Position numbers and translations under genes: made by a program | Notes under the pieces: model-generated | What the model saw: the letters and a program-made list of their open reading frames with translations, nothing else | What the model was told of the DNA's origin: nothing | Databases searched by the model: none | In this document: piece after piece, positions 1 through 63,630 of the stretch | How positions within the stretch are numbered: the stretch's first letter is position 1 | How the letters are laid out: every line of letters starts with the position of its first letter | Source of the DNA: Rhodocyclaceae bacterium | GTDB taxonomy: Bacteria; Pseudomonadota; Gammaproteobacteria; Burkholderiales; Rhodocyclaceae | Assembly: GCA_026415155.1 (NCBI GenBank) | Contig: JAOAHQ010000005.1 | Location: 1-63,630 of the forward strand | Direction of reading: 5' to 3' | Length of the DNA stretch: 63,630 nt

Positions 1-2
1 AT

Positions 3-131
3 GCCATCGCCTGGAAGCTCAATACCCGACCCCGCAAGAGCCTCAACTGGCTTTGCCCTGCCGAACTCTTCATGCCCGAGGCCTTCAACTTCGAACAACA
101 CTTTCGTCAATTCGTTGCACTTCGACCTTGA
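3..131 (+). pseudogene. IS30-family transposase, C-terminal remnant
   Basis: Frame 3 from the window edge reads a short C-terminal peptide containing LNTRPRKSLNW followed by CPAELF, ending in a TGA stop. This is the characteristic tail of IS30-family transposases (N-x-RPRK-x-L-x-W...P.E.F). The start lies outside the window, so this may be the end of an intact element or a fragment. No terminal inverted repeat was recognised between the stop and the neighbouring nikR gene 17 bases away. Confidence 0.7.
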
Positions 132-148
132 AACCGCCCAGCGTTTCC

Positions 149-628
149 TCAAGTCTTCGGCCGCAAATGCAAATGCATGGCTGACGAGCCGTGCGCCGCA
201 TGGCCGTGGGGATGATCGTCGCCGCTCATTTCGACCGAGACGAGATTGAGCAGGCCGTGGCGCACGCCGCGCTCGGCGATCAAGGCATCTGCGAAGGCGC
301 GCACCGCTGCCGTAGCCCCGCGCAGGATGATGCTCTCCATGCAATGGTCGTGGTCGAGATGGGCGTGCATCGTGGCAACCGGCAGATCGTGATGCGCGTG
401 CTGCAAGGCGGTGAGCCGCTCGGCGAGATCGCGCTCGTGATGGTTGAAGACGTAGGAGAGATTGGCCACACAGTGGCCGTCTTGCGCTTCGCGCGCCTCT
501 TCGGCGGCGAGGGCGGCACGCACGAGGTCGCGCACTGCTTCCGAACGGTTGGCATAGCCGCGTTTGGCGACGAGCTTATCGAAGGCGGCCGCAAGTTCCG
601 CATCGATCGAGATCGTGATGCGCTCCAT
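149..628 (-). CDS. nikR: NikR-type nickel-responsive ribbon-helix-helix regulator
   Basis: This 159-residue protein matches NikR in length and layout. It has an N-terminal ribbon-helix-helix DNA-binding segment (about residues 1-40, MERITISIDAEL) and a C-terminal ACT-like metal-binding domain. The segment MHAHLDHDHC carries the metal-ligand pattern (His88, His90, Cys96), with an upstream His pair near residue 79. The C-terminus is extended and His-rich (DDHPHGHAAHG). The ATG at 628 was chosen because AGGAGG lies just upstream; a longer reading up to 706 lacks family support. NikR normally represses nickel transport when nickel is bound, but no nickel transporter or nickel enzyme is visible here, so its target is unknown. 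Confidence 0.9.
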   Translation of the reverse strand: MERITISIDAELAAAFDKLVAKRGYANRSEAVRDLVRAALAAEEAREAQDGHCVANLSYVFNHHERDLAERLTALQHAHHDLPVATMHAHLDHDHCMESIILRGATAAVRAFADALIAERGVRHGLLNLVSVEMSGDDHPHGHAAHGSSAMHLHLRPKT

Positions 629-636
629 CGCTCCTC

Positions 637-1095
637 CTAGGGTGCGTTGCGTTCCCATTCGAACAAGGGCAGCGCTTCGAGGGCGCCGATGAGGCCGGCG
701 TTCCACTTTTCCGACAACTCCTTGGCGTAGGGATCGTCTTCGCGAAAGAACAGGCGCCGGCCGCCATCGAGGCTGTCGCGCCGGTAGATCAACAGCTCGC
801 TCGGCGGCCCGACGGTGACATTGGACATGCCGACGCCGTCGGCCGCCTCGTGCATGGTCGTGACGGTCGACAGATTCGGCACGAGCCAGGCGGGCACGTC
901 GCTATTGAGCTTCTTGACGACGGCCTGGGTTGTGGCGAGATTGCCGGCCGAGAGCAGGCAAAAGAAGCGCGCGCCCGGCCAGACGAAGATGAACATCTTC
1001 GAATAGGTGCTGACGACGTCCGTGCCCGCGTTGGTGCGCGAATCGGAGCAGAGCACGAGGCCGTCATTGACGTTGCTGGCGAGGCAATAGGTCAT
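637..1095 (-). CDS. Anbu-like bacterial proteasome homologue with internal deletion
   Basis: The N-terminus (MTYCLASNVNDGLVLCSDSR) and the C-terminal part (SNVTVGPPSELLIYRRDSL ... PLFEWE) match the Anbu family of proteasome-fold N-terminal-nucleophile proteins. Thr2 would be the nucleophile after Met removal. Full-length Anbu is about 240 residues, but this reading frame has only 152. Roughly 90 residues are missing between the HEAADGVG segment (residues 82-89) and SNVTVGPP (residue 91 on), and the frame is kept. The missing part forms much of the second half of the beta-sandwich fold, so activity is doubtful. It follows repeat element A and lies 8 bases upstream of nikR on the same strand. 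Confidence 0.75.
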   Translation of the reverse strand: MTYCLASNVNDGLVLCSDSRTNAGTDVVSTYSKMFIFVWPGARFFCLLSAGNLATTQAVVKKLNSDVPAWLVPNLSTVTTMHEAADGVGMSNVTVGPPSELLIYRRDSLDGGRRLFFREDDPYAKELSEKWNAGLIGALEALPLFEWERNAP

Positions 1096-1108
1096 ATTCG
1101 GTGTTCAG

Positions 1109-1277
1109 CCTAGGAATCTCAATTTTCACCACCAAGACACCAAGAACACCCAGGTCACCAAGGGAAAATGAGCGGGAGGACGCTTCACCGAGCGGGTGAC
1201 ACTCATTCATTTTGCAAGTCATTCGTCTTGGTGAAACTTTGTGTCCAGGGTGTCTGGGTGGTGAGGTTGTTAGGATC
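1109..1277 (+). repeat. Repeat element A, copy 1 (intercistronic, inverted-repeat ends)
   Basis: This is an element of about 169 bp with inverted ends: CACCACCAAGACACCAAG near the left and its approximate reverse complement near the right. It shares sequence throughout with copies at 33631-33800 (opposite orientation) and 63354-63487 (truncated). It lies between ribE and the Anbu gene, both on the minus strand. Its right end TTAGGATC overlaps the ribE stop codon. No open reading frame of note lies inside. Confidence 0.85.
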
Positions 1278-1863
1278 AACGCTTCAGCAATCGCTCGACG
1301 TAGCGCGCGATCAGATCGACTTCGAGATTCACCTTCGCCCCGGGGACGAGATGCTTCAAGGTCGTCACGGCGACGGTGTGCGGGATCAGGTTGATCGAGA
1401 AGCGGCGGCCCTTGACTTCATTGACCGTGAGGGAGACGCCATCGACGGTGATCGAGCCTTTTTTCGCGATGTATTTTGCGAGCGCCTTGGGCGCCTTGAT
1501 CTCGAGCCGGTGCGATTCGCCCACCGGCTCGAAGACGACAACCTCGCCGACGCCATCGACATGGCCCGAGACGAGGTGGCCGCCGATGAAGTCGCACAGG
1601 CGCAGCGCCTTTTCGAGATTCACCTCGTTGCCAAGCGCATCGAGGCCGACCGTGCAAGAGAGCGTCTCTTGCGAGACTTCGACTTGATAAGCCTGCTTTT
1701 TCTTGGCGACGACGGTCAGACACACCCCGCTATGCGCGATCGAATCGCCGATCGCGACCTCCTTCAGATCGAGACCGGGAGCCGAGATGGTGAGCCGCAG
1801 GCCCCGTTCGAGCGGTTCGATATGGGTGATCTTGCCAGTGGCGGTGACGATGCCGGTGAACAT
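1276..1863 (-). CDS. ribE: Riboflavin synthase, alpha subunit type
   Basis: The 195-residue protein begins MFTGIVTATGKI and has two homologous lumazine-binding halves. SGVCLTV marks the first repeat and DGVSLTVNEV the second, as in RibE/RibC. The enzyme dismutates two 6,7-dimethyl-8-ribityllumazine molecules into riboflavin. The start at 1863 gives the conserved MFTGIV N-terminus; the upstream extension of this frame has no family similarity. Other riboflavin genes are not adjacent. The TGA stop is partly formed by the end of repeat element A. Confidence 0.95.
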   Translation of the reverse strand: MFTGIVTATGKITHIEPLERGLRLTISAPGLDLKEVAIGDSIAHSGVCLTVVAKKKQAYQVEVSQETLSCTVGLDALGNEVNLEKALRLCDFIGGHLVSGHVDGVGEVVVFEPVGESHRLEIKAPKALAKYIAKKGSITVDGVSLTVNEVKGRRFSINLIPHTVAVTTLKHLVPGAKVNLEVDLIARYVERLLKR

Positions 1864-1996
1864 GCGCAGACTCCGTAATGACGATGTCCGCGATGCTAGC
1901 ACCTTCACCGTCGCCCTAGACCGAGCAATTTCGTCGGGAATAGAATGAGCCGGCCCGCGGGACACGGGCACACAACCAGAAAAGGAGGAGACGAAG

Positions 1997-2425
1997 ATGA
2001 AACGACGCAATCTTTGGGTGGCAGCGGCTGCTGCGGCGCTCACGCTCATGGCGGCGCCCGCCGCAATCGCGCAAACGACCGGCAAGCTTGGTGTGGTCGT
2101 GCAAGTCAGCGACGACAATGAGAAGACCTGGCATCAGGCGCTCAACGTCGTGCGCAACATCCAGAACGAATACGGCAAGGACAAGGTCGAGGTCGAGCTC
2201 GTCGTCTTCGGCAACGGCGTGGGGCTCCTGAAGTTCGATTCGCCGCTTGCCAACCGCATCGACGACACGCTCGCCAATGGCGCGCAGGTCCTGATGTGCC
2301 AGAACACGATGAAGGCGCGCCAGCTCACGCCGGCCGACATGCACGCGAAGATCGGCTACGTCAAGGCCGGCGTCGTCGAGATCATCGAGAAGCAGCGGCA
2401 GGGGTGGGCGGTGCTGAGGCCCTGA
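1997..2425 (+). CDS. Periplasmic DsrE-fold protein
   Basis: This 142-residue protein has a clear signal peptide (MKRRNLWVAAAAAALTLMA, cleavage near AIAQ) followed by a DsrE/DsrF-like domain: QALNVVRNIQNEYG, VELVVFGNGVGLL and a single conserved-type cysteine in QVLMCQNTM near residue 103. An AAAGGAGGAG ribosome-binding site precedes the ATG. Secreted members of this family are often encoded near sulfur or redox genes; here the convergent neighbour is dsbD. The substrate is unknown. Confidence 0.85.
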   Translation: MKRRNLWVAAAAAALTLMAAPAAIAQTTGKLGVVVQVSDDNEKTWHQALNVVRNIQNEYGKDKVEVELVVFGNGVGLLKFDSPLANRIDDTLANGAQVLMCQNTMKARQLTPADMHAKIGYVKAGVVEIIEKQRQGWAVLRP

Positions 2426-2429
2426 AAGC

Positions 2430-4193
2430 CTACTTTCGGCGCGCCTTGTCGAGCGTGGCGAGGAATTCGGCGGCGGGCATGAAGCCGACGACGCGCAGCT
2501 CGGCGATTTCGCGGCCATCGCGGAAGAACAGGATGCCCGGCGGGCCAAAGAGGCCGAAGCGCTTCAAAAGCGCCTTGTCCACTGCCGTGTTGCCCGTCAC
2601 ATCGGCTTTGAGCAGCACGAAGTCCTTCATGGCGGCGGCAACGGCGGGGTCGCTGAAGGTGAATTTCTCCATCTCCTTGCAGGGGACGCACCAGGCGGCA
2701 TAAAAGTCGAGCATCACCGGCCGTGTGGCCGTGGCAAGGCGCGCTTCGAACTCGGCCAGCGAGGCGATCTTTTCGAAACTCGGCGCGGAGGGCACGGCCG
2801 CGCCGGCGCTCTTGAGGAATCCCAGAGGCTGCAAGGGATCTCGGCTGCCACCCAAAAGGCCGACGAGCATCGCGGCGCCGGCGACGAAGAGGGCAAGCCC
2901 GATGCCTTTCCAAAAGCGCGCCCAGCCCGAGGCAGCCGGCGGCAGCGGATCGAGGGCGCGCAGGTAGATGGACGGAATGAGGAGCAGCAGCGCCCAGCCG
3001 AGCATGACGGCCCAGCCGGGCAAGACCGGTGAGACGAACCACAAGGCGACGGCCAAGAGCACGACGCCGAAGAATTTTTTGACGGCCTCCATCCATGGCC
3101 CGCTCTTGGGCAGCAGCGAGCGCGAAAAGAGCCCGACGGCGAGGAGCGGCGCGCCCATCCCTAAGCCCATCGCGAAAAGCGCCGCGCCGCCCAAGAGGGC
3201 ATCGCCGGTCTGAGCGATGTAGAGCAGCGCGCCGGCCAGAGGCGCGGCCACACAGGGCCCGACGATGAGCGCCGAGAGCGCGCCCATCAGGGCGATCGCC
3301 GGCAGGCTGCCGCCCTGGCGGTTCGCGGTGTCGGAGAGCTTCGACTGCAGCGCGGCAGGAAGCTGCAATTCGTAAAAGCCGAACATCGAGAGGGCAAGCA
3401 GGACGAAGACGAGCGCGAAGGCGCCGAGCACCCAGGCGTTTTGCAGCGCGGTCGAGAGCAGCGTGCCGGTGAAGCCGGCCGCCACGCCGATGACGGCATA
3501 GGTGAGCGCCATGCCGAGCACATAGGCAAGCGAAAGCAAAAAGGCGCGCGCGTGCGTGACGGCATGGCCATGATTGACGATGATGCCCGAGAGGATCGGG
3601 ATCATCGGAAACACACAAGGCGTCAAGGAGAGCAACAGGCCAAAGCCGAAGAAGCTCAAGAGCGCGACCCAGAAGCTCGCGCCGGCGAGCAAGCCGGCGA
3701 TGCGGCTCGTTTCGCTTTCCGCGCCCGCCGGGGGGTTGGGAGAAGCTTCAGGCGTCGAACTCGGCGCTGGCGGGACGGCGAAGGCCTCGGCTCCCACGGC
3801 GGTGATCCTCACCTCCTGCGTCATCGGCGGATAGCAGACGCCGCCGTCCCAGCAGCCTTGCGAGTCGGCCTTCAGCGTGAAGGGCGGCGCGCCGGCAAGA
3901 AGCGGTATTCTGGCCACCACCGAGCCACGCAGGATCTCGACGCGGCCGAAGAATTCGTCGTCCTTCGCTTCGCCGTTGGGAAGCTGGGCCGGGCCGAGGG
4001 TCGCGCCTATCGCGGCAAAGGCGATCTTGTCCTTATAAAGGTAGTAATCGGGCTTCACATCCCAGCGCGCCTCGATCGTCCGTTCATCGACGAGGCGCGC
4101 CGAGAAAGGATAAGCGGCTTCGGGCTCGAGCGGCTCGGCGGCGCGCGCAAGCGTGCCGAAGAGGACGATGAGGAAGAGAAGCAGCCGCTTCAT
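2430..4193 (-). CDS. dsbD: Thiol:disulfide interchange protein DsbD
   Basis: This 587-residue protein carries the three DsbD modules. A signal peptide and periplasmic alpha domain (Cys pair in GCWDGGVCYPP, about 113-119) come first. An eight-helix membrane domain follows, with TPCVFP and GPCVAAPL cysteines. A C-terminal thioredoxin-like domain has CVPC. It passes electrons from cytoplasmic thioredoxin to periplasmic proteins such as DsbC. The linker between the alpha and membrane domains contains AVPPAPS, encoded by an exact copy of the dispersed 19-base motif. Its start overlaps the cutA stop by four bases (ATGA). Confidence 0.96.
   Translation of the reverse strand: MKRLLLFLIVLFGTLARAAEPLEPEAAYPFSARLVDERTIEARWDVKPDYYLYKDKIAFAAIGATLGPAQLPNGEAKDDEFFGRVEILRGSVVARIPLLAGAPPFTLKADSQGCWDGGVCYPPMTQEVRITAVGAEAFAVPPAPSSTPEASPNPPAGAESETSRIAGLLAGASFWVALLSFFGFGLLLSLTPCVFPMIPILSGIIVNHGHAVTHARAFLLSLAYVLGMALTYAVIGVAAGFTGTLLSTALQNAWVLGAFALVFVLLALSMFGFYELQLPAALQSKLSDTANRQGGSLPAIALMGALSALIVGPCVAAPLAGALLYIAQTGDALLGGAALFAMGLGMGAPLLAVGLFSRSLLPKSGPWMEAVKKFFGVVLLAVALWFVSPVLPGWAVMLGWALLLLIPSIYLRALDPLPPAASGWARFWKGIGLALFVAGAAMLVGLLGGSRDPLQPLGFLKSAGAAVPSAPSFEKIASLAEFEARLATATRPVMLDFYAAWCVPCKEMEKFTFSDPAVAAAMKDFVLLKADVTGNTAVDKALLKRFGLFGPPGILFFRDGREIAELRVVGFMPAAEFLATLDKARRK
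3761..3779 (+). repeat. Dispersed 19-bp motif, exact copy (in dsbD)
   Basis: Exact TCGGCGCTGGCGGGACGGC. It is antisense to dsbD, where it encodes AVPPAPS in the alpha-domain/membrane linker. Confidence 0.9.
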
Positions 4194-4507
4194 GCCGTCG
4201 TCTCGGCGCCCACCCAGTCGAGATATGCCGCGAGGCCCTGCGTAATGGGCACGGCGACAATCTCGGGCAGCTCATAGGGATGCCGGGCGCGGATCGCGGC
4301 CTCGAGCTCGGCATAGCGCTCGCTCGTCGTCTTGATGAGCAGGGGCACTTCGCTGGCTTCTTCGAGCTGGCCTTGCCAGCGATAGACCGAGTGACAAGGG
4401 GCGAGGACATTCACGCAGGCCGCAAGCCGCGCCTCGACGAGATGCGCGGCGAGCGCCTTCGCGCTGTCGCTATCGGGAAGATTGGTGAGCACCAGGAGCG
4501 CAGTCAT
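4190..4507 (-). CDS. cutA: CutA-type divalent-cation tolerance protein
   Basis: The 105-residue protein has the CutA1 pattern: LVLTNLPDSDSAKALAAHLV at the N-terminus, AACVNVLAPCHSVYRWQG in the middle, and PYELPEIVAVPI near the end. CutA proteins form small trimers. A role in copper tolerance was proposed from E. coli, where cutA also neighbours dsbD, but the molecular function is unsettled. The gene is co-transcribed with dsbD (4-base overlap). Confidence 0.95.
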   Translation of the reverse strand: MTALLVLTNLPDSDSAKALAAHLVEARLAACVNVLAPCHSVYRWQGQLEEASEVPLLIKTTSERYAELEAAIRARHPYELPEIVAVPITQGLAAYLDWVGAETTA

Positions 4508-4524
4508 GCTGCTATTCTACGTCC

Positions 4525-5568
4525 ATGCTCGGGACGCCCAGCCAGATCGTCGCTTTCCTCGACCGGCATGTCGTCGGCCAGGAAGAAGCCAAGCGGCAGC
4601 TTGCCGTCGCGGTCTTCACGCATCGCCAGAAGCTCGCCCTCGCGCAAGAAGGCCGGCTTGCGCTCGAAAAGAGCAATGTGCTCTTGATCGGCCCGACCGG
4701 CAGCGGCAAGACGCTGCTCTGTGAGACGCTTGCGCGCGCGCTCGAAGTGCCCTTCGTCACCGGCAACGCAACTTCACTCGCGCAGAGCCAATACGTCAAT
4801 GAAGAGATCGAGGCGATCCTCTTGCGCTTGATCGACAAGGCCGGCGGCGACATCGCGCGCGCCCAGCGCGGCATTCTCTTCATCGACGAGATCGACAAGC
4901 TCAAGGCAGGCGGCGAGGAAGGCGCCCGCGGCGGACGGGGCGAGCGCGTCCAGCATGCCCTGCTCAAGATCATGGAAGGCGCGCCGGTGAAGCTTCCCGT
5001 TGGCGGGCATTTCGACACGACCGAGACGCTCTTCATCTGCGGCGGTGCCTTCGTCGGCATCGAGGCGATCCTCGCCGACACCCATGCCTATGGCTACATC
5101 GCCACCGGCGCCGGCGAAGAGCAGCAGGTGCTCGACCGCTTGAATGCGCGCGTCAAGCCGACCGATCTCGCCCGCTACGGTTTGATTCCGGAATTCGCCG
5201 GCCGGCTGCCGATCGTCGCGCGTTTACAGCCGCTTTCCAAACAGATGCTGGTGCGCATCCAGACCGAACCGCAAAACGCGCTCTACAAGCAGTTTCGGGC
5301 GATCTTCGCCAGCTTGGGGGCTGAGCTCGTCATCGCGCCGCAGGTCTTCGAGGAAATCGCCGAGCTCGCGATCGAATACCAGGCCGGCGCGCGCGCGCTG
5401 CGCGGCATCTTCGAGGAGATGCTCACGCCGGCGCTCTATCTCGTGCCCGATCATCCCGAAGTAAAGCGCATCGAGATCGATTCGCTGTTCGAGCGGCCGC
5501 GTTATCTTCGTGCCAGTGAAAGCGGGCCGCCGCATCCCGGCGCCGGGCGCACGGCCAGCGGAAGTTGA
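4525..5568 (+). CDS. ClpX-like AAA+ ATPase without zinc domain
   Basis: This 347-residue AAA+ protein is closest in pattern to ClpX: Walker A GPTGSGKT (56-63), Walker B ILFIDEIDK (from 117), EFAGRLPI and the sensor-2 segment GARALRGIFEEML. It lacks the N-terminal four-cysteine zinc-binding domain. The pore loop normally reading GYVG is QYVN (89-92). No IGF loop for docking ClpP is visible in the expected region (ADTHAYGYIATGAG). It is therefore probably a ClpX paralogue working alone or with another partner. It is divergent from cutA (17 bases) and no clpP is nearby. The substrate is unknown. Confidence 0.85.
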   Translation: MLGTPSQIVAFLDRHVVGQEEAKRQLAVAVFTHRQKLALAQEGRLALEKSNVLLIGPTGSGKTLLCETLARALEVPFVTGNATSLAQSQYVNEEIEAILLRLIDKAGGDIARAQRGILFIDEIDKLKAGGEEGARGGRGERVQHALLKIMEGAPVKLPVGGHFDTTETLFICGGAFVGIEAILADTHAYGYIATGAGEEQQVLDRLNARVKPTDLARYGLIPEFAGRLPIVARLQPLSKQMLVRIQTEPQNALYKQFRAIFASLGAELVIAPQVFEEIAELAIEYQAGARALRGIFEEMLTPALYLVPDHPEVKRIEIDSLFERPRYLRASESGPPHPGAGRTASGS

Positions 5569-5620
5569 TGCCGGTCGCGTTGGCCGTCGCCCCGCCCTCC
5601 ACTGGTTCGGCCACCGCAGA

Positions 5621-5652
5621 GAAAAAAAGCGCGGCAGTGACCGCGCTTTTGC
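5621..5652 (-). terminator. Intrinsic terminator after 6S RNA (possibly bidirectional)
   Basis: On the minus strand the sequence reads AAAGCGCGG, a short loop, then CCGCGCTTTTTTT: a GC-rich stem followed by a run of seven T residues. It lies directly 3' of the 6S RNA. On the plus strand the stem is followed by only four T residues, which may help terminate the ClpX-like gene. Confidence 0.8.
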
Positions 5653-5659
5653 TTAGAGG

Positions 5660-5842
5660 GTTCCCCGCCTGTGCCGCTAGGCCGGCATCCTGAACAGGAG
5701 TTCAGTGTGGTCGCGTTCCTGCCGCTTCAGGTTCACCCGACGAAGGGGCGATCACAACGGCGGCGTCTTGGGTCGGCAACCGATGCCAATGCGCATAGGT
5801 TCAAGGAATGTATGGCCTTGGCGAACACCGCAGGGAAAACCG
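5660..5842 (-). ncRNA. ssrS: 6S RNA
   Basis: The minus-strand transcript begins near TTCCCTGCGGTGTTCGCC and ends CCTAGCGGCACAGGCGGGG, giving the closing-stem pairing and conserved 5' segment typical of 6S RNA. The central part has CTTGAACC/GGTGAACC-like segments expected for the bubble region. The location immediately downstream of zapA is the classical ssrS position in proteobacteria, and a strong terminator follows. 6S RNA binds sigma-70 RNA polymerase in stationary phase. The ends are approximate. Confidence 0.82.
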
Positions 5843-5883
5843 GGGAAGCGCACCTCTCGGGCTCACCCCGCATCGGAGACTCG

Positions 5884-6207
5884 TCAAAACAATTCTTCTT
5901 GCGGGGCGAGCGCCGCATCGAGCCGCGCTTCGATGGCTTGGATTCTACGCAAGGCTTCCGCGGCGTCAATCGAAGTTTCTGATGGCTGCGGCGCGGCCGC
6001 CTGCCGCTGGGCCTGATTGAGCTCGTGGGCGAGGTTCAAGGCGGTCATCACGGCGAGCCGCTCGCCGCTGCTCTTCGTCGCCTTGGCGATCTCGCCCATG
6101 CGCGCATCGAGCAGCTCGGCGGCCGCTTGCAGCGCCTCGACTTCTTCAGGCGGACAGGCGACGCGATATTCGCGGCCCTGGATCTTGATGTCGAGCGTCG
6201 TCGTCAT
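5884..6207 (-). CDS. zapA: Cell division protein ZapA
   Basis: The 107-residue protein has the ZapA pattern: an N-terminal strand (LDIKIQGREYRVACPPEE), VEALQAAAELLDARM, the MTALNLAHEL helix and a C-terminal coiled coil. ZapA cross-links FtsZ filaments at the division site. Its start overlaps the preceding small coiled-coil gene by four bases, and 6S RNA follows about 40 bases downstream. Confidence 0.93.
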   Translation of the reverse strand: MTTTLDIKIQGREYRVACPPEEVEALQAAAELLDARMGEIAKATKSSGERLAVMTALNLAHELNQAQRQAAAPQPSETSIDAAEALRRIQAIEARLDAALAPQEELF

Positions 6208-6398
6208 TCGGCAGGCAGTTTGTCGAGCAAGGCTTCGAGGCGGCCGCGCGCTTCATTCATGCGCGCGAGCAAGGCCTGCTTTTCATCTTCGAGCGCCCCG
6301 ACGCGCTCGCGCAGGCGGCGGTTTTCGGCTCGCAAGCTGGCACAGAGGTCGATGATCTGCGCCACCTTGCGTTCGAGCCCATCGAGTTCGGCATTCAT
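6204..6398 (-). CDS. ZapB-like small coiled-coil protein
   Basis: This 64-residue protein is almost entirely heptad-repeat coiled coil (LERKVAQIIDLCASLRAEN ... LEALLDKLP). Small coiled-coil proteins immediately upstream of zapA are common in beta- and gammaproteobacteria and resemble ZapB. A division-related role is inferred from that context and from the ATGA overlap with zapA; a direct ZapB assignment is tentative. Confidence 0.85.
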   Translation of the reverse strand: MNAELDGLERKVAQIIDLCASLRAENRRLRERVGALEDEKQALLARMNEARGRLEALLDKLPAE

Positions 6399-6482
6399 GG
6401 GCGCGCAGTTTGCGCCAAAACCGTTTTTTGGTCAATGAGTTCGCTGCGAATGTGAAGATGGTTTCACGCTTTTGCCTCACCG

Positions 6483-6501
6483 TCGGCGCTCGCCAGACGG
6501 C
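6483..6501 (+). repeat. Dispersed motif variant in btuB promoter region
   Basis: TCGGCGCTCGCCAGACGGC differs from the core at three positions and belongs to the CAGACGGC subtype also seen in topB and the esterase gene. It is one of the few intergenic copies and ends five bases before the TATAAT box. Confidence 0.7.
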
Positions 6502-6506
6502 AGGGT

Positions 6507-6512
6507 TATAAT
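6507..6512 (+). promoter_or_regulatory. Likely -10 box of the btuB operon
   Basis: A perfect TATAAT lies about 10-15 bases upstream of the start of the cobalamin riboswitch, which places the transcription start correctly for the leader RNA. No good -35 hexamer is seen at 16-18 bases; a variant of the dispersed motif occupies that position. Confidence 0.6.
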
Positions 6513-6520
6513 CTCGCTGC

Positions 6521-6685
6521 TTCGTCCGAGGTGCCCTAAACCATAGGGTGAAACGGGAAACAGGTGCAAAACCTGTGCTGCCCCCGCAACGGTAAGGAAG
6601 TGCGGCCGTGCCAATTGCCACTGGGAAGAAATCCTGGGAAGGCGGCGCGGCAAGTCTACCGAGCCCGGAGACCGGCCTTGCGACG
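6521..6685 (+). promoter_or_regulatory. Cobalamin riboswitch (AdoCbl class)
   Basis: Hallmarks in order are GGTGCCCT..AGGGTGAAACGGGAA, GGTGCAAAACCTGTGCTGCC, CCCGCAACGGTAAG, GCCACTGGG and the B12-box segment AGCCCGGAGACCGGCC (6661-6676). It precedes btuB by about 130 bases, and further GC-rich pairing can occur before the start codon. Ligand binding is expected to reduce expression of the downstream btuBCDF-cobO-cbiA transcript. Confidence 0.95.
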
Positions 6686-6816
6686 ATTCGGTGGAATGCG
6701 CTGCGGGGTGCGGCGCGTCGCTGGAAGGCAAGGCTTATCCTCCTCGGCCACGCTCCCCTGCGCATTCCTTGTGTCCAACCGGCCTGCGGGGACGCTGGCC
6801 GCACAGGGAGTTCGAT

Positions 6817-8703
6817 ATGAAGCAATCTCGCCATTCGCGCACGGCGCTCGCCGTCGCGCTTTGCCTTGCCTTTCCACCCGCTTTCTCCGCGACGCCCGAT
6901 GACGATACAGCCGTCGTCGTCACGGCCACGCGCATCCCGACACGTGTTTCTGAACAGCTCGCCGACGTGACCGTGATCACGCGCGAGGAGATCGAGAAGA
7001 CCGGCGCCACGACCTTGCCGGCGCTGCTTTCCCAGCAGCCGGGCCTGCAGATCGTCACCAACGGCGGCATCGGCAAAGCGACGAGCCTCTTCACGCGCGG
7101 CACCAGTGCCGGCCATACCCTTCTCCTCGTCGATGGCGTGCCGCTCGGTTCGGCCACGTCCGGCCAGCCTTCCTTCCACAACCTGCCCTTGTCGCAGATC
7201 GAGCGCATCGAAATCCTGCGCGGGCCGGCCTCCAGCCTCTACGGCTCGGATGCGATCGGCGGCGTGGTGCAGATCTTCACGAAGAAAGGCGCGGGGCCGC
7301 TGAAGCCCGAAGCCTTCGCCGGCGCGGGCAGCTATGGCACGAACGAAGTCATGGCCGGGGTGTCCGGCGGGACGGAGACCGTCTCCTACAGCCTCCGTGT
7401 TGCGCACTTTGAAACCGATGGGTTTAGTGTTGCATCGGACGTTACACGTTTTTCGCAGGCAAACTTTGGGACTCTCCCCCATCCAGACAAGGATGGCTAT
7501 CGCAATTCCTCGCTAAATGGCCGGCTGGCGTTTCGTCCAGCCGTTGGCCATGAAGTCGGCCTCACGTTTTTCTCCGCGGAAAGCAAGAACGCCTTCGACA
7601 GCGGAAGCGATCCGACCGTCGATGCCCGTAACAATGACAAGACAGGCGTCTGGTCTCTCTACACGCGCAATCGCCTTTTGCCCGCCTGGACGTCGACCTT
7701 GCGTTATGGCGAATCGAAGGATCGATCGCGGACTTGGGATTTCGATTTGAATATTTTTGCGCCCGCCTGGAGTCTCTTCCAAACCGCGCAGAAACAATGG
7801 ACCTGGCAGAACGACGTGAAACTGCCGCTCGGCACGCTGCTGCTGGCCTATGAAGACCTGGAGCAGGAGGTGGAGTCGACAACGAATTACACCGTCAAGG
7901 AACGCACAGTGAAATCCTGGATCGCCGGCTGGCAGGCGCGGGCGGGCAGCCACAGCTGGCAGCTTTCCACCCGCCGCGACGACAACTCGCAGTTCGGCGC
8001 CAAGACCACCGGCAGCCTCGCCTATGGCTACGCGATCACGCCGGCGCTCACCGCGCGCGCCGCGGTCGGCACCGCCTTCAAGGCGCCTTCGTTCAACGAC
8101 CTTTACTACCCTGATTTCTTTGGTACCCATGGCAACCCCAACCTGCTGCCCGAAACCGCGCGAAATCGCGAGGTTGGCCTCGACTGGACGGGCCCCACCG
8201 GCGCACGGCTCTCTTACACGCATTACGACAACCGCATCAAGAATTTGATTGTTTGGCAGGACACCAGCGGTTTCTGGACGTTTGTGCCGTTCAACGTCGG
8301 TCGCGCACGCATCACCGGCGACAGCCTTTCAGGCAGCCACCAGTGGGGCGCCTGGAGCGCGCAAGCGAGCCTCGACCTCATGAAGCCGATCGATGAAGCG
8401 ACCGGCAACCGCCTGCCGCGCCGCGCCGCGCAGCAGTTCAAGGCGCGCCTCGCCTATGAGCCCGGCCCCTGGGGCGTAGGGGCGGAAGTCGTCGCCGTCG
8501 GCAAGCGCTTTGATACGGCGACGCAGACGCGCGAGATGGCGCGCTACGAGCTCGTCAATCTCACCGCCCACTACCGGCTGACGCAAGACGTTCGCCTCGA
8601 GGCGCGGCTCGACAACCTGTTCGACAAAGACTACGAGACCGCCTGGGGCTACCGCAACCCCGGCGCGGCGCTCTTCGTCGGCCTGCGCTACCAGCCCAAG
8701 TGA
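6817..8703 (+). CDS. btuB: TonB-dependent vitamin B12 outer-membrane receptor
   Basis: This 628-residue protein has a signal peptide (LAVALCLAFPPAFSA), a TonB-box-like segment DTAVVVTATRIP, a plug domain (LPALLSQQPGLQI, RGPASSLYGSDAIGGVVQIFT) and a beta-barrel ending with a C-terminal strand (LFVGLRYQPK). The start at 6817 is placed by the signal peptide. Assignment to B12 rests on the riboswitch upstream and the btuCDF and cob genes downstream. It passes directly to btuC (TGATG). Confidence 0.95.
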   Translation: MKQSRHSRTALAVALCLAFPPAFSATPDDDTAVVVTATRIPTRVSEQLADVTVITREEIEKTGATTLPALLSQQPGLQIVTNGGIGKATSLFTRGTSAGHTLLLVDGVPLGSATSGQPSFHNLPLSQIERIEILRGPASSLYGSDAIGGVVQIFTKKGAGPLKPEAFAGAGSYGTNEVMAGVSGGTETVSYSLRVAHFETDGFSVASDVTRFSQANFGTLPHPDKDGYRNSSLNGRLAFRPAVGHEVGLTFFSAESKNAFDSGSDPTVDARNNDKTGVWSLYTRNRLLPAWTSTLRYGESKDRSRTWDFDLNIFAPAWSLFQTAQKQWTWQNDVKLPLGTLLLAYEDLEQEVESTTNYTVKERTVKSWIAGWQARAGSHSWQLSTRRDDNSQFGAKTTGSLAYGYAITPALTARAAVGTAFKAPSFNDLYYPDFFGTHGNPNLLPETARNREVGLDWTGPTGARLSYTHYDNRIKNLIVWQDTSGFWTFVPFNVGRARITGDSLSGSHQWGAWSAQASLDLMKPIDEATGNRLPRRAAQQFKARLAYEPGPWGVGAEVVAVGKRFDTATQTREMARYELVNLTAHYRLTQDVRLEARLDNLFDKDYETAWGYRNPGAALFVGLRYQPK

Positions 8704-9674
8704 TGCCCGCCCGCCGCCGCGCCTTCGTCGTGCTCGCCTTGCTCGTTGCCTTGAGTCTGGCGAGCCTGATGATGGCGCTGGCGGCGGGCAGTTTCGCCGT
8801 GCCCCTGCGCGAGGTGCTGGCCGCGCTCTCGGGCGCCGAGACGTCCGCGCGCGCCATCGTCTTCGAGCTGCGGCTGCCGCGCGCGCTCGCCGGCTTCGCG
8901 GTCGGCGGGCTGCTGGCCTTGGCCGGCGGCCTGATGCAGGTCTTGCTGAGAAACCCTTTGGCCGATCCCTATGTGCTCGGCATCTCGGGCGGCGCGGGCG
9001 TCGGGGTGCTCTTCGCGATGCTCATGGGGCTCTCCAGCCTCTTCATTCCGGGGTTTGCCTTCGTAGGGGCGCTCGCCGCGATGCTGCTCGTTTTTGGCCT
9101 CGCTCATGGCGATGGCAGCTGGACGCAAACGCGGCTCTTGCTCACCGGTGTCGTGGTCGCCGCCGGCTGCGGCGCGATCGTCGCCTTGCTCCTCACCTTG
9201 GCGCCTGAGCAGAAGGTGCATGGCATGCTGTTTTGGCTGATGGGGGATCTCTCGCAGGCGGTCGATGCGCGGCCGGCGCTCGTTATGCTCGCGGCGGCGC
9301 TTGTCATCGCGCTTCCCTTCGCCCGCGAGTTGAATCTGCTCGCGCGCGGCGCCGATCTCGCCGCCTCGCTGGGCGTCGAGATCGCCGCCTTGCGGCGCAT
9401 CGTCTATTTCGTCGCCTCGCTCGCCACCGCAGCGGCGGTCACCACCGCCGGCTCGATCGGTTTCGTGGGCTTGATCGTGCCCCATCTCGTGCGTCTGGCG
9501 ATCGGCAACGACCAGCGTCTGTTGTTGCCCGCCGCCGCCTTGGCCGGCGGCAGCCTGCTGGTGCTCGCCGACACGGCCTCGCGCACGCTCTGGGCGCCGC
9601 AGCAGCTGCCGGTGGGCGTGCTCACCGCCCTGATTGGCGTGCCGGTCTTCCTTTACCTGCTCGGTCGGAAATGA
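8703..9674 (+). CDS. btuC: Cobalamin ABC transporter permease
   Basis: This is a 323-residue FecCD/BtuC-family permease with about ten membrane helices. Family signatures include RLPRALAGFAVGGLLALAGG, NPLADPYVLGISGGAGVG and GSIGFVGLIVPHLVRL near the C-terminus, the cytoplasmic coupling segment for BtuD. The ATG at 8703 overlaps the btuB stop; an in-frame GTG at 8700 is an alternative. It imports B12 across the inner membrane together with BtuD and BtuF. Confidence 0.94.
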   Translation: MPARRRAFVVLALLVALSLASLMMALAAGSFAVPLREVLAALSGAETSARAIVFELRLPRALAGFAVGGLLALAGGLMQVLLRNPLADPYVLGISGGAGVGVLFAMLMGLSSLFIPGFAFVGALAAMLLVFGLAHGDGSWTQTRLLLTGVVVAAGCGAIVALLLTLAPEQKVHGMLFWLMGDLSQAVDARPALVMLAAALVIALPFARELNLLARGADLAASLGVEIAALRRIVYFVASLATAAAVTTAGSIGFVGLIVPHLVRLAIGNDQRLLLPAAALAGGSLLVLADTASRTLWAPQQLPVGVLTALIGVPVFLYLLGRK

Positions 9675-10423
9675 TTCTTTCGGCCCGCAATCTTGCCGTC
9701 AGCGTGGGGCTGCACAAGGTCTGCCTCTCGCTCGATCTCGAGCTCGGCCCGGGCAGCCGGCTCGCGATCCTGGGCCGCAATGGCGCGGGGAAATCGACGC
9801 TGCTGGCGACCCTGGCCGGCTTGAGGCCGCAGGAGGCCGGCACGCTACTGTTGGAGGGCAAGCCCTATGCCGACTGGGGCCCGCGCAAGGCGGCGAAGCG
9901 GCGCGGCTGGCTCGGTCAGGATGCGGGCGAGCCTTTCGCCAGCACGGTGCTCGAGACCGTGCTCGTCGGCCGTCATCCGCACCTGTCGCGCTGGGGCTGG
10001 GAGTCCGAGGAAGACCTCGCGATCGCCCAACGGGCGCTCGCCCAGCTGGGGCTTTCCGGTTTCGAGGCGCGCGAGATCCATACGCTCTCCGGGGGGGAAT
10101 ACCAGCGCGTGCGGCTCGCCGCCTTGCTCGCGCAAGGCCCGCGGCTGTATCTGCTCGACGAGCCGCTCGCGCATCTCGATCTCAATCACCAGATCGCCAC
10201 GCTCGATCTCTTCGCGAGGCTCGCGCGCGAAGCGGGCGCGGCGGTGGCGATGGTGCTCCATGATCCGAACCTGGCGCTGCGTTACTGCGACCAGGTCGTC
10301 CTGCTCTATGGCGACAGCCGCCATCGCGCCGGGCCGGCCGCCGAGCTGCTCGAGGCCACGATTCTTTCCGATCTCTACGGCCATCCGCTGCGCCGCGTCG
10401 AGAACTTTTTCGTTCCGGAGTAG
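9671..10423 (+). CDS. btuD: Cobalamin ABC transporter ATP-binding protein
   Basis: This 250-residue ABC ATPase has Walker A GRNGAGKST, a QDAGEPF Q-loop, signature LSGGEYQRV, Walker B LYLLDEPLAHLD and switch His in VLHDPN. The start overlaps the btuC stop (ATGA). Proteins of this type pair with FecCD permeases; context gives B12 as the substrate. Confidence 0.94.
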   Translation: MILSARNLAVSVGLHKVCLSLDLELGPGSRLAILGRNGAGKSTLLATLAGLRPQEAGTLLLEGKPYADWGPRKAAKRRGWLGQDAGEPFASTVLETVLVGRHPHLSRWGWESEEDLAIAQRALAQLGLSGFEAREIHTLSGGEYQRVRLAALLAQGPRLYLLDEPLAHLDLNHQIATLDLFARLAREAGAAVAMVLHDPNLALRYCDQVVLLYGDSRHRAGPAAELLEATILSDLYGHPLRRVENFFVPE

Positions 10424-10425
10424 CC

Positions 10426-11217
10426 ATGCATCGTTTCCTGCTCGTCTTGCTGCTCGTGGCCCATGCCGTCTGGGCTGAAGACTGTCCGCGCATCGTCAGC
10501 CAGTCGCCCTACATCACGCAGGCCCTCGTCTGGCTGGGGCTCGAGTCCTGCATCGTCGGCGTGAGCCGCTACGATGCGCTCGAACGGCCGAAGACCGGCG
10601 GCATCCTCGATCCAGATCCCGAAGCCATCGTGCGGCTTTCACCACAGCTTTTGATCACCTCGAACTGGACGCCGGCGGAAGTCTGGCAGCGGGCCGCACC
10701 GCCAGGGGCGAGAACGCTCATCGTCGATGGCTTTCGCGGCATGGCGGGAGTCGAAGCCATGTTGCGCGAGATCGGCCGTGCGGCGGGGGTGGCCGGCATC
10801 GACGAGCGCGTCGAGCGTTTCGCCGCCGACTGGCGCACGGCGGCCGCTCGCGTCGGCGGCGGCGGGCGGCGCGTGCTGATCCTCTCGGCCTGTGGCGCAT
10901 CGCCCTATTCGTTCGGCCGCGGCACGACTCTCTTCGAGCTCTTCACGGCGGCAGGCTTCGAGGTCGTCGCCGACCACGAGCGCATCCGCAACTTTCCCGC
11001 CGACCGCCCCGACGAGGTCGCCGCCTGGATCGCCGCGCGCCGGCCGGAGTTCATTTTTGCGCTCAAGAACCGGCGCGACGAAGCCTGTAATGCCGCGATC
11101 GCCCTGCCCGGGGTGCCGATCCTGCCGCTCGATGGAGAACGCTTTACTCATCCTGGCCCACGACTCCTCGAGGGGATCGAGCAGCTGCGTGCGACGATGG
11201 AGGAGATGCCGCGATGA
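10426..11217 (+). CDS. btuF: Periplasmic cobalamin-binding protein (BtuF-like, first copy)
   Basis: This 263-residue protein has a signal peptide (FLLVLLLVAHAVWA) and a helical-backbone ABC substrate-binding domain: RIVSQSPYITQALVWLGL, CIVGVSRYD, PEAIVRLSPQLLIT. It follows btuD by two bases and overlaps cobO, so it is the likely partner of BtuCD. A second BtuF-like protein is encoded at 15423-16307. The two differ substantially in sequence, so they may bind different corrinoids. Confidence 0.88.
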   Translation: MHRFLLVLLLVAHAVWAEDCPRIVSQSPYITQALVWLGLESCIVGVSRYDALERPKTGGILDPDPEAIVRLSPQLLITSNWTPAEVWQRAAPPGARTLIVDGFRGMAGVEAMLREIGRAAGVAGIDERVERFAADWRTAAARVGGGGRRVLILSACGASPYSFGRGTTLFELFTAAGFEVVADHERIRNFPADRPDEVAAWIAARRPEFIFALKNRRDEACNAAIALPGVPILPLDGERFTHPGPRLLEGIEQLRATMEEMPR

Positions 11218-11813
11218 GCGAACGGGAAGAGCGCCACCGTGTGCGCATGCAGCGCAAGAAAGCGCTCATCGACGCGAAAATCGGCGCTGCCGGGACGGCA
11301 CGTGGCGTGTTCCTGGTCCATACCGGCAACGGCAAGGGCAAGAGCAGCGCTGCCTTCGGCCTGCTCGCGCGCGCCCTCGGCCATGGCATGAGGGCCGTGG
11401 TCGTGCAGTTCGTCAAGGGACGTTCGGATACAGGCGAAGAGACCTTCTTCCGCGCGCAGCCGAACGTGCGCTGGCATGTCATGGGCGAGGGCTTCACCTG
11501 GGAGACGCAGGACGACGCAAAGGACGCCGCCGCCTGCCGCACTGCCTGGGAAGCGGCACGGCAGGCACTCGCCGATCCGTACGTCGATCTGGTGATCCTC
11601 GACGAATTCACCTACGCCTTCAAATACCGCTGGCTCGATCTGGCCGAGGCGCTGGCGGCGATCAAAAGCCGGCCGCCGATGCAGCACCTCGTCGTCACCG
11701 GACGTGCCGCGCCAGATGCGTTGATCGCCGCCGCCGACACCGTTACCGAGATGGCACTCGTCAAACACGCTTTCCAGGCCGGTATCCAGGCGATGCCGGG
11801 AGTCGAATGGTGA
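11214..11813 (+). CDS. cobO: Cob(I)yrinic acid a,c-diamide adenosyltransferase
   Basis: This 199-residue protein has the CobA/CobO/BtuR pattern: P-loop HTGNGKGKSSAA, VVVQFVKGR, ILDEFTYAFKYRWL and LVVTGRAAP. It transfers the adenosyl group from ATP to the reduced corrinoid cobalt. It overlaps btuF and cbiA by a few bases, within the riboswitch-controlled operon. Residues IGAAGTA near position 23 correspond to an 18/19 copy of the dispersed motif. Confidence 0.95.
   Translation: MSEREERHRVRMQRKKALIDAKIGAAGTARGVFLVHTGNGKGKSSAAFGLLARALGHGMRAVVVQFVKGRSDTGEETFFRAQPNVRWHVMGEGFTWETQDDAKDAAACRTAWEAARQALADPYVDLVILDEFTYAFKYRWLDLAEALAAIKSRPPMQHLVVTGRAAPDALIAAADTVTEMALVKHAFQAGIQAMPGVEW
11281..11299 (+). 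repeat. Dispersed motif, one mismatch (in cobO)
   Basis: TCGGCGCTGCCGGGACGGC differs at one position from the core and is read in the VGAGGTA frame as IGAAGTA. Confidence 0.75.
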
Positions 11814-13147
11814 GCTGCCCTGCCCTCTTCGTCGCCGCGCCGGCCTCGGGCCACGGCAAGACCACGGTGGTGGCGGCGCTGGCGCGGCTCAATACGCGAC
11901 TCGGCCGCCGCGTGCGCGTCTTCAAGTGTGGGCCGGATTTCCTCGATCCGATGATCCATGCGCACGCTTCTGGCCACCCCTGCGAGAACATCGATCTCAT
12001 GATGTGCGGCGAGGATGATGCGCGCTTTCGCCTCGCGCGCGCGGCCGCCGAGGCCGATCTCGTCCTCGTCGAAGGCGTGATGGGGCTTTACGATTCCGAG
12101 CCGACGGGCGCGGAACTCGCGCGGCGGCTGGGCCTGCCGATCCTCCTCGTCATCGATGCTGCGGCGATGGGAGCGAGCTTCGGCGCCATCGCCTGGGGGC
12201 TCAAGACCTACCGCGACGGCGCGCCGATCACGCATGCCTTGGCCAATCGCGTCGCGGGGGAATTCCATGCCGGGCTGTGCCGCGAAAGCCTGCCGGAAGG
12301 CATCCTCTGGGCCGGCAGCCTGCCGCGCGCGGCCGAGGCCGCGCTGCCCGAGCGGCATCTAGGGCTCTTGCCCGCCGCCGAGATCGCGCATCTCGATGCC
12401 CGGCTCGAGCGGCTGGCCGATCTTCTGGCGCACACGCCGCTCGCCACGCTGCCGCCCGCCGTCGATTTTCGTGCCGTCCCGCCAGCGCCGACTTTTCGAG
12501 GTGAGTCGGCGCCCGGCGGGACGTCCCCTTTTCCGCCAGCGCCGACTTTCACGCGCCCGCTCGAAGGCCGCGTCATCGCCGTCGCGCGCGACGCGGCCTT
12601 CTGCTTCCTCTATCCCGCCAATCTCGAATGCCTGGAAGCGCTGGGCGCACGTCTTGCCTTCTTCTCGCCGCTTCACGATGCGGCGCTGCCCGAGTGCGAC
12701 GCCGTCTGGCTGCCTGGCGGCTATCCGGAGCTGCATGCAGAAACGATCGCCGCCAATGCCGCGATGCGGCAGGCGCTCCAGGCCCATGTCGCCGCGGGCA
12801 AGCCCTTGCTTGCCGAATGCGGCGGCCTGATGGCCTGCTGCGAGACGCTCCACGACCTCACCGGACGCGCGCATCGCATGTGGGGGCTGCTGCCGGGAGT
12901 GACGCGCATGCAAAAGGAGCTCGCCGGCCTCGGCCTCCTCGCCGCCGAGCTGCCCGAAGGCCGGCTTACCGGCCACAGCTTCCACTTCTCGACCTTCGAA
13001 AGCCCGCTCGCCCCCGTGGCGCAGGCGGTCAGCCTCGCTGGCAGGGGCGGCGAGGCGATCTGGCGACGAGGGCGCCTCACCGCGAGCTACATGCACTGTT
13101 ACTTTCCGTCGAATCCGCGCGCTGCAGCCAGTCTTTTCCTGTCTTGA
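11807..13147 (+). CDS. cbiA: Cobyrinate a,c-diamide synthase
   Basis: This 446-residue protein has an N-terminal dethiobiotin-synthetase-like ATPase domain (P-loop ASGHGKTT, CGPDFLDPMIH) and a C-terminal class-I glutamine amidotransferase-like domain (ECGGLMACC with the catalytic Cys, GHSFHFST). It amidates the a and c side chains. The interdomain linker (about 223-250) is made from three successive copies of the dispersed motif in alternating orientation, reading [15 protein letters not shown] and PPAPTF. The ATG at 11807 overlaps cobO; GTG at 11810 is possible. Confidence 0.94.
   Translation: MVSCPALFVAAPASGHGKTTVVAALARLNTRLGRRVRVFKCGPDFLDPMIHAHASGHPCENIDLMMCGEDDARFRLARAAAEADLVLVEGVMGLYDSEPTGAELARRLGLPILLVIDAAAMGASFGAIAWGLKTYRDGAPITHALANRVAGEFHAGLCRESLPEGILWAGSLPRAAEAALPERHLGLLPAAEIAHLDARLERLADLLAHTPLATLPPAVDFRAVPPAPTFRGESAPGGTSPFPPAPTFTRPLEGRVIAVARDAAFCFLYPANLECLEALGARLAFFSPLHDAALPECDAVWLPGGYPELHAETIAANAAMRQALQAHVAAGKPLLAECGGLMACCETLHDLTGRAHRMWGLLPGVTRMQKELAGLGLLAAELPEGRLTGHSFHFSTFESPLAPVAQAVSLAGRGGEAIWRRGRLTASYMHCYFPSNPRAAASLFLS
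12473..12491 (-). repeat. Dispersed 19-bp motif, exact copy (cbiA linker, 1 of 3)
   Basis: Exact core on the minus strand, extended by the flanking AAA. Read in cbiA as AVPPAPT. Confidence 0.9.
12506..12525 (+). repeat. Dispersed motif variant (cbiA linker, 2 of 3)
   Basis: TCGGCGCCCGGCGGGACGTC is a degenerate plus-strand copy between two minus-strand copies. Confidence 0.6.
12534..12549 (-). repeat. Dispersed motif, partial copy (cbiA linker, 3 of 3)
   Basis: CCGCCAGCGCCGACTT covers the 5' two-thirds of the motif on the minus strand and is read as PPAPT. Confidence 0.65.
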
Positions 13148-13176
13148 GCTTCCTCTGCTCAGTGGGTATCGACATC

Positions 13177-13195
13177 GTGCGCACATTTGGCGCAC
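13177..13195. promoter_or_regulatory. Inverted repeat, candidate TacA operator
   Basis: A perfect 6-bp inverted repeat, GTGCGC and GCGCAC separated by seven bases, lies 33 bases before the TacA-type antitoxin start. Ribbon-helix-helix antitoxins usually bind such sites to autorepress. Confidence 0.5.
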
Positions 13196-13228
13196 AATAG
13201 ACGTTTTCCATTTTCCGAAAGGATCACC

Positions 13229-13504
13229 ATGCTGACACCCTCGAAAGCGAGCCGCCTCCACATCCGCTGCGACCGGCAGGTGCGGGAACTGCTCGACAAG
13301 GCGGCAGCCTTGGCCCATATGAGCGTTTCGGAATTCGTGCTGCGCCGGGCCGTGGAAGAGGCCAAGGCGGTGGTGGCGGCGCACGAGTCGATCACCTTAA
13401 AGCAGGAAGATTTCGCGGCCTTTCTGGCTGCGCTCGAAGAGCCCGGCGAACCCAACGCTGCCCTGCGGCGCGCCTTCGCACGCCACGATGCCAGCGTGCG
13501 CTAG
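13229..13504 (+). CDS. TacA-type (DUF1778) ribbon-helix-helix antitoxin
   Basis: This 91-residue protein has the DUF1778 pattern: RLHIRCDRQVRELLDKAAAL, then MSVSEFVLRRAVEEAK and a C-terminal toxin-wrapping tail. It pairs with the GNAT acetyltransferase toxin starting 2 bases downstream. A GAAAGGA ribosome-binding site precedes the ATG. The module sits between cbiA and the convergent speDE gene. Confidence 0.88.
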   Translation: MLTPSKASRLHIRCDRQVRELLDKAAALAHMSVSEFVLRRAVEEAKAVVAAHESITLKQEDFAAFLAALEEPGEPNAALRRAFARHDASVR

Positions 13505-13506
13505 CC

Positions 13507-14016
13507 ATGCCGCGCTATGCCATCCGCCCGCTCGACCGCGCCGCGGACACGTCGCGCTTCGACTGCGGTATCGCCGCGCTCAACGACTATCTCGCGCGTT
13601 ATGCCGGGCAGGATGTGCGACGGGGCATCGCACGAACCTTCATCGCCTGTCCCGAGGATGACGCCACGCGTATCGCAGGCTTCTTCACCCTCAGTGCGGC
13701 CAGCGTCCAGGCCGAAACACTGCCCGAGGAATGGCGCCGCAAGCTACCACGCTATCCAGTCCCGGTGGCCTTGCTGGGGCGTCTTGCCGTCGATCTGGCG
13801 TTTCAAGGCAAAGGCCTCGGATCGATCCTGCTCGCCGACGTCTGCCGCCGGGTAAATGCGGCCAGCCAGACGCTGGCCGTGGCCGGCATCGTCGTCGATG
13901 CGAAATCGGCAGCCGCCGCTGGGTTCTACCGCCATTTCGGCTTCATCGAGCTCCCCGGCCAGCCAAGCCGCCTCATCCTGCCTCGCAACCGCTTTGCCGA
14001 GCCGGATCGCTACTGA
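13507..14016 (+). CDS. TacT-type GNAT acetyltransferase toxin
   Basis: This 169-residue GNAT protein has YAIRPLDRAADTSRFDCG at the N-terminus, the acetyl-CoA motif AVDLAFQGKGLGSILL and GFYRHFGFIEL. These features are typical of TacT/AtaT toxins, which acetylate aminoacyl-tRNA and stop translation. Start and stop are intact and the antitoxin is immediately upstream, so this module looks functional, unlike the two other toxin genes in this window. Confidence 0.88.
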   Translation: MPRYAIRPLDRAADTSRFDCGIAALNDYLARYAGQDVRRGIARTFIACPEDDATRIAGFFTLSAASVQAETLPEEWRRKLPRYPVPVALLGRLAVDLAFQGKGLGSILLADVCRRVNAASQTLAVAGIVVDAKSAAAAGFYRHFGFIELPGQPSRLILPRNRFAEPDRY

Positions 14017-14023
14017 TCGAAGG

Positions 14024-15271
14024 CTACTTCGCCGCTTCGACCAGCGCCCGATAGAAATTCGGCAGCGCGAAAAGCGCGTCGTGCACGTCCTCGTTGTAGT
14101 AACTGAGATCGCCGATGCCGCGCTCGCGAAGCCGCTGCGCGACCGTCGCGGCATCGAGCGCGGTCGGATCGAGCTCGTCCGAGGCCACCGCCAGCCCCCA
14201 GTAGGCGCCATAAAGCGGGATGTAGAGCCCGTAGGCATGCACGCCGGAGAAGACTTGGCGCAGTTCGGCGACGATGTTTTGCACGCGCTCGGGATGAAAG
14301 ATCGGCGAGCCGATGTGCAGCACGAGCGCCCCGCCGGGCGCGAGCACGCGGCGCGCCCTGGCGAACGAGGCGGCGCTGTAGAGCGGATCGGCCGGCGTGC
14401 CCGGATCGGTGAGGTCGAAGAGCACGAGATCGAAGCGCTCCTCGGTTTCATCGAGGAAGGCGAAACCATCGCCGATCCGCACTTCGAGCCGGGGATCGTC
14501 GAAGGCGCCGCGATGCACGGCGTGCAGATGGGCTTTCGACGCTTCGATCACGTCGGCATCGAGCTCGGCGAGGATGACGCGCTCGAGGCTGGGGTGTTTC
14601 AAAAGCTCCTCGGCCGCGCCGCCATCGCCGCCGCCGATGATGAGCGCACGGCGCGGCGCGGGGTGACTGATCGCCGCCGGATGGACGAGGGCCTCGTGGT
14701 AGAAGAATTCCTCGCCCTCCGAGGTCATGAAATGGCCATCGAGCCGCATCACGCGGCCGAACTGGGGCGTGTCGAAGATTTCCAGCAGTTGCTGGCTCGC
14801 CGTTTCCCGCGTCAGGAGCCGCTCGCGGAGGCGATAGCCGTAGCTGCTGTGTGCGTTGAGCGCTTCGAGGACCAGCTCGTCGCTCGCGCCGGCGGCATCG
14901 GATTTGCCGCGCAGGATGCGGTGCGTCTCGCTGCTTTGCGGCGCGAAGGCGGCGAGTAGCGCCGTCGCGAGCCGCTCGGCCTTGGCCGAATTGTCCTGGC
15001 AGAAGTTGCAGACATAGACGTCGAGCGTCACGCCTTTGCGTTCCGGCCAGGTGTGGACGGCTAGATGCGATTCGGCCAAAAGCAGCATGCCGGTGACGCC
15101 GCCGGGCTGGCCATTGTATTCAGGAAAGGTGAACCACTTTTCGTCCACCAGCGTGAGCCCCACGTCCAGGGTATGAGCCCGGCACAGCTCGGCCAGGCGC
15201 TCGGCGTCGACGAGCAACGACAGATCGCAACCGCACTGATAGAGATCGGCGGTCAGGTGAAGGCCTTGCAT
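14024..15271 (-). CDS. Fused S-adenosylmethionine decarboxylase-spermidine synthase
   Basis: This 415-residue protein joins two consecutive spermidine enzymes. Residues 1 to about 115 are a prokaryotic SpeD: the self-cleavage site ESHLAVHTWPE gives the pyruvoyl Ser68, with His73 and Cys88 matching the catalytic set. From about residue 135 to the end is a SpeE-type aminopropyltransferase (GGGDGGAAEELLKHP, FDLTDPGTPADPLYS, YNEDVHDALFALPNFY). Processing at Glu67-Ser68 would leave the synthase attached to the large alpha chain. A sigma-70 promoter and a hairpin-rich leader lie upstream. Confidence 0.93.
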   Translation of the reverse strand: MQGLHLTADLYQCGCDLSLLVDAERLAELCRAHTLDVGLTLVDEKWFTFPEYNGQPGGVTGMLLLAESHLAVHTWPERKGVTLDVYVCNFCQDNSAKAERLATALLAAFAPQSSETHRILRGKSDAAGASDELVLEALNAHSSYGYRLRERLLTRETASQQLLEIFDTPQFGRVMRLDGHFMTSEGEEFFYHEALVHPAAISHPAPRRALIIGGGDGGAAEELLKHPSLERVILAELDADVIEASKAHLHAVHRGAFDDPRLEVRIGDGFAFLDETEERFDLVLFDLTDPGTPADPLYSAASFARARRVLAPGGALVLHIGSPIFHPERVQNIVAELRQVFSGVHAYGLYIPLYGAYWGLAVASDELDPTALDAATVAQRLRERGIGDLSYYNEDVHDALFALPNFYRALVEAAK

Positions 15272-15369
15272 GGCGTTTCCCCCAATCGCTGCGGGATGTT
15301 TCCCGCGTCACAGAAAACCGCAGTGCGCACGCTGCGGCCCCCATGGCGTCATGCGCCGAAAAGCGCGCG
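15272..15369 (-). promoter_or_regulatory. Structured leader of speDE, possible attenuator
   Basis: The roughly 95-base leader contains a stem CCGCAG/CTGCGG followed directly by TTTTCT, resembling an intrinsic terminator. A second stem, GCGGGA AACA TCCCGC, follows shortly before the start codon. This could be a transcription or translation control element, but no known riboswitch class is recognised. Confidence 0.4.
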
Positions 15370-15397
15370 ATTATAGCAGCAAGATCAGGTCTTGCAA
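15370..15397 (-). promoter_or_regulatory. Sigma-70 promoter of speDE
   Basis: On the minus strand, TTGCAA and TATAAT are separated by 16 bases. This is a good -35/-10 pair about 100 bases upstream of the speDE start. Confidence 0.7.
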
Positions 15398-15422
15398 AAG
15401 GGACGCGCTGGCGCAGTTCCAC

Positions 15423-16307
15423 TCAGCGGCGAGCGTCGGGGCGCTTGCCGCGCGCGGTTTCGAGCTGTTCGCAGAGCCGAGCAGCGCCTTCGATGAGCCG
15501 GGGCGTCGGCCGCTGCAAGAGATCGGGCGGGATGAAGAAGAGATTGTCGCGCTTCACTGCCGTCAAGCCCGTCCACTTCCGCCAGGCATCAAGCCACTCG
15601 GGGCGCGCCTCGCCCATGCCCGAGGCGATGATGACTTCGGGGTCGGCGGCGAGCACCGCTTCCACGCTCACCTGCGGCGCCAGGGCCTTGAGCTCGGCGA
15701 AGACGTTCTCGCCGCCACACAGGGCGATGACGTCGGAGATGATCTGGCCGCCGCCGATGGTCATCAAGGGCTGGTTCCAGATCTGGTAGAAGACGCGCAC
15801 CTTTGGCCGGGCCGCATGACGCTCGTGCAGCGCCGCTAGCCGCGTGCGGAATTCGCTCGCCGCGCGCTGCGCGGCCTCGCCCGTGCCGGCAAGCTGGCCG
15901 AAGCGCTCGAGGTTCTTCGCCACGTCCTCGATGCGGCTGGGCTGGACGAGGAACACCGGGATGCCGGCGGCGCGCAGCTTCTCGACGTGGGCGGGGCTGT
16001 TGCCGGAAAGCCAGCCGATCGCCAGATCCGGCCTCAAGGCGAGGATCGCCTCGAGATCGAGCTTCGAATAGCCGCCGATGCGCGGGATTTTCCGCGCGGC
16101 TTCGGGATGATCGCTGTAATCGACCGCGCCGACGATTTTCCCGCCCGCGCCGGCGGCGAAGAGCGTCTCGGTGATGTGCGGGGCGAGGCTGACGATGCGC
16201 GCGGCGGGCCGCTCAAAGCGCAGCGTCGCGCCGGCGTCATCAGTGAGTGAAATGGCCGCGCGCGCGGCAGAGGCGAAGAGGAGCAGCAGCCAGGCAAGGC
16301 GGGTCAT
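15423..16307 (-). CDS. btuF: Periplasmic cobalamin-binding protein (BtuF-like, second copy)
   Basis: This 294-residue protein has a signal peptide (MTRLAWLLLLFASAARA) and the BtuF/FecB fold: RIVSLAPHITETLFAAGAG, VGAVDYSDHPEAARKIP, YSKLDLEAILALRPDLAI. It is the last gene of a minus-strand operon after cobD, cbiB and the DUF4143 ATPase (ATGA overlap with cobD). The P-x-I-G-G-Y-x-K-x-x-x-E-x-I pattern is closer to classical BtuF than the copy in the btuBCD operon. No permease accompanies it, so it may share BtuCD. Confidence 0.9.
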   Translation of the reverse strand: MTRLAWLLLLFASAARAAISLTDDAGATLRFERPAARIVSLAPHITETLFAAGAGGKIVGAVDYSDHPEAARKIPRIGGYSKLDLEAILALRPDLAIGWLSGNSPAHVEKLRAAGIPVFLVQPSRIEDVAKNLERFGQLAGTGEAAQRAASEFRTRLAALHERHAARPKVRVFYQIWNQPLMTIGGGQIISDVIALCGGENVFAELKALAPQVSVEAVLAADPEVIIASGMGEARPEWLDAWRKWTGLTAVKRDNLFFIPPDLLQRPTPRLIEGAARLCEQLETARGKRPDARR

Positions 16308-17239
16308 GCGGTTTCCTTCAAGGCGTGTTCGAGTCGTTGCCATTGTGCCTCATTGGCGGGGAGCCCCACGCGCAGCGCCGGCGGCGCCGCGAAGCGGCGC
16401 AGGAGGAGGCCGCGCCGGGCGAGCTTTGTGAAGAGTCTCTCGGCCTCCGGCGTCGGTGCGTAACGGAACAGCGCCGTGCCGGTGCTGGTCAAGCCAAGCC
16501 CGTCGAGCAGCCGCTCAAGCCGCGCCGAGGCTTCGGCAAGCCGTTGCCGCTGCGCGCTTTGCCAGCCGCGATCGGAGAGCGCAAGCCGCGCCGCCCAGCG
16601 CGCCGGATGCGAGACGGCCCACGGAGAGAGCCGCTCGCGCAAGGCGGCCATGAACTCAGACGGGCCGAAGGCGAAGCCGATGCGCAGCCCCGCCAAACCA
16701 AAGAACTTGCCCAGCGAGCGCAGCACGACGACGTTGTCCGCAGCGCAGCCGATCATCGTCTCAGCGGGTGTTGCATCGAGGAAAGCCTCATCGACGAGCA
16801 GGAGCCGCACGCGCCCGGCAAGCTCAATCAGCGCCGCGTGCGGCTGAAGCTCGCCCGTCGGGTTGTTGGGATGGCAGAGGACGGCATAGTCGGCCTCGTC
16901 CCCCCAGCCGACCACAGTGTGGCCAGCAGCGCGCCAGGCGGCAGGATGCTCGGCATAGATCGGTTGCAGCATCGCCACGCGGCCGGGCGGCACAAGGCGC
17001 GGCAGCATCTCGAGCGCCCACTGCGTGCCGGGCACCGAAAGCCCCGCCGCGCCGTAGTAGGCGCACACGGCGGCCTCGAGCCCGTCTTCTTCTTCCGGCA
17101 GCCGCTGCCAGACCGCGGCGGGCACCGGCGGCAAGGGATAGGGCCAGGGCGCGATCCCCGTCGACAGGTCGAGCCAATCCTCGCGCGGAATGCCGAAGCG
17201 GCGCGCGGCCTCAACAAGCCGGCCGCCATGCTCAAGCAT
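16304..17239 (-). CDS. cobD: L-threonine-O-3-phosphate decarboxylase / CobC-type aminotransferase-fold enzyme
   Basis: This 311-residue PLP enzyme of fold type I has MLEHGGRLVEAARRFG, LDLSTGIAPWPYP, CHPNNPTGE and VDEAFLD, with the PLP lysine in SLGKFFGLAGLR. It supplies the aminopropanol arm of cobalamin. The start at 17239 overlaps the cbiB end by eight bases. It is slightly shorter than most homologues (about 330-360). Confidence 0.92.
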   Translation of the reverse strand: MLEHGGRLVEAARRFGIPREDWLDLSTGIAPWPYPLPPVPAAVWQRLPEEEDGLEAAVCAYYGAAGLSVPGTQWALEMLPRLVPPGRVAMLQPIYAEHPAAWRAAGHTVVGWGDEADYAVLCHPNNPTGELQPHAALIELAGRVRLLLVDEAFLDATPAETMIGCAADNVVVLRSLGKFFGLAGLRIGFAFGPSEFMAALRERLSPWAVSHPARWAARLALSDRGWQSAQRQRLAEASARLERLLDGLGLTSTGTALFRYAPTPEAERLFTKLARRGLLLRRFAAPPALRVGLPANEAQWQRLEHALKETA

Positions 17240-18155
17240 GGGCGAGGCTCCCCAGGGCAAAGAGAAAGAGCCACAGCCAGAGGCCGCGCTCGACGAGCGC
17301 GACGGCGCGGCGAATATCGGCGGCGGAGGGCGAGGGACCAAAGCCTAGCGGCGGGCGGATTTCGTCGCGGCCCGCGTAGCGTGCCGTCCCGCCAGCGCCG
17401 ACTTTCAGCGCGCCGCAGCCGGCGGCCATTACCGGGCCGGCATTCGGGCTCGGCCAGTGTTTCGCCTGCCGCTGCCAGCAGGCAAGCGCCGTGCGCATGC
17501 TGCCCAAAAGCGCATAGGTGAGGGCGGTAAGGCGCGCCGGGATGAAGCCGAGCAGATCGTCCGCCCGCGCCGCCGCCCAGCCGAAGTAACGCCGCCGCGC
17601 ATCGCGGTGGCCCCACATCGCATCGAGCGTGTTGGCGAGGCGAAAGAGCAGCGCCCCGGCCCCGCCGAGGACAAAAAACCAAAAGAGCGCGCCAAAGACG
17701 GCATCGTGGCCGTTTTCCAGCACCGATTCGACGGCGGCGGCCGCTACCCCATTTTCATCGAGATGCGCCGTCTCGCGCGTGACGATGCGGCTCAGAGCTT
17801 CCCGCGCCGCCGGCAGATCGCCTTGGCCGAGCGGCGCGGCGACGGCCTCGGCGTGTTCGGCGAGGCTCTTTGCGCCCAGCGCGAAATAGAGCAGCAGCAG
17901 ATCGAAGAGCGGCTGGGCAAGCCACCCCGCGAGCAAAACGGGCGGCATGACGAGGATGCACCAGGCCGCGAGCCCGCGCAGGCGGTTCGCGACCGGCTGC
18001 CCCGGCGCGCCGCGGCGCAAGGCGCGCTCGATTTGGTCGGCCAGTCGCCCAAAGCCGACGAGGGGATGGAAGCGGCGCGGTTCGCCCAAGAGCCGGTCGA
18101 GCAAGACGGCGGCGAGCGCGAGCAGAGGCGGTGTGAGCGAGTCGCCCAGGCTCAT
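17232..18155 (-). CDS. cbiB: Adenosylcobinamide-phosphate synthase
   Basis: This is a 307-residue membrane protein of the CbiB/CobD family: LLDRLLGEPRRFHPLVGFG, SRIVTRETAHLDE, ESVLENGHDAVFGALFW, RLANTLDAMWGHR and NAGPVMAAGCGAL. It attaches aminopropanol phosphate to adenosylcobyrate. [10 protein letters not shown] (about 254-263) is encoded by an exact dispersed-motif copy and occupies the place where relatives have a similar glycine-rich loop before the RPPLG segment. Both ends overlap neighbours, indicating one operon. Confidence 0.94.
   Translation of the reverse strand: MSLGDSLTPPLLALAAVLLDRLLGEPRRFHPLVGFGRLADQIERALRRGAPGQPVANRLRGLAAWCILVMPPVLLAGWLAQPLFDLLLLYFALGAKSLAEHAEAVAAPLGQGDLPAAREALSRIVTRETAHLDENGVAAAAVESVLENGHDAVFGALFWFFVLGGAGALLFRLANTLDAMWGHRDARRRYFGWAAARADDLLGFIPARLTALTYALLGSMRTALACWQRQAKHWPSPNAGPVMAAGCGALKVGAGGTARYAGRDEIRPPLGFGPSPSAADIRRAVALVERGLWLWLFLFALGSLAHA
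17383..17401 (-). repeat. Dispersed 19-bp motif, exact copy (in cbiB)
   Basis: Exact core on the minus strand, same sense as cbiB and read as KVGAGGTA with its AAAG extension. Confidence 0.9.
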
Positions 18156-19315
18156 GCGGAATGCAGGCGTTGCGAAAGTTCGGCCAAGGGGATGGCCTCG
18201 ATGTCCTCGGCGAGCCGGTAGCGCTCCTCGCCCGGATAGACGACGAAGCGCTTCTCCGGCTGCAAATCGGCGCAGGCGGCATGAAAACCGCGCTCGACCT
18301 TGGGGGCGAGGCTGCGCTTGATCTCGACCGCCCAGCGCCGGCCTTCCGGCCAGACGAGCAGCAGATCGACCTCCGCGCCGCCGCTCGTGCGGTAGAAATA
18401 GGCTTGCACGCGGGGATCGGCCTGGGCGAGCAGGTTTTCGATCACGAAGCCTTCCCAGCTCGCGCCGACCACGGGGTGGGAGAGCAGCGTCTCCTTGTCC
18501 GGGATGTTGAGCAGCGCATGGACGAGACCGCTGTCGCGCACATAGACCTTCGGCGATTTGGTGAGCCGCTTGCCGAGATTGGCATGCCAGGCGGGCAGCC
18601 GGCGCACCAGCAGAAGATCGACGAGCAGGTCGAGATAGCCGCCGGCCGTCTTGACATCGACGCCGAGGTTACGGGCGAACATGGCGGTATTGAGCAGTCC
18701 CCCTTGATGATGCGCGAGCATGGTCCACAAGCGCCGCAGCGTCTCGGCGGCGATGCGCCGGCCGAACTGGGGGATGTCGCGTTCGAGATAGCTGCGGATG
18801 AAGTCTAGCCGCCAACGCAGGCTCGCGGCATCGCTCGCAGCGAGGAAGCTTTCCGGAAAGCCGCCGCGCAGCCACAGCATATCGCGCGCCGGAGCACCGG
18901 TCTCGCCGAGATGGAAGGGGGTGAGCTCGAGATAGGCGACGCGGCCGGCCAGCGTCTCGCCGGATTGCTTGAGCAGCTCGAGCGAGGCCGAGCCGAGGAG
19001 CAGATACAACCCTGCCTGCTTTCCCGCCCGCCGCGCGCGGTCGATGAGCCCGCGCAGCAGCGGAAAGAGGCCGGGCGCGCGATGCACCTCGTCGAGGATG
19101 ACGAGCTGATCGAGGTGGTCGGCGAGATAAAGCTCTGCCTCGCTGAGCTTGGCGCGATCCTGCTCCGATTCGAGGTCGAGATAGAGCGAAGGCCGCTGCC
19201 GGGCGATCTCGAGCGCCAATGTCGTTTTGCCCGACTGGCGCGGGCCGAGCAGCACCACGGCCGGCGCGTGGTCGAGCGTGTCCGCCAGAATCGGTTCCAG
19301 GCTGCGTTTCATCAT
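18152..19315 (-). CDS. AAA ATPase with DUF4143 domain
   Basis: This is a 387-residue protein of the widespread AAA_14/DUF4143 family: P-loop GPRQSGKTT, Walker B LVILDEVHRAPGLFPLLR, LLGSASLELLKQSGETLAGR, then a C-terminal restriction-endonuclease-like segment (TSGGAEVDLLLVWPEGRRWAVEIKRS). Function is generally unknown. It is the first gene of an operon with cbiB, cobD and btuF (4-base overlap with cbiB), which is unusual for this family. A long palindrome spans its start; ATG codons at 19315 and 19312 are both possible, and the longer start at 19339 would lie inside the palindrome. Confidence 0.88.
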   Translation of the reverse strand: MMKRSLEPILADTLDHAPAVVLLGPRQSGKTTLALEIARQRPSLYLDLESEQDRAKLSEAELYLADHLDQLVILDEVHRAPGLFPLLRGLIDRARRAGKQAGLYLLLGSASLELLKQSGETLAGRVAYLELTPFHLGETGAPARDMLWLRGGFPESFLAASDAASLRWRLDFIRSYLERDIPQFGRRIAAETLRRLWTMLAHHQGGLLNTAMFARNLGVDVKTAGGYLDLLVDLLLVRRLPAWHANLGKRLTKSPKVYVRDSGLVHALLNIPDKETLLSHPVVGASWEGFVIENLLAQADPRVQAYFYRTSGGAEVDLLLVWPEGRRWAVEIKRSLAPKVERGFHAACADLQPEKRFVVYPGEERYRLAEDIEAIPLAELSQRLHSA

Positions 19316-19350
19316 TGCAATTATGGAGTGTGGCTCCATGATTTGCAATG
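19313..19350. promoter_or_regulatory. Long near-palindrome between DUF4143 ATPase and cobQ
   Basis: The arms CATTGCAATTATGGAG and CTCCATGATTTGCAATG are inverted repeats around a five-base centre, with one extra base and one or two mismatches. It lies between divergent starts at 19315 and 19376, so it is a candidate shared operator or cruciform. Confidence 0.6.
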
Positions 19351-19375
19351 ATATGGCTCGCCAGGGGGCGCCGGC

Positions 19376-20848
19376 ATGCGAAAATCGGCGTTGATGAAAG
19401 CGCTGATGATCCAAGGTTGCACGTCAGACGCCGGCAAGAGCGTGCTCGTCGCGGCGCTGTGCCGCCTCCTCGCGCGGCGCGGCGTGAAGGTCGCGCCGTT
19501 CAAGCCGCAGAACATGGCCTTGAACTCGGCGGTCACCGTCGAGGGTGGCGAGATCGGCCGTGCGCAGGCGCTGCAGGCGCAGGCGGCGGGGCTCATCCCC
19601 CGCATCGACTTCAATCCGGTGCTCCTGAAGCCCAGTTCCGACCGCCGCGCGCAGGTGATCGTGCATGGCAAGGTCGTCAGCGAGCTCGATGCGCGCGCCT
19701 ATCACGACTACAAGCGCATCGCGATGGCCGCGGTGCTCGAGTCCTGGCAGCGCCTGCGCGACGAGTTCGAGGTCGTGATCGTCGAAGGCGCGGGCAGCCC
19801 GGCCGAAGTCAATCTAAGAGACCGCGACATCGCCAACATGGGCTTTGCCGAGGCCGTGGACATCCCCGTCTGGCTCGTCGGCGACATCGACCGCGGCGGG
19901 GTGCTCGCGCACATGGTCGGCACGCTCGAATGCTTGACGGCGAGCGAACGGGCGCGGGTGACGGGGCTCGTGATCAACAAGTTCCGTGGCGACCTCGGCC
20001 TGTTGCAGCCGGGCCTCGACTGGCTGGAGCGGCGCACCGGCAAGCCGGTGCTCGGCACGATTCCGTATCTTCCCGGGCTCTTCCTCGATGCCGAGGATGC
20101 GCTAGAGCGGCATGTCGTCCGCGAAGGTGAGGCGAAGCTCAAGGTGGCGGCGCTTGCCTACCCGCGCCTCTCGAACGCCACCGATCTCGACCCGCTGCGG
20201 CTTCATCCCGAGGTGGATTTCCGCTGGGTCGGGCCGGGGCAGCAGCTTCCTTCGTGCGATCTTCTCGTGCTGCCCGGCTCGAAGGCGGTGCAGGCGGATC
20301 TTCATTGGCTGCGTGAGCAGGGCCATGAAGCAGCGATCAAGCGTCATCTGCGCTATGGCGGCAAACTGATCGGCATTTGCGGCGGCTTCCAGATGCTCGG
20401 GCGCGTCTTGCACGATCCGCTCGGCCTCGAAGGCGCGCCCGGCAGCCTCACCGGGCTCGCGCTCCTCGAGTGCGAAACGACGCTCGAGGCCGAAAAGCAA
20501 TTGCGCAACGTGACGGGTTATCTGAAAGTCGGCGCTGGCGAGACGGCACGGGTGGCGGGCTACGAGATCCATATGGGCGTCACCCGAGGGCCGGCGCTTA
20601 AGCGTCCTGCCGTCTGGCTCGACGAGGGGCGCAGCGATGGCGCGCTCTCGGAGGATGGGCAGATTCTCGGCACTTACTGCCACGGTCTCTTCGACCATCC
20701 CGAGGCTTTTACGGCCTTGCTCGCCTGGGCCGGTGCGGCTTCACTCGCGCCGCTCGACCGCGCCGCGCGGCGCGAGGCCGATCTAGAGCGGCTTGCCGAT
20801 GCGGTCGAGGCGGCGCTTGCTCGGCCCTGGGAAGCTTGGCTGGGATAG
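19376..20848 (+). CDS. cobQ: Cobyric acid synthase
   Basis: This 490-residue protein has an ATPase domain ([48 protein letters not shown]) and a C-terminal glutamine amidotransferase domain (CGGFQMLG with catalytic Cys, YCHGLFDHP with catalytic His). It amidates four corrin side chains. [18 protein letters not shown] (about 385-402) includes a one-mismatch copy of the dispersed motif immediately before the conserved GYEIHMG motif. ATG at 19394 (MKALMIQG) is an alternative start. Confidence 0.96.
20529..20547 (+). repeat. Dispersed motif, one mismatch (in cobQ)
   Basis: TCGGCGCTGGCGAGACGGC, preceded by AAAG and read as KVGAGETA. Confidence 0.85.
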
Positions 20849-20951
20849 ATCAAGCTCACGGATCAATCTGGGCGAAGATACGCCCGGCACTCTTGCCGGC
20901 CTATTGAAAAGCGCTAAACTGAGCCTTCACGAAAAGATGGAGAAATGTGCG

Positions 20952-21200
20952 ATGGCTCATCCGATCCTGGCGCCGGTGGCCGCCAGCATCACCGAACTCA
21001 AACGAGACCCGATGGGCACCGTGGCCTCCGGCGAGGGCGGGCCGGTCGCGATCCTGAATCGCAACGAGCCGGCGTTTTACTGCGTGCCGGCCCCGGCGTT
21101 CGAGGCCTTGCTCGAGAAGATCGAAGACCTGGAGCTCAATGCGCTGGCCGACAGCCGCGCTGGACAGGATGAAATTCCGGTGACGCTCGATGCGCTTTGA
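20952..21200 (+). CDS. Phd/RelB-family antitoxin
   Basis: This 82-residue protein has the Phd/StbD-type pattern: ILAPVAASITELKRDPMGTV, PVAILNRNEPAFYCVPAPAFEALLEKIEDLEL and a short tail. The ATG at 20952 is preferred because GGAG lies at a suitable distance; 20937 is an alternative. Its last codons overlap the start of the interrupted relE toxin gene. The antitoxin itself appears intact. Confidence 0.85.
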   Translation: MAHPILAPVAASITELKRDPMGTVASGEGGPVAILNRNEPAFYCVPAPAFEALLEKIEDLELNALADSRAGQDEIPVTLDAL

Positions 21201-21682
21201 GCTGCGCTTCAAGGAAGCCGCGCTCGACGAATGGAAACGCCTGGACGGCAGCCTCCAGCAACAATTCAACCCAGATTGTCCATTAGATCGGGCAGATGAT
21301 CCATGAAGGGACTCCACGACTTTCACGGTGCCCTACGCGGCGGCGCTCGGGCTGCGGGCGGCATCTGCGCGCCCGTGCTCCTCGTCCAGAGGCACCGCTA
21401 TGGACTCGTCGCCCGGGCGCGCATCTCCTCGCCCTCGCCGACGAGCGCCGCTCGCGTTCCAATGGACAATCTGGGTTCAAGAAGAAACTGGCCGAGCGTC
21501 TGGAACACCCGCGCGTGCCCTCGGCGAAGCTCTCGGGCCATCCGAACCGTTACAAGATCAAGCTGGCGAGCGCCGGCTACCGGCTGGTTTACGAGGTGCG
21601 CGAGACCGAAGCCGTCGTGGTGGTCATCGCCGTCGGCAAGCGAGAGCGCAACCTGGTCTATACGCTGGCGGCCAAGCGATAA
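21190..21682 (+). pseudogene. RelE/StbE-type toxin gene interrupted by element B
   Basis: The reading frame starts MRFELRFKEAALDEWKRL and reaches LQQQF. It is then broken by a 206-bp insertion at 21270-21475 plus a 5-bp target duplication, 211 bp in all, which shifts the frame. After the insertion it resumes as KKKLAERLEHPRVPSAKL, then YKIKLASAGYRLVYEV and VGKRERNLVYTLA. Removing 211 bp restores a 93-residue RelE-family toxin exactly. The interrupted copy would stop after about 38 residues. RelE toxins cleave mRNA on the ribosome. Confidence 0.92.
21270..21475 (+). mobile_element. Element B, copy 1: MITE-like insertion in relE
   Basis: A 206-bp sequence is bounded by the inverted repeats CCCAGATTGTCCATT and AATGGACAATCTGGG and flanked by a direct repeat TTCAA (21265-21269 and 21476-21480). 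It contains no transposase gene. Related sequence occurs at 63316-63353 and, inverted, at 63490 to the window end. It is probably a non-autonomous element moved by an IS elsewhere in the genome. Confidence 0.92.
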
Positions 21683-21704
21683 AGCCGGGGGCGTTTTGAA
21701 GCCC

Positions 21705-22226
21705 TCAGCCGAGCGCCGGCGGCGGCGTGCGCTTGAGCGCGAGCGGCAATCCTGCGACGACGAGGGTCACGTCGTCGGCAAGCCGCGCGATTTGCTGGTT
21801 GAGCCGGCCTTGCTCGTCGCGGAAGCGCCGCGCCAGGGCGTTTTCCGGCACGATGCCGAAGCCCACCTCGTTGCTCACGAGCAGGATGCGCCCCGGCAGT
21901 TGCGGCAGTGTCTCGACGAGCTTTTCGATTTCTTCCTCGCGTCCGTGGATGAGGACGTTCGAAAGCCATAAGGTCAGGCAATCGACGACGAGGCAACGCC
22001 GCGCGTTGGCGTCGCGCAGCAACGCCGGGGCCAGCGCCAAGGGGTCTTCGACGGTGCGCCAGGCTTGCGGCCGGTCGGCCCGGTGGCGGGCGATGCGCGC
22101 GGCCATCTCCTCGTCGAGCGGCTCTGCCGTGGCGACATAGACGACGGCGAGGCCCGAGTCCTTGGCCTGCCGTTCGGCATAGGCGCTCTTGCCCGAGCGC
22201 GCGCCGCCCAGGATGAGCTCGATCAA
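21705..22226 (-). CDS. cobU: Adenosylcobinamide kinase / guanylyltransferase
   Basis: This 173-residue protein has the CobU pattern: P-loop GGARSGKS, YVATAEP, ARIARHRADRP with the guanylylated His, CLVVDCLTLWLSN and LVSNEVGFGIVP. It activates adenosylcobinamide with GTP for nucleotide-loop assembly. A TTG at 22226 is inferred as start: it yields the exact family N-terminus and forms a TTGA overlap with the stop of the upstream peptidase gene. No ATG is available at that position. Confidence 0.93.
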   Translation of the reverse strand: MIELILGGARSGKSAYAERQAKDSGLAVVYVATAEPLDEEMAARIARHRADRPQAWRTVEDPLALAPALLRDANARRCLVVDCLTLWLSNVLIHGREEEIEKLVETLPQLPGRILLVSNEVGFGIVPENALARRFRDEQGRLNQQIARLADDVTLVVAGLPLALKRTPPPALG

Positions 22227-23563
22227 CGCAGATAGCCCCAGCTCTTGAGCCGCTCCCTGGCGTGCTCGGCCGGCTTGCCGGTGGCGCCGGTTTTCAGAAA
22301 GCGCGCGTAGTGCTCGGCGGCCGCCTTGCGGTTGCCGGCCGCCTCGAGGCTTGCGCCCTTGAGAAAGGCAATGCCCGGATCGCCGGGCAGGAGGCGGTCG
22401 AACTGGTCGAAGGCGGCGAAGGCCGCTTCCGGCTGATGGAGCGCGAGCCGCAAGGAACCGATGAGCTTGGCGGCCTGGGCCTCTTGCGGATAGACCTGCC
22501 GCGCGGCCTCGGCGTAGCGCAGCGCCTCGGCGTTTTTTCCTTGCGCGGCGAGGCACTTGGCCATCAAGAGATTGGCCGGATAGTCCTCGGGTAAGAGGCG
22601 CAGCGCGTGACCGAAACGTTCGCCCGCCTCGTCGAACTTCTTCTTCGAAAGCGCCGTCTCGCCTTCCTTGCAGGCGTCGATGACCGGCTTCTTCGCGCGC
22701 AAGGCGGCGGTGCGATCCATGAAGCGCTCGCGGCCGGGATTGGCGGTGAGGCTCGAGGCATATTTGCCCTGCGCGAGCTGGCGCGCCGTCTCATACCGCT
22801 CGCTCGACATCGGATGGGAGGAGAACATCGTTTCGATCAGGGAGGGCTTTTCCTTCGCCTCCTTGAGCAGGAGGCCCTGCAAGCCCACCATGCCGGAAGC
22901 TGGATAGCCGGCGCGCACCATGTATTCCTGGCCGAGCGCGTCGGCCTCGCGCTCGTTGTCGCGCGAGTAGGAGGCCAGCAGGGCGCTCGCGCCGATCTGG
23001 CCGGCGACCGCCACGAGCGGCTGCCAGCGCGCATCCGAAGCGGCGGCCAGCGCCGAGACCGCGACTTGCGCGACGAGCCCCTGGCCTTGGCGCTGCGCGG
23101 CATGGCGCGCATTGACATGCCCGATCTCATGGCCAAGCAGGGCAGCAAGCTGCGCTTCGTTCTCGAGCTCGACCATGAGCCCGCGCGTCACGCCCATCGC
23201 GCCGCCGGGGAAGGTGTAGGCGTTCAAGTAATTGGCGTTCAGCACGCGGTAGGAATAGGGCATCTGCGGCCGGTGGCTCTTTTGATGCAGCCGCGTACCG
23301 ACTTCGGCGACGTAGGCGTTCGCTTCTCCGTCCTGCACCGCGCCCATGTCCTGCGAGAACTGGTGCGGCGCGAGCTCCTTGTCCACCGCGCGTTCCTGCG
23401 CCTCCGACATGCCGACGAGGATGGTCGAGCCATCGACCGGCGAGGTCGCGCAGCCCGAAAGAGAGGCCGTGGCGCTCGCGGCGAGGCTCGCGCCGAACAG
23501 TTTGAGCACATCGCGGCGGGTCAGGCGGTTGGCGGCCAGGCGTTGGGCGAAAGATTCGTGCAT
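22223..23563 (-). CDS. M48-family metallopeptidase with TPR-like C-terminus
   Basis: This 446-residue protein has a twin-arginine-like N-terminus ([12 protein letters not shown]) and a lipobox-like LSGCA. The M48 catalytic domain has [13 protein letters not shown] and an ERE-x-x-AD segment ([13 protein letters not shown]). A C-terminal region of tetratricopeptide-like helices follows (about 290-446). It resembles BepA/YfgC proteins that act on outer-membrane protein assembly in the periplasm. The gene is translationally coupled to cobU, which is an unexpected pairing. Confidence 0.9.
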
Positions 23564-23607
23564 GTCTTCCTCCTTCTAGAATGGCAATTTTTGCACGGCT
23601 CGCGATC

Positions 23608-24648
23608 ATGGATTTCTGCATTAACCCTCCTCCCCCCGATCTCGATGACGCGCTGCGCGCCGCGATCGATCAGAAGACCAAGCCCTTGGGCAGCCTGGGG
23701 CGCCTTGAGCGGCTTGCCTTCCAGATCGGCCGGGTGCGGCAATCGCTGCGGCCTCGGCTCGAAAAGCCGCACATCGTCGTCTGCGCCGGCGATCATGGCG
23801 CGGCCAAGGCCGGCATCTCGGCCTATCCGCAGGAAGTGACCTGGCAGATGGTCGAGAATTTCTTGGCCGGCGGCGCGGCGATCAACGTCTTCGCGCGCGC
23901 CAACGGCCTCGAACTTCTCATCGTCGATTGCGGCGTGGCGCACGACTTCGGCCCGCGCCCCGGTCTCGTCGATGCGAAAGTCGGCGCCGGCGGGACGGCC
24001 TCCTATCTCGAAGGGCCGGCGATGAGCGAGGCGCAATGCCGCCAGGCGCTGGAAAACGGCGCGGCGCTCGTCGCGCAACTTGCGGCAGCGGGCTGCAACG
24101 TCGTCGGCTTTGGTGAAATGGGCATCGGCAACACCGCGTCGGCCTCCCTCATCACGCATTGCCTCGCCGGCGCGCCGCTTTCCGAGTGCGTCGGCCGCGG
24201 CACGGGGCTTGACGATGCGGGCCTCGCGCGCAAACGGGCGCTCTTGCAGCAGGCGCTCGAAGCCTGGCCTGAGCGCAGCGCCGAGCCCTTGGCGGTGCTC
24301 GCGCGCTACGGCGGCTTCGAGATCGCGACGATGGCAGGCGGCATGCTGGAAGCCGCGCAGCGCAAAATGCTCGTGCTCGTCGACGGCTTCATCTCGGGCG
24401 CGGCGGCCCTGGTCGCTGCGCGCCTTGCGCCGGCCTTCCTCGACTTTGCGGTGTTTTCCCACCTCTCCCAGGAGCCGGGGCACCGGCGGCAGCTTGCCGC
24501 CCTCGGCGCCGAGCCGCTGCTCGATCTCGACCTGCGCCTGGGTGAAGGCACCGGAGTGGCGCTTGCCTGGCCGCTCGTCAAGTGTGCGGCGGCGATGCTT
24601 GCCGAAATGGCGAGCTTCGCCGAAGCAGGCGTTTCCCAAGCGGTCTAG
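23608..24648 (+). CDS. cobT: Nicotinate-nucleotide-dimethylbenzimidazole phosphoribosyltransferase
   Basis: This protein of about 346 residues has CobT motifs: [51 protein letters not shown] and [12 protein letters not shown] with the catalytic Glu. It makes alpha-ribazole phosphate. The segment [17 protein letters not shown] lies where the family has a KV-x-PGTxN-like segment, and it is encoded by an 18/19 copy of the dispersed motif. This copy therefore looks like substitution within an existing conserved stretch rather than an insertion. An upstream ATG at 23581 is also in frame. Confidence 0.95.
23981..23999 (+). repeat. Dispersed motif, one mismatch (in cobT)
   Basis: TCGGCGCCGGCGGGACGGC preceded by AAAG, read as KVGAGGTA. 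Confidence 0.85.
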
Positions 24649-24675
24649 AATCGGCATTTGCCTCAAGGAGCCGCC

Positions 24676-25473
24676 ATGCCCGCCCACTTCGGCAATCTTT
24701 CCACCTTCCTCGTCGAGCCCTCATCCGCCCAGGCGCGCGCGATCCTCGATGAGTTGAAGAGCGTCGGCCTCGACCTCGTGCGCGTCTTCGCCGACGGCCA
24801 TAGCGCGCTCGCCGCGATGCGTGAAGCGCGCCCCGAGCTCGTCTTGAGCGCCTATTACCTCCCCGATATGACGGGGGCGGAGCTTGTTGCGCGCATGCGC
24901 AAAGAGCCCGAACTTGCCGACATCGCCTTCATCCTGATCTCGTCTGAGACGCGCCCGCAGGCGCTGGAGCCCATCCGCCAGCAAGGCGCCTGCGGCATCT
25001 TGCCCAAGCCCTTTTCCCGCGCGCAACTGCTGACCGCCCTCGAGACGACGCTCGAATTCCTGCGTCGCGACGAGGAGCTCGCCGGCGATGCCGAGCTCGA
25101 GGAACTCACGGTGCTCATCGTCGATGACAGCGCGAGCGCGCGCCGTTTCATCCACCGCGTGCTCGAAAACCTCGGCATCCGCAAGATCCTCGAAGCCGTC
25201 GATGGCCGCGCCGCGGCCGCGATTCTCGCCGAAACGATGGTCGATCTCGTCATCACCGACTACAACATGCCCGAAATGGACGGCAAGGCGCTCATCGAGC
25301 ACATCCGCACGCAAAGCTGGCAAAGTTCGGTGCCGATCCTGATGGTGACGAGCGAATCCGACTCGGGGCGGCTCGCGGCCATCGAGAAAGCGGGGGTCTC
25401 GGGCATCTGCGACAAGCCCTTCGAGCCCGGCGTCGTGAAGGCCCTGCTGCGCGGCATTCTCGCCAACCGCTAA
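24676..25473 (+). CDS. Double-receiver response regulator, first receiver degenerate
   Basis: This 265-residue protein consists of two receiver domains and no output domain. In the first (about 8-125) the phosphoacceptor position is Ala59 (LVLSAYYLPDMTG), although the KP motif (GILPKPF) remains. The second (about 143-262) is complete, with acidic pair VDDS, Asp195 in ITDYNMPEMDG and CDKPF. CheY-like double receivers usually act by protein contact. The gene lies between cobT and cobS with an AAGGAG ribosome-binding site and no kinase nearby, so its pathway is unknown. Confidence 0.9.
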   Translation: MPAHFGNLSTFLVEPSSAQARAILDELKSVGLDLVRVFADGHSALAAMREARPELVLSAYYLPDMTGAELVARMRKEPELADIAFILISSETRPQALEPIRQQGACGILPKPFSRAQLLTALETTLEFLRRDEELAGDAELEELTVLIVDDSASARRFIHRVLENLGIRKILEAVDGRAAAAILAETMVDLVITDYNMPEMDGKALIEHIRTQSWQSSVPILMVTSESDSGRLAAIEKAGVSGICDKPFEPGVVKALLRGILANR

Positions 25474-25482
25474 CCTGCCTGC

Positions 25483-26244
25483 ATGCTGCGCCGCGAAGCC
25501 GAAGCCTTCTTCGCCGCGCTGCGCTTCTTCACGCGGATTCCCGTGCCCGCCTGGGTCGGCCACTCGGCCGAGCAATTGAACCGCGCGGCGCGCTGGTTTC
25601 CGGCCGTGGGCCTGCTCGTCGGCGCGGTGGGCGCGGGCGTGACGCTCGCGGCGCTCGCCTTCTTTCCGCCCCTCGTCGCCGTGCTGCTCGGCATGGCGGC
25701 GACGCTCCTGCTCACCGGCGCCTTCCACGAGGATGGGCTCGCCGACACTTTCGACGGCCTGGGCGGTGGCCACACACGCGAGGACGCGTTGCACATCATG
25801 CAGGATTCGCGCCTGGGCAGCTTCGGCGCATTGGCGCTCTTCATCGTGCTCGGCCTCAAGGCGGCCGCGCTCGCCGCCCTTGCCGTCGGCCCAGCGCCGA
25901 CTTTTCTCGCCGCCTCCCTCGCGGCGCATGCCCTCTCGCGTTTCGCTTCGACGACGCTGATCTTCGCGCTCGACTATGCGCGTCCCACGGGCAAGGCCAA
26001 GCCCTTGGCCACGCGCCTTGCTGCCGGCGAGCTTGCCTTCGCGGCGCTGTGGGCGCTCGCCCCAGCCCTGTGGCTGCCGCCGCTTCAGGCCGCCCTTGCG
26101 CTTGCGCTCGCCGCGGCGGTCACGCTAGTGATGGCGCGCTGGCTCGTGCGGCGTCTGGGCGGCTATACCGGCGATGGCCTCGGCGCCACCCAGCAGCTCG
26201 CGGAACTCGCGTTTTACCTGGGGCTTGTATGCGCCTGTGGCTGA
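25483..26244 (+). CDS. cobS: Adenosylcobinamide-GDP ribazoletransferase (cobalamin synthase)
   Basis: This is a 253-residue polytopic membrane protein with the CobS signatures: FFTRIPVP near the N-terminus, GAFHEDGLADTFDGLGGG, DSRLGSFGALAL and GGYTGDGLGATQQL. It joins the activated corrinoid and alpha-ribazole. VGPAPTFLA (about 134-142) includes a degenerate copy of the dispersed motif in a loop between helices. It overlaps the phosphatase gene cobC by 16 bases. Confidence 0.94.
   Translation: MLRREAEAFFAALRFFTRIPVPAWVGHSAEQLNRAARWFPAVGLLVGAVGAGVTLAALAFFPPLVAVLLGMAATLLLTGAFHEDGLADTFDGLGGGHTREDALHIMQDSRLGSFGALALFIVLGLKAAALAALAVGPAPTFLAASLAAHALSRFASTTLIFALDYARPTGKAKPLATRLAAGELAFAALWALAPALWLPPLQAALALALAAAVTLVMARWLVRRLGGYTGDGLGATQQLAELAFYLGLVCACG
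25882..25900 (-). repeat. Dispersed motif variant (in cobS)
   Basis: Minus-strand copy with three mismatches clustered in the middle, flanked by the usual AAA. Read as AVGPAPT. Confidence 0.65.
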
Positions 26245-26819
26245 TCCGCCACCCGCCGCCTGCCGTGCCGCCTGGCCTCTGTTACGGTGCCACCGATCTG
26301 CCGCTCGCCGAGGATCCGGCGCCGCTCGCCGAGGCGCTCCGCCCCCTGCTGCCCGCCGGCGCGCCGCTCTTCACGAGCCCTTTGCAGCGCTGCCGCCTGC
26401 TCGCGGAAAGGCTGCACGAGGCGCCGATCGTCGATGCGCGGCTGGCCGAGCTCAACTTTGGCGACTGGGAGATGCAGCCTTGGGAGCGCCTCGACCGCGT
26501 GCTCATCGAGGCCTGGGCCGCCGATCCAGCCCGCTTTCAACCGCCGGGCGGCGAGCGCGTGGCGGATTTTCAGGCGCGCGTCGCCGCCTTCCTCGCCGAG
26601 CTGCCCGAGGAAGCGGTGGTGGTCGCCCATGCCGGCGTCATCAAGGTCTGCGCCGCGATGCTCGCCGATGAGCCCGAGTGGTTCGGGCTTGCCTTCGAGT
26701 ATGGCAGCCTCACGCTGATCGAGCGCGGCGTGCGGCGAGCCGTCTGGCCGCCTCGCGACGCTCGAAAAAGCGCAGCGCGTGATAGGTGCCAAAGCCAAGA
26801 AGCGCCATCGCCACGATGA
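26229..26819 (+). CDS. cobC: Alpha-ribazole phosphatase (histidine phosphatase family)
   Basis: This 196-residue protein has the phosphoglycerate-mutase-like pattern LWLIRHPPP with the catalytic His, FTSPLQRC, ELNFGDWEMQPW and VVAHAGVIKV. It dephosphorylates alpha-ribazole phosphate in the last part of nucleotide-loop assembly. The catalytic domain ends near residue 165. The remaining residues overlap, antisense, the 3' end of the convergent Mg transporter gene by 110 bases, so the tail is probably a run-on rather than a domain. Confidence 0.9.
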   Translation: MRLWLIRHPPPAVPPGLCYGATDLPLAEDPAPLAEALRPLLPAGAPLFTSPLQRCRLLAERLHEAPIVDARLAELNFGDWEMQPWERLDRVLIEAWAADPARFQPPGGERVADFQARVAAFLAELPEEAVVVAHAGVIKVCAAMLADEPEWFGLAFEYGSLTLIERGVRRAVWPPRDARKSAARDRCQSQEAPSPR

Positions 26820-28080
26820 AGGCGCTGTAGGAGATCTGCCAGGGAATGCCCTGGGTCATCATCGAGAACTCGGACATGCCGCCGATGCCGGCGATGATGT
26901 TGATCGGCACGAACACCACCGTGATCGCCGTCAGTTTCGACACTCGCTTGTTCTGGTTGATGTTGATGAAGCCGACCGCCGCGTCCATCAGGAAGTTGAT
27001 CTTGTTGAAGAGGAACGAGGTGTGGCCATCGAGCGATTCGATGTCGCGCAGGATCTGGCGCGCGTCCTCGTGCTGCTCGGGCGAGAGCAGCCGGCTGCGG
27101 ATCAGGAAGGAGAGCGCGCGGCGCGTATCGAGGACGTTCCTGCGGATGCGGCCGTTCAAGTCCTCGCCCTTGGCGATCTCGGCGAGGATTTCGGCCGCCT
27201 CGTCGTCGGTGACCTGCGGCGAGAGCACCTGACGGCCGACGCGCTCGAGCTCGGCATAGGTCTCTTCGAGCGTGTCGGCCGAGTATTCGACGTCGGCGCC
27301 GCAGAGATCGAGCAGCACATCCTTGCCGTCCGAGACATAGCCCGGCTGGGTGCGCGCGCGCAGGCGCTGCAGGCGGAACACCGGCAGCTCTTCGTTGCGG
27401 ATCGAGAAGAGGATGTTGCGGTGGAGGATGAAGGCCACCGGCACGTTGCGCGTCTCGCCGCCCTTCTCGAGCAGGAATTCGAGGCTCAGATGCACGGCGG
27501 CGTTTTCGTCGATGTAAAAACGCGCCGATTCCTCGATGTCCGAGACGTCCTCGGGATCGGGTAGATAAAGCTGAAAGAGTTCGCCGACCCAGGCGCGCAC
27601 GCTCGCCGAGGGAGCGACCAAATCGACCCAGATCGGCTTGACGTTGGCGAGATCGGCGCGGCTGTCGATGCGCACCTGGGTGAGCCGGCCATTTTGCAGC
27701 TCGAAGGCCGACACGACATGGCGCGGCGCCGCCGGCGGCCGCGCGGCCAGGAGTTCGGCACGGATCTCGTCGGGCAGGATTTCGAGCACGAGCTCGGCGC
27801 GGTCTTCCTCGACTTCCTGCCAGGCCGTCTCGCGGTCTTCCTCGGGCAGGGCCTCGAGCACGCGCGCGATCTCGCCGGCGGAGAGGCGCCGCAGCAGATT
27901 GTGCAGCTCGACGAGATGCTGGCGATGCACGAGGTGCTCGATGACCTCGTGGCGCGGCATCTCCTGCTTTTGCACCACGGCCTCGACGCGCCGCTGGCGC
28001 GCAAGCAGAAGCTGCACCTCGGACAGATGCTGCTCGAAGATGCTCTGGGCGCGCGGGCGGGATTCGGCGGTCTCGGCCAT
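26710..28080 (-). CDS. Magnesium transporter: MgtE N-domain fused to CorA
   Basis: This 456-residue protein has an N-terminal MgtE-type intracellular helical domain (about 45-115: LHNLLRRLSAGEIARVLEAL, DRETAWQEVEEDRAELVLEI) followed by a CorA-like cytoplasmic funnel and two C-terminal membrane helices (about 385-435). The signature after the first helix reads GGMSEFS instead of the classical GMN. The combination suggests a Mg2+ or Co2+ channel with an extra sensing domain. Its expression could matter for B12 because it borders the cob cluster, but that is speculative. Confidence 0.88.
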   Translation of the reverse strand: MAETAESRPRAQSIFEQHLSEVQLLLARQRRVEAVVQKQEMPRHEVIEHLVHRQHLVELHNLLRRLSAGEIARVLEALPEEDRETAWQEVEEDRAELVLEILPDEIRAELLAARPPAAPRHVVSAFELQNGRLTQVRIDSRADLANVKPIWVDLVAPSASVRAWVGELFQLYLPDPEDVSDIEESARFYIDENAAVHLSLEFLLEKGGETRNVPVAFILHRNILFSIRNEELPVFRLQRLRARTQPGYVSDGKDVLLDLCGADVEYSADTLEETYAELERVGRQVLSPQVTDDEAAEILAEIAKGEDLNGRIRRNVLDTRRALSFLIRSRLLSPEQHEDARQILRDIESLDGHTSFLFNKINFLMDAAVGFININQNKRVSKLTAITVVFVPINIIAGIGGMSEFSMMTQGIPWQISYSAFIVAMALLGFGTYHALRFFERREAARRLAARRARSA

Positions 28081-28107
28081 GGCCCGATTCTACGCCGCGG
28101 CCCGGCC

Positions 28108-28803
28108 TCAAGGCACCGCCGAGTGCTGCATGCGCGCCAGAATCTGTTGCGTGCGCCGGTTCATGTAGTCGGAATAGGGGTTCCGCTCGAACTTGCGCGG
28201 CGCCGGCAGCATCACGGCGAGCCGCGCCGCCTGCTCGGGCGACAGTTGCCCAGCGCCGATGCCGAAGTAACGCCGCGCCGCGGCCTCGGCGCCAAAGACG
28301 CCCTCGCCCCATTCGACGACGTTCAGATAGACCTCGAGGATGCGCCGCTTGTCCCAGAAGGTCTCGAGCCAGACCGTGATGATCGCCTCCTGCGCCTTGC
28401 GCCAGGGCGTCTTGGCGGAGGAAAGAAACAGGTTCTTGGCGAGCTGCTGCGAGATCGTCGAGCCGCCGGCGACGATCCTGCCCTTCTTCTGGTTCTTTTC
28501 GAGCGCCTTCTGGATGCCTTCCCAGTCGAAGCCTTCGTGGTCGATGAACTTGTCGTCCTCGGCGGCGACGACGGCCTGCTTGAGCGGGAGGGCGATCTTC
28601 TCGTAAGCCACCCAGCGGTGCTTGAGCTCCGCCTTGGGATTCTTCTCGCGCAGCTCGGCGAGGCGCTGGCGCATGAAGCTCGTTTCGCCCGGATCGACCC
28701 AGCGCCAGGCGAGCACCCAGCCGAGATACCAGCCCTGCCAGAGGAGGACGAGGAAGAGCGCAAGGCCAAGGCCCCGCGTGAGCCAGCGCGGTGCGGGCCT
28801 CAC
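28108..28803 (-). CDS. mtgA: Monofunctional biosynthetic peptidoglycan transglycosylase
   Basis: This protein of about 231 residues has one N-terminal membrane helix (LGLALFLVLLWQGWYLGWVL) and a GT51 domain: AAEDDKFIDHEGFDWEGI with the catalytic Glu, GGSTISQQLAKNLFLS and EVYLNVVEWGEGVFGAEAAA. It polymerises lipid II glycan strands. The GTG at 28803 is preferred because GGGGAGG sits seven bases upstream; ATG at 28824 is the alternative. In many betaproteobacteria mtgA lies beside aroE, whereas here about 9.4 kb separates them. Confidence 0.93.
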   Translation of the reverse strand: MRPAPRWLTRGLGLALFLVLLWQGWYLGWVLAWRWVDPGETSFMRQRLAELREKNPKAELKHRWVAYEKIALPLKQAVVAAEDDKFIDHEGFDWEGIQKALEKNQKKGRIVAGGSTISQQLAKNLFLSSAKTPWRKAQEAIITVWLETFWDKRRILEVYLNVVEWGEGVFGAEAAARRYFGIGAGQLSPEQAARLAVMLPAPRKFERNPYSDYMNRRTQQILARMQHSAVP

Positions 28804-28976
28804 CGCCGATCCTCCCCGACACATCGATTTTTACGAAGCATGACGTCCAATGATACGAATTCCACTCGGCGAGAAAGGCGGTTAGAGTGATCGGCGTCCA
28901 TCGCCTGAAGGGCGCATGATGGCGCGTGCCGCCTCTCGCGGTGTAAGCTCGATACCCTGCCCAGTGGAGGACACCC

Positions 28977-29879
28977 ATGACCGCACCCAATACTCCCCCC
29001 AGCGCGGCCGGCGGCCGCATCGTCGTCGCCACCGATCTCTCCGAGGCGGCGCAGCTGGCCGTCGAGCGCGGCGCGCGCCTTGCCCGGGCGCTCGGCGCGG
29101 AGCTTTCCTTGCTGCACGTCTTCAACGACGGCCTGTGGGCGACGCTCACGCAGCTTTACGACGCGAAACACTGGCAGGGCAAGGAACCGGCGCTCGCCGC
29201 GCGCGAGCAGCTCTCGCGGCTGGCGGCGGAACTCGCCGCCCGGCACGGCCTGCCCGTGAAGGCCGAGACCCTCACCGGCCGCGCGGCGGCGACCATCGCC
29301 GCCCATGTCGTCGAGTGCAAGGCGCGGCTCCTCGTCGTCGGCGAGCATGGCGAGAGCTGGATCGGCGACACGGTGGTCGGCGGCACGGCGCAAAAGGCGC
29401 TCAAGCTCTCCGGCGTGCCGGTGCTCCTGGTACGCCGTCCCGCCAGCGCCGATTATCGGCGACTCATCGTCGCGACGGATTTTTCCGCCTGCGCAGAGCG
29501 CGCCGCGCGCCTTGCGCGCGAACTCTTTCCAGCCGCCGAACGCCTGCTGCTCCATGCCTATGCGGTCGCCTTCGAAGGCCGCATGCGGCTGGCCGGCGCG
29601 CACGATGCCGACATCGAGCGCTACCGCGCCGCCGAGCGCCGCCGCGCCGAAGCGCGCTTGCAGGAGTTCGCCGCCCAATGCGGCCAGGCTTGCGACTGGC
29701 GCTTCCTGCTCGAATACGGCAGCCCCGCGGCGGTGATCTGCGAGCAGGCGCTACAGCATCAAGCCGATCTCGTCGTCATCGGCCGGCACGGCGGCAGCGA
29801 AGTCGAAGAGCGCTTCCTCGGCAGCGTGACGCAAAACGTGCTCTACAACGCGCCTTGCGACGTGCTGCTCTCGCCCTGA
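28977..29879 (+). CDS. Tandem universal stress protein (UspA-type)
   Basis: This 300-residue protein has two Usp domains. The first begins RIVVATDLSEAAQ and has LLVVGEHGESWIGDTVVGGTAQ. The second begins RLIVATDFSACAERA and has the complete ATP-binding motif VIGRHGGSEVEERFLGSVTQNVL. An exact dispersed-motif copy lies at the domain boundary, here read as RRPASADY, a different frame from all other copies. It precedes the P-type ATPase by 10 bases and probably starts that operon. Confidence 0.92.
   Translation: MTAPNTPPSAAGGRIVVATDLSEAAQLAVERGARLARALGAELSLLHVFNDGLWATLTQLYDAKHWQGKEPALAAREQLSRLAAELAARHGLPVKAETLTGRAAATIAAHVVECKARLLVVGEHGESWIGDTVVGGTAQKALKLSGVPVLLVRRPASADYRRLIVATDFSACAERAARLARELFPAAERLLLHAYAVAFEGRMRLAGAHDADIERYRAAERRRAEARLQEFAAQCGQACDWRFLLEYGSPAAVICEQALQHQADLVVIGRHGGSEVEERFLGSVTQNVLYNAPCDVLLSP
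29434..29452 (-). repeat. Dispersed 19-bp motif, exact copy (in usp gene)
   Basis: Exact core on the minus strand, at the junction of the two Usp domains. Read as RRPASAD, the only coding copy outside the two usual frames. Confidence 0.88.
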
Positions 29880-29889
29880 AGGTGGCGAC

Positions 29890-32595
29890 GTGACCGCCCG
29901 GCCCTGGCACGCCCTGCCGCCGCAAGACGCGCTCGCCGCCCTCGAGGGCGAAGAGGGAACGGGGCTCACCGCCGCCGAAGCCGCGCGCCGCCTGGCGCGC
30001 TACGGCCCGAACCGGCTCACGCCGCCCAAGCCGCGCGGGCCGCTCCTGCGCTTCCTGTCGCAGTTCCACAACGTGCTGATCTACGTGCTGCTCGCCGCGG
30101 CGGGCGTCACGGCCTTTCTCGGCCATTTCGTCGATAGCGGCGTGATCCTCGGCGTCGTCTTCATCAACGCGCTGATCGGCTTCCTCCAGGAGGGCAAGGC
30201 GGAGCAGTCGCTCGCCGCGATCCGCGCGATGCTTTCCCTCTCTGCCGTCGTGCTGCGCGAGGGACGGCGGCAGGAGATCGACGCTGCCGAGCTCGTGCCC
30301 GGCGACATCGTCTTCCTCGCCTCGGGCGACAAGGTGCCGGCCGACCTGCGCCTCCTCGAGGCGCGCAACCTCAGGATCGAGGAAGCAGCGCTGACCGGCG
30401 AGGCCGAGCCGGTCGAGAAGTCCCCGGCGGCGGTCGCCGAGCACGCGCCGCTTGGCGACCGCACGGGCATGGCCTATTCCGGCACGCTGGTCGTCTTCGG
30501 CCAGGGCAAGGGCGTCGTCGTCGCGACCGGCGATGCGACTGAAATCGGCCGCATCGGCAGGATGCTCGCCGAGGTGAAAGGCGTCGAAACGCCGCTACTG
30601 CGCCAGATGGCCGGCTTCGGCCGCTGGCTCACCGCCGGCATCCTGCTCTTGGCCGGCTTCGCGCTCGCCTTCGGCATGCTCGTCCATGATCAGCCGGCCG
30701 GCGAGATGTTCCTCGCCGCCGTCGGGCTCGCCGTCGCCGCGATCCCCGAGGGCCTGCCGGCGATCATGACCATTACGCTCGCGATCGGCGTGCAGCGCAT
30801 GGCGGGCCGCAATGCGATCATCCGCCGCATGCCGGCCGTCGAAACCCTGGGCGCGGTGACGACGATCTGCTCGGACAAGACCGGCACGCTGACGAAAAAC
30901 GAGATGACCGTGCAGCGGCTCGTCACGGCCGAGCGCGAGATCGCCGTCTCGGGCGTCGGCTACGCGCCGCACGGCGGCTTTCTCCTCGACGGCCATGAAG
31001 CGCCGCCCGCGGTCCTGGCCGAGCTTGCCGACGCGCTGCGCGCCGCGCTCCTGTGCAACGACGCGCGCCTCGTGCAGGCGGGGACTGACTGGCGGATCGA
31101 GGGCGATCCGACCGAAGGCGCGCTCCTCGCGCTCGCCGCCAAGGCCGGGCTCGACGCGCGCCAGCTGGCCGAGCTGCTGCCGCGCGTCGATGCGATCCCC
31201 TTCGAATCCGAACACCGCTTCATGGCGACCCTGCATCACGATCACGCCGGCCATGCCTTCGTCTTCGTCAAGGGCGCGCCCGAGGTCGTGCTTGGCATGT
31301 GCAGCCACGAGCGCCACGCCGGCGGCGAACGGCCGCTCAATCCGTCCGCCTGGGCATCCCGCGTCGAGGCGCTCGCCGCCCAAGGCTTTCGCGTGCTGGC
31401 GCTCGCGATGGCGCCGATGGCGCGGGAGAAGCGCGAGCTTGCCTTCGCCGATGTCGAGGCGGGGCTCACGCTGCTCGCGCTCGCCGCGATCATGGACCCG
31501 CCGCGCGAGGAGGCGATCCGCGCCGTAGCCGCCTGCCGCGCCGCCGGCATCCGCGTCAAGATGATCACGGGTGACCATGCCGTGACCGCCGCCGCGATCG
31601 CCCGCGCGATGGGGCTCGCGCAGGCCGAGCGGGCGATGAGCGGCCCCGAGATCGAGGCGGCGGACGACGAGACCCTGCGCCGCGCGGTCGCCGCCACCGA
31701 CGTCTTCGCGCGCGCGAGCCCCGAGCACAAGCTGCGCCTCGTCGAGGCGCTGCAGGCCAACGGCGAGATCGTGGCGATGACCGGCGACGGCGTCAACGAC
31801 GCGCCGGCCTTGAAGCGCGCCGACGTCGGCGTGGCGATGGGCAAGAAGGGCACCGAGGCGGCCAAGGAAGCCGCCGCGATGGTGCTCGCCGACGACAACT
31901 TCGCCTCGATCGCCGCCGCCGTCGAGGAAGGCCGCACGGTCTATGACAACCTCAGGAAGGCGGTCGTCTATGTGCTGCCGACGAGCTTCGGCCAGGCGGC
32001 CATGGTGGCCTTCGCCATGCTCGCCGGCGCGACCTTGCCGGTGACGCCGGTGCAGATCCTCTGGGTCAATATGGTCACGGCCGTGACCCTTTCGCTTGCC
32101 ATCGCCTTCGAGCGTCCCGAGCCGGGCCTGATGGCGCGGCCGCCGCGCGACCCGAAGGAAGGGCTCATCAACGGCTTCATGCTCTGGCGCATCGGCTTCG
32201 TCACCTTGCTCCTCGTCGCCAGTTCCTACGGCCTCTTCCTCTGGGAGCTTGCCCGCGGCATGGCGCTCGAATTCGCGCGCACGGCCGCCGTCAACATGCT
32301 GGTCATGGGCCAGCTCGTCTATCTCTTCAACTGCCGCCGCTTGTTCGCGCCGGCGCTTTCGCGCGAGGGGCTCTTGGGCAATCCCGTGGCGCTCAAGGCC
32401 ATCGCCGTGCTGATCGTGCTGCAACTGGCCGTCACCCATCTGCCTTTCAAGCAGGCGCTCTTCGGCACCGACCACCTCGATGCCGCGACCTGGCTCAGGG
32501 TCGCGGCGGGGGGGCTCGCGATCTTTCTCGCCGTCGAGGCAGAAAAGCTTCTCTGGCGCCGCCGCAAAGTCGGCGCTGGCGGGACGGCCCCGTGA
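29890..32595 (+). CDS. P-type cation-transporting ATPase (P2-like)
   Basis: This 901-residue protein has the cation ATPase N-terminal domain, actuator motif LTGEAEPVEK, TM4 AIPEGLPAIMTITLAIGVQRMA, phosphorylation motif SDKTGTLTKNEMTVQ, MITGDHAVTAAAIA and the hinge MTGDGVNDAPALKRAD, then C-terminal helices. TM6 reads NMVTAVTLSLAIAFE and lacks the Asp typical of Ca2+ pumps, so the ion is uncertain (Na+, K+ or Mg2+ possible). The C-terminus ends KVGAGGTAP from an exact dispersed-motif copy. It overlaps mnhE, suggesting joint monovalent-cation homeostasis. Confidence 0.93.
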   Translation: MTARPWHALPPQDALAALEGEEGTGLTAAEAARRLARYGPNRLTPPKPRGPLLRFLSQFHNVLIYVLLAAAGVTAFLGHFVDSGVILGVVFINALIGFLQEGKAEQSLAAIRAMLSLSAVVLREGRRQEIDAAELVPGDIVFLASGDKVPADLRLLEARNLRIEEAALTGEAEPVEKSPAAVAEHAPLGDRTGMAYSGTLVVFGQGKGVVVATGDATEIGRIGRMLAEVKGVETPLLRQMAGFGRWLTAGILLLAGFALAFGMLVHDQPAGEMFLAAVGLAVAAIPEGLPAIMTITLAIGVQRMAGRNAIIRRMPAVETLGAVTTICSDKTGTLTKNEMTVQRLVTAEREIAVSGVGYAPHGGFLLDGHEAPPAVLAELADALRAALLCNDARLVQAGTDWRIEGDPTEGALLALAAKAGLDARQLAELLPRVDAIPFESEHRFMATLHHDHAGHAFVFVKGAPEVVLGMCSHERHAGGERPLNPSAWASRVEALAAQGFRVLALAMAPMAREKRELAFADVEAGLTLLALAAIMDPPREEAIRAVAACRAAGIRVKMITGDHAVTAAAIARAMGLAQAERAMSGPEIEAADDETLRRAVAATDVFARASPEHKLRLVEALQANGEIVAMTGDGVNDAPALKRADVGVAMGKKGTEAAKEAAAMVLADDNFASIAAAVEEGRTVYDNLRKAVVYVLPTSFGQAAMVAFAMLAGATLPVTPVQILWVNMVTAVTLSLAIAFERPEPGLMARPPRDPKEGLINGFMLWRIGFVTLLLVASSYGLFLWELARGMALEFARTAAVNMLVMGQLVYLFNCRRLFAPALSREGLLGNPVALKAIAVLIVLQLAVTHLPFKQALFGTDHLDAATWLRVAAGGLAIFLAVEAEKLLWRRRKVGAGGTAP
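32570..32588 (+). repeat. Dispersed 19-bp motif, exact copy (3' end of ATPase gene)
   Basis: Exact core with AAAG in front. It encodes the last residues KVGAGGTA of the P-type ATPase, four bases before the mnhE start codon. Confidence 0.9.
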
Positions 32596-33062
32596 AGCGC
32601 TCGCTGCTCTTGCGCGGTGCGGCCTTCGCCCTCCTCTGGTGGGTGCTCAGCGAGGGCCGCGGCGATGGCTGGCTCTTAGGCAGTGCGGCCGTCATCGCAG
32701 CGAGCTGGGCAAGCCTCAAGCTTGCGCCGCCTGCGCCGCCGCACCTGCGTCTGACGGCACTGCCCGGTTTTTTGCGCTTCTTCCTCTGGCAATCGCTCGC
32801 CGGCGGCGTGCAGGTCGCCGCGCTGGCCTGCCGCGGCCGCGCCGCCTTGCGCCCCGGTTTCGTCGAGCTTTCCCTCGCGCTGCCGCCGGGCGCGCCGCGC
32901 CTCTTCTTCGCCGGCATCCTCGGCCTGATGCCGGGCACGCTGGGCGTGGCGCTCGATGACGCGCGCCTGCGCCTGCACGTGCTCGATACGCGCCTGCCGG
33001 CGCTGGCCGAGGCGCGGGCGCTCGAAGCGGCGATCGGCCGGCTGTTCGGGGTGGCGCCATGA
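32592..33062 (+). CDS. mnhE: Mrp antiporter subunit MnhE
   Basis: This is a 156-residue membrane protein of the MnhE/MrpE family: FALLWWVLSEG, RFFLWQSLAGGVQVA, PGFVELSLALPPGAPRLFF, LMPGTLGVAL and LRLHVLDTRLP. It is first of eight overlapping genes coding for a multisubunit cation/H+ antiporter. It overlaps the P-type ATPase gene before it and mnhF after it by four bases each. Confidence 0.92.
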   Translation: MKRSLLLRGAAFALLWWVLSEGRGDGWLLGSAAVIAASWASLKLAPPAPPHLRLTALPGFLRFFLWQSLAGGVQVAALACRGRAALRPGFVELSLALPPGAPRLFFAGILGLMPGTLGVALDDARLRLHVLDTRLPALAEARALEAAIGRLFGVAP

Positions 33063-33331
33063 CGACGCTCGCCTTCCTCGTCGCCCTTTTCCTGCTCGCC
33101 AACCTCGTCGTCGCGCTAATCGCGGCCGCGCGCGGGCCGACGAGCGCCGACCGCATGCTGATGGCCCTGCTGTTCGGCACCACCGGCACGGGCATCCTTG
33201 TCCTGCTCTCAGCCACGGGGATGGGCACGGCGCTCGTCGACGTCGCGCTGGTGCTCGCGCTCTTGGCCGCGATCAGCGGCATCGCCTTCGCCAAGCGCGC
33301 TTGGCAAGCCGAGGAGAACGGGCATGATTGA
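33059..33331 (+). CDS. mnhF: Mrp antiporter subunit MnhF
   Basis: This 90-residue protein has three predicted helices and the MnhF segment ARGPTSADRMLMALLFGTTG, plus LVDVALVLALLAAISGIAFAK. It overlaps mnhE (ATGA) and mnhG (8 bases). Confidence 0.92.
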   Translation: MTTLAFLVALFLLANLVVALIAAARGPTSADRMLMALLFGTTGTGILVLLSATGMGTALVDVALVLALLAAISGIAFAKRAWQAEENGHD

Positions 33332-33632
33332 ATGGCTGAGCATGGGCCTGCTCCTCGTCGGCGCAGGCTTCTTTTTCGCCGGCACGCTGGGGCTCTTGCG
33401 CTTTCCCGACGTCTATAGCCGCCTGCATGCGCTTGCCAAGGCCGACAACCTGGGCCTGGGCTGCGTGCTGGCGGGCTTGGCGCTCACGGCCGACAGCCTG
33501 GCAGCGGCGCTGAAACTCCTCTTGATCTGGCCGCTCGCGCTGGCAGCCAGTGCAGCGGTCAGTTTCGCCATCGCCCGCCGCGCCCAGGCGCTCGGCATCG
33601 CGCCCTGGCGACGAGAGGAGCGGCAGGAATGA
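33324..33632 (+). CDS. mnhG: Mrp antiporter subunit MnhG
   Basis: This 102-residue protein has the MnhG pattern: GAGFFFAGTLGLLRFPDVYSR, LHALAKADNLGLG and three helices. Its TGA stop is partly supplied by the right end of repeat element A (TGATTCTAA), so the repeat lies exactly at the gene end. Confidence 0.92.
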   Translation: MIEWLSMGLLLVGAGFFFAGTLGLLRFPDVYSRLHALAKADNLGLGCVLAGLALTADSLAAALKLLLIWPLALAASAAVSFAIARRAQALGIAPWRREERQE

Positions 33633-33800
33633 TTCTAAAAACCTCACCACCAAGGCACCAAGGTCACAAAGTTTCACCAAGATCAATGAGTTGCATGAAA
33701 CAGGAAGGCCACCTAGCGGGTGAAGCATCCTCTCTTTCATATTTCCTTGGTGCCCCTTGGTGTTCTTGGTGTCTTGGTGGTGAAAAATGAGGTTTCTAGG
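33631..33800 (-). repeat. Repeat element A, copy 2 (inside the Mrp operon)
   Basis: This 170-bp element is in reverse orientation relative to copy 1. One end (GATTCTAAAAACCTCACC) overlaps the mnhG stop codon, and the other (GAGGTTTCTAGG) abuts the ATG of the next gene. Inverted ends rich in CACCAAG/CTTGGTG could form a long hairpin within the polycistronic mRNA. It breaks an otherwise fully overlapping gene series. Confidence 0.88.
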
Positions 33801-34052
33801 ATGATGGTGCTCGTCTTCGACGGCCTGCTCGCCTGCGCGCTCTTGTGGAGCGCCTGGCGCGCCCTGGCGACCCCCCGGCTCGATCGCGCCATCGTCTTCT
33901 TCATCGCCTTCGGCCTCTTGATGAGCCTCGCCTGGGCGCGGCTGTCCGCGCCGGACATCGCGCTTGCCGAGGCGGCGATCGGCGCCGGGCTCACCGGCGC
34001 CTTGCTGCTCGACGCCTACGGGGCGATTTCACGGCGCAAAGGCGGGAAATGA
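33801..34052 (+). CDS. DUF4040 (MbhD-like) antiporter subunit
   Basis: This is an 83-residue protein with three helices: VFDGLLACALLWSAWRALA, RAIVFFIAFGLLMSLAWARL and SAPDIALAEAAIGAGLTGALL. The last segment is the conserved signature of MbhD and of the corresponding part of MrpA. The ATG directly follows repeat element A, so the ribosome-binding site (GAGG within the repeat end) is element-derived; the start is less certain for that reason. It stands in for part of MrpA in this split arrangement. Confidence 0.85.
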   Translation: MMVLVFDGLLACALLWSAWRALATPRLDRAIVFFIAFGLLMSLAWARLSAPDIALAEAAIGAGLTGALLLDAYGAISRRKGGK

Positions 34053-34702
34053 AGCGCCTCGCCGTTTTCTGCCTCGCCTGCGCCTTCGTCGTCCTCACCG
34101 GTGGCGCGCTCATCGAACTCGGGCCGGCGGCCATCGACCTGCGCGGCCAGGTGGCGGCGCAGCTGGCGGCAAGCGGCGTCTCCCATCCCGTCACCGCCGT
34201 GCTGCTCAACTTCCGCGGCTACGATACGCTGCTCGAAGTCGCCGTGCTGCTGATCGCGCTTTTGGCGATCCTCGCCGTGACGGACAAGCCCCCCGCGGCG
34301 CCGGTCCCCGCCCATCCGCTGCTGCAAGCCGTGGCGCGCGGCGCGACGCCGGCGATGATCCTCGTCGCCGTCTATCTCCTCTGGGCCGGCGCGCATCGTC
34401 CGGGCGGCGCTTTCCAGGCCGGCGCGGTGCTCGCCGCCGCCGCGGTGCTCCTGCATCTGGTCGGCCTCTTGCCCGGCTGGGGCGCGCCCGGGCTCCGCCT
34501 GCGCCTCGGCCTCACGGCGGGCTTTGCGCTGTTTCTCGCCCTCGCCGCCGCGCTGCTTTCCCAAGGCGCATTGCTCCAATATCCGCCGGCGGCGGCGGGC
34601 ACGCTGATCCTTGTCATCGAAGCCGGGCTCACGGTCTCGCTCGGCCTCATTCTCGCCGGCCTGTTCCTCTTCCTCTCGCGCGACGAGGGGGGCGAAACAT
34701 GA
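34049..34702 (+). CDS. mnhB: Mrp antiporter MnhB-type subunit with MbhE-like N-terminus
   Basis: This 217-residue membrane protein has an N-terminal part like MbhE (LLNFRGYDTLLEVAVLLIAL) joined to an MnhB domain (AMILVAVYLLWAGAHRPGGAFQAGAVLAAA, where PGGGFQ-type signatures are family hallmarks). It overlaps the preceding and following genes by four bases. Confidence 0.9.
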   Translation: MKRLAVFCLACAFVVLTGGALIELGPAAIDLRGQVAAQLAASGVSHPVTAVLLNFRGYDTLLEVAVLLIALLAILAVTDKPPAAPVPAHPLLQAVARGATPAMILVAVYLLWAGAHRPGGAFQAGAVLAAAAVLLHLVGLLPGWGAPGLRLRLGLTAGFALFLALAAALLSQGALLQYPPAAAGTLILVIEAGLTVSLGLILAGLFLFLSRDEGGET

Positions 34703-34998
34703 CGAGCGGACTGCTCTTCGCGCTCGTCGGCGTCGCGCTCTTCGCGCTGGGACTCGCCGGCCTCGTGCTGATCGGCGATGTGCTGCGCCGCATCCTCGCC
34801 TTCAACCTGATGGGCAGCGGCGCTTTCCTCGTGCTGGTCGGCCTCGCGCAAAGGAATGGCGTGCCCGATGCCGTGCCGCAGGCGATGGTGCTGACCGGCA
34901 TCGTCGTCGCCGTCGCCGCGACCGCCCTGGCGCTTGCCCTCGCGCGCAGGCTCGATGCGCAACGCGAGGGGGCGCTGCCCGAGGACGAGGATGGCTGA
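34699..34998 (+). CDS. mnhC: Mrp antiporter subunit MnhC (NuoK-like)
   Basis: This 99-residue NuoK-like protein has three helices: LVLIGDVLRRILAFNLMGSG, LVGLAQRNGVPDAVPQAMVLTGIVVAVAATALALALA. The PDAVPQAMVLTGIVVA segment is the MnhC signature. Its end overlaps mnhD by eight bases. Confidence 0.93.
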   Translation: MTSGLLFALVGVALFALGLAGLVLIGDVLRRILAFNLMGSGAFLVLVGLAQRNGVPDAVPQAMVLTGIVVAVAATALALALARRLDAQREGALPEDEDG

Positions 34999-36415
34999 TC
35001 CGCTCGTCGGGCTGGTGCTGCTGCCGCTTGGCTGGGCCACGCTCGCCTTCGTGCTCGGGCCGGGGCGCGGCGCCTGGGCGGCCCTCGCCGGCATCGCAGC
35101 GCAAGCCTGGCTGGCCTGGCTGCTTGCCGCGCAAGTCGGCGCTGGCGGGACGGCCCGTCATGCCGTCGGCGGCTGGGGCGCGCCGCTGGGCATCGATCTT
35201 GCCGCTGACGGGCTCTCGGCGGCGCTGCTCCTCTTGACCCAGTGGCTGGCGCTCGGCGTGGCCCTCTACGCGCGCAGCTACTTCGCGGCCGGCGATCCGG
35301 CGAGACGTTATTTCTGGCCGCTCGCGGGCTTTTTGCTCGCCGGCCTCAATGCCTTGTTCGTGGCGAACGATCTCTTCAATCTCTATGTCACGCTCGAACT
35401 CGTGGGACTCGCCGCCGTCGGCCTCGTCGCCGCGGCCGGCGGTGAGCGGCAGATCGCCGCTGCCCTGCGTTACCTCTTCGCGGCGCTCGCTGGCTCCGGG
35501 CTCTATCTCTTCGGCGTCGCGCTCGTCTATGGCGTTTATGGCACGGTATCGATCGCCACGCTCGCGCCGCTCATCACCCCCGAGGCGCCCCGGCTGGTCT
35601 GGATCGCCGGCGGCCTCATGGCGCTGGGCCTCGTCGTGAAGTCGGCGCTGTTTCCGTTTCATTTCTGGCTGCCGCCAGCCCACGGCGGCGCGCCGGCGCC
35701 GGTCTCGGCGCTGCTCTCCGCCTTGGTTGTCAAAGCGTCGTTCTACCTCCTGCTGCGCCTGTGGCTCGGCCCGTTTGCTCCTTTGGCCCCCGCGGCAGCC
35801 TGGCTGCCGGCGCTCCTCGGCGCGGCGGCGATCTTCTGGGGCTCGTGGCGGGCGATCCGCGCCGAGCGGTTGAAACCGCTGATCGCCTGGTCGACGGTGG
35901 CCCAGCTCGGTTACCTGTTCCTGATCTTCCCGCTCCTCGCCGTGCCAGCCGCCTTCGGCGCCGGCGTGATGCAGGTCTTCGCTCATGCCCTCGCCAAGGC
36001 GGCGCTCTTCGCGGCGGCGGGGGTGTTCATCCAGGCGACCGGACAGGACACGGTCGCCGGACTTGCCGGCGCGGCGGCGCGCCTGCCGGTGACGCTGTTC
36101 GCCATCGGGCTCGCTGGCATGACGCTCGCGGGCTTGCCGCCTTCGGCGGGCTTTCTCGCCAAATGGCAGCTCATCGAGGCGGCGCTCGCGCTGGGCCACT
36201 GGCCGATCGCCGTCGTCGCGCTCGCTGGCGGGCTCATGGCCGCCGTCTATGTCTTTCGCGTGCTGCGCCAGGCTTTTTGTCTGGCGCCGGCGGGCGCGCC
36301 GGTGGCCGCCGTGCCGCGCGCGCTCGAATGGACGGCCTTCGCGCTCGCCGCCGCGAGCGTGCTGCTGGGCTTCTTCGGCGTCGACCTCATGACGCTCATC
36401 GAGGTGCGCGCATGA
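34991..36415 (+). CDS. mnhD: Mrp antiporter proton-pumping subunit MnhD
   Basis: This 474-residue NuoN/NuoM-like protein has LEL in LYVTLELVGLAAVG (the conserved Glu of TM5), VVKSALFPFHFWLPPAHGGAP with the TM7 Lys, HALAKAALF and PPSAGFLAKW. It is an ion-translocating subunit. An exact dispersed-motif copy encodes QVGAGGTARH (about 48-57) in a loop near the N-terminus. Confidence 0.93.
   Translation: MADPLVGLVLLPLGWATLAFVLGPGRGAWAALAGIAAQAWLAWLLAAQVGAGGTARHAVGGWGAPLGIDLAADGLSAALLLLTQWLALGVALYARSYFAAGDPARRYFWPLAGFLLAGLNALFVANDLFNLYVTLELVGLAAVGLVAAAGGERQIAAALRYLFAALAGSGLYLFGVALVYGVYGTVSIATLAPLITPEAPRLVWIAGGLMALGLVVKSALFPFHFWLPPAHGGAPAPVSALLSALVVKASFYLLLRLWLGPFAPLAPAAAWLPALLGAAAIFWGSWRAIRAERLKPLIAWSTVAQLGYLFLIFPLLAVPAAFGAGVMQVFAHALAKAALFAAAGVFIQATGQDTVAGLAGAAARLPVTLFAIGLAGMTLAGLPPSAGFLAKWQLIEAALALGHWPIAVVALAGGLMAAVYVFRVLRQAFCLAPAGAPVAAVPRALEWTAFALAAASVLLGFFGVDLMTLIEVRA
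35136..35154 (+). repeat. Dispersed 19-bp motif, exact copy (in mnhD)
   Basis: Exact core in the sense of mnhD, read as QVGAGGTA. Confidence 0.9.
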
Positions 36416-37920
36416 GCATGCACGCCTGGCTGCCGCTCGCGGTGCTCGCCTCCTCGCTCGTGCCTGGGCTCGTGATCTTTGCCTTGCCCGAGTCGTGGAT
36501 CGGCCTGCGCACGGCGCTCAACCTGTTGGGCGCGCTCGTCAAGCTCGTCCTCGTCGGCCTGCTGTTGGCGGGGGTCGCCGCTGGCGAGCAATATGGCTTC
36601 CGTCATGCCGTGCTGCCGGGGCTGGAACTGGCGTTCAAGGCCGACGCGCTGGGGCTCCTGTTCATCTCGCTGTCGGCCGTGCTGTGGCTCTTCACGACGC
36701 TCTACGCGATCGGCTACCTCGAAGGCGCGCCGCACCGCTCGCGCTTCTTCGGCTTCTTCAGCCTGTGCGTGACCGCGACGATGGGCATCGCGATGGCGGG
36801 CAATCTGTTCACCTTCTTCGTCTTCTACGAGCTCTTGACGCTCGCCACCTTCCCGCTCGTCGTCCACCGCGGCACGCCGGCGGCGATGCATGGCGGCACG
36901 GTCTATCTCGCCTACACGCTCGCCGGCGGCGCGGTGCTCCTGGCCGGCATCGTCTGGCTGCACCATCTCGTGGGCCACACCGAATTCGCCCATGGCGGCA
37001 TCGCGGCGGCGCTCGGCCCGCAATACGCCGGCCAGTTGCGGATCGTCTTCCTGCTCCTGATCGCCGGCGTCGGCGTCAAGGCCGCGCTCGTGCCGCTGCA
37101 CGGCTGGCTGCCGCGCGCGATGGTGGCACCGGCGCCGGTCTCGGCCTTGCTGCACGCGGTGGCGGTCGTCAAGGCCGGCGCCTTCGGCATCGTGCGCATC
37201 GTCTATGAGGTCTATGGCGTCGAGTTCGCGCAAAGCCTCGGGCTGCTCTTTCCGCTCGCCGTCGCCGCGGCCGTCACCATCGTCTGGGGCAGCCTGCGCG
37301 CGCTGTTCCAGGACGACCTCAAGAAGCGGCTCGCCTTCTCGACCGTGAGCCAGGTCGCCTACATCGCGCTGGGCGTGGCGCTCTTCGGCCCGATCGGCAC
37401 GATCGGTGGCCTCGTGCATCTCGTGCATCAGGGCATCATGAAGATCACGCTTTTTTTCTGTGCCGGCAACTATGCCGAGACGCTCGGACTCCACAAGGTC
37501 AGCGAACTCTCCGGCGTCGGCCGGCGCATGCCGGCCACCACGCTTGCCTTCTCGATCGCCGCGCTCGGCATGATGGGCGCGCCGCTCACCGCCGGCGCCG
37601 TGAGCAAGGCCTGGCTCATCGAGGGCGCGCGGGCCGCCGAGATGGAGTGGGTGATCGGGGTGCTCTGGACGTCGAGCCTGCTTAACGCAGCTTACTTCCT
37701 GCCGATCCTCTGGCGCGCCTGGTTCCGCCCGCCGCCGGCCGCCTGGCCCGATGAGCACATTCCCGCACGCGGACGCCGCGAAACGGCCTGGCTGCTACTC
37801 GTCCCCCCGCTCGTCACGGCGGCCGCCGTGGTGGTGGCTGGCGTCTTCGCCGCGGCCGACTGGAGCCCGCTCGCCTGGGCGAAGCTGATCGCCGCGCGCG
37901 AGTATGTAACGCCTCAGTGA
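36412..37920 (+). CDS. Second NuoL/M-type antiporter subunit (MnhA/MnhD-like)
   Basis: This 502-residue proton-translocating subunit has FVFYELLTLATFPLVVH with the conserved Glu, GVKAALVPLHGWLPRAMVAPAPVSALLHAVAVVKAG, LAFSTVSQVAYIALG, HQGIMKITLFFCAGN and GAPLTAGAVSKAWL. It is shorter than MrpA (about 750-950) and resembles its NuoL-like N-terminal part. Together with the DUF4040 and MbhE-like genes it completes a split-MrpA layout. It overlaps the convergent acidic-protein gene by seven bases. Confidence 0.9.
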   Translation: MSMHAWLPLAVLASSLVPGLVIFALPESWIGLRTALNLLGALVKLVLVGLLLAGVAAGEQYGFRHAVLPGLELAFKADALGLLFISLSAVLWLFTTLYAIGYLEGAPHRSRFFGFFSLCVTATMGIAMAGNLFTFFVFYELLTLATFPLVVHRGTPAAMHGGTVYLAYTLAGGAVLLAGIVWLHHLVGHTEFAHGGIAAALGPQYAGQLRIVFLLLIAGVGVKAALVPLHGWLPRAMVAPAPVSALLHAVAVVKAGAFGIVRIVYEVYGVEFAQSLGLLFPLAVAAAVTIVWGSLRALFQDDLKKRLAFSTVSQVAYIALGVALFGPIGTIGGLVHLVHQGIMKITLFFCAGNYAETLGLHKVSELSGVGRRMPATTLAFSIAALGMMGAPLTAGAVSKAWLIEGARAAEMEWVIGVLWTSSLLNAAYFLPILWRAWFRPPPAAWPDEHIPARGRRETAWLLLVPPLVTAAAVVVAGVFAAADWSPLAWAKLIAAREYVTPQ

Positions 37921-38195
37921 TCCTCGATGTGCGGCACAGAAGCCTCGGCGAGCTCCCCCGTGTCGGGGTCGATCCAGTCGGCGATGCCGATCTCGTCTTC
38001 GACCTCCTCGAGCTCATCGACATCGATGGTCTCATCGACGTCGGCCAACTCCATGTCGTCGACCGCCTCGGCGAGCGTCGCAAAGGGGCCGTATTCGCGG
38101 CTATCCTCTTCGCTCAACCAGTAAAAGCCGTCGGGCCGTTCGATGATGCGCGAGCGGTCGAAGCCGGCGCTCGTTTGCGGAATCTTGGAAGCCAT
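37914..38195 (-). CDS. Small acidic protein of unknown function
   Basis: This 93-residue protein is strongly acidic, especially in its second half (DVDETIDVDELEEVEDEIG), with an N-terminal part FDRSRIIERPDGFYWLSEED that resembles small DUF domains with a GFYWL core. AGGAGA lies at a good distance before the ATG at 38195. I do not recognise the family. It is convergent with the Mrp operon and upstream of nothing obvious. Confidence 0.75.
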   Translation of the reverse strand: MASKIPQTSAGFDRSRIIERPDGFYWLSEEDSREYGPFATLAEAVDDMELADVDETIDVDELEEVEDEIGIADWIDPDTGELAEASVPHIEDH

Positions 38196-38252
38196 GAGCA
38201 TCTCCTTTCCCGTGCGGTGCGCACAAAGCATACTCCGAAAGGCGCGAGCGAA

Positions 38253-39065
38253 TCATCCCTTGAGCGCGGCAAGCACCGGCGCGGTGGCGGGACGCACGCC
38301 GCGCCAGAGGCGGAAGGACTCGGCGGCCTGCTCGACGAGCATGCCGAGGCCATCGGCGACGCGCGCGCCCTGTTCGCGCGCCGTTTTCATGAACGGCGTC
38401 TCGCGGCCATAGACCATCTCGTAAGCAAGCGCACGCGGCGCGAAGAGGCGTGGCGGCAGGGGCAGGGCGATGTCCGACAGCCCCGTCGAGGTCGCGTTGA
38501 TGACGAGGTCGAATTCGCGGCCGGCAAGGGCCGCGAAGCCGCAGCCTTCTGGGAGGATGTCCGCCTTGCCGGCGAATTCGAGCGCGAGCCGGAAGGCCTT
38601 TTCCTCGGTGCGGTTGGCGATGACGAGGCTGGCCGGGCCGGCTTCGAGCAAAGGCAGCATCACGCCGCGCGCCGCTCCCCCGGCGCCCAGGAGCAGGATG
38701 CGCCGGCCCGCGAGATCGAAGCCGAGGTTGGCCTGCAAGTCGCGCACGAGGCCGGCGCCATCGGTGTTATCGCCCAAGATCGCGTCTTCAGCGAAGCTCA
38801 GCGTATTGACGGCGCCGGCCGCCTGTGCGCGCGGCGTGAGCGTCGTCGCCAGACGGAACGCTTCCTCCTTGAACGGCACGGTGACGTTCGCGCCCTTGCC
38901 GCCGGCGGCAGCAAAGGCGTGCACCGCCGCCGCGAAACCATCGAGCGGCGCGAGGATGGCCTCGTAGCTGATGTCCTCGCCGGTCTGGGCGGCAAAGAGC
39001 GCATGGATGCGCGGGCTCTTGCTGTGGGCAATCGGATTGCCAAAGACGGCGTAGCGGTCAGGCAT
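38253..39065 (-). CDS. aroE: Shikimate dehydrogenase
   Basis: This 270-residue enzyme has the AroE signatures: [33 protein letters not shown] with the catalytic Lys, [34 protein letters not shown] and NATSTGL. It reduces 3-dehydroshikimate with NADPH. It overlaps the NYN gene by eight bases and lies at the end of a minus-strand operon with the RNase II-like, TonB-like and NYN genes. Confidence 0.96.
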
Positions 39066-40152
39066 GGGTCTCTTCCGTCTTCTTCTTGCGCGGCGAGCGG
39101 GGCTTGCGGGTGGCCTGGGCGGGTGGCTCGACCGGCTGTTCGACCGACACCGCCTCGGCAGCCGGCGCAGGCTGGACGGCTTCGGCCGCCTTGGGCTTGC
39201 GCGCGCGCGCACGGCCTCTGCTGCGGGTCTTCGGCTCGGTGGAAGGGGGCGCCTCGGCTGCGGCTGCCACACTCGGCGCTGGCGGGACGGCCGCTTCCGC
39301 TGCGACCGGCGCTTCCGGCGGCTGCTCGACGCGCTCCGGCTCGGCGGGCGCCTCAGCCGGTGAGGCCGGCGTCACCGTGCTGCGGCGCTTCACATAGGCG
39401 CTGTTGGCCTCGCGGCCGAACTCGAGCAGGCCGCGCCGCGCCGCCTCTTCGAGCAGCGCACCGAAGGTCTTGAAGCCGTGGTAGGCCTCGTTGAAGCCGG
39501 GGTGCCGCCGCTTGATCGCTTCTTTGAGCACCGAGGCCCAGACGCGCTCGTCTTCCGAGCGGTCTTCGAGCAGGGCTTCGAGCGTCGCGGCCGCCATCTC
39601 GAGGCCTTTCACGCGCCGCGCCTCCATTTCCTGCGGGTCGCCGGGCTTCTTCGCCTGCTTCTCGTCGCGGCTCTTTTTGCGCATCAAATCGTCGATGTAG
39701 ATGAACTCGTCGCAGTTGGCGATCAAGAGGTCGGAAGTCGATTGCTTGACGCCGACGCCGATGACGCGCTTGGCGTTTTCCCGGAGCTTGGAGACGAGCG
39801 GCGAGAAGTCCGAATCGCCCGAAATGATGACGAAGGTATTGACGTGCGATTTCGTGTAGCACAAATCGAGCGCGTCGACGACCATGCGGATGTCAGCCGA
39901 GTTCTTGCCCGATTGGCGCACGTGCGGGATTTCGATGAGCTCGAAGTTGGCCTCGTGCATCGCCGCCTTGAAGCTCTTGTAGCGTTCCCAGTCGCAATAG
40001 GCCTTCTTGACGACGATGCTGCCCTTGAGCAGGAGCCGTTCCAAGACCGGCTTGATGTCGAATTTTTCGTATTGCGCATCGCGCACGCCGAGCGCGATGT
40101 TCTCGAAGTCGCAGAAGAGCGCCATGCTGACGTCGTCGGCAGAGGTGGCCAT
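39058..40152 (-). CDS. NYN-domain (LabA/DUF88) ribonuclease-like protein with C-terminal OST-HTH/LOTUS-like domain
   Basis: This 364-residue protein has an N-terminal NYN/PIN-like domain ([25 protein letters not shown] and [15 protein letters not shown] supply the acidic metal-binding residues). An OST-HTH/LOTUS-like winged helix follows (about 210-270: [36 protein letters not shown]). The tail is a low-complexity Ala/Pro/Glu stretch ending in KPRSPRKKK. The tail includes AVPPAPS from an exact dispersed-motif copy. It probably acts in RNA cleavage or binding. Confidence 0.9.
39273..39291 (+). repeat. Dispersed 19-bp motif, exact copy (in NYN gene)
   Basis: Exact core antisense to the gene. 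Read as AVPPAPS in the low-complexity tail. Confidence 0.9.
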
Positions 40153-40162
40153 GTCGATTTCC

Positions 40163-41050
40163 TCACTGGGTAGAGAGTTGATCCGCGCCGGTGAAAGTCC
40201 AGGTGCGGGTGATTTCGATGATGTCGGTATCGCGGCGGATGTTTTCGGGAAAGGCGGCAAACGGCGCGGCGAGATGGACGATGCGCTGCGCCGCCTCGTC
40301 GAGCACCTTGTGGCCCGAAGAGCGGTTGAGCTCGACGCGCTCGAGGCTGCCATCGCTCTTGATCGCCACGGTGAGGATCAGGCTGCCGTAGAGCTTGCCG
40401 CGCGCCGCCTCGGGGTAGTTGAGGTTGCCGATGCGCTCGACCTTCTGGCGCCAGTCCTCGACATATTGCGCGAAGCGGTATTCCTCGACGCGCGCGCCGA
40501 TGAACTTGCGCTTGGGGCGCTGGTTGTAGCGGTCGATGCTCGTCGCGATCTCCGCTTCGAGGCGCGCAAGCGCCAAGGCGCGGCTGGCGAGATCGCGCCC
40601 CGAGAGCTGGGCTTCGGGCGCTTCCTTGGGCTCGTCGCTCTCGGGGCGCGCCGTGTGCGGGGAAGCCTCCTTGCGTGCCAGGAGCTCGCGCTGGCGCGCC
40701 TCGAGCTCGGCGATCCTCGCCTGGGCCGCGACGAGATCATCGCCCGGGCGGGTCTGCCGCAGCGCGGGCAGCGGCGACTTGGCGCGGCGCGCCTCATCTA
40801 AATTGCCGCCGGCATCGAGGTTGGCCTGCGCCTTGGCCTGCGCCTTGTCGGGCTTCGTTGCGTGCCGCGCATTGACGAGGATGACGTCGAGCGCTCGCTC
40901 GCGCACGCGGTCGAGCTTCTCGGGCAGCTTGAACTGGATCGACAGCAAGAGCGCATGCAAAAAGAGCGATATGCCGACGGCAAGGGAGAGCCGCCGCCGC
41001 GGCTCATCGAGGGTGGCTAGCAAGGCAGGCCAGTCGAGGGAAAGAGGCAT
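40163..41050 (-). CDS. TonB-like energy transducer
   Basis: This 295-residue protein has an N-terminal cytoplasmic stub and a single membrane helix (LSLAVGISLFLHALLLSIQF), a charged periplasmic coiled region (about 95-180) and a C-terminal TonB domain (RIGNLNYPEAARGKLYGSLILTV, SSGHKVLDEAAQRIV). Such proteins couple proton motive force to outer-membrane receptors. No exbB/exbD is adjacent. In this position in betaproteobacteria a TonB-like gene often follows the RNase II-family gene, so it need not serve BtuB. Confidence 0.9.
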   Translation of the reverse strand: MPLSLDWPALLATLDEPRRRLSLAVGISLFLHALLLSIQFKLPEKLDRVRERALDVILVNARHATKPDKAQAKAQANLDAGGNLDEARRAKSPLPALRQTRPGDDLVAAQARIAELEARQRELLARKEASPHTARPESDEPKEAPEAQLSGRDLASRALALARLEAEIATSIDRYNQRPKRKFIGARVEEYRFAQYVEDWRQKVERIGNLNYPEAARGKLYGSLILTVAIKSDGSLERVELNRSSGHKVLDEAAQRIVHLAAPFAAFPENIRRDTDIIEITRTWTFTGADQLSTQ

Positions 41051-41059
41051 GGGGAAATT

Positions 41060-42973
41060 CTACCCCTCGCCTTCCTCCAGGCTCGCTTCGAGCGCTGCCT
41101 CGCCGCCTCCAGGGGCGAGCGTTTCGAGGTAGCGCAGCTGGACCTCGGCCGCCAAGAGGTCGACCTCCGTCACGGCAAGCCGCACGCGCGTGCCGCGCTC
41201 GAGCGTGGGCATGCCGACGGCCTTGGCGATGAGCGGCAGCGTCTCGCCGCGCACGACGTTGTCCTTGAGCACCTGGGCGGTGAGCTCATCGACGCCTTCT
41301 TGCAACAGCCAGCGCAGGCACCAGTAATGCTCCATCTGGCGCTGGAATTCGGCATAGCTCGCGTAGGTGAGCTCGAAGTCGCGCAGCGCCGCCATGAGCT
41401 CCGCCGACTTGGGTGGATAGGGCGGTTTCTCGTTGCGCAGCAAGGCGATGAGCTGCCACTGGTTGGCAAGATCCGCAAAGCGCCGCAAGGGCGAAGTCGC
41501 CCAGGCGTAGCAGTCGACGCCGAGGCCCTCGTGCGGCGCGGCCGCCGTCGTCATGCGCGCCTTGCCGGCCGTCTGGGCGCGATACATGCCGGGGATGTTC
41601 GCATCGCGCAGCATCGCGCCCCAGCTGCGGTTGGCGACGATCATCAGCTCGGCGACGAGCAGATCCAAGGGGCTGCCGCGCGGCCGTTCCTCGATCGTCA
41701 CGCGGCCCGGCCCCCAGGGGGTTTGCGCCGCCCAGTCGATGCGAAAAGTGTAATCCTTGCGGTTTTGCCGCCCTGCCTGGCCGCGGCCGGCTTCGAGCAC
41801 CGTGGCAAGCTGCCAGAGCCGGATCAGCTCGTCCCGGAAGGGGAATTCGGGCACGGTGCCGGCAGCGAGCGTCTCGGCATTGAAGACGGGCTCGACGTCG
41901 TGATGGCGAAGATTGGCTGCCACCGGCACGCGCTCGATCTTCGTCTCGTGGGCAAGTACGCGCCAATCTGCCGCCACCTCGAGATAGAGCGAGAGCGCCG
42001 GCACGCTCTGCCCGGCGGCAAGCGTGTGGGCCGCGATGACGTCCTCGGGCAGCATCGTGATCTTTTTGCCCGGCATATAGACGGTCGAGAGCCGCTGGCG
42101 CGCGATCTTGCCGAGCGCTTCCTCGGGGCCGAAGCCCAGCCCCGGCGCGGCGATGTGGATGCCGACCCGCATGCCGCCGTCGGCGCGCGGCGTGAGCGAA
42201 AAGGCATCGTCGATTTCGGTCGTGTGCGCATCGTCGATCGAGAAGGCAGCGACGCTCGCTACGGGCAAATCCACCGGATCGCGCGCCGGCGCATAGGGCG
42301 GAAAGCCGGTGCCGCGCTTGAAATGCTCGAAGAGGAAGCGGCCTAAGTGATAGTCGTGTGTGTCGCCAAGCGCGCCGCAGCGGGCGAGCAGCCGTTCGGC
42401 GCTCAATCCCGTGGCAGCGCAGGCGGCCTCAAGCGCCTTGGTCTCGGGCTTGTTGCGGTCGGGCTTGTAGAGGAGTTCGGCGAGCAGGGGCGAAAACTCG
42501 GCGGGCAGCCGGCCGGCCTGGAGTTCCTCGGCCATGCGCTCGATCGCGAGCGCCTGCTGGCGCTTCTTTTCGAGGCCGGCGAGCGCCGCCTGCAGGATTT
42601 CCGGCGGCGCCTTCTTGAAGCGGCCCTTGCCCTTGCGGTGGAAATAGATCGGCGCCGAATGCAGGCGCAAGAGCACTGCGGCCGCTTCGACCGGCGAAGG
42701 CTTGCGGCCGACGTATTCCTCGGCAAGCGTGGCGAAGTCGAACTCACCTTCCGGGCAGACTTCCCAGAGGAATTCGGTGTCGATGCCCGCCATCTCGGCC
42801 TCGGCGCGCGTAAGAAGCTCGGCCGGTGCGGGCTGCTCGAAGCGCAACAGCACGTTGGCCGCCTTGAGCTTGACGCGGCGGCCGGCCGCGGTGTCGACTT
42901 GCAAGGAGGTGTCGTGGTCGGCGACGATGGTGCCGGTCTTGAAGGCGCCATCCTCTTCGAAGAGGACGTTCAT
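41060..42973 (-). CDS. RNase II-family exoribonuclease (RNB domain)
   Basis: This 637-residue protein has an RNB catalytic domain starting near residue 240. The Asp cluster is in SIDDAHTTEIDDAFSL, followed by RVGIHIAAPGLGF, PGKKITMLPEDV, VAELMIVANRSWG and ATSPLRRFADLANQWQL. It has a variable N-terminal region in place of clear cold-shock domains and ends with a short S1-like segment. It should degrade RNA 3' to 5'. It is the first gene of the operon leading to aroE. Confidence 0.92.
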   Translation of the reverse strand: MNVLFEEDGAFKTGTIVADHDTSLQVDTAAGRRVKLKAANVLLRFEQPAPAELLTRAEAEMAGIDTEFLWEVCPEGEFDFATLAEEYVGRKPSPVEAAAVLLRLHSAPIYFHRKGKGRFKKAPPEILQAALAGLEKKRQQALAIERMAEELQAGRLPAEFSPLLAELLYKPDRNKPETKALEAACAATGLSAERLLARCGALGDTHDYHLGRFLFEHFKRGTGFPPYAPARDPVDLPVASVAAFSIDDAHTTEIDDAFSLTPRADGGMRVGIHIAAPGLGFGPEEALGKIARQRLSTVYMPGKKITMLPEDVIAAHTLAAGQSVPALSLYLEVAADWRVLAHETKIERVPVAANLRHHDVEPVFNAETLAAGTVPEFPFRDELIRLWQLATVLEAGRGQAGRQNRKDYTFRIDWAAQTPWGPGRVTIEERPRGSPLDLLVAELMIVANRSWGAMLRDANIPGMYRAQTAGKARMTTAAAPHEGLGVDCYAWATSPLRRFADLANQWQLIALLRNEKPPYPPKSAELMAALRDFELTYASYAEFQRQMEHYWCLRWLLQEGVDELTAQVLKDNVVRGETLPLIAKAVGMPTLERGTRVRLAVTEVDLLAAEVQLRYLETLAPGGGEAALEASLEEGEG

Positions 42974-43035
42974 GGGAGGTGTCCGGAAAAGGCCGAGCGA
43001 TTATAGCCAGGCGGGGAAAGCCCAGCGGCCGGCCT

Positions 43036-43380
43036 TCAGCCCGCTTCGCGCAGCAGCCTTTCCACCGTTGCGAGGAGCGGGACGAGGTCTTCCTCGACGG
43101 CGCTCCAGACGATGGCGGGATCGACGATGTCGTAACCGTGACTCAGGATGTTGCGAAAGGCGATGATGCGGCGGTAGTCGGCGATGTGGCGCACGGTTTC
43201 CGGGTCTTCGCGGTCGAGACGGCGCACCGCCTCGCCGATGGTTTCGAAATTGCGCTCAATGGCCTGGCGCAGCAGGCGGTCGGCACGGAAACGTTCGGCG
43301 GTCTGTCCCTGCGTCGCTTAGCGGATGAAAGCTGCGGCGTCGCGGATGTCCTCAAGCAGCTTCGGCGAACGGGGCCGCAT
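43036..43380 (-). pseudogene. HepT (HEPN) toxin gene with premature stop
   Basis: From the ATG at 43380 the frame reads MRPRSPKLLEDIRDAAAFIR, then TAA (43318-43320), then continues in frame for 94 codons: ATQGQTAERFRADRLLRQA, RNFETIGEAV and the HEPN RNase motif RNILSH. Homologues have a Glu at the stop position (GAA to TAA), so a single base change has truncated the toxin to 20 residues. It overlaps the end of mntA by 29 bases, the normal arrangement. A shorter restart from Met at 43227 would keep the RNase motif but lack the first helices. Confidence 0.9.
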
Positions 43381-43675
43381 AGATCGTCCGGCGCGAGCGC
43401 GCCACCTCGGCAATGAAGTACGGGTTTCTCAAGGCGTCGGCGGACACGAGGTCTACCTTGCGTCCGAACAGCCTTTCCAGCGCCTCCTGCAGGCCGAAAT
43501 AGCGGCGGAAGAGACTGGCACCGGCGGGCTCGAAGCTGACGAGGAAATCCAGATCGCTGCGTGCGGGATCGAAGCCGCCGCTCGCTGCGGAACCGAAGAC
43601 CTCCAGCCGGCGCACGCCGAACTGGCGGCACAGGCGGGCGATCTCCTCGGCATGGCATTCGATCTCGGTGATCAT
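43352..43675 (-). CDS. mntA: MntA-type nucleotidyltransferase antitoxin
   Basis: This 107-residue protein is a minimal nucleotidyltransferase with the GS-x10-D-x-D motif: GSAASGGFDPARSDLDF (Gly28, Ser29, Asp41, Asp43). MntA neutralises HepT by adding AMP residues to it. The antitoxin is intact while the adjoining hepT carries a nonsense mutation. Confidence 0.9.
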   Translation of the reverse strand: MITEIECHAEEIARLCRQFGVRRLEVFGSAASGGFDPARSDLDFLVSFEPAGASLFRRYFGLQEALERLFGRKVDLVSADALRNPYFIAEVARSRRTIYAAPFAEAA

Positions 43676-44280
43676 GGCCGGCCATTATGCCGCAGCAATC
43701 CGGCGAAGACGAGGATTTCGTCGAGATAGTCCTCCCAGCGCGTGAAGGAATGATCCCCGCCCTCGAGCACCGTCTGCCGTGCGCCGGCATAGCGGGCCAC
43801 GGCGGCGCGGTAATCGAGCACCTCATCCCCCGTCTCGACGAGCAGCCAATAGCGCACGGGATCAGAAAGCCGCGGCACTTCGAGGTGGCGCAATTCTTCG
43901 AGGTGTGCGCGCGTGAATTCGAAGCGCTCGCCGGTATAGACCCAGGTCTGCGGGCCGAGATAGCGTTCGAGCTCGAGCGCCGCGACGACGGCGGGATTGA
44001 CGAGCACGGCCTTGAGTCCATGCCGCTCGGCCAGGTAAGTGGCGTAATAGCCGCCGAGGGAGGAGCCGATGAGCGTCACCGCGGCCGTCTGGCCAGCGCC
44101 GACTTGGGCGAGCAGCGCTTCGGCGAGCGCAATCGCCGCTGCGGGCGAGGCTGGCAGCTGCGGGCAGAGGAAACGGTCGGCAAAGCCGCGCTCGGCCATG
44201 CGGCGCGCGAGGGCCTGGGCCTTCTTCGACTGCGGCCCGCTCGTGAAGCCGTGCAGATAGAGGATCAGGGGGCGGTCCAC
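43672..44280 (-). CDS. YqiA/UPF0227-type alpha/beta-hydrolase esterase
   Basis: This 202-residue protein has [17 protein letters not shown] at the N-terminus, the nucleophile elbow [15 protein letters not shown], the Asp-containing ETGDEVLDY and the catalytic His in [17 protein letters not shown] at 44280 is the likely start, overlapping the uppP stop by 16 bases; upstream sequence is shared with uppP in another frame. [11 protein letters not shown] (about 54-64) comes from a dispersed-motif variant. The substrate is unknown. Confidence 0.88.
44084..44102 (-). repeat. Dispersed motif variant (in esterase gene)
   Basis: Minus-strand copy of the CAGACGGC subtype with two mismatches to the core. 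Read as QVGAGQTA. Confidence 0.8.
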
Positions 44281-45086
44281 TCGACAAGCCCGAGCTGCCA
44301 GGTGAGGATCACGACGAGGCCGAAGGCGATCCGGTACCAGGCGAAGATCGTGAAGTCGTGCGTGCTGATGTAACGCAGCAGCCAGCGCACGCACAAGAAA
44401 GCCGAGACGAAGGAGGAGATGAAGCCGACCAGCCAGAGGCCGAGATCGTCCCAGACGAGGAGATGGCGCTCCTTCCAAAGCTGGTAGAGCGTCGCCACGC
44501 CAAGCGTAGGCACGGCGAGGAAGAAGGAAAACTCGGTGGCGGCCTGACGCGACAGGCCAAAGAAGAGGCCGCCGATGATCGTCGCGCCCGAGCGCGAGGT
44601 GCCGGGGATCAAGGCGCAGGCCTGCGCGAGGCCGATCTTCAACGCATCCCAGGGGCCGATGTCATCGACCGACTGGATCGTGATCGCATGCGCGCGCCTC
44701 TCGGCCCAGAGGATGATGAGGCCGCCCGCGATGAAGGCGAGCGCCACCGGAATCGGCGCGAAGAGGTGCGCCTTGATCGCCTTGCCGAAGAGAAGGCCCA
44801 GCGCGGCGAGCGGCACGAAGGCGATGACGAGATTGAGGAGGAAGCGGCGCGCCGCCGGCGCGCGGGCATTGACCAGAACGTCATAGAAGCGGCGGCGATA
44901 CTCCCAGACCACAGCGAGGATGGCGCCCGATTGAATGACGATTTCAAACAATTTGCCGCGCTCATCGTTAAATCCGAGCAGGTCTCCCGCTAGAATCAAA
45001 TGGCCGGTGCTCGAGATCGGCAGGAATTCGGTAAGGCCTTCCACGATGCCGAGGATCAGCGCCTGCACGAGAGGAAAGAGGTCCAT
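44265..45086 (-). CDS. uppP: Undecaprenyl-diphosphatase
   Basis: This is a 273-residue polytopic membrane protein with the UppP/BacA signatures: [21 protein letters not shown] (catalytic Glu residues) and [20 protein letters not shown] with the conserved Arg. It recycles the undecaprenyl lipid carrier for peptidoglycan synthesis. It is divergent from the HD-GYP gene. Confidence 0.95.
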
Positions 45087-45121
45087 GGCAGCCCTGTCGC
45101 AAAAAGGTCGGCGAGTCTAGC

Positions 45122-46357
45122 ATGCTGAAAAAGGTCTCCGTCGGCGAGCTGCGCGTCGGCATGCACATCCACGAATTCTGCGGCTCGTGGATGGATCACC
45201 CTTTCTGGCGCGAAAGCTTCAAGATCAAGACGGCCGAGGAACTGCGCGAGGTGCAGACCTGCGGCGTGCGCGAAGTCTGGATCGACACGGCCAAGGGGCT
45301 CGATGTCGAGCGTCCGGCGCCGACTCATGAAGAGGTCGAGGCCAAGGTCGAGGATGAGCTTCATCGCATCGAAACGCCCGCCCCGGCCGCGCCGCGCCCG
45401 CCGAGGCGCGCGCCGATTGCAGAGGAGATGGAGCGCGCCGCGAAGATCTGCGCCCAGGGCAAGGAGCAGGTGATCTCGATGTTCCACGAGGCGCGCATGG
45501 GCAAGGCCATCGATCATGAAGCCGCCGGCGCGCTCGTCGAGGAAATCTCGGCCTCGGTGATGAGAAACCCGGGGGCCTTGGTGAGCCTCGCGCGGCTGCG
45601 CACGGCGGATGACTACACCTATATGCACTCGGTGGCGGTGTGCGCGCTGATGGTCGCGCTCTCGCGCGTGCTCGAGCTTGATGAAGCGACGACGCGCGAA
45701 GCCGGCATGGCGGGCCTCCTGCACGATCTGGGCAAGGCCGTCATGCCGCACGAGGTGCTCAACAAGCCGGGCAAGCTCACCGACGAGGAATTTGCGATCA
45801 TGAAGCGCCATCCGGTCGAAGGCCACCGCATGCTCGTCGAAGGCGGCGCGGCGGGGCCGATCCCGCTCGATGTCTGTTTGCATCACCACGAAAAGATCGC
45901 CGGCGGCGGTTATCCCGAGGGGCTTGCCGGCGAGGCGATCAGCCTCTATGCGCGGATGGGCGCAGTCTGCGACGTCTATGACGCGATCACCTCGAACCGC
46001 CCCTACAAGGCCGGCTGGGATCCGGCCGAGTCGATCCGCAAGATGGCCGAGTGGCAGGGCCATTTCGATCCGCGCATCTTCCAGGCCTTCGTGAAAAGCA
46101 TCGGCATTTATCCGACCGGCTCCTTGGTGCGCCTGTCGACCGACTACCTGGGCGTCGTCATCGACCAATCGCCCGCCTCGCTCCTCACGCCGCTCGTCAA
46201 TGTCTTCTTCTCAGCGAAAAGCGGCAATTACGTTGAGCCCTATCTCGTCGATCTCTCCCGTAAAGGGGCGCAGGAAAAGATCGTCAGCCGCGAAGACCCA
46301 GCGCGCTGGGGGATCAAGGACATCAACCGCTTCTGGACCAGCCACGTCTCGGTCTGA
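45122..46357 (+). CDS. HD-GYP domain c-di-GMP phosphodiesterase
   Basis: This 411-residue protein has an N-terminal DUF3391-type domain (VSVGELRVGMHIHEFCGSW) and a C-terminal HD-GYP domain: HSVAVCALMVALSR, LLHDLGKAVMPHEVLNKPG, and HHHEKIAGGGYPEGL. Catalytic metal-binding residues appear present, with HDLGK in place of HDIGK and an E-K in place of E-R in the GYP loop. It likely hydrolyses cyclic-di-GMP. Confidence 0.92.
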   Translation: MLKKVSVGELRVGMHIHEFCGSWMDHPFWRESFKIKTAEELREVQTCGVREVWIDTAKGLDVERPAPTHEEVEAKVEDELHRIETPAPAAPRPPRRAPIAEEMERAAKICAQGKEQVISMFHEARMGKAIDHEAAGALVEEISASVMRNPGALVSLARLRTADDYTYMHSVAVCALMVALSRVLELDEATTREAGMAGLLHDLGKAVMPHEVLNKPGKLTDEEFAIMKRHPVEGHRMLVEGGAAGPIPLDVCLHHHEKIAGGGYPEGLAGEAISLYARMGAVCDVYDAITSNRPYKAGWDPAESIRKMAEWQGHFDPRIFQAFVKSIGIYPTGSLVRLSTDYLGVVIDQSPASLLTPLVNVFFSAKSGNYVEPYLVDLSRKGAQEKIVSREDPARWGIKDINRFWTSHVSV

Positions 46358-46381
46358 CGCGGCTGTTCAGGCGCGGCGGAC

Positions 46382-48901
46382 TCAGCCGCTTGCAGACTTC
46401 GCGCGGCTCTTCTTCGCCGTCTGGCCAGCGCCGACTTTGGCGGCGGTGTCCGCCTTTTCCGCCTTTGCCGCGCGCTGCTCGAACTCGAAGCCGATCTTGC
46501 CGTCCGCGCCGCGCACGAGGTAGGCGGAAAACTTCTTCTTCGTGCGGTTCGAGACGAAGCCCTTGAGCAAGGAGGTGCGGCCGGTCTCGAGGAGCTTCTT
46601 CATCTCGGCGGCGGAAATCTCCTGCTGCAGGATCAGCTTGCCGGCGCGGAAGTCGCAGCTTCTGCCTGCGCCGACGGCCTTCTCGCAGACATAGGCCATC
46701 GGCTGTTCATAGACGCGCGCGCCGCACTTGGGGCACGGCCCGAGCGGTGTCTGGCCGCTGAAATCGACCGCTTCGGCGGCCTCTTCCTCGTTGCCGAAGT
46801 CGAACTTCGGCTGGTGATCCTCGTCGAGCCGCACCACGGCGGAAAAGGCGCGCCCCTGTTTGCTGCGAAAGCCGGCGAGCGGCCCGATCTGGCGGTGCTG
46901 CAAGAGCTCGTCGATCTCCGCGGCTTCCCACTGGCGGCCGGCGACGACCTTCCAGAGCTTGTAGTCGCAACGCTCGCACTTGAAGTGGCGATAGGTCTCG
47001 TGGAGCCTGCCGCCGCATTTCGGGCACGGCGACTGCAAGGTGCCGAAGTCGGCATCGTTGAGTTCCCCCGTCTTGATGCGCTCGACCATCTCGCGCGTCT
47101 CTTTGACGATGTGGGCCATGAACTCTTCGCGTTTCAGGCGCCCGTGCTCCATCTCGCGCAGCTTCCATTCCCACAGGCCGGTGAGCTCCGGCGAACGGAT
47201 CTCATCGACTTTGAGCTGCTCGAGCGCGAAGAGAAGGTTGAAGGCCTTGGCGGTCGGCACGAGCTCGCGGCCGTTGCGATGGACATATTCTTCCTGGATC
47301 AGGCCCTCGATGATCGCCGCGCGCGTGGCCGGCGTGCCGAGGCCCCGCTCGCGCATCGCCTCGCGCAGTTCCTCGTCCTCGACGAGCTTGCCGGCCCCTT
47401 CCATCGCGGTCAGCAATGTGGCTTCGGTAAAGCGCGGCGGGGGTTTCGTCTGCTGCGCCTTGACCTCGACGTCGTTCGTCCACACGCGCTCCGCTTTCTG
47501 CACAGGGGGCAGCTGCGGGTTTTCCTCATCATCAAGGGCGGCTTCCTTGCCATAGACGGTGAGCCACCCGGGGGTCACGAGCACCTTGCCGACGGTCTTG
47601 AAGGGCTCGCCCTCGACGCGCGTGATGCGCGTCGTGACGAGGTATTCGGCGGCCGGATAGAAGATGGCGATGAAGCGCTTGACGACGAGTTCGTAGAGCT
47701 TCTGCTCGGCTTCAGTCAAATGCTTTGGCGCCGTGCCCGTCGGGATGATCGCGAAGTGATCGGACACCTTCGCGTCGTTGAAGATGCGCTTGGTCGGAAT
47801 CACCCAGCCGTTCCTGAGCACCGCGGCGGCATGTTCCCCGAGCGGCGAATCGGCGAGCGCCCGCATGGTGTCCTTGACGGCGGGCAGCATGTCCTCGGGC
47901 AGATAGCGACTGTCGGTTCTCGGGTAGGTGAGCACCTTGTGCTTTTCATAGAGCGCCTGGGCCAGCGCGAGCGTGGTGCGCGCCGAGAAGCCAAAGCGGC
48001 CGTTGGCCTCGCGCTGCAGCGAGGTGAGGTCATAGAGGAGGGGACAGGCCTCGGTCTTGGGCGTGGCTTCCTCCGTGACCTCGCCAGGCCTGCCCAGGCA
48101 TTTCTTGCGCAGCGCTTCGGCTTTTCCCGCATCCCAGAGGCGTTCGGCGCGGGCGTGCTCATCCCCGCCTTTCTTGAATTGCTCGTCGAACCACTTGCCG
48201 CGGTAGGTGCCGGCCACGGCCTGGAACTCGGCTTCGACCTCCCAGTAATCGCGCGGCTCGAAGCGCTTGATCGCCTTCTCGCGCTCGACGAGGATCGCCA
48301 GGGTCGGCGTCTGCACGCGGCCGACCGTGGTCTTGTAAAAGCCGCCTTGTTGCGAATTGAAGGCCGTCATCGCGCGCGTGCCGTTGATGCCGACGAGCCA
48401 GTCGGCTTCCGCGCGGCAGCGCGCCGCATCGGCGAGGGGCAGCATTTCCTCGTCAGTGCGCAGATGGGCGAAGCCCTCGCGGATCGCCTGCGGCGTCATC
48501 GACTGCAGCCATAAGCGGCGGATCGGCTTGTCGACCTTCGCATGCTGCACGATGTAGCGGAAGATCAGCTCGCCCTCGCGCCCTGCGTCGCAGGCATTGA
48601 TGAGCGCCACGACGTCCTTGCGCTTGGCAAGCTTCGTGAGCAGTTTCAAGCGGTCGGCGGTCTTCTCGATCGGCTGCAGGGTAAAGCGCGGCGGAATCAC
48701 CGGCAGATGGGCAAAGCTCCACTTGCCGCGCTTCACTTCATATTCCTCGGGCACGGCGAGCTCGAGCAGATGGCCGACCGCCGAGGAAAGCACGTAGTGC
48801 TCGCTCTCGTAATAGTCGCCCTCGCGCGAGAAGCCGCCCAGGGCGCGCGCGATGTCCTGCGCGACCGAGGGCTTTTCGGCGATGATCAATTGCTTGCTCA
48901 T
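46382..48901 (-). CDS. topB: DNA topoisomerase III
   Basis: This 839-residue type IA topoisomerase has a Toprim domain (LIIAEKPSVAQDIARALGG, NACDAGREGELIFRYI) and the active-site Tyr in TYPRTDSRYLPEDM. It is followed by MRERGLGTPATRAAIIEGL and C-terminal zinc-finger-like modules (CPKCGGRLHETYRHFKCERC and CPKCGARVYEQ). It decatenates DNA. The C-terminus AAKVGAGQTAKKSRAK contains a dispersed-motif variant. Confidence 0.95.
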   Translation of the reverse strand: MSKQLIIAEKPSVAQDIARALGGFSREGDYYESEHYVLSSAVGHLLELAVPEEYEVKRGKWSFAHLPVIPPRFTLQPIEKTADRLKLLTKLAKRKDVVALINACDAGREGELIFRYIVQHAKVDKPIRRLWLQSMTPQAIREGFAHLRTDEEMLPLADAARCRAEADWLVGINGTRAMTAFNSQQGGFYKTTVGRVQTPTLAILVEREKAIKRFEPRDYWEVEAEFQAVAGTYRGKWFDEQFKKGGDEHARAERLWDAGKAEALRKKCLGRPGEVTEEATPKTEACPLLYDLTSLQREANGRFGFSARTTLALAQALYEKHKVLTYPRTDSRYLPEDMLPAVKDTMRALADSPLGEHAAAVLRNGWVIPTKRIFNDAKVSDHFAIIPTGTAPKHLTEAEQKLYELVVKRFIAIFYPAAEYLVTTRITRVEGEPFKTVGKVLVTPGWLTVYGKEAALDDEENPQLPPVQKAERVWTNDVEVKAQQTKPPPRFTEATLLTAMEGAGKLVEDEELREAMRERGLGTPATRAAIIEGLIQEEYVHRNGRELVPTAKAFNLLFALEQLKVDEIRSPELTGLWEWKLREMEHGRLKREEFMAHIVKETREMVERIKTGELNDADFGTLQSPCPKCGGRLHETYRHFKCERCDYKLWKVVAGRQWEAAEIDELLQHRQIGPLAGFRSKQGRAFSAVVRLDEDHQPKFDFGNEEEAAEAVDFSGQTPLGPCPKCGARVYEQPMAYVCEKAVGAGRSCDFRAGKLILQQEISAAEMKKLLETGRTSLLKGFVSNRTKKKFSAYLVRGADGKIGFEFEQRAAKAEKADTAAKVGAGQTAKKSRAKSASG
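46416..46434 (-). repeat. Dispersed motif variant (3' end of topB)
   Basis: Same CAGACGGC subtype as the esterase copy, in the sense of topB. Read as KVGAGQTA. Confidence 0.85.
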
Positions 48902-48946
48902 GGGGGCGGCATCATAAGCGGGCTTTCCTCCGGCTGGCAAGCCGCG

Positions 48947-50026
48947 TCAGGCGAGCCGCTGGTAGCGCCCGCCCGGCAGCTGGGCGACGCGCCCTTCGAG
49001 TTCGAGCGTCAAGAGGCGGGAGAGCAGTGCATCGGCCGTCAGGCCGGTGCGCGCAGCGAGCGTATCGAGATCGCAAGGATCGCCGCCCAAGGCGATGAGG
49101 ATCGGATCGACTTCGTCCGCCTGCTCCGGCGCCTGAGGTGGAGGAGGGGCGGCGGCCTCCCAGCAGAGCTCCTCGAGGATGTCTTGCGCCGTTTCGACGA
49201 GCTTCGCGCCCTGTTTGATCAGTGCATGGCAGCCCTTCGACTGCGGCGAGTGGATCGAGCCGGGGATCGCGAACACCTCGCGACCGGCTTCGGCGGCGAG
49301 CCGCGCCGTGATCAAGGAGCCGCTGTGCTTGGCCGCCTCGACGACGAGGCAGCCGCGGCCAAGCCCCGCGATGAGCCGGTTGCGGCGCGGAAAGTTCGCG
49401 GCGATGGGCGGCGTGCCGAGCGGAAATTCGCTGACGATGCAGCCTTGCTCGGCGATCGCCCGCGCGAGATGCTCGTTGCTCGCTGGATAGATGCGGTCGC
49501 AGCCGGTGCCGATCACGGCGATCGTCGATGCCACTTCTTTCAACGCGCCGCGATGGGCGGCGGCGTCACAGCCCGTGGCCATCCCGCTGACGATCGTCAG
49601 CCCCGCCGCGGCGAGCGCCTGGGCGAAGGCTTCGGCATTCGCTTCGCCCTGCTTGGTCGCGTTGCGGCTGCCAACGATCGCGAAGGCCGGCCGGTTGAGC
49701 AATGCCACATTGCCCTTGGCGTAGAGCAGCACGGGCGGATCGGGAATCGAGAAAAGCGCCTGCGGATAGGCCGCGTCGGCAAGCGTCAAGAGCTGATTGC
49801 CGGGGCGGGCAGCCCACTCAAGCGCCGCTTCGATCTCGGCCTTGCACTCGTGCTCAAGCAGCCGGCGGGCGAGCGCGCCTTCCACTACGCCGCCCAGCGC
49901 ACTAAGTGGCGCGGCAAAGATCGCCTCGGGATCACGAAAGGCCTTGAGCAGGCGGCGCTGCGTTTCTCCGCCAAGGCCTGGGATCAGCGTGAGCCTCAGC
50001 CAGGCGGCAAGCTCCTGGTCGTTCAA
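48947..50026 (-). CDS. dprA: DNA processing protein DprA
   Basis: This 359-residue protein has an N-terminal SAM-like region and a Rossmann-type DprA domain: FAIVGSRNATKQGEANAEAF, TIVSGMATGCDAAAHRGAL, VIGTGCDRIYPASN, SEFPLGTPPIAANFPRRNR and LVVEAAKHSGSLITA. A winged-helix domain follows at the C-terminus. DprA loads RecA on incoming single-stranded DNA in natural transformation, but is also widely kept in species not known to be competent. Confidence 0.95.
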   Translation of the reverse strand: MNDQELAAWLRLTLIPGLGGETQRRLLKAFRDPEAIFAAPLSALGGVVEGALARRLLEHECKAEIEAALEWAARPGNQLLTLADAAYPQALFSIPDPPVLLYAKGNVALLNRPAFAIVGSRNATKQGEANAEAFAQALAAAGLTIVSGMATGCDAAAHRGALKEVASTIAVIGTGCDRIYPASNEHLARAIAEQGCIVSEFPLGTPPIAANFPRRNRLIAGLGRGCLVVEAAKHSGSLITARLAAEAGREVFAIPGSIHSPQSKGCHALIKQGAKLVETAQDILEELCWEAAAPPPPQAPEQADEVDPILIALGGDPCDLDTLAARTGLTADALLSRLLTLELEGRVAQLPGGRYQRLA

Positions 50027-51045
50027 GGCTTGCCGATGCGATCGCCCGGCAGCACCGAGCGGTTCGACTCCATGACGAGCGCGTAGGAGACGCGCTCGAA
50101 GACCCGGAAGACGAAGATGAGGCCATAGCGCTCATCGGGCAGCACATGAGTCTGCGGTTTGTCGTCTTCGAAGCGATTGACCACCGTCGCGCCGGCGCGA
50201 TAAAGCGCGAAGACGTGGCCCATCTCGACGCCGTCGGCGCGGCCGCGGTTGATCGTGACGATCGAATGCGCGCCGCCCTCGCCGACCCCGCCGTAGATCG
50301 TCAGGATGCGGCCGCGTATCTCCTGCGCCGGCGCATGCGGCATGTAGTTCGTGATGAGGGGGCGATCGGCCGGCGTCAGATAATCGCCGCGGCCGATCTC
50401 TTGCTTCACGCTCGTGATCTCGAGCGTCGTCACCTCGCCTTGCGTCTTCAGGGCGCGCGCATTGCCGAGATAGATCGCCTCGAGGCCGAGCACTTCCTGG
50501 CTCTCGGGATCGATGAAGGGCTTGCCGGGCCGGTAGATCTGCCACTGGCGGATCTTGGGATCGACCGGCGTCGAATAGACGAGATCGCCATTGCCGGTAT
50601 AGACGCGCCCTTCTTGCGTGGCGACGATGCGCGGCGCATTGCCGAAGCCGGCTGGATCGATGACGAGCGGCTGGGAGAGGAAGGGCTCGATCGCCTGCGG
50701 CGGAATGGCCGGAATCGCCTCAGGAAGCGGCTCGGCACGCACGGAGGGCGAGAGCTTCAGCGTCGCAAGCTTAAGCTGCGGCTCGCCGCCGCTGCGATCG
50801 AGCACGATGACCTGGCCGGGATAGATGCGGTGCGGGTTCTTGATCTGCTCCGCATTCATGCGCCACAGTTCCGGCCAGCGGAACGGGTCCTTGAGGAACT
50901 TCGCGGCGATGCCCCACAAGGTGTCGCCGCGCACGACGACATGGTGATCCGGCGCATCGGGCGCAAGTTCGATCGGCTTGCCGCCTTGCGCGAGCGCGGC
51001 GGCGGATGAGAAACCCAAAAGCAGCGCGAATATAATGTGTCGCAT
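50023..51045 (-). CDS. LysM-domain periplasmic protein
   Basis: This 340-residue protein has a signal peptide (IIFALLLGFSSAAALAQ) and a LysM domain (HVVVRGDTLWGIAAKFL ... NPHRIYPGQVI, about 36-82), then a long domain of unknown fold (RGRILTIYGGVGEGGAHSIVTI). This family is encoded next to dprA and def in many betaproteobacteria. The start at 51045 matches the signal peptide. It overlaps the dprA start by four bases. Confidence 0.92.
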   Translation of the reverse strand: MRHIIFALLLGFSSAAALAQGGKPIELAPDAPDHHVVVRGDTLWGIAAKFLKDPFRWPELWRMNAEQIKNPHRIYPGQVIVLDRSGGEPQLKLATLKLSPSVRAEPLPEAIPAIPPQAIEPFLSQPLVIDPAGFGNAPRIVATQEGRVYTGNGDLVYSTPVDPKIRQWQIYRPGKPFIDPESQEVLGLEAIYLGNARALKTQGEVTTLEITSVKQEIGRGDYLTPADRPLITNYMPHAPAQEIRGRILTIYGGVGEGGAHSIVTINRGRADGVEMGHVFALYRAGATVVNRFEDDKPQTHVLPDERYGLIFVFRVFERVSYALVMESNRSVLPGDRIGKP

Positions 51046-51138
51046 GGCATGATCTCCGACGATGGGCCGGATTCTGCCCGCAAATTCCGCACGCATCAAC
51101 CGTTTTGGCGCCCGGCGGCTCCGGGTGAGGATTGAAAC

Positions 51139-51642
51139 ATGGCCTTATTGCCGATTCTGCGCTATCCCGATCCGCGGCTCCACATCAAGGCCAAGCCGGT
51201 CGAGGCCGTCGATGCGGGGATCAAGAAACTCGTCGCCGACATGTTCGAGACCATGTACGCGGCGCCGGGCATTGGGCTTGCCGCCACCCAGGTCGATGTG
51301 CACAAGCGCGTCCTGGTGCTCGACGTCTCCGAGGACAAGTCGCAGCCGATGGCCTTCATCAACCCGGAAATCCTCTCCCGCGAGGGCGAGCACATCGGCG
51401 AGGAAGGCTGTCTTTCCGTACCGGGCATCTACGAGACAGTCAAAAGGAGCGAGCGCATCAAGGTGCGCGCGCTCAATCTCGATGGCGAGCCCTTCGAGCT
51501 CGAGGCCGACGGGCTGCTCTCCGTCTGCCTGCAGCACGAGATCGACCCCCTCGACGGCAAGGTGTTCGTCGAGTACCTCTCGCGTCTGAAGCTCTCCCGC
51601 ATCAAGGCGAAGCTTGCCAAGCAGGCCCGCATCACCGCATGA
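51139..51642 (+). CDS. def: Peptide deformylase with altered metal site
   Basis: This 167-residue protein has PDF motifs 1 ([10 protein letters not shown]) and 2 (EEGCLSVPG with the Cys ligand). Motif 3 reads QHEIDPLDG: the third metal ligand of HExxH is Pro137 (codon CCC at 51547-51549) instead of His. One base change (CAC to CCC) explains it. The enzyme normally removes formyl groups from nascent N-termini and is essential, so either activity is lost and another def exists, or this is a sequence error. It is coupled to fmt by a four-base overlap. Confidence 0.93.
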
Positions 51643-52562
51643 GGGTTGCATTCGCGGGCACGCCGGAATTCGCCGCCCAGGCGCTCGCGGCGCTCTTGGC
51701 CGCGGGCTTCGAGGTTCCCCTCGTCCTCACGCAACCCGATCGCCCCGCCGGCCGCGGCCAAAGGCTGCTTCCCAGTCCGGTCAAGCTGCTGGCGATCGAG
51801 CACGGCCTGCCGGTGCATCAGCCCGAGAAGCTGCGCGATCCGGCAAGCCGCCAGCCGCTCATCGAGGCCGCACCCGACGTGCTCGTCGTCGCGGCCTATG
51901 GGCTGATCCTGCCGCAGGCGGTGCTCGACATCCCCCAGCGCGGCTGCCTCAACATCCACGCCTCGCTCCTGCCGCGCTGGCGCGGCGCAGCGCCAATCCA
52001 ACGCGCGATCGAGGCGGGCGATGCACGGACGGGCATCACGATCATGCAGATGGACGCCGGCCTCGACACCGGCCCGCTGCTGCTGCAAGAAGCCATCGAC
52101 ATCGGCGCTCATGATACGGCCGGCAGCCTCACAGCGCGGCTCGCCGAACTGGGCGGGCGGCTCATCGTCGAGGCGCTCAGGCGGCTCGATGAGCTTAAGC
52201 CGATGCCGCAGCCCGAGGTAGGCATCACCTACGCCAAGAAGATCGAGAAGGCGGAGAGCGCGCTCGACTGGCGGCTGCTCGCCGCCGTGATCGAGCGCAA
52301 GCTGCGCGCCTTCGATCCTCATCCCGGCTGCAGCGCCCAGCTTGGCGATACGACGCTCAAGCTCTGGCGCGGGGAAGTCGTCCAAGGACGCGGCGCGCCG
52401 GGGGAAATCCTCGCCGTAGCGCCTGAGGGCATCACCATCGCCTGTGGCGAGGGCGCGTTGCGCTTGACCGAGCTGCAAAAGGCCGGCTCCCGCCGTCTTC
52501 CCGCCGCCGAGTTTCTGCGCGGTTTTCCCTTGGCCGCCGGCGAGCGCTTCAGCCTCCTTTGA
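51639..52562 (+). CDS. fmt: Methionyl-tRNA formyltransferase
   Basis: This 307-residue protein has the FMT pattern: [39 protein letters not shown] (the SLLP motif) and [17 protein letters not shown], with a C-terminal OB-fold domain. It formylates initiator Met-tRNA. It forms an operon with def, rsmB and the following genes. Confidence 0.96.
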
Positions 52563-52583
52563 CCAGCCTGCCGCGGAGCGACG

Positions 52584-53873
52584 GTGTCGAGCCCCCTTCC
52601 GCCCTCGGCGCGCTCTGCCGACCCACCGGCGCGGCGCCGCGCCCCCTTGCTCTCGCGAGCCTTGCAGGCCGCCGCCCAGACCGTCGCCGCCGTCTTGCAA
52701 GGCCGCACGCCAGAAGGCGAGCTCGCCCGCTTGGACGCTGCCCTGCGCCCCGCCGCGCAGGATCTCGCCATGAACTGCCTGCGCGATTTCGGCCGCGGCG
52801 ATTTCTTCCTCGCTCGGCTGCTTAAGCAGCCGCTCAAGGACAAGGCGGCGCGCGCGCTGCTGCTCGTGGCGCTCGCGCGCTTAGAGCGCCGCCCCGAGGA
52901 GGCGCATACCCTCGTCGATCAGGCCGTCGAGGCGGCGCGCAAGCCCTTCAAGGGCCTCACGAATGCACTGCTGCGCGAATTCCTGCGCCGCCAAGAGGAA
53001 CTTAGCGCGGCCGCCGAAGCCGACGCAGTGGCGCGCTGGCGCCATCCGGCCTGGTGGCTTGCGATCTTACGCAACGCCTATCCTGACACGTGGCAGAGCA
53101 TCGCCGCAGCCGGCAACCTGCACCCGCCGATGTGCCTGCGCCTCAATCGCCGCCGTCGGGGAAGCGCCGATTTAGCAGGGCTTTCTGGCCAGTGGCTCGA
53201 TGAGACGGCCTTCTTGCTCGACAAGCCCATGCCCGTCGAGCGCCTGCCGGGCTTTCGCGAGGGGCGCCTCTCGGTGCAGGACTGGGGCGCGCAGCAGGCG
53301 GCGCGGCTGCTCGATGTCGCCGCGGGCATGCGCGTGCTCGATGCCTGCGCCGCGCCGGGCAACAAGGGCGCGCATCTATTGGAGCTTGCTGAGCTCGAGC
53401 TCACGGCGCTCGAAGCCGATGCCGCGCGCGCGCGGCAGATTGGCGACAACCTCGCCCGGCTGGGGCTTGCCGCCCACGTGAAGATCGGCGATGCGCGCAA
53501 GCCCTCTGAGTGGTGGGATGGCCGCCCGTTCGAGCGGATACTCGCCGACGTGCCCTGCTCCGCCTCGGGGGTGGCGCGGCGGCACCCCGACATCAAATGG
53601 CTGCGGCGCGAATCGGATGTAGCGGCTTTCGCACGCCTGCAAGCCGAAATCCTCGATGCCTTGTGGCCGCTCCTCGCCGTGGGTGGCAAAATGCTCTACG
53701 CGACCTGTTCGGTGTTTCCGCAGGAAAACGACGAGCAGATGCGCGCCTTCGTCGCCCGTCATCGCGATGCCCGCCGCCTGCCGACGGGAGAAGGCGGCGC
53801 GGCCTTGCAACTTCTGCCCTCGGCCACCCATGACGGCTTTTTTTACGCCTTGCTGGAAAAAACGCCTGCTTGA
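52584..53873 (+). CDS. rsmB: 16S rRNA (cytosine-967-C5) methyltransferase
   Basis: This 429-residue protein has an N-terminal NusB-like domain (LLVALARLERRPEEAHTLVDQAVEAARK) and a C-terminal Rossmann methyltransferase: VLDACAAPGNKGAHLLEL, DVPCSASGVARRHPDIKW and MLYATCSVFPQEND with the catalytic cysteines. The SAM loop APGNKG differs from the usual APGGKT. A GTG at 52584 is inferred as the start. A weak motif-like sequence occurs near 53152. Confidence 0.93.
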   Translation: MSSPLPPSARSADPPARRRAPLLSRALQAAAQTVAAVLQGRTPEGELARLDAALRPAAQDLAMNCLRDFGRGDFFLARLLKQPLKDKAARALLLVALARLERRPEEAHTLVDQAVEAARKPFKGLTNALLREFLRRQEELSAAAEADAVARWRHPAWWLAILRNAYPDTWQSIAAAGNLHPPMCLRLNRRRRGSADLAGLSGQWLDETAFLLDKPMPVERLPGFREGRLSVQDWGAQQAARLLDVAAGMRVLDACAAPGNKGAHLLELAELELTALEADAARARQIGDNLARLGLAAHVKIGDARKPSEWWDGRPFERILADVPCSASGVARRHPDIKWLRRESDVAAFARLQAEILDALWPLLAVGGKMLYATCSVFPQENDEQMRAFVARHRDARRLPTGEGGAALQLLPSATHDGFFYALLEKTPA

Positions 53874-54423
53874 AGCGGCGGGCATCCTCCTGCTGGCGTT
53901 CGCGGCAAGCCTGGCGCTGGCCGGCAGCATCGAGCCGCGGCAGGCGGCGCTCGTCCCTGATGAACAGGGCTTGGCGCTTTCCGCCGAGTTCGCCATCGAC
54001 CTCGGCCCGCGCCTCGAAGAGGCGGTCGGCCGCGGCGTGCCGCTCTTTTTCCGCTTCGAATTCACGTTCGAGCGGCGGCGCTGGTATTGGGCGGACGAAC
54101 ACATCGCCGGCCGCGTGCTCGAATACAAGCTCGCCTACCAGCCCCTTTCGCGCCAGTATCGGCTCTCGTTGGGGAGCCTGCATCAGAACTTCGCGACCCT
54201 GGAAGAAGCGCTGCGGGCGCTCGCGCGGGTGGCGCGCCTGCATGTCGTCGATCGCGCGAGCCTCATCGCCGGCGAGACCTATCGCGTCGCCGTGCGCTTG
54301 TCGCTCGACCACAGCCAGCTGCCCAAGCCCTTGCAGGTCGATGCGCTCGCCGACCGCGACTGGCGCATCGAAGCCAAGACGAAGAAATGGGAATTCGTCT
54401 ACTCTCCTGACGCGTTCAAATGA
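53830..54423 (+). CDS. DUF4390 periplasmic or membrane-anchored protein
   Basis: This 197-residue protein has an N-terminal hydrophobic segment (AAGILLLAFAASLALAG) followed by a soluble domain with RFEFTFERRRWYWADE, RQYRLSLGSLHQNFATLEEALRAL and YRVAVRLSLDHSQLPKPLQV. This matches the DUF4390 family that sits between rsmB and ntrY in many betaproteobacteria. The ATG at 53830 overlaps rsmB by 44 bases. Function is unknown. Confidence 0.88.
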   Translation: MTAFFTPCWKKRLLEAAGILLLAFAASLALAGSIEPRQAALVPDEQGLALSAEFAIDLGPRLEEAVGRGVPLFFRFEFTFERRRWYWADEHIAGRVLEYKLAYQPLSRQYRLSLGSLHQNFATLEEALRALARVARLHVVDRASLIAGETYRVAVRLSLDHSQLPKPLQVDALADRDWRIEAKTKKWEFVYSPDAFK

Positions 54424-56195
54424 AGCTCCTGCTCGCCCTCACCGCCACGCTGGGCGCGCTCTTCGTGCTCTTGCTCGTCACGGCGAGCGCCGAGGCCACC
54501 TTCCTTGTGCCCTACACGCCTCTCCTCATCGGCCTGAATGCGCTCGCCGCCTTGTTACTCGTTGCGCTCGTCGCCGCCATGCTGCGCCGCTTGTGGCGGG
54601 ATGTCCGCCAGGGCGTGTTCGGCGCGCGGCTCAAGTCGCGCTTCCTGGGGATGTTTACCTTGCTGGCCCTCGTGCCCGGCCTCTTCGTCTATGGCGTGTC
54701 GATGCTCTTTGCCGTGAAAAGCATCGATGCCTGGTTCGACGTGCGCGTCGAGGCGGCGCTCGAAGGCGGCATCGATCTCGGCCGCGGCATCTTCGAGACG
54801 ATGCAGTCGGATCTGCTCGCCAAAGGGCGCGCGATGGCCTATACGCTCGGCGAGACGGCCAAGCCCGGCGCGGCGCTTTTAAACCGCCTGCGCGAGCAAG
54901 CCGGCGTGGACACGGCAACGCTCTTTTCTTCCTCTGGCCAGCTCATCGCCAATAGCAGCGGCGATCTTGCGCGGCTTTTGCCAGCGCTGCCCGATCCGGC
55001 GCTCGTGCGCCAGGCGCGCAGCAGCGCGGGCTTCGCGCGCGTCGAGAGCGAAGCCGCCGGCGGCTATGTCGTGCGCGCCTGGCTGCCGGTGAGCGGCTAT
55101 CCGCTTGGCAGCGAGACGCTCGTCTTGCAGCTCGAGCAGCCCGTGCCGGCCGCGATCGTGCAAAGCGCCGAGGCGGTCGAAGCCGCCTGGCGCGATTACC
55201 AGGAGCTGCAGCTCGGACGCGCGGGGCTCAAGCATCTTTACACGCTGACGCTGACCTTTACGCTCCTCTTGGCGCTCTTTGCCGCCATTGCGCTCGCCTT
55301 CTTCCTCGCCGCGCGGCTCGCCAAGCCGCTTCTGATGCTCGCCGAGGGCACGCGAGCCGTGGCGGCCGGCGATTTCACGCCGCGCGCCACGCTTGAGACC
55401 GATGACGAGCTCGGCATCTTGACCCGCTCCTTCAACGAGATGACCCAGCAATTGCGCGAGGCGCGCGAGGCGCGCGATGCGGCGCAGCGCGCGGCGGTGT
55501 GGGGCGAGGTGGCGCGCCGCCTCGCGCATGAGATCAAGAATCCGCTCACGCCGATTCAACTTTCCGCCGAGCGCTTGCAGATGAAGCTCTCCGGCAAGCT
55601 CTCGCCGGAGGATGCGGCGATGCTCGAGCGCGCGACGAAGACCATCATCGACCAGGTCGAGGCCTTGAAGGCGATGGTCAATGACTTTCGCGATTACGCG
55701 CGCCTGCCGCCGCCCAAGCCGGTGGCGCTCGATCTCAATGCGCTCATCAATGAGGTGCTCGAGCTCTACGGCGAAGGCGCCGTGCCGATCACGGTGAAGC
55801 TCGATCCCTCCTTGCCGCGCATCCACGCCGATCCCGACCAGCTCCGCCAGGTGCTGCACAATCTGATCAAGAACGCCGCCGAAGCGCTCGCCGGCCAAAA
55901 CGGCGCCGGCAGCATCACCGTCTCAACCGAATCTGCGGGCGAAATGGCGGAGCTCATGGTCGCCGACACGGGCAGCGGCTTTCCGCCGGAAATCCTCGCG
56001 CGCGCCTTCGAGCCCTATGTCACGACCAAGCCCAAGGGCACCGGCCTGGGCCTTGCGATCGTCAAGAAGATCGTCGATGACCACGGCGGCACGATCCGGC
56101 TTGCCAATCGGCCGGCGGAAGCGGGCGGTGGGGCCGAAGTGCGCGTGCGCTTGCCCGTTCATCGGCCTTCCCCCCGACAGGCTTGCCCGGCATAA
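54420..56195 (+). CDS. ntrY: NtrY-like sensor histidine kinase
   Basis: This 591-residue protein has two N-terminal helices, a third at about 88-105, a periplasmic region and a further helix (TFTLLLALFAAIALAFFLAA, about 278-298). A HAMP domain, HisKA with H-box AHEIKNPLTPIQLSAERL and a HATPase domain (NLIKNAAEALAG, DTGSGFPPEI, GTGLGLAIVKK) follow. The PAS domain usual in NtrY between HAMP and HisKA is not evident. It is coupled to the DUF4390 gene by overlap and precedes its regulator by nine bases. Confidence 0.9.
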   Translation: MKLLLALTATLGALFVLLLVTASAEATFLVPYTPLLIGLNALAALLLVALVAAMLRRLWRDVRQGVFGARLKSRFLGMFTLLALVPGLFVYGVSMLFAVKSIDAWFDVRVEAALEGGIDLGRGIFETMQSDLLAKGRAMAYTLGETAKPGAALLNRLREQAGVDTATLFSSSGQLIANSSGDLARLLPALPDPALVRQARSSAGFARVESEAAGGYVVRAWLPVSGYPLGSETLVLQLEQPVPAAIVQSAEAVEAAWRDYQELQLGRAGLKHLYTLTLTFTLLLALFAAIALAFFLAARLAKPLLMLAEGTRAVAAGDFTPRATLETDDELGILTRSFNEMTQQLREAREARDAAQRAAVWGEVARRLAHEIKNPLTPIQLSAERLQMKLSGKLSPEDAAMLERATKTIIDQVEALKAMVNDFRDYARLPPPKPVALDLNALINEVLELYGEGAVPITVKLDPSLPRIHADPDQLRQVLHNLIKNAAEALAGQNGAGSITVSTESAGEMAELMVADTGSGFPPEILARAFEPYVTTKPKGTGLGLAIVKKIVDDHGGTIRLANRPAEAGGGAEVRVRLPVHRPSPRQACPA

Positions 56196-56204
56196 TCGCA
56201 TTCC

Positions 56205-57464
56205 ATGTCACAGATCCTGGTCATTGACGACGAAGTCGGCATCCGCGAGCTCCTTTCGGAGATCCTCACCGACGAAGGGCATGACGTCGCCACCTGTGAA
56301 AACGCTGCCGCGGCGCGCGCCTGGCGCAATGCGCGCCGCCCTGATCTTGTGCTGCTCGACATCTGGATGCCGGATACCGATGGTGTGACGCTGCTCAAGG
56401 AATGGGCCGCCAATGGACAGCTCAACATGCCGGTCATCATGATGTCGGGCCATGCGACGATCGACACCGCCGTCGAGGCGACCAAGATCGGCGCGGTCGG
56501 CTTCCTCGAAAAGCCGATCGGCATGCAAAAGCTCTTTGCCGCGATCAAGCAGGCGCTCGAGCGCGCCCCGAAGCCGGCCGGCGCGCTCACGCTGGCCGCC
56601 TTCACGCGTTCGGCGCTCCTCAAGGACCTCAAGAAGCGCCTCGAACAGGTCGCCGCCAAGAGCCGCAGCGTGCTCCTGCGCGCGCCGCCTGCTTCGATCG
56701 TCGAATTGGCAGCGCGCACTCTGCATACGCCTGGCAAGGCCTGGCTCGACCTGGGGCAAGATTCCACGCCGCTCACCGTAGAACTCCTCGCCGCCTCGAG
56801 CGGCGGCACGCTCTTTTGCGGCGAGCTCGCGCGCTTAACGCGCCTGCAGCAGAAGAATCTCGCCTTCGCGCTCGAGCGGCTCGAGCGCCACAACCTGCGG
56901 CTCGTCGTGGCGACGACGCAAGACATGCCCGCTCTCATCGCCGCCGGCTGGGAAGAGCCCCTCGTCACCCGCCTCTTCGACGTCTGTGTCGGCCTGCCTT
57001 CGATGGCCGAGCTCAAGGACGACATTCCGGAACTCGCCAGCCATCTCCTCGACGAGCTCATCGAAGCCGGCGTGGTGCCGCGCCGGCGCTTGTCGGTCGC
57101 GGCGCAAAACGCCTTGCGTCAGCAGGCCTGGCCGGAAGGCTATGCGCAACTTAAGAGTGCGGTCAAATCGCTCGCGCTCGCCGCGCTCGAGGAGGAAATC
57201 AGCGCCGAAGACGTGCAGCGGCTGCTCTCACCCGGCGCAGCGAATTCGCCCGCCGTGCCGCCCGGCATCCTGCCCGAGATGCTCGCCTTGCCGCTCAGAG
57301 AGGCGCGCGAATGGTTCGAGCGCATCTATTTCGAGCACCATCTCAAGCTCGAAGGCGGCAGCATGACGCGGCTGTCTGAAAAAACGGGGCTCGAGCGCAC
57401 CCATCTCTATCGCAAGCTCAAGGATCTCGGTCTGCGCAACTCGAGCGGCAAGGAAGAAGAATGA
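56205..57464 (+). CDS. ntrX: NtrX-like response regulator with degenerate AAA+ domain
   Basis: This 419-residue protein has an intact receiver (VIDDEVGIRE, Asp52 in LVLLDIWMPDTDG, FLEKPI) and a C-terminal Fis-type helix-turn-helix (SMTRLSEKTGLERTHLYRKLKDLGL). The central region aligns with the sigma-54-activator AAA+ domain only weakly. No Walker A GE[ST]GTGKE, no GAFTGA loop and no clear Walker B are seen. It is therefore unlikely to activate sigma-54 polymerase and may act as a direct binder or repressor. Confidence 0.9.
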   Translation: MSQILVIDDEVGIRELLSEILTDEGHDVATCENAAAARAWRNARRPDLVLLDIWMPDTDGVTLLKEWAANGQLNMPVIMMSGHATIDTAVEATKIGAVGFLEKPIGMQKLFAAIKQALERAPKPAGALTLAAFTRSALLKDLKKRLEQVAAKSRSVLLRAPPASIVELAARTLHTPGKAWLDLGQDSTPLTVELLAASSGGTLFCGELARLTRLQQKNLAFALERLERHNLRLVVATTQDMPALIAAGWEEPLVTRLFDVCVGLPSMAELKDDIPELASHLLDELIEAGVVPRRRLSVAAQNALRQQAWPEGYAQLKSAVKSLALAALEEEISAEDVQRLLSPGAANSPAVPPGILPEMLALPLREAREWFERIYFEHHLKLEGGSMTRLSEKTGLERTHLYRKLKDLGLRNSSGKEEE

Positions 57465-58888
57465 AAATCCTCATCCTCGGCGCCGGTCAGGTCGGCGCCT
57501 CGGTCGCCGAGGCGCTCTCCTCGGAAGCCAACGACATCACGATCATCGATCAAAACCGCGATGCGCTCGAGGCGCTCGCCGACCGGCTCGACGTGCGCAC
57601 GCTGGTCGGCAATGCCGCCTACCCTTCCGTGCTCAAGGAGGCCGGCATCGAGGATTGCGACATGCTGGTGGCCGTCACCCAGTCGGATCAGACCAATCTC
57701 GTCGCCTGCAAGATCGCGAGAAGCCTTTTTAACGTCACGACGCGCATCGCGCGCCTGCGCTCGCCCGACTTTCTCGACAACGACCTCCTCTCGAACGAGA
57801 ACTTCGCCGTCGATTACGCGATCTGCCCCGAGGCCGACATCACCGACTACATCGCCAAACTGATCGAATACCCCGAGGCGCTGCAGGTGCTCGAATTCGC
57901 CGAAGGGCGCGTGAGCCTCGTCGCGGTGCGCGCCTATCCGGGGGGCTTATTGGTCGGCAAGCCGATCCGCGAGATGCGCCGCCATCTGCCGGCCGGCATC
58001 GATGCGCGCATCGCGGCGATCTTCCGCGAGCACCAGCCGATCGAGCCCGATGGCCATACGGTGATCGAGCCCGGCGACGAGGTCTTCGTGCTCGCCGCGA
58101 GCGAGCACATGCGGCCGGTGATGCGCGAGCTGCGCCGCATGCAGCAGCCGGTGACGCGCGTCATGATCGCCGGCGGCGGCAACATCGGCTCGCGCGTCGC
58201 CGCGCTCCTGGAAAAGCGCTACCAGGTCAAGGTCATCGAACGCGATCGCCGCCGCGCCGAGCTGATTGCCGGCAAGCTCTCCAACACGCTGGTGCTGGTC
58301 GGCGAGGCGACCGACGAGAACGTGCTCATCGAGGAGAACATCGACGAGATGGACATGTTCCTCGCGCTCACCAACGACGATGAGGACAACATCATGTCGG
58401 CTTCGCTTGCCAAGCGCCTAGGCTGCAAGCGCGTGCTCGCCCTCATCAACCGGCGCGCCTATGCCGACATGGTGCAAGGCGGCCCGATCGACATTGGGCT
58501 CTCTCCCGCCCAGGTGTCGATCGGCCCGCTCTTGACCCACGTGCGGCGCGGCGACGTCGCCAAGGTGCATTCCTTGCGGCGCGGCGCGGCCGAGGCGCTC
58601 GAGCTCATCGCGCATGGCGACCGCAACTCTTCGAAGGTGGTCGGCCGGCGCATCGACGAGCTGCCCAAGATCAAGGGCGTGCATATCGGCGCCATCGTGC
58701 GCGAGACCGAGCCCTTCGACATCATCGGCGGCGATGGCCTGCCCAAAGGGCGCACCCATCTGCGCGTCATCATCCCGCACCACGACACGGTGATCGAATC
58801 CAACGATCACGTGATCGTCTTCTGCATGCGCAAGGCGCAAGTGAAGGAAGTCGAAAAGCTCTTCCAGGTCGGGTTCATGTTCTTCTAG
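57461..58888 (+). CDS. trkA: Trk potassium uptake regulatory protein TrkA
   Basis: This 475-residue protein has two TrkA-N NAD-binding domains (MKILILGAGQVGASVAEAL and VMIAGGGNIGSRVAALLEK), each followed by a TrkA-C domain. It gates the TrkH channel in response to nucleotides. It starts inside the last codon of the regulator gene and is followed by two trkH genes. Confidence 0.95.
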   Translation: MKILILGAGQVGASVAEALSSEANDITIIDQNRDALEALADRLDVRTLVGNAAYPSVLKEAGIEDCDMLVAVTQSDQTNLVACKIARSLFNVTTRIARLRSPDFLDNDLLSNENFAVDYAICPEADITDYIAKLIEYPEALQVLEFAEGRVSLVAVRAYPGGLLVGKPIREMRRHLPAGIDARIAAIFREHQPIEPDGHTVIEPGDEVFVLAASEHMRPVMRELRRMQQPVTRVMIAGGGNIGSRVAALLEKRYQVKVIERDRRRAELIAGKLSNTLVLVGEATDENVLIEENIDEMDMFLALTNDDEDNIMSASLAKRLGCKRVLALINRRAYADMVQGGPIDIGLSPAQVSIGPLLTHVRRGDVAKVHSLRRGAAEALELIAHGDRNSSKVVGRRIDELPKIKGVHIGAIVRETEPFDIIGGDGLPKGRTHLRVIIPHHDTVIESNDHVIVFCMRKAQVKEVEKLFQVGFMFF

Positions 58889-58901
58889 CCGGCATCGCGC
58901 C

Positions 58902-60359
58902 ATGCGCTTTCTGCCCGTCTTCCGCGCGCTCGGCATCATCATCGCGATCTTCGGCCTCGCGATGCTCGCTCCCCTGGGCGTCTCGCTCTACTTCGCCGAC
59001 GGCGCGACGGGGGCCTATGACGAGGCGATCGCCCTCACCCTGGGCTGCGGGCTCTTCTTGTGGCTCGCCGCCTCGCGCGGCGAGAAGACGGAGCTCCACG
59101 TGCGCGACGGTTTCCTGCTCGTCGCGCTCACCTGGGCCGTCTTGCCCGTCTTCGGCGCCTTGCCGCTCCTCTTCCAGATTCCAGGGCTGTCCTTCACCGA
59201 CGCCTATTTCGAGGCGACCTCGGGACTCACCGCCACCGGCTCGACCCTGCTCGTCGGCCTCGATCGACTGCCGATCTCGATCAACTTCTGGCGCACCTTC
59301 ATGCACTGGCTCGGTGGCATGGGGGTCATCGTGCTCGCCGTGGCGATCCTGCCGCTGTTGGGCATCGGCGGCCGGCAGCTTTTCAAGGCCGAGGTGCCGG
59401 GGCCGATGAAGGAGGCGAGCCTGACGCCGCGCATCGCCGAGACCGCCAAGGGCCTGTGGGTCGTTTATCTGATCCTCTCCGTCGCCTGCACGGCGGGCTT
59501 CATCCTCGCCGGCATGGAAAAATGGGAGGCGCTCATGCACGCCTTCAGTGTCATGGGGCTGGGCGGCTTTTCGACCAAGGACGCGAGCCTCGGCCATTTC
59601 AACAGCGTGGCCATCGAGCTCGTCGCGATGGGCTTCGCGCTGCTCTCCGGCATCAACTACGCGACGCACTTTCTCGCCTTCCGCAGCCGCTCGCTTTCGC
59701 CCTACCGGCGCGATGCCGAATTGCCTTTCTATTTCAGCGTCATGGCGGTGAGCATCCTGGGGCTCACCTTTTATCTCATGCAGTTCGACGTCTATGACGA
59801 TGCGTGGACGGCGCTGCGCTATGTCGCCTTCCACTCGATTTCACTCGCCACCTCGCTGGGTTTCGCCACCACCGACTACGCCGCCTGGCCGACGTTCGGC
59901 CAATTGTGGATCCTCTTCCTGGGCAGTTTTTACGCCTGCTCCGGCTCGACGGGCGGCGGCATCAAAATGATGCGCGCCATCATCCTCTACAAGCAGGTCT
60001 ATCGCGAGATCCTGCGCGCCATGCACCCGCGCGCCGTCCATCCGGTGCGGCTCGGCGCTCAGGTCGTCCCCGACAACGTGCTCCACGCCGTGCTTGCCTT
60101 CAGCTTCATCTACATGGTGACGATCGTCTCGCTCACGCTCGTCATGTCCGCTTCCGGCCTCGAACTCATCACCGCCTTCTCGGCCGTCGTCGCCACGCTC
60201 AACAACACCGGCCCGGGCCTGGGCACCGTCGGACCGGCGAGCAATTTCTCACCGCTTTCCGACTTCCAGACCTGGGTCTGCTCCTTTGCCATGATCCTTG
60301 GCCGCCTCGAGCTTTTCACGATTCTCGTCGTGCTCTCACCCGCTTTTTGGCGCAAATGA
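58902..60359 (+). CDS. trkH: Trk potassium transporter TrkH, first copy
   Basis: This is a 485-residue membrane protein with four pore repeats: TSGLTATGSTLL, SVMGLGGFSTKDAS, LATSLGFATTDYA and LNNTGPGLGTVGP. The GxG-type selectivity segments are present. It is one of two adjacent paralogues of similar length; the intergenic spacing to the second is 48 bases. Confidence 0.94.
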   Translation: MRFLPVFRALGIIIAIFGLAMLAPLGVSLYFADGATGAYDEAIALTLGCGLFLWLAASRGEKTELHVRDGFLLVALTWAVLPVFGALPLLFQIPGLSFTDAYFEATSGLTATGSTLLVGLDRLPISINFWRTFMHWLGGMGVIVLAVAILPLLGIGGRQLFKAEVPGPMKEASLTPRIAETAKGLWVVYLILSVACTAGFILAGMEKWEALMHAFSVMGLGGFSTKDASLGHFNSVAIELVAMGFALLSGINYATHFLAFRSRSLSPYRRDAELPFYFSVMAVSILGLTFYLMQFDVYDDAWTALRYVAFHSISLATSLGFATTDYAAWPTFGQLWILFLGSFYACSGSTGGGIKMMRAIILYKQVYREILRAMHPRAVHPVRLGAQVVPDNVLHAVLAFSFIYMVTIVSLTLVMSASGLELITAFSAVVATLNNTGPGLGTVGPASNFSPLSDFQTWVCSFAMILGRLELFTILVVLSPAFWRK

Positions 60360-60371
60360 GGCAACGATGAG

Positions 60372-60390
60372 GCCGTCTTGCCCGCGCCGA
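60372..60390 (-). repeat. Dispersed motif variant (between the two trkH genes)
   Basis: Minus-strand copy with three mismatches, flanked by AAAG. One of the few intergenic copies. Confidence 0.65.
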
Positions 60391-60407
60391 CTTTCCGGCC
60401 TCCCGTC

Positions 60408-61862
60408 ATGAACCGCTTCTTTCCCGTCCTCCATGTCTTCAGCATCCTCTTGATGAGCTTTGCGCTCACGATGCTCGTGCCGCTTTCGCTCTCCTGGCTC
60501 TGGCACGACGGCGCGGAGCTTGCCTACGATGAAGCCTTTCTCTCCGCCTTCGGCAGCGGATTCTTGCTCTGGCTCATCACCTACCGCTCGAAGAGCGAGC
60601 TTAAGGTGCGCGATGGCTTCCTGCTCGTCGTCATGGTCTGGACGCTGCTGCCGGTGTTCGCCGCGCTGCCCTTGATTCTTCACCTCGATCTGTCCTTCAC
60701 CGACGCCTACTTCGAAGCGGTCTCGGGGCTGACCACCACCGGCGCGACGGTCATCGAAGGGCTCGATAAACTGCCGCCCTCGATCAACCTCTGGCGCGGC
60801 ATGCTCGTCTGGCTGGGCGGCATGGGGCTCATCGTGCTCGCCATCGCGGTATTACCGATGCTCGGCATTGGCGGCCGGCAGCTCTTCAAGGCCGAAACGC
60901 CCGGGCCGATGAAGGATACCCAGCTCACCCCGCGGCTTGCCGAAACTGCCAAAGGATTGTGGCTCGTCTATGGCCTCATCTCGGCAGCCTGTTGCATGAG
61001 TTTTTATCTTGCCGGCATGACTGGCTTTGACGCTGTCATGCACACCTTCTCGACGATGGGCCTAGGCGGCTTCTCGAGCCACGATGCAAGCTTCGGCTAC
61101 TGGAATTCGCCGGCCATCGAAGCGGTGGCAATCATCTTCATGCTCATCGCCGGCATCAACTTCGCCACCCATTTTCTGGCGTTCCACGGCAGGAGCCTCA
61201 AGCCCTATTGGCGCGACCCGGAACTTTCTTGGTATCTCGTCGTGCTCATCGCAAGTGTTTTCGGCATCGCCGTCTATCTCACCTTGCTTGGCACCTATGC
61301 CGATTTTGCGACAGCGCTGCGCTATGCGGCCTTCAACGTCGTCTCGATCGCCACCACGACCGGTTTCGCCAATACCGACTATGCACTCTGGCCGATGGCC
61401 GCGCCCTTGTGGATGCTGTTTTTATCGAGCTTTGCCACTAGCGCCGGTTCGACGGGCGGCGGCATCAAGATGATGCGCGCCATCATCCTCTACAAGCAGG
61501 TCTATCGCGAGCTCATACGCGCCATGCACCCGCGCGCGGCCTGGCCGATCAAGGTCGGCGGCCAGCCGGTGCCGCAGAATATCCTGATGGCCGTGCTCGC
61601 CTACGGCTTCGCCTACATGTGCATCATCGTCGCGCTCACGCTGATCCTCGCCTTCTCCGGCCTCGACGTCATCACGGCTTTCTCGGCGGTGGTGGCGAGT
61701 TTCAACAACACCGGCCCCGGCCTGGGCGAAGTCGGCCCGGCGACGACCTTCGCCTCGCTGACCGATTTCCAGACCTGGATCTGCACCTTCGCGATGCTCC
61801 TGGGCCGGCTCGAGATCTTCACCTTGCTCGTCGTGCTCACCCCCGCCTTCTGGCGCAAGTAG
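60408..61862 (+). CDS. trkH: Trk potassium transporter TrkH, second copy
   Basis: This 484-residue protein has pore segments VSGLTTTGATVI, STMGLGGFSSHDAS, IATTTGFANTDYA and FNNTGPGLGEVGP, closely similar to the preceding gene and probably a tandem duplication. The ATG at 60408 follows the dispersed-motif copy; a TTG at 60378 would translate the motif as PAPTF and is less likely. Confidence 0.94.
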   Translation: MNRFFPVLHVFSILLMSFALTMLVPLSLSWLWHDGAELAYDEAFLSAFGSGFLLWLITYRSKSELKVRDGFLLVVMVWTLLPVFAALPLILHLDLSFTDAYFEAVSGLTTTGATVIEGLDKLPPSINLWRGMLVWLGGMGLIVLAIAVLPMLGIGGRQLFKAETPGPMKDTQLTPRLAETAKGLWLVYGLISAACCMSFYLAGMTGFDAVMHTFSTMGLGGFSSHDASFGYWNSPAIEAVAIIFMLIAGINFATHFLAFHGRSLKPYWRDPELSWYLVVLIASVFGIAVYLTLLGTYADFATALRYAAFNVVSIATTTGFANTDYALWPMAAPLWMLFLSSFATSAGSTGGGIKMMRAIILYKQVYRELIRAMHPRAAWPIKVGGQPVPQNILMAVLAYGFAYMCIIVALTLILAFSGLDVITAFSAVVASFNNTGPGLGEVGPATTFASLTDFQTWICTFAMLLGRLEIFTLLVVLTPAFWRK

Positions 61863-61910
61863 GCGCGAAGCGCCCATGCGATAATCGGCCCATTTCCTGC
61901 CCCCTCGATC

Positions 61911-62987
61911 ATGGCCCGCCCGAAAAACGACGACTTTTTGCGCGCCCTCTGGCGCGAACCCACCTCCCGCACCCCGCTGTGGCTGATGCGCCAGGCCGGC
62001 CGTTACCTGCCCGAGTATTGCGAGACGAGAAAGCGCGCCGGCAGCTTCCTTGCGCTCTGCAAGACGCCCAGCCTTGCCTGCGAGGTGACCCTGCAGCCGT
62101 TGGCGCGCTACGACCTCGACGCGGCGATCCTCTTTTCCGACATCCTCACCGTGCCCGACGCGATGGGGCTGGGGCTCTATTTCGCCGAAGGCGAAGGGCC
62201 GAGGTTCGAGCGCCCCTTGCGCGAGGAATGGGCGATCAACGATCTTGCCGCCCCCGATCCCTGGGATCATCTGCGCTACGTCATGGACGCAGTCGCCGAG
62301 ATCCGCCGCGCGCTCGACAACTCGGTGCCGCTCATTGGCTTCTCGGGCTCACCCTTCACGCTCGCCTGTTACATGGTCGAGGGGGGCTCCTCGGAAGACT
62401 TCCGCACCGTCAAGACCATGCTCTACAGCCGGCCGGATCTCCTGCACAAGATCCTCGCCGTCACGGCCGAGGCGGTCACCGCCTATCTCAACGCGCAGAT
62501 CGAATCCGGCGTCCAGGCGGTGCAAATTTTCGACACCTGGGGCGGCACGCTTTCCGCGGCGGCCTATGAGGAGTTTTCCCTCGCCTACACGAAGCGCGTC
62601 ATCGATGGCCTCATGAAGACGCACGAGGGCGAGCGCATCCCCTCGATCGTCTTCACCAAGGGCGGCGGCCAGTGGCTCGAGAAGATCGCCGCGACCGGCT
62701 GCGATGCGGTCGGGCTCGACTGGACGACCGATCTTCACGAAGCCCGCCGGCGCGTCGGCGCGCGGGTCGCCTTGCAAGGCAATCTCGACCCGATGGCGCT
62801 CTTCGCGCCGCCCGAAGCGATCGCCCGCGAGGCCACCCGCCTGCTCGATGCCTTCGGCCCAGGGGGGACGGGGCACGTCTTCAACCTCGGCCATGGCATC
62901 CACCCGCTGACCCCCCCTGAAAGCGTCGCGGCGCTCGTCGAGACCGTGCATGGCTACCGCGGCCCGGCGACCGGCCGGCAAGCCTGA
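61911..62987 (+). CDS. hemE: Uroporphyrinogen decarboxylase
   Basis: This 358-residue enzyme has the HemE signatures: [46 protein letters not shown] and [13 protein letters not shown]. It converts uroporphyrinogen III to coproporphyrinogen III. In many betaproteobacteria hemE is followed by priA; here only repeats and DnaA-like sites follow within the window. Confidence 0.96.
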
Positions 62988-63059
62988 ATCGGCTTCGCTT
63001 GCCACGGCCCCCGCCCGCCAACCCGCTTGCCAAGCGGCTTCCGACCGGGCGGGAAAAGT

Positions 63060-63250
63060 TGACTTATGCACAGAAAGCTGCTCTTCCCGAGCTGGCGCGG
63101 AATTTCGGGCGGCACGGAGCGCTTCGATCGTAACTAATTGATCCGAAAGGATTAAAAATTCGGCGCGCATTGCCATACCATGACTTTAGGAAGAAAAGCA
63201 AGCCTCGCGCGTGTTTCACCGCAGCATTATTCACAAAGTTATCCACAGCT
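63060..63250 (+). other. DnaA-box cluster, candidate origin or DnaA-regulated region
   Basis: TTATGCACA (63064-63072), TTATTCACA (63227-63235) and TTATCCACA (63239-63247) lie in the same orientation, the last two only three bases apart. Between them is a relatively AT-rich tract (about 63125-63190) with GATC sites. No gene covers 62988-63630. This resembles part of a replication origin, but no dnaA or other origin-flanking gene is visible. Confidence 0.4.
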
Positions 63251-63315
63251 TGATCAATCCATGAAAACCGCTTTCCGACCAGTGGATTAGGCGCCTTTGC
63301 GAGGAATCACTTGAA

Positions 63316-63353
63316 CCCAGATTGTCCATTAGACCGGGCGGGTGATCCATGAA
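63316..63353 (+). mobile_element. Element B, copy 2: end fragment
   Basis: CCCAGATTGTCCATTAGACC and the following bases match the left 38 bp of the relE insertion with three to four differences. It is preceded by TTGAA and adjoins repeat element A, so only an end is preserved. Confidence 0.8.
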
Positions 63354-63487
63354 CCTAGAAACCTCAGTTTTCACCACCAAGACACCAAGAACACCAAGGA
63401 GCACCAAGGAAAATCGAGTGGGAAGACGCTTCACCGTGCGGGCGACACCCGTTGATTTCACAACTCGTTGATCTTGTTGAAACTTTG
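63354..63487 (+). repeat. Repeat element A, copy 3 (right end truncated)
   Basis: It begins CCTAGAAACCTC, with the CACCACCAAGACACCAAG left arm and the conserved internal segment GACGCTTCACC. It ends at GAAACTTTG, where element B starts, so the right inverted arm is missing. It has the same orientation as copy 1. Confidence 0.82.
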
Positions 63488-63489
63488 AA

Positions 63490-63630
63490 CCCAGATTGTC
63501 CATTGGAACGCGAGCGGCGCTCGCCGGCGAGGGCGAGCAGATCTGCGTTCGTGCGACGAGTCCATAGCGTTGCCTCTGGACGAGGAGCACGGGCGCAGAG
63601 ATGCCGCCCGCAGCCCGAGCGCCGCCGCGT
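63490..63630 (-). mobile_element. Element B, copy 3: inverted, cut by window end
   Basis: Starting with CCCAGATTGTCCATTGGAAC, this reads as the reverse complement of the relE insertion over at least 141 bp, with scattered differences. It is preceded by TTGAA. The far end lies outside the window. Confidence 0.85.

What the first reader, a model, noticed from the sequence alone, without database searches (positions are those of the whole stretch)
3761..60390. A dispersed 19-bp motif placed in frame inside many genes
TCGGCGCTGGCGGGACGGC occurs exactly at seven places: 3761, 12473, 17383, 29434, 32570, 35136 and 39273 (start coordinates, both strands). Near copies lie at 6483, 11281, 12506, 12534, 20529, 23981, 25882, 44084, 46416 and 60372. 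Most are flanked by AAAG. A 19-mer is not expected to recur by chance in 64 kb. All but two lie in coding sequence, in functionally unrelated genes, and all coding copies except one use one of two frames, giving VGAGGTA or AVPPAPT. Possible explanations are a DNA-uptake-type signal, a chromosome-maintenance or recombination motif, or a very small mobile or conversion-spread element. The cobT copy replaces a similar native segment, which suits enrichment by substitution. The cbiA triple copy and linker copies suit insertion. dprA is present in the window but does not by itself show competence.
Basis: partly seen in the sequence, partly recalled or inferred. Interest (0 to 1): 0.9.

Follow-up and report, generated by a model that had tools for sequence, protein, structure and literature searches.

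The report
Candidate third-family DNA uptake signal
A 23-base DNA word is scattered hundreds of times through the chromosomes of one group of environmental bacteria in the pattern expected of a self-recognition tag for taking up DNA, a device so far described in only two bacterial families.

Summary
The full unit is a bounded 23-bp asymmetric motif, AAAGTCGGCGCTGGCGGGACGGC, about one copy per 4 kb at up to 3 mismatches. The organism is a betaproteobacterium near Sulfuritalea and Rugosibacter.

It behaves like Neisseria DUS or Haemophilus USS. Coding copies mostly match motif-free orthologues without insertion (12 of 17 gapless, 1 insertion). Third codon positions are conserved. Spacers near stop codons are favoured. 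Copies are spaced more evenly than random in G000, G080 and G038, not clearly in G113 or G008. Two probable plasmids hold 1 copy where about 53 are expected.

A related genome has a same-length dialect, AAAGTCAGCCGTGGCGACACGCC, with 172-314 copies in three of four genomes of genus g66. Carriers on a CobQ tree fall in one supported clade. Other families of the order show at most 7 copies per genome in a sample of 291.

Best reading: a third, sequence-unrelated uptake signal. Uptake is untested, the receptor unknown, and competence genes do not discriminate carriers.

The parts
3757..3779 (+). exact 19-mer, antisense in a dsbD-like gene (2430-4193 minus), AVPPAPS frame
6479..6501 (+). copy, 3 mismatches, noncoding, ends 10 bp before a cobalamin riboswitch (6512-6694)
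11277..11299 (+). copy, 1 mismatch, in the cob(I)yrinic acid a,c-diamide adenosyltransferase gene; gapless against 49 of 49 motif-free orthologues
12470..12550 (-). ~80-bp dispersed element (motif-like arm, inverted arm, exact 19-mer at 12473-12491) in the cbiA-like gene 11807-13147; insertion of 5 or more residues relative to 17 of 36 motif-free orthologues
17383..17405 (-). exact 19-mer in cbiB (17232-18155 minus), VGAGGTA; gapless against 55 of 55 motif-free orthologues; motif kept in three same-genus species
20525..20547 (+). copy, 1 mismatch, in cobQ; kept in three same-genus species; 5 of 54 motif-free orthologues gapless, none with an insertion of 5 or more residues
23977..23999 (+). 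copy, 1 mismatch, in cobT; not in G080 at this site, present in Rugosibacter (L034), Sulfuritalea (L033) and L037 loci
25882..25904 (-). copy, 3 mismatches, antisense in cobS
29434..29456 (-). exact 19-mer, antisense in a universal-stress-protein gene, third frame (RRPASAD)
32566..32588 (+). exact 19-mer near the 3' end of a P-type cation ATPase gene
35132..35154 (+). exact 19-mer in an NADH:quinone oxidoreductase/Mrp antiporter subunit gene
39158..39180 (+). degenerate copy, 3 mismatches, antisense in a NYN-domain gene
39269..39291 (+). exact 19-mer, antisense in the same NYN-domain gene; also exact in the G080 orthologue
44084..44106 (-). copy, 2 mismatches, in a UPF0227 gene
46416..46438 (-). 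copy, 2 mismatches, C-terminal tail of a bacterial DNA topoisomerase gene
60372..60394 (-). copy, 3 mismatches, between two TrkH-family genes
48947..50026 (-). dprA (competence-associated; context only)

Best explanation
The 23-bp word is a DNA uptake signal of the DUS/USS type. SHOWN: it is a bounded asymmetric motif, present hundreds of times, mostly not an insertion relative to orthologues, conserved at third codon positions, dispersed on both strands and (in three of five genomes tested) spaced more evenly than chance, nearly missing from two probable plasmids, found in one clade, and replaced by a same-length dialect in a related genus. INFERRED: cells carry a surface DNA receptor, most likely a type IV minor pilin, that prefers fragments bearing this word. 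Such fragments, being kin DNA, enter by the pilus/ComEC route and recombine. Chance near-copies are therefore repeatedly favoured and spread (molecular drive) wherever protein sequence or spacer tolerates them. When the receptor's specificity shifts, the genome-wide word shifts too, giving dialects.
For: Copy number: 135 exact, control 0; 415 in G000, 275 in G019, 427 in G080 for a two-dialect pattern at up to 2 mismatches. Boundary at 23 bp. Of 79 coding copies in 454 kb of G000, 24 had an aligned orthologue in held sequence and 17 of those a motif-free one: best match gapless in 12, other indel in 4, insertion of 5 or more residues in 1; among the 7 whose flanks agree at 10 or more of 20 residues, 5 gapless, 2 other indel, 0 insertion. 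Third-position identity at same-residue codons 90/110 in the motif against 1188/1876 in flanks; without the cbiA element 72/92 against 1026/1624, p 0.003. Noncoding copies over-represented (31 of 110 with 93% of DNA coding; 20 of 64 with 90%), and 21/31 and 17/20 lie within 60 bp of a stop, nulls 0.366 and 0.271. Even spacing at up to 3 mismatches: gap CV 0.60 in G000 (random 0.90, 0 of 2000 simulations as low), 0.70 in G080 (0.85, 4%), 0.46 in G038 (0.84, 0.25%). No strand or regional bias found in the G080 chromosome. G019 contigs C2 and C3: 1 copy in 242.6 kb against 21.7 per 100 kb on its chromosome stretches. Dialect: unbiased 12-mer search in G199 gave AAAGTCAGCCGT first, 7 seen and 0.005 expected; genus g66 holds 278, 314, 172 and 5 copies, their controls 0, and no exact first-dialect 19-mer. 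One clade on the CobQ tree, support 99/95. In the own genome: ComEC, a ComP_DUS-family pilin followed by pilV/W/X-like frames named by eye, dprA.
Against: No uptake or transformation was measured and no receptor identified. ComEC is in 194 of 199 and ComP_DUS pilins in 185 of 199 family genomes, so neither separates carriers from non-carriers; conversely two dialect-2 genomes, G149 and G179 (85% and 80% complete), gave no ComEC match and G138 (9 exact copies) no ComP_DUS match. Terminator-like pairs, common in Neisseria, are rare: the 3' end starts a stem of at least 8 bp in 4 of 31 noncoding copies in G000 and 0 of 20 in G080 (coding: 1 of 79, 0 of 44). Even spacing is not significant in G113 (11 gaps, 11% of simulations as low) and reversed in G008 (11 gaps, 85%), and exact copies alone in G080 are about random (CV 1.13, random 0.98). 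The motif is about twice as long as the ~9-12 nt signals named in PMC12616744. That C2 and C3 of G019 are plasmids is inferred, and their lower G+C (0.55, 0.58 against 0.65) lowers chance counts somewhat. Several of the 17 orthologue alignments are weak (flank identity as low as 3 of 20). The third-position test uses 12 copies and several species per copy, so its p-values are optimistic.
Confidence: 0.73

Rival explanations
1. A binding site for an intracellular chromosome-organising or recombination protein (Chi-like, KOPS-like, or nucleoid-associated), kept on the main chromosome and absent from secondary replicons.
For: Third-position conservation, near absence from two secondary contigs of G019, presence in 14 of 15 sampled 20-kb stretches of the G080 chromosome, and fairly even spacing, which a structural site would also show.
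Against: Forward copies lie in all sixths of the G080 chromosome (13, 14, 6, 10, 5, 10), reverse copies in all four sixths where the list was (nearly) complete (11, 12, 9, 10), so no KOPS/Chi-type polarity or clustering was seen, though the origin was not located. Such sites are usually much shorter, or few and intergenic (recalled). Dialect replacement between related genera is the known behaviour of uptake signals.
Confidence: 0.15
2. A small mobile or repeat element (REP/RAYT-like, RPE-like or MITE-like) that inserts copies of itself.
For: A dispersed ~80-bp element with an inverted motif arm and 54-bp tandem spacing exists: 43 listed rows in G019, G080 and G159 by my count of a cut list. 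In G000 5 of 110 copies have its upstream inverted arm. The cbiA copy is an insertion. Y1 transposases occur in 6 of 16 carriers searched.
Against: Best motif-free orthologues are gapless for 12 of 17 copies and show an insertion in 1. Y1/RAYT transposases are absent from 10 of 16 carriers, including G000, G019, G080, G126 and G159 of the own genus. The possible self-hairpin is not maintained: pair 8-15 is broken in 35 of 110 copies and only one two-sided change was seen, at pair 3-19. No longer unit surrounds solitary copies.
Confidence: 0.06
3. Another genome-wide recognition mark, for example one read by a restriction or other self/non-self system.
For: Chromosome-wide marking and low density in the two secondary contigs would fit any self mark.
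Against: A 23-bp partly degenerate word (middle positions vary) is far longer than known restriction sites (recalled). I did not search for such a system.
Confidence: 0.05
4. Chance or protein-level convergence (a favoured VGAGGTA or AVPPAPT peptide).
For: Two frames are preferred, 55 of 79 coding copies.
Against: All six frames are used (32, 23, 11, 10, 2, 1), both orientations and noncoding copies occur; controls give 0 to a few hits; third positions are conserved.
Confidence: 0.01

Closest known systems
DNA uptake sequence (DUS) of Neisseriaceae, receptor ComP
   Same: Hundreds of dispersed copies, coding and spacer, core-chromosome bias, family-restricted, dialects (PMC3630211 passages, PMC2397512 passages, PMC12616744 introduction); also Betaproteobacteria.
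   Different: Unrelated 23-bp word against ~12 bp; few terminator-like pairs; uptake and receptor untested; ComP_DUS-family pilins do not discriminate carriers.
Uptake signal sequence (USS) of Pasteurellaceae
   Same: Asymmetric, partly degenerate motif starting with an A run; the extended Hin-USS quoted in PMC12616744 begins AAAGTGCGG, here AAAGTCGGC (resemblance probably fortuitous).
   Different: Different class of bacteria and different sequence; conserved blocks are G+C-rich, with no AT-rich tail downstream.
REP/BIME elements with RAYT transposases
   Same: Dispersed short repeats; an ~80-bp inverted-arm element is present.
   Different: Most solitary copies tested are not insertions and 10 of 16 carriers lack a Y1 transposase.
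Rickettsia palindromic elements (recalled)
   Same: Short repeats in frame inside genes.
   Different: Those are palindromic insertions of ~100-150 bp (recalled); here a 23-bp asymmetric word, mostly without insertion.

Membership tests
DUS/USS-type uptake signals | Strong genome-wide over-representation of one asymmetric word on both strands | tested here: met
DUS/USS-type uptake signals | Copies inside genes arise by substitution or recombination, not as insertions | tested here: met
   12 of 17 gapless, 4 other indel, 1 insertion; several alignments weak
DUS/USS-type uptake signals | Enriched in the core chromosome, rare in acquired DNA | tested here: met
   G019 C2+C3: 1 in 242.6 kb, plasmid status inferred; 40 stretches with the exact 23-mer in a viral collection of 2.9 million contigs
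DUS/USS-type uptake signals | Family-restricted, with dialects following phylogeny | tested here: met
   (one gene tree; not every carrier genus is in it)
DUS/USS-type uptake signals | Spacing more even than random (recalled for USS/DUS; PMC2397512 passages relate spacing to conversion fragments) | tested here: inconclusive
   yes in G000, G080, G038; not in G113 or G008; exact copies alone in G080 about random
DUS/USS-type uptake signals | Inverted pairs serving as transcription terminators | tested here: inconclusive
   4 of 31 and 0 of 20 noncoding copies form such stems; an inverted-arm element exists
DUS/USS-type uptake signals | Competence and type IV pilus machinery present | tested here: met
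   own genome: ComEC, ComP_DUS pilin, dprA; not discriminating in the family; no ComEC match in incomplete carriers G149 and G179, no ComP_DUS match in G138
DUS/USS-type uptake signals | The word increases DNA uptake or transformation | not testable with these tools
   needs an experiment
DUS/USS-type uptake signals | Specific receptor (minor pilin) identified | not tested
   no co-evolution or binding analysis run
REP/RAYT elements | Y1 transposase in the genome | tested here: not met
   absent in 10 of 16 carriers, including 5 of 6 of the own genus; present in G187, G001, G069, G008, G113, G203
REP/RAYT elements | Imperfect palindrome with conserved pairing | tested here: not met
   pairs broken without compensation apart from one two-sided change
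Chi/KOPS-type polar motifs | Orientation bias by replichore | tested here: not met
   replication origin not located, reverse-strand list complete only to 1.78 Mb

The most novel reading that the evidence does not exclude
A third, independently evolved DNA uptake signal in bacteria: a 23-bp self-recognition word with several dialects in one betaproteobacterial clade (Sulfuritalea, Rugosibacter and relatives), read by a still unknown receptor, eroding in two sister lineages and acting as a barrier to gene exchange between dialects.
Probability: 0.64. Interest if true: 0.9.

Novelty: new member of a known kind. Interest (0 to 1): 0.86.

Why it matters
[quoted passage not shown] A third, unrelated case in free-living environmental bacteria would show that self-specific uptake evolves repeatedly and outside those two families. 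It would predict natural competence in these poorly studied bacteria, and give a fresh dialect series for identifying receptors by co-evolution and for testing whether uptake signals keep species apart. The long-open question of why such signals exist becomes testable in a new lineage with visible dialect switch and apparent erosion.

Tried and rejected
Alphaproteobacterial origin: my first guess from gene content; the CobQ scan and tree place it in Betaproteobacteria. Competence-gene presence as a discriminator: ComEC 194 of 199 and ComP_DUS 185 of 199, uninformative. Replichore polarity: not found. Terminator role as main function: weak. RAYT/REP: rejected as main source. Motif hairpin RNA: one two-sided change only. 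Dialect words in G023, G029, G003 and G062: none in the 12-mer search of 60-80 kb each, although G029 has 6 hits to the two-dialect pattern and G023 has 6 exact first-dialect 19-mers and 10 second-dialect hits, read here as relics. Spacing: a first test on exact copies only found nothing; while checking this report I repeated it on copies at up to 3 mismatches and found even spacing in three of five genomes.

Literature: no hit at all (the last for the word itself); listings only (4 papers; 15 of 76 shown; 15 of 20 shown; 2), none of whose titles reports an uptake signal in Rhodocyclaceae, Rhodocyclales or Sterolibacteriaceae; one search listed 15 of 35 DUS-dialect papers. Preprints and most subscription papers are not held, so this is no proof of absence from print.

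Weak points of my own tests: gene calls come from a home-made hexamer ORF caller. The orthologue test covers 24 of 79 coding copies because only fetched stretches could be aligned; 'other indel' includes one case (25882) where the carrier is 9 residues shorter; at cobQ and cobT only 5 of 54 and 9 of 51 motif-free orthologues are gapless. Motif letter frequencies and bits come from copies chosen by similarity to the 19-mer and so overstate conservation in the core. The G000 stretches were picked partly because they hold exact copies. The listings are capped, so the reverse strand of G080 was complete only to 1.78 Mb. One search's listing was cut, so the 43 rows are a lower bound counted by eye and include overlapping tandem rows. 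In one search L037 was labelled first dialect although its word (TCGACGC) is a variant.


Full report
OBSERVATION. The 19-mer TCGGCGCTGGCGGGACGGC occurs seven times exactly and sixteen times at up to 3 mismatches in the window; 100 shuffles average 0.33 and never exceed 2. In the whole genome of 2.38 Mb (a bin 83.5% complete) it occurs 135 times, 72 forward and 63 reverse, and the reversed control word never.

ANATOMY. I took 390 kb of further stretches and, with the window, looked at 454,097 bases. There are 110 copies at up to 3 mismatches (39 exact), control 3. Aligning the 92 copies at up to 2 mismatches shows a bounded unit of 23 bp, AAA(G)TCGGCGC(T)GGC(GG)GACGGC: the A run 77-89%, TCGGCGC and ACGGC 99-100%, the middle more variable, and no comparable conservation outside. 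The core figures are inflated because copies were chosen by similarity; the A run and the outer boundary are not. Information content is 32.8 bits, with the same caveat. The unit is asymmetric. A possible self-hairpin is not maintained: pair 8-15 is broken in 35 of 110 copies, and only one two-sided change was seen, at pair 3-19.

WHERE IT OCCURS. In 199 genomes of the same family, 40 have an exact 19-mer and by my reading of the table 19 have nine or more; these 19 lie in genera g1 (all six sampled: 135, 51, 118, 183, 124, 213), g2, g9, g38, g46 and g64; controls are 0. In genome G019 up to 2 mismatches gives 294 copies, control 0. Of the 80 named CobQ loci I searched the genomes of 40: Sulfuritalea sp. 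(159 and 263), Rugosibacter sp. (115 and 130) and one Rhodocyclales bin (133) are rich at up to 2 mismatches; the other 35 have 0-8, controls 0-7, among them Azonexus, Thauera, Accumulibacter and Ralstonia with 0-6. Over the order, 300 genomes were searched with a pattern covering both dialects: G000 415, G019 275, G080 427, G046 228; five other family-f1 genomes 0-6; of 291 genomes of other families none exceeds 7, controls up to 2. In G272 four of five copies lie within 4.6 kb of one contig, and G319 has pairs on contigs C34 and C45, which looks like transferred DNA (inference). In the viral collection 40 stretches hold the exact 23-mer, 38 of them once.

DIALECTS. An unbiased search for over-represented 12-mers gave parts of the motif as top word in G000, G008, G038, G113, G069 and the two Rugosibacter loci. 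In G199 (the bin holding L029, EFPC_121) the top word was a different one, AAAGTCAGCCGT (7 seen, 0.005 expected). G023, G029, G003, G062 and the Azonexus, Accumulibacter and Ralstonia loci gave no such word; nor did the 32 kb of Sulfuritalea loci as top word, although these hold 8 motif-like sites; the G168 stretches were mostly N. The G199 word belongs to a same-length dialect, AAAGTCAGCCGTGGCGACACGCC, differing at 6 of 23 positions, with 19 sites at up to 6 mismatches in 51.7 kb, control 1. In the family sample it is rich in genus g66 (278, 314, 172, and 5 in an incomplete genome), their controls 0, while g1 genomes have 0-1, and those g66 genomes have no exact first-dialect 19-mer. Smaller shifts appear in Sulfuritalea (GCGATACGGC end), Rugosibacter (TGGTGAG centre), G008 (TCGGTGC) and the bin of L037 (TCGACGC).

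PHYLOGENY. On a CobQ tree of 56 rows the 11 first-dialect rows (L037 included) and the one second-dialect row fall in a single supported clade (99/95) of 14 rows; the other two rows, G023 and G029, have a few copies each. The sampled carriers of g9, g38, g46, g64 and g66 were not in the tree under those handles. The tree's labels place the named Sulfuritalea and Rugosibacter in Sterolibacteriaceae. One gain followed by erosion in two lineages is the simplest reading, from one gene tree only.

HOW COPIES ARISE. For the 79 coding copies in the 454 kb I aligned the encoded protein with everything held. 24 had an orthologue spanning the site and 17 had one without the motif (6 or more mismatches): best match gapless in 12, another indel in 4, insertion of 5 or more residues in 1; 7 had no motif-free orthologue. 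Some of these alignments are weak; of the 7 whose flanks agree at 10 or more of 20 residues, 5 are gapless, 2 have another indel and none an insertion. In cbiB the site aligns without gap with 55 of 55 motif-free orthologues (LGVALGGAAIYHG becoming [13 protein letters not shown]) and the motif is kept in three same-genus species. In cobT the motif is in G000 and in Rugosibacter, Sulfuritalea and L037 loci but not at up to 3 mismatches in the three same-genus species aligned, whose residues differ by substitution only; 42 of 51 motif-free orthologues there have a gap in the site, a one-residue gap in the cases I looked at. The single insertion is the cbiA triple copy, part of a dispersed ~80-bp element with an inverted motif arm, 87-96% identical in the listed rows of G019, G080 and G159 and sometimes in tandem with 54-bp spacing; 5 of 110 G000 copies have its inverted arm. 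Third positions of codons for the same residue agree in 90 of 110 cases inside the motif and 1188 of 1876 outside, over 25 alignments of 12 copies, and in 72 of 92 against 1026 of 1624 when the cbiA element is left out; these are not independent, so the p-values (5e-5 and 0.003) are too small.

PLACEMENT. By a home-made gene caller 79 of 110 copies in G000 and 44 of 64 in G080 are coding, where 93% and 90% of the DNA is coding, so spacers are favoured. Noncoding copies lie within 60 bp of a stop in 21 of 31 and 17 of 20 cases, against 0.366 and 0.271 for random noncoding positions. Coding copies use all six frames unequally: 32, 23, 11, 10, 2, 1. No strand or regional bias was found along the 2.74-Mb chromosome of G080. 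Exact copies there are spaced about randomly, but copies at up to 3 mismatches are more evenly spaced than random: gap CV 0.60 against 0.90 in G000 (89 gaps; 0 of 2000 simulations), 0.70 against 0.85 in G080 (50 gaps; 4%), 0.46 against 0.84 in G038 (14 gaps; 0.25%); G113 (11 gaps; 11%) and G008 (11 gaps; 85%) do not show it. Fourteen of fifteen 20-kb stretches of G080 hold 3-6 copies and one holds none. Contigs C2 (149 kb, 140 kb read) and C3 (103 kb) of G019 hold one copy at 3 mismatches in 242.6 kb, where about 53 would be expected at the density of the 60 kb of its chromosome that I held; they are probably plasmids (inference from size, contig count and G+C).

MACHINERY. The own genome has ComEC (G000:C13), a ComP_DUS-family pilin (G000:C25) followed by prepilin-like frames that I take for pilV, pilW and pilX by eye, and dprA in the window beside a topoisomerase gene that carries a copy. 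ComEC and ComP_DUS are in 194 and 185 of 199 family genomes, so they permit but do not predict the motif; among carriers, incomplete G149 and G179 gave no ComEC match and G138 no ComP_DUS match. Y1 transposases are absent from five of the six g1 genomes and from 10 of 16 carriers searched.

INTERPRETATION. Hundreds of copies of one asymmetric word, mostly no insertion, third-position conservation, spacer and stop-codon preference, fairly even spacing, near absence from probable plasmids, clade restriction and whole-genome dialect replacement are jointly what DUS and USS show (PMC3630211, PMC2397512 and PMC1852404, passages read; PMC2346458, abstract read; PMC12616744, introduction and passages read; even spacing of USS recalled). 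No other class known to me shows all of them. I therefore propose a third uptake signal, at 0.73. The chief rival is an intracellular chromosome-marking or recombination site. The missing proof is an uptake assay and a receptor. Features that do not fit neatly are the few terminator-like pairs, the length, the two genomes without even spacing, and the near-universal competence genes.

Noticed in passing
window 21265-21480: A ~216-bp dispersed repeat with terminal inverted repeats AACCCAGATTGTCCATT / AATGGACAATCTGGGTT, many copies in G000, G019 and G080, several at contig ends: a MITE-like element.
   Followed up: partly
window 12470-12550: An ~80-bp dispersed element carrying motif arms in both orientations, 87-96% identical at dispersed sites in three same-genus genomes, sometimes in tandem with a 54-bp period. 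How it spreads is unknown.
   Followed up: partly
window 1105-1278, 33630-33807, 63347-63500: A third dispersed repeat of ~100-180 bp (CACCAAGACACCAAGAACACC core), two direct copies and one inverted.
   Followed up: no
window 6483-6694: A degenerate motif copy ends 10 bp upstream of a cobalamin riboswitch.
   Followed up: no
window 5658-5839 (-): 6S RNA match just above its gathering score (48.1 against 46.4 bits).
   Followed up: no
window 58902-61862: Two TrkH-family genes in tandem, about 75% alike in DNA over two 300-bp stretches, with a degenerate motif copy between them.
   Followed up: no
L266 (G080:C1:1850001-1870000): The only one of 15 sampled G080 stretches without a motif copy at up to 3 mismatches; possibly acquired DNA.
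   Followed up: no
G272:C3:26361-30943 and G319:C34, C45: In two genomes of other families the few copies tend to cluster on single contigs, suggesting DNA received from motif carriers.
   Followed up: no
G023, G029, and g11 genomes G010, G073, G121: A few copies of words intermediate between the dialects; relics of a lost system or a further weak dialect.
   Followed up: no
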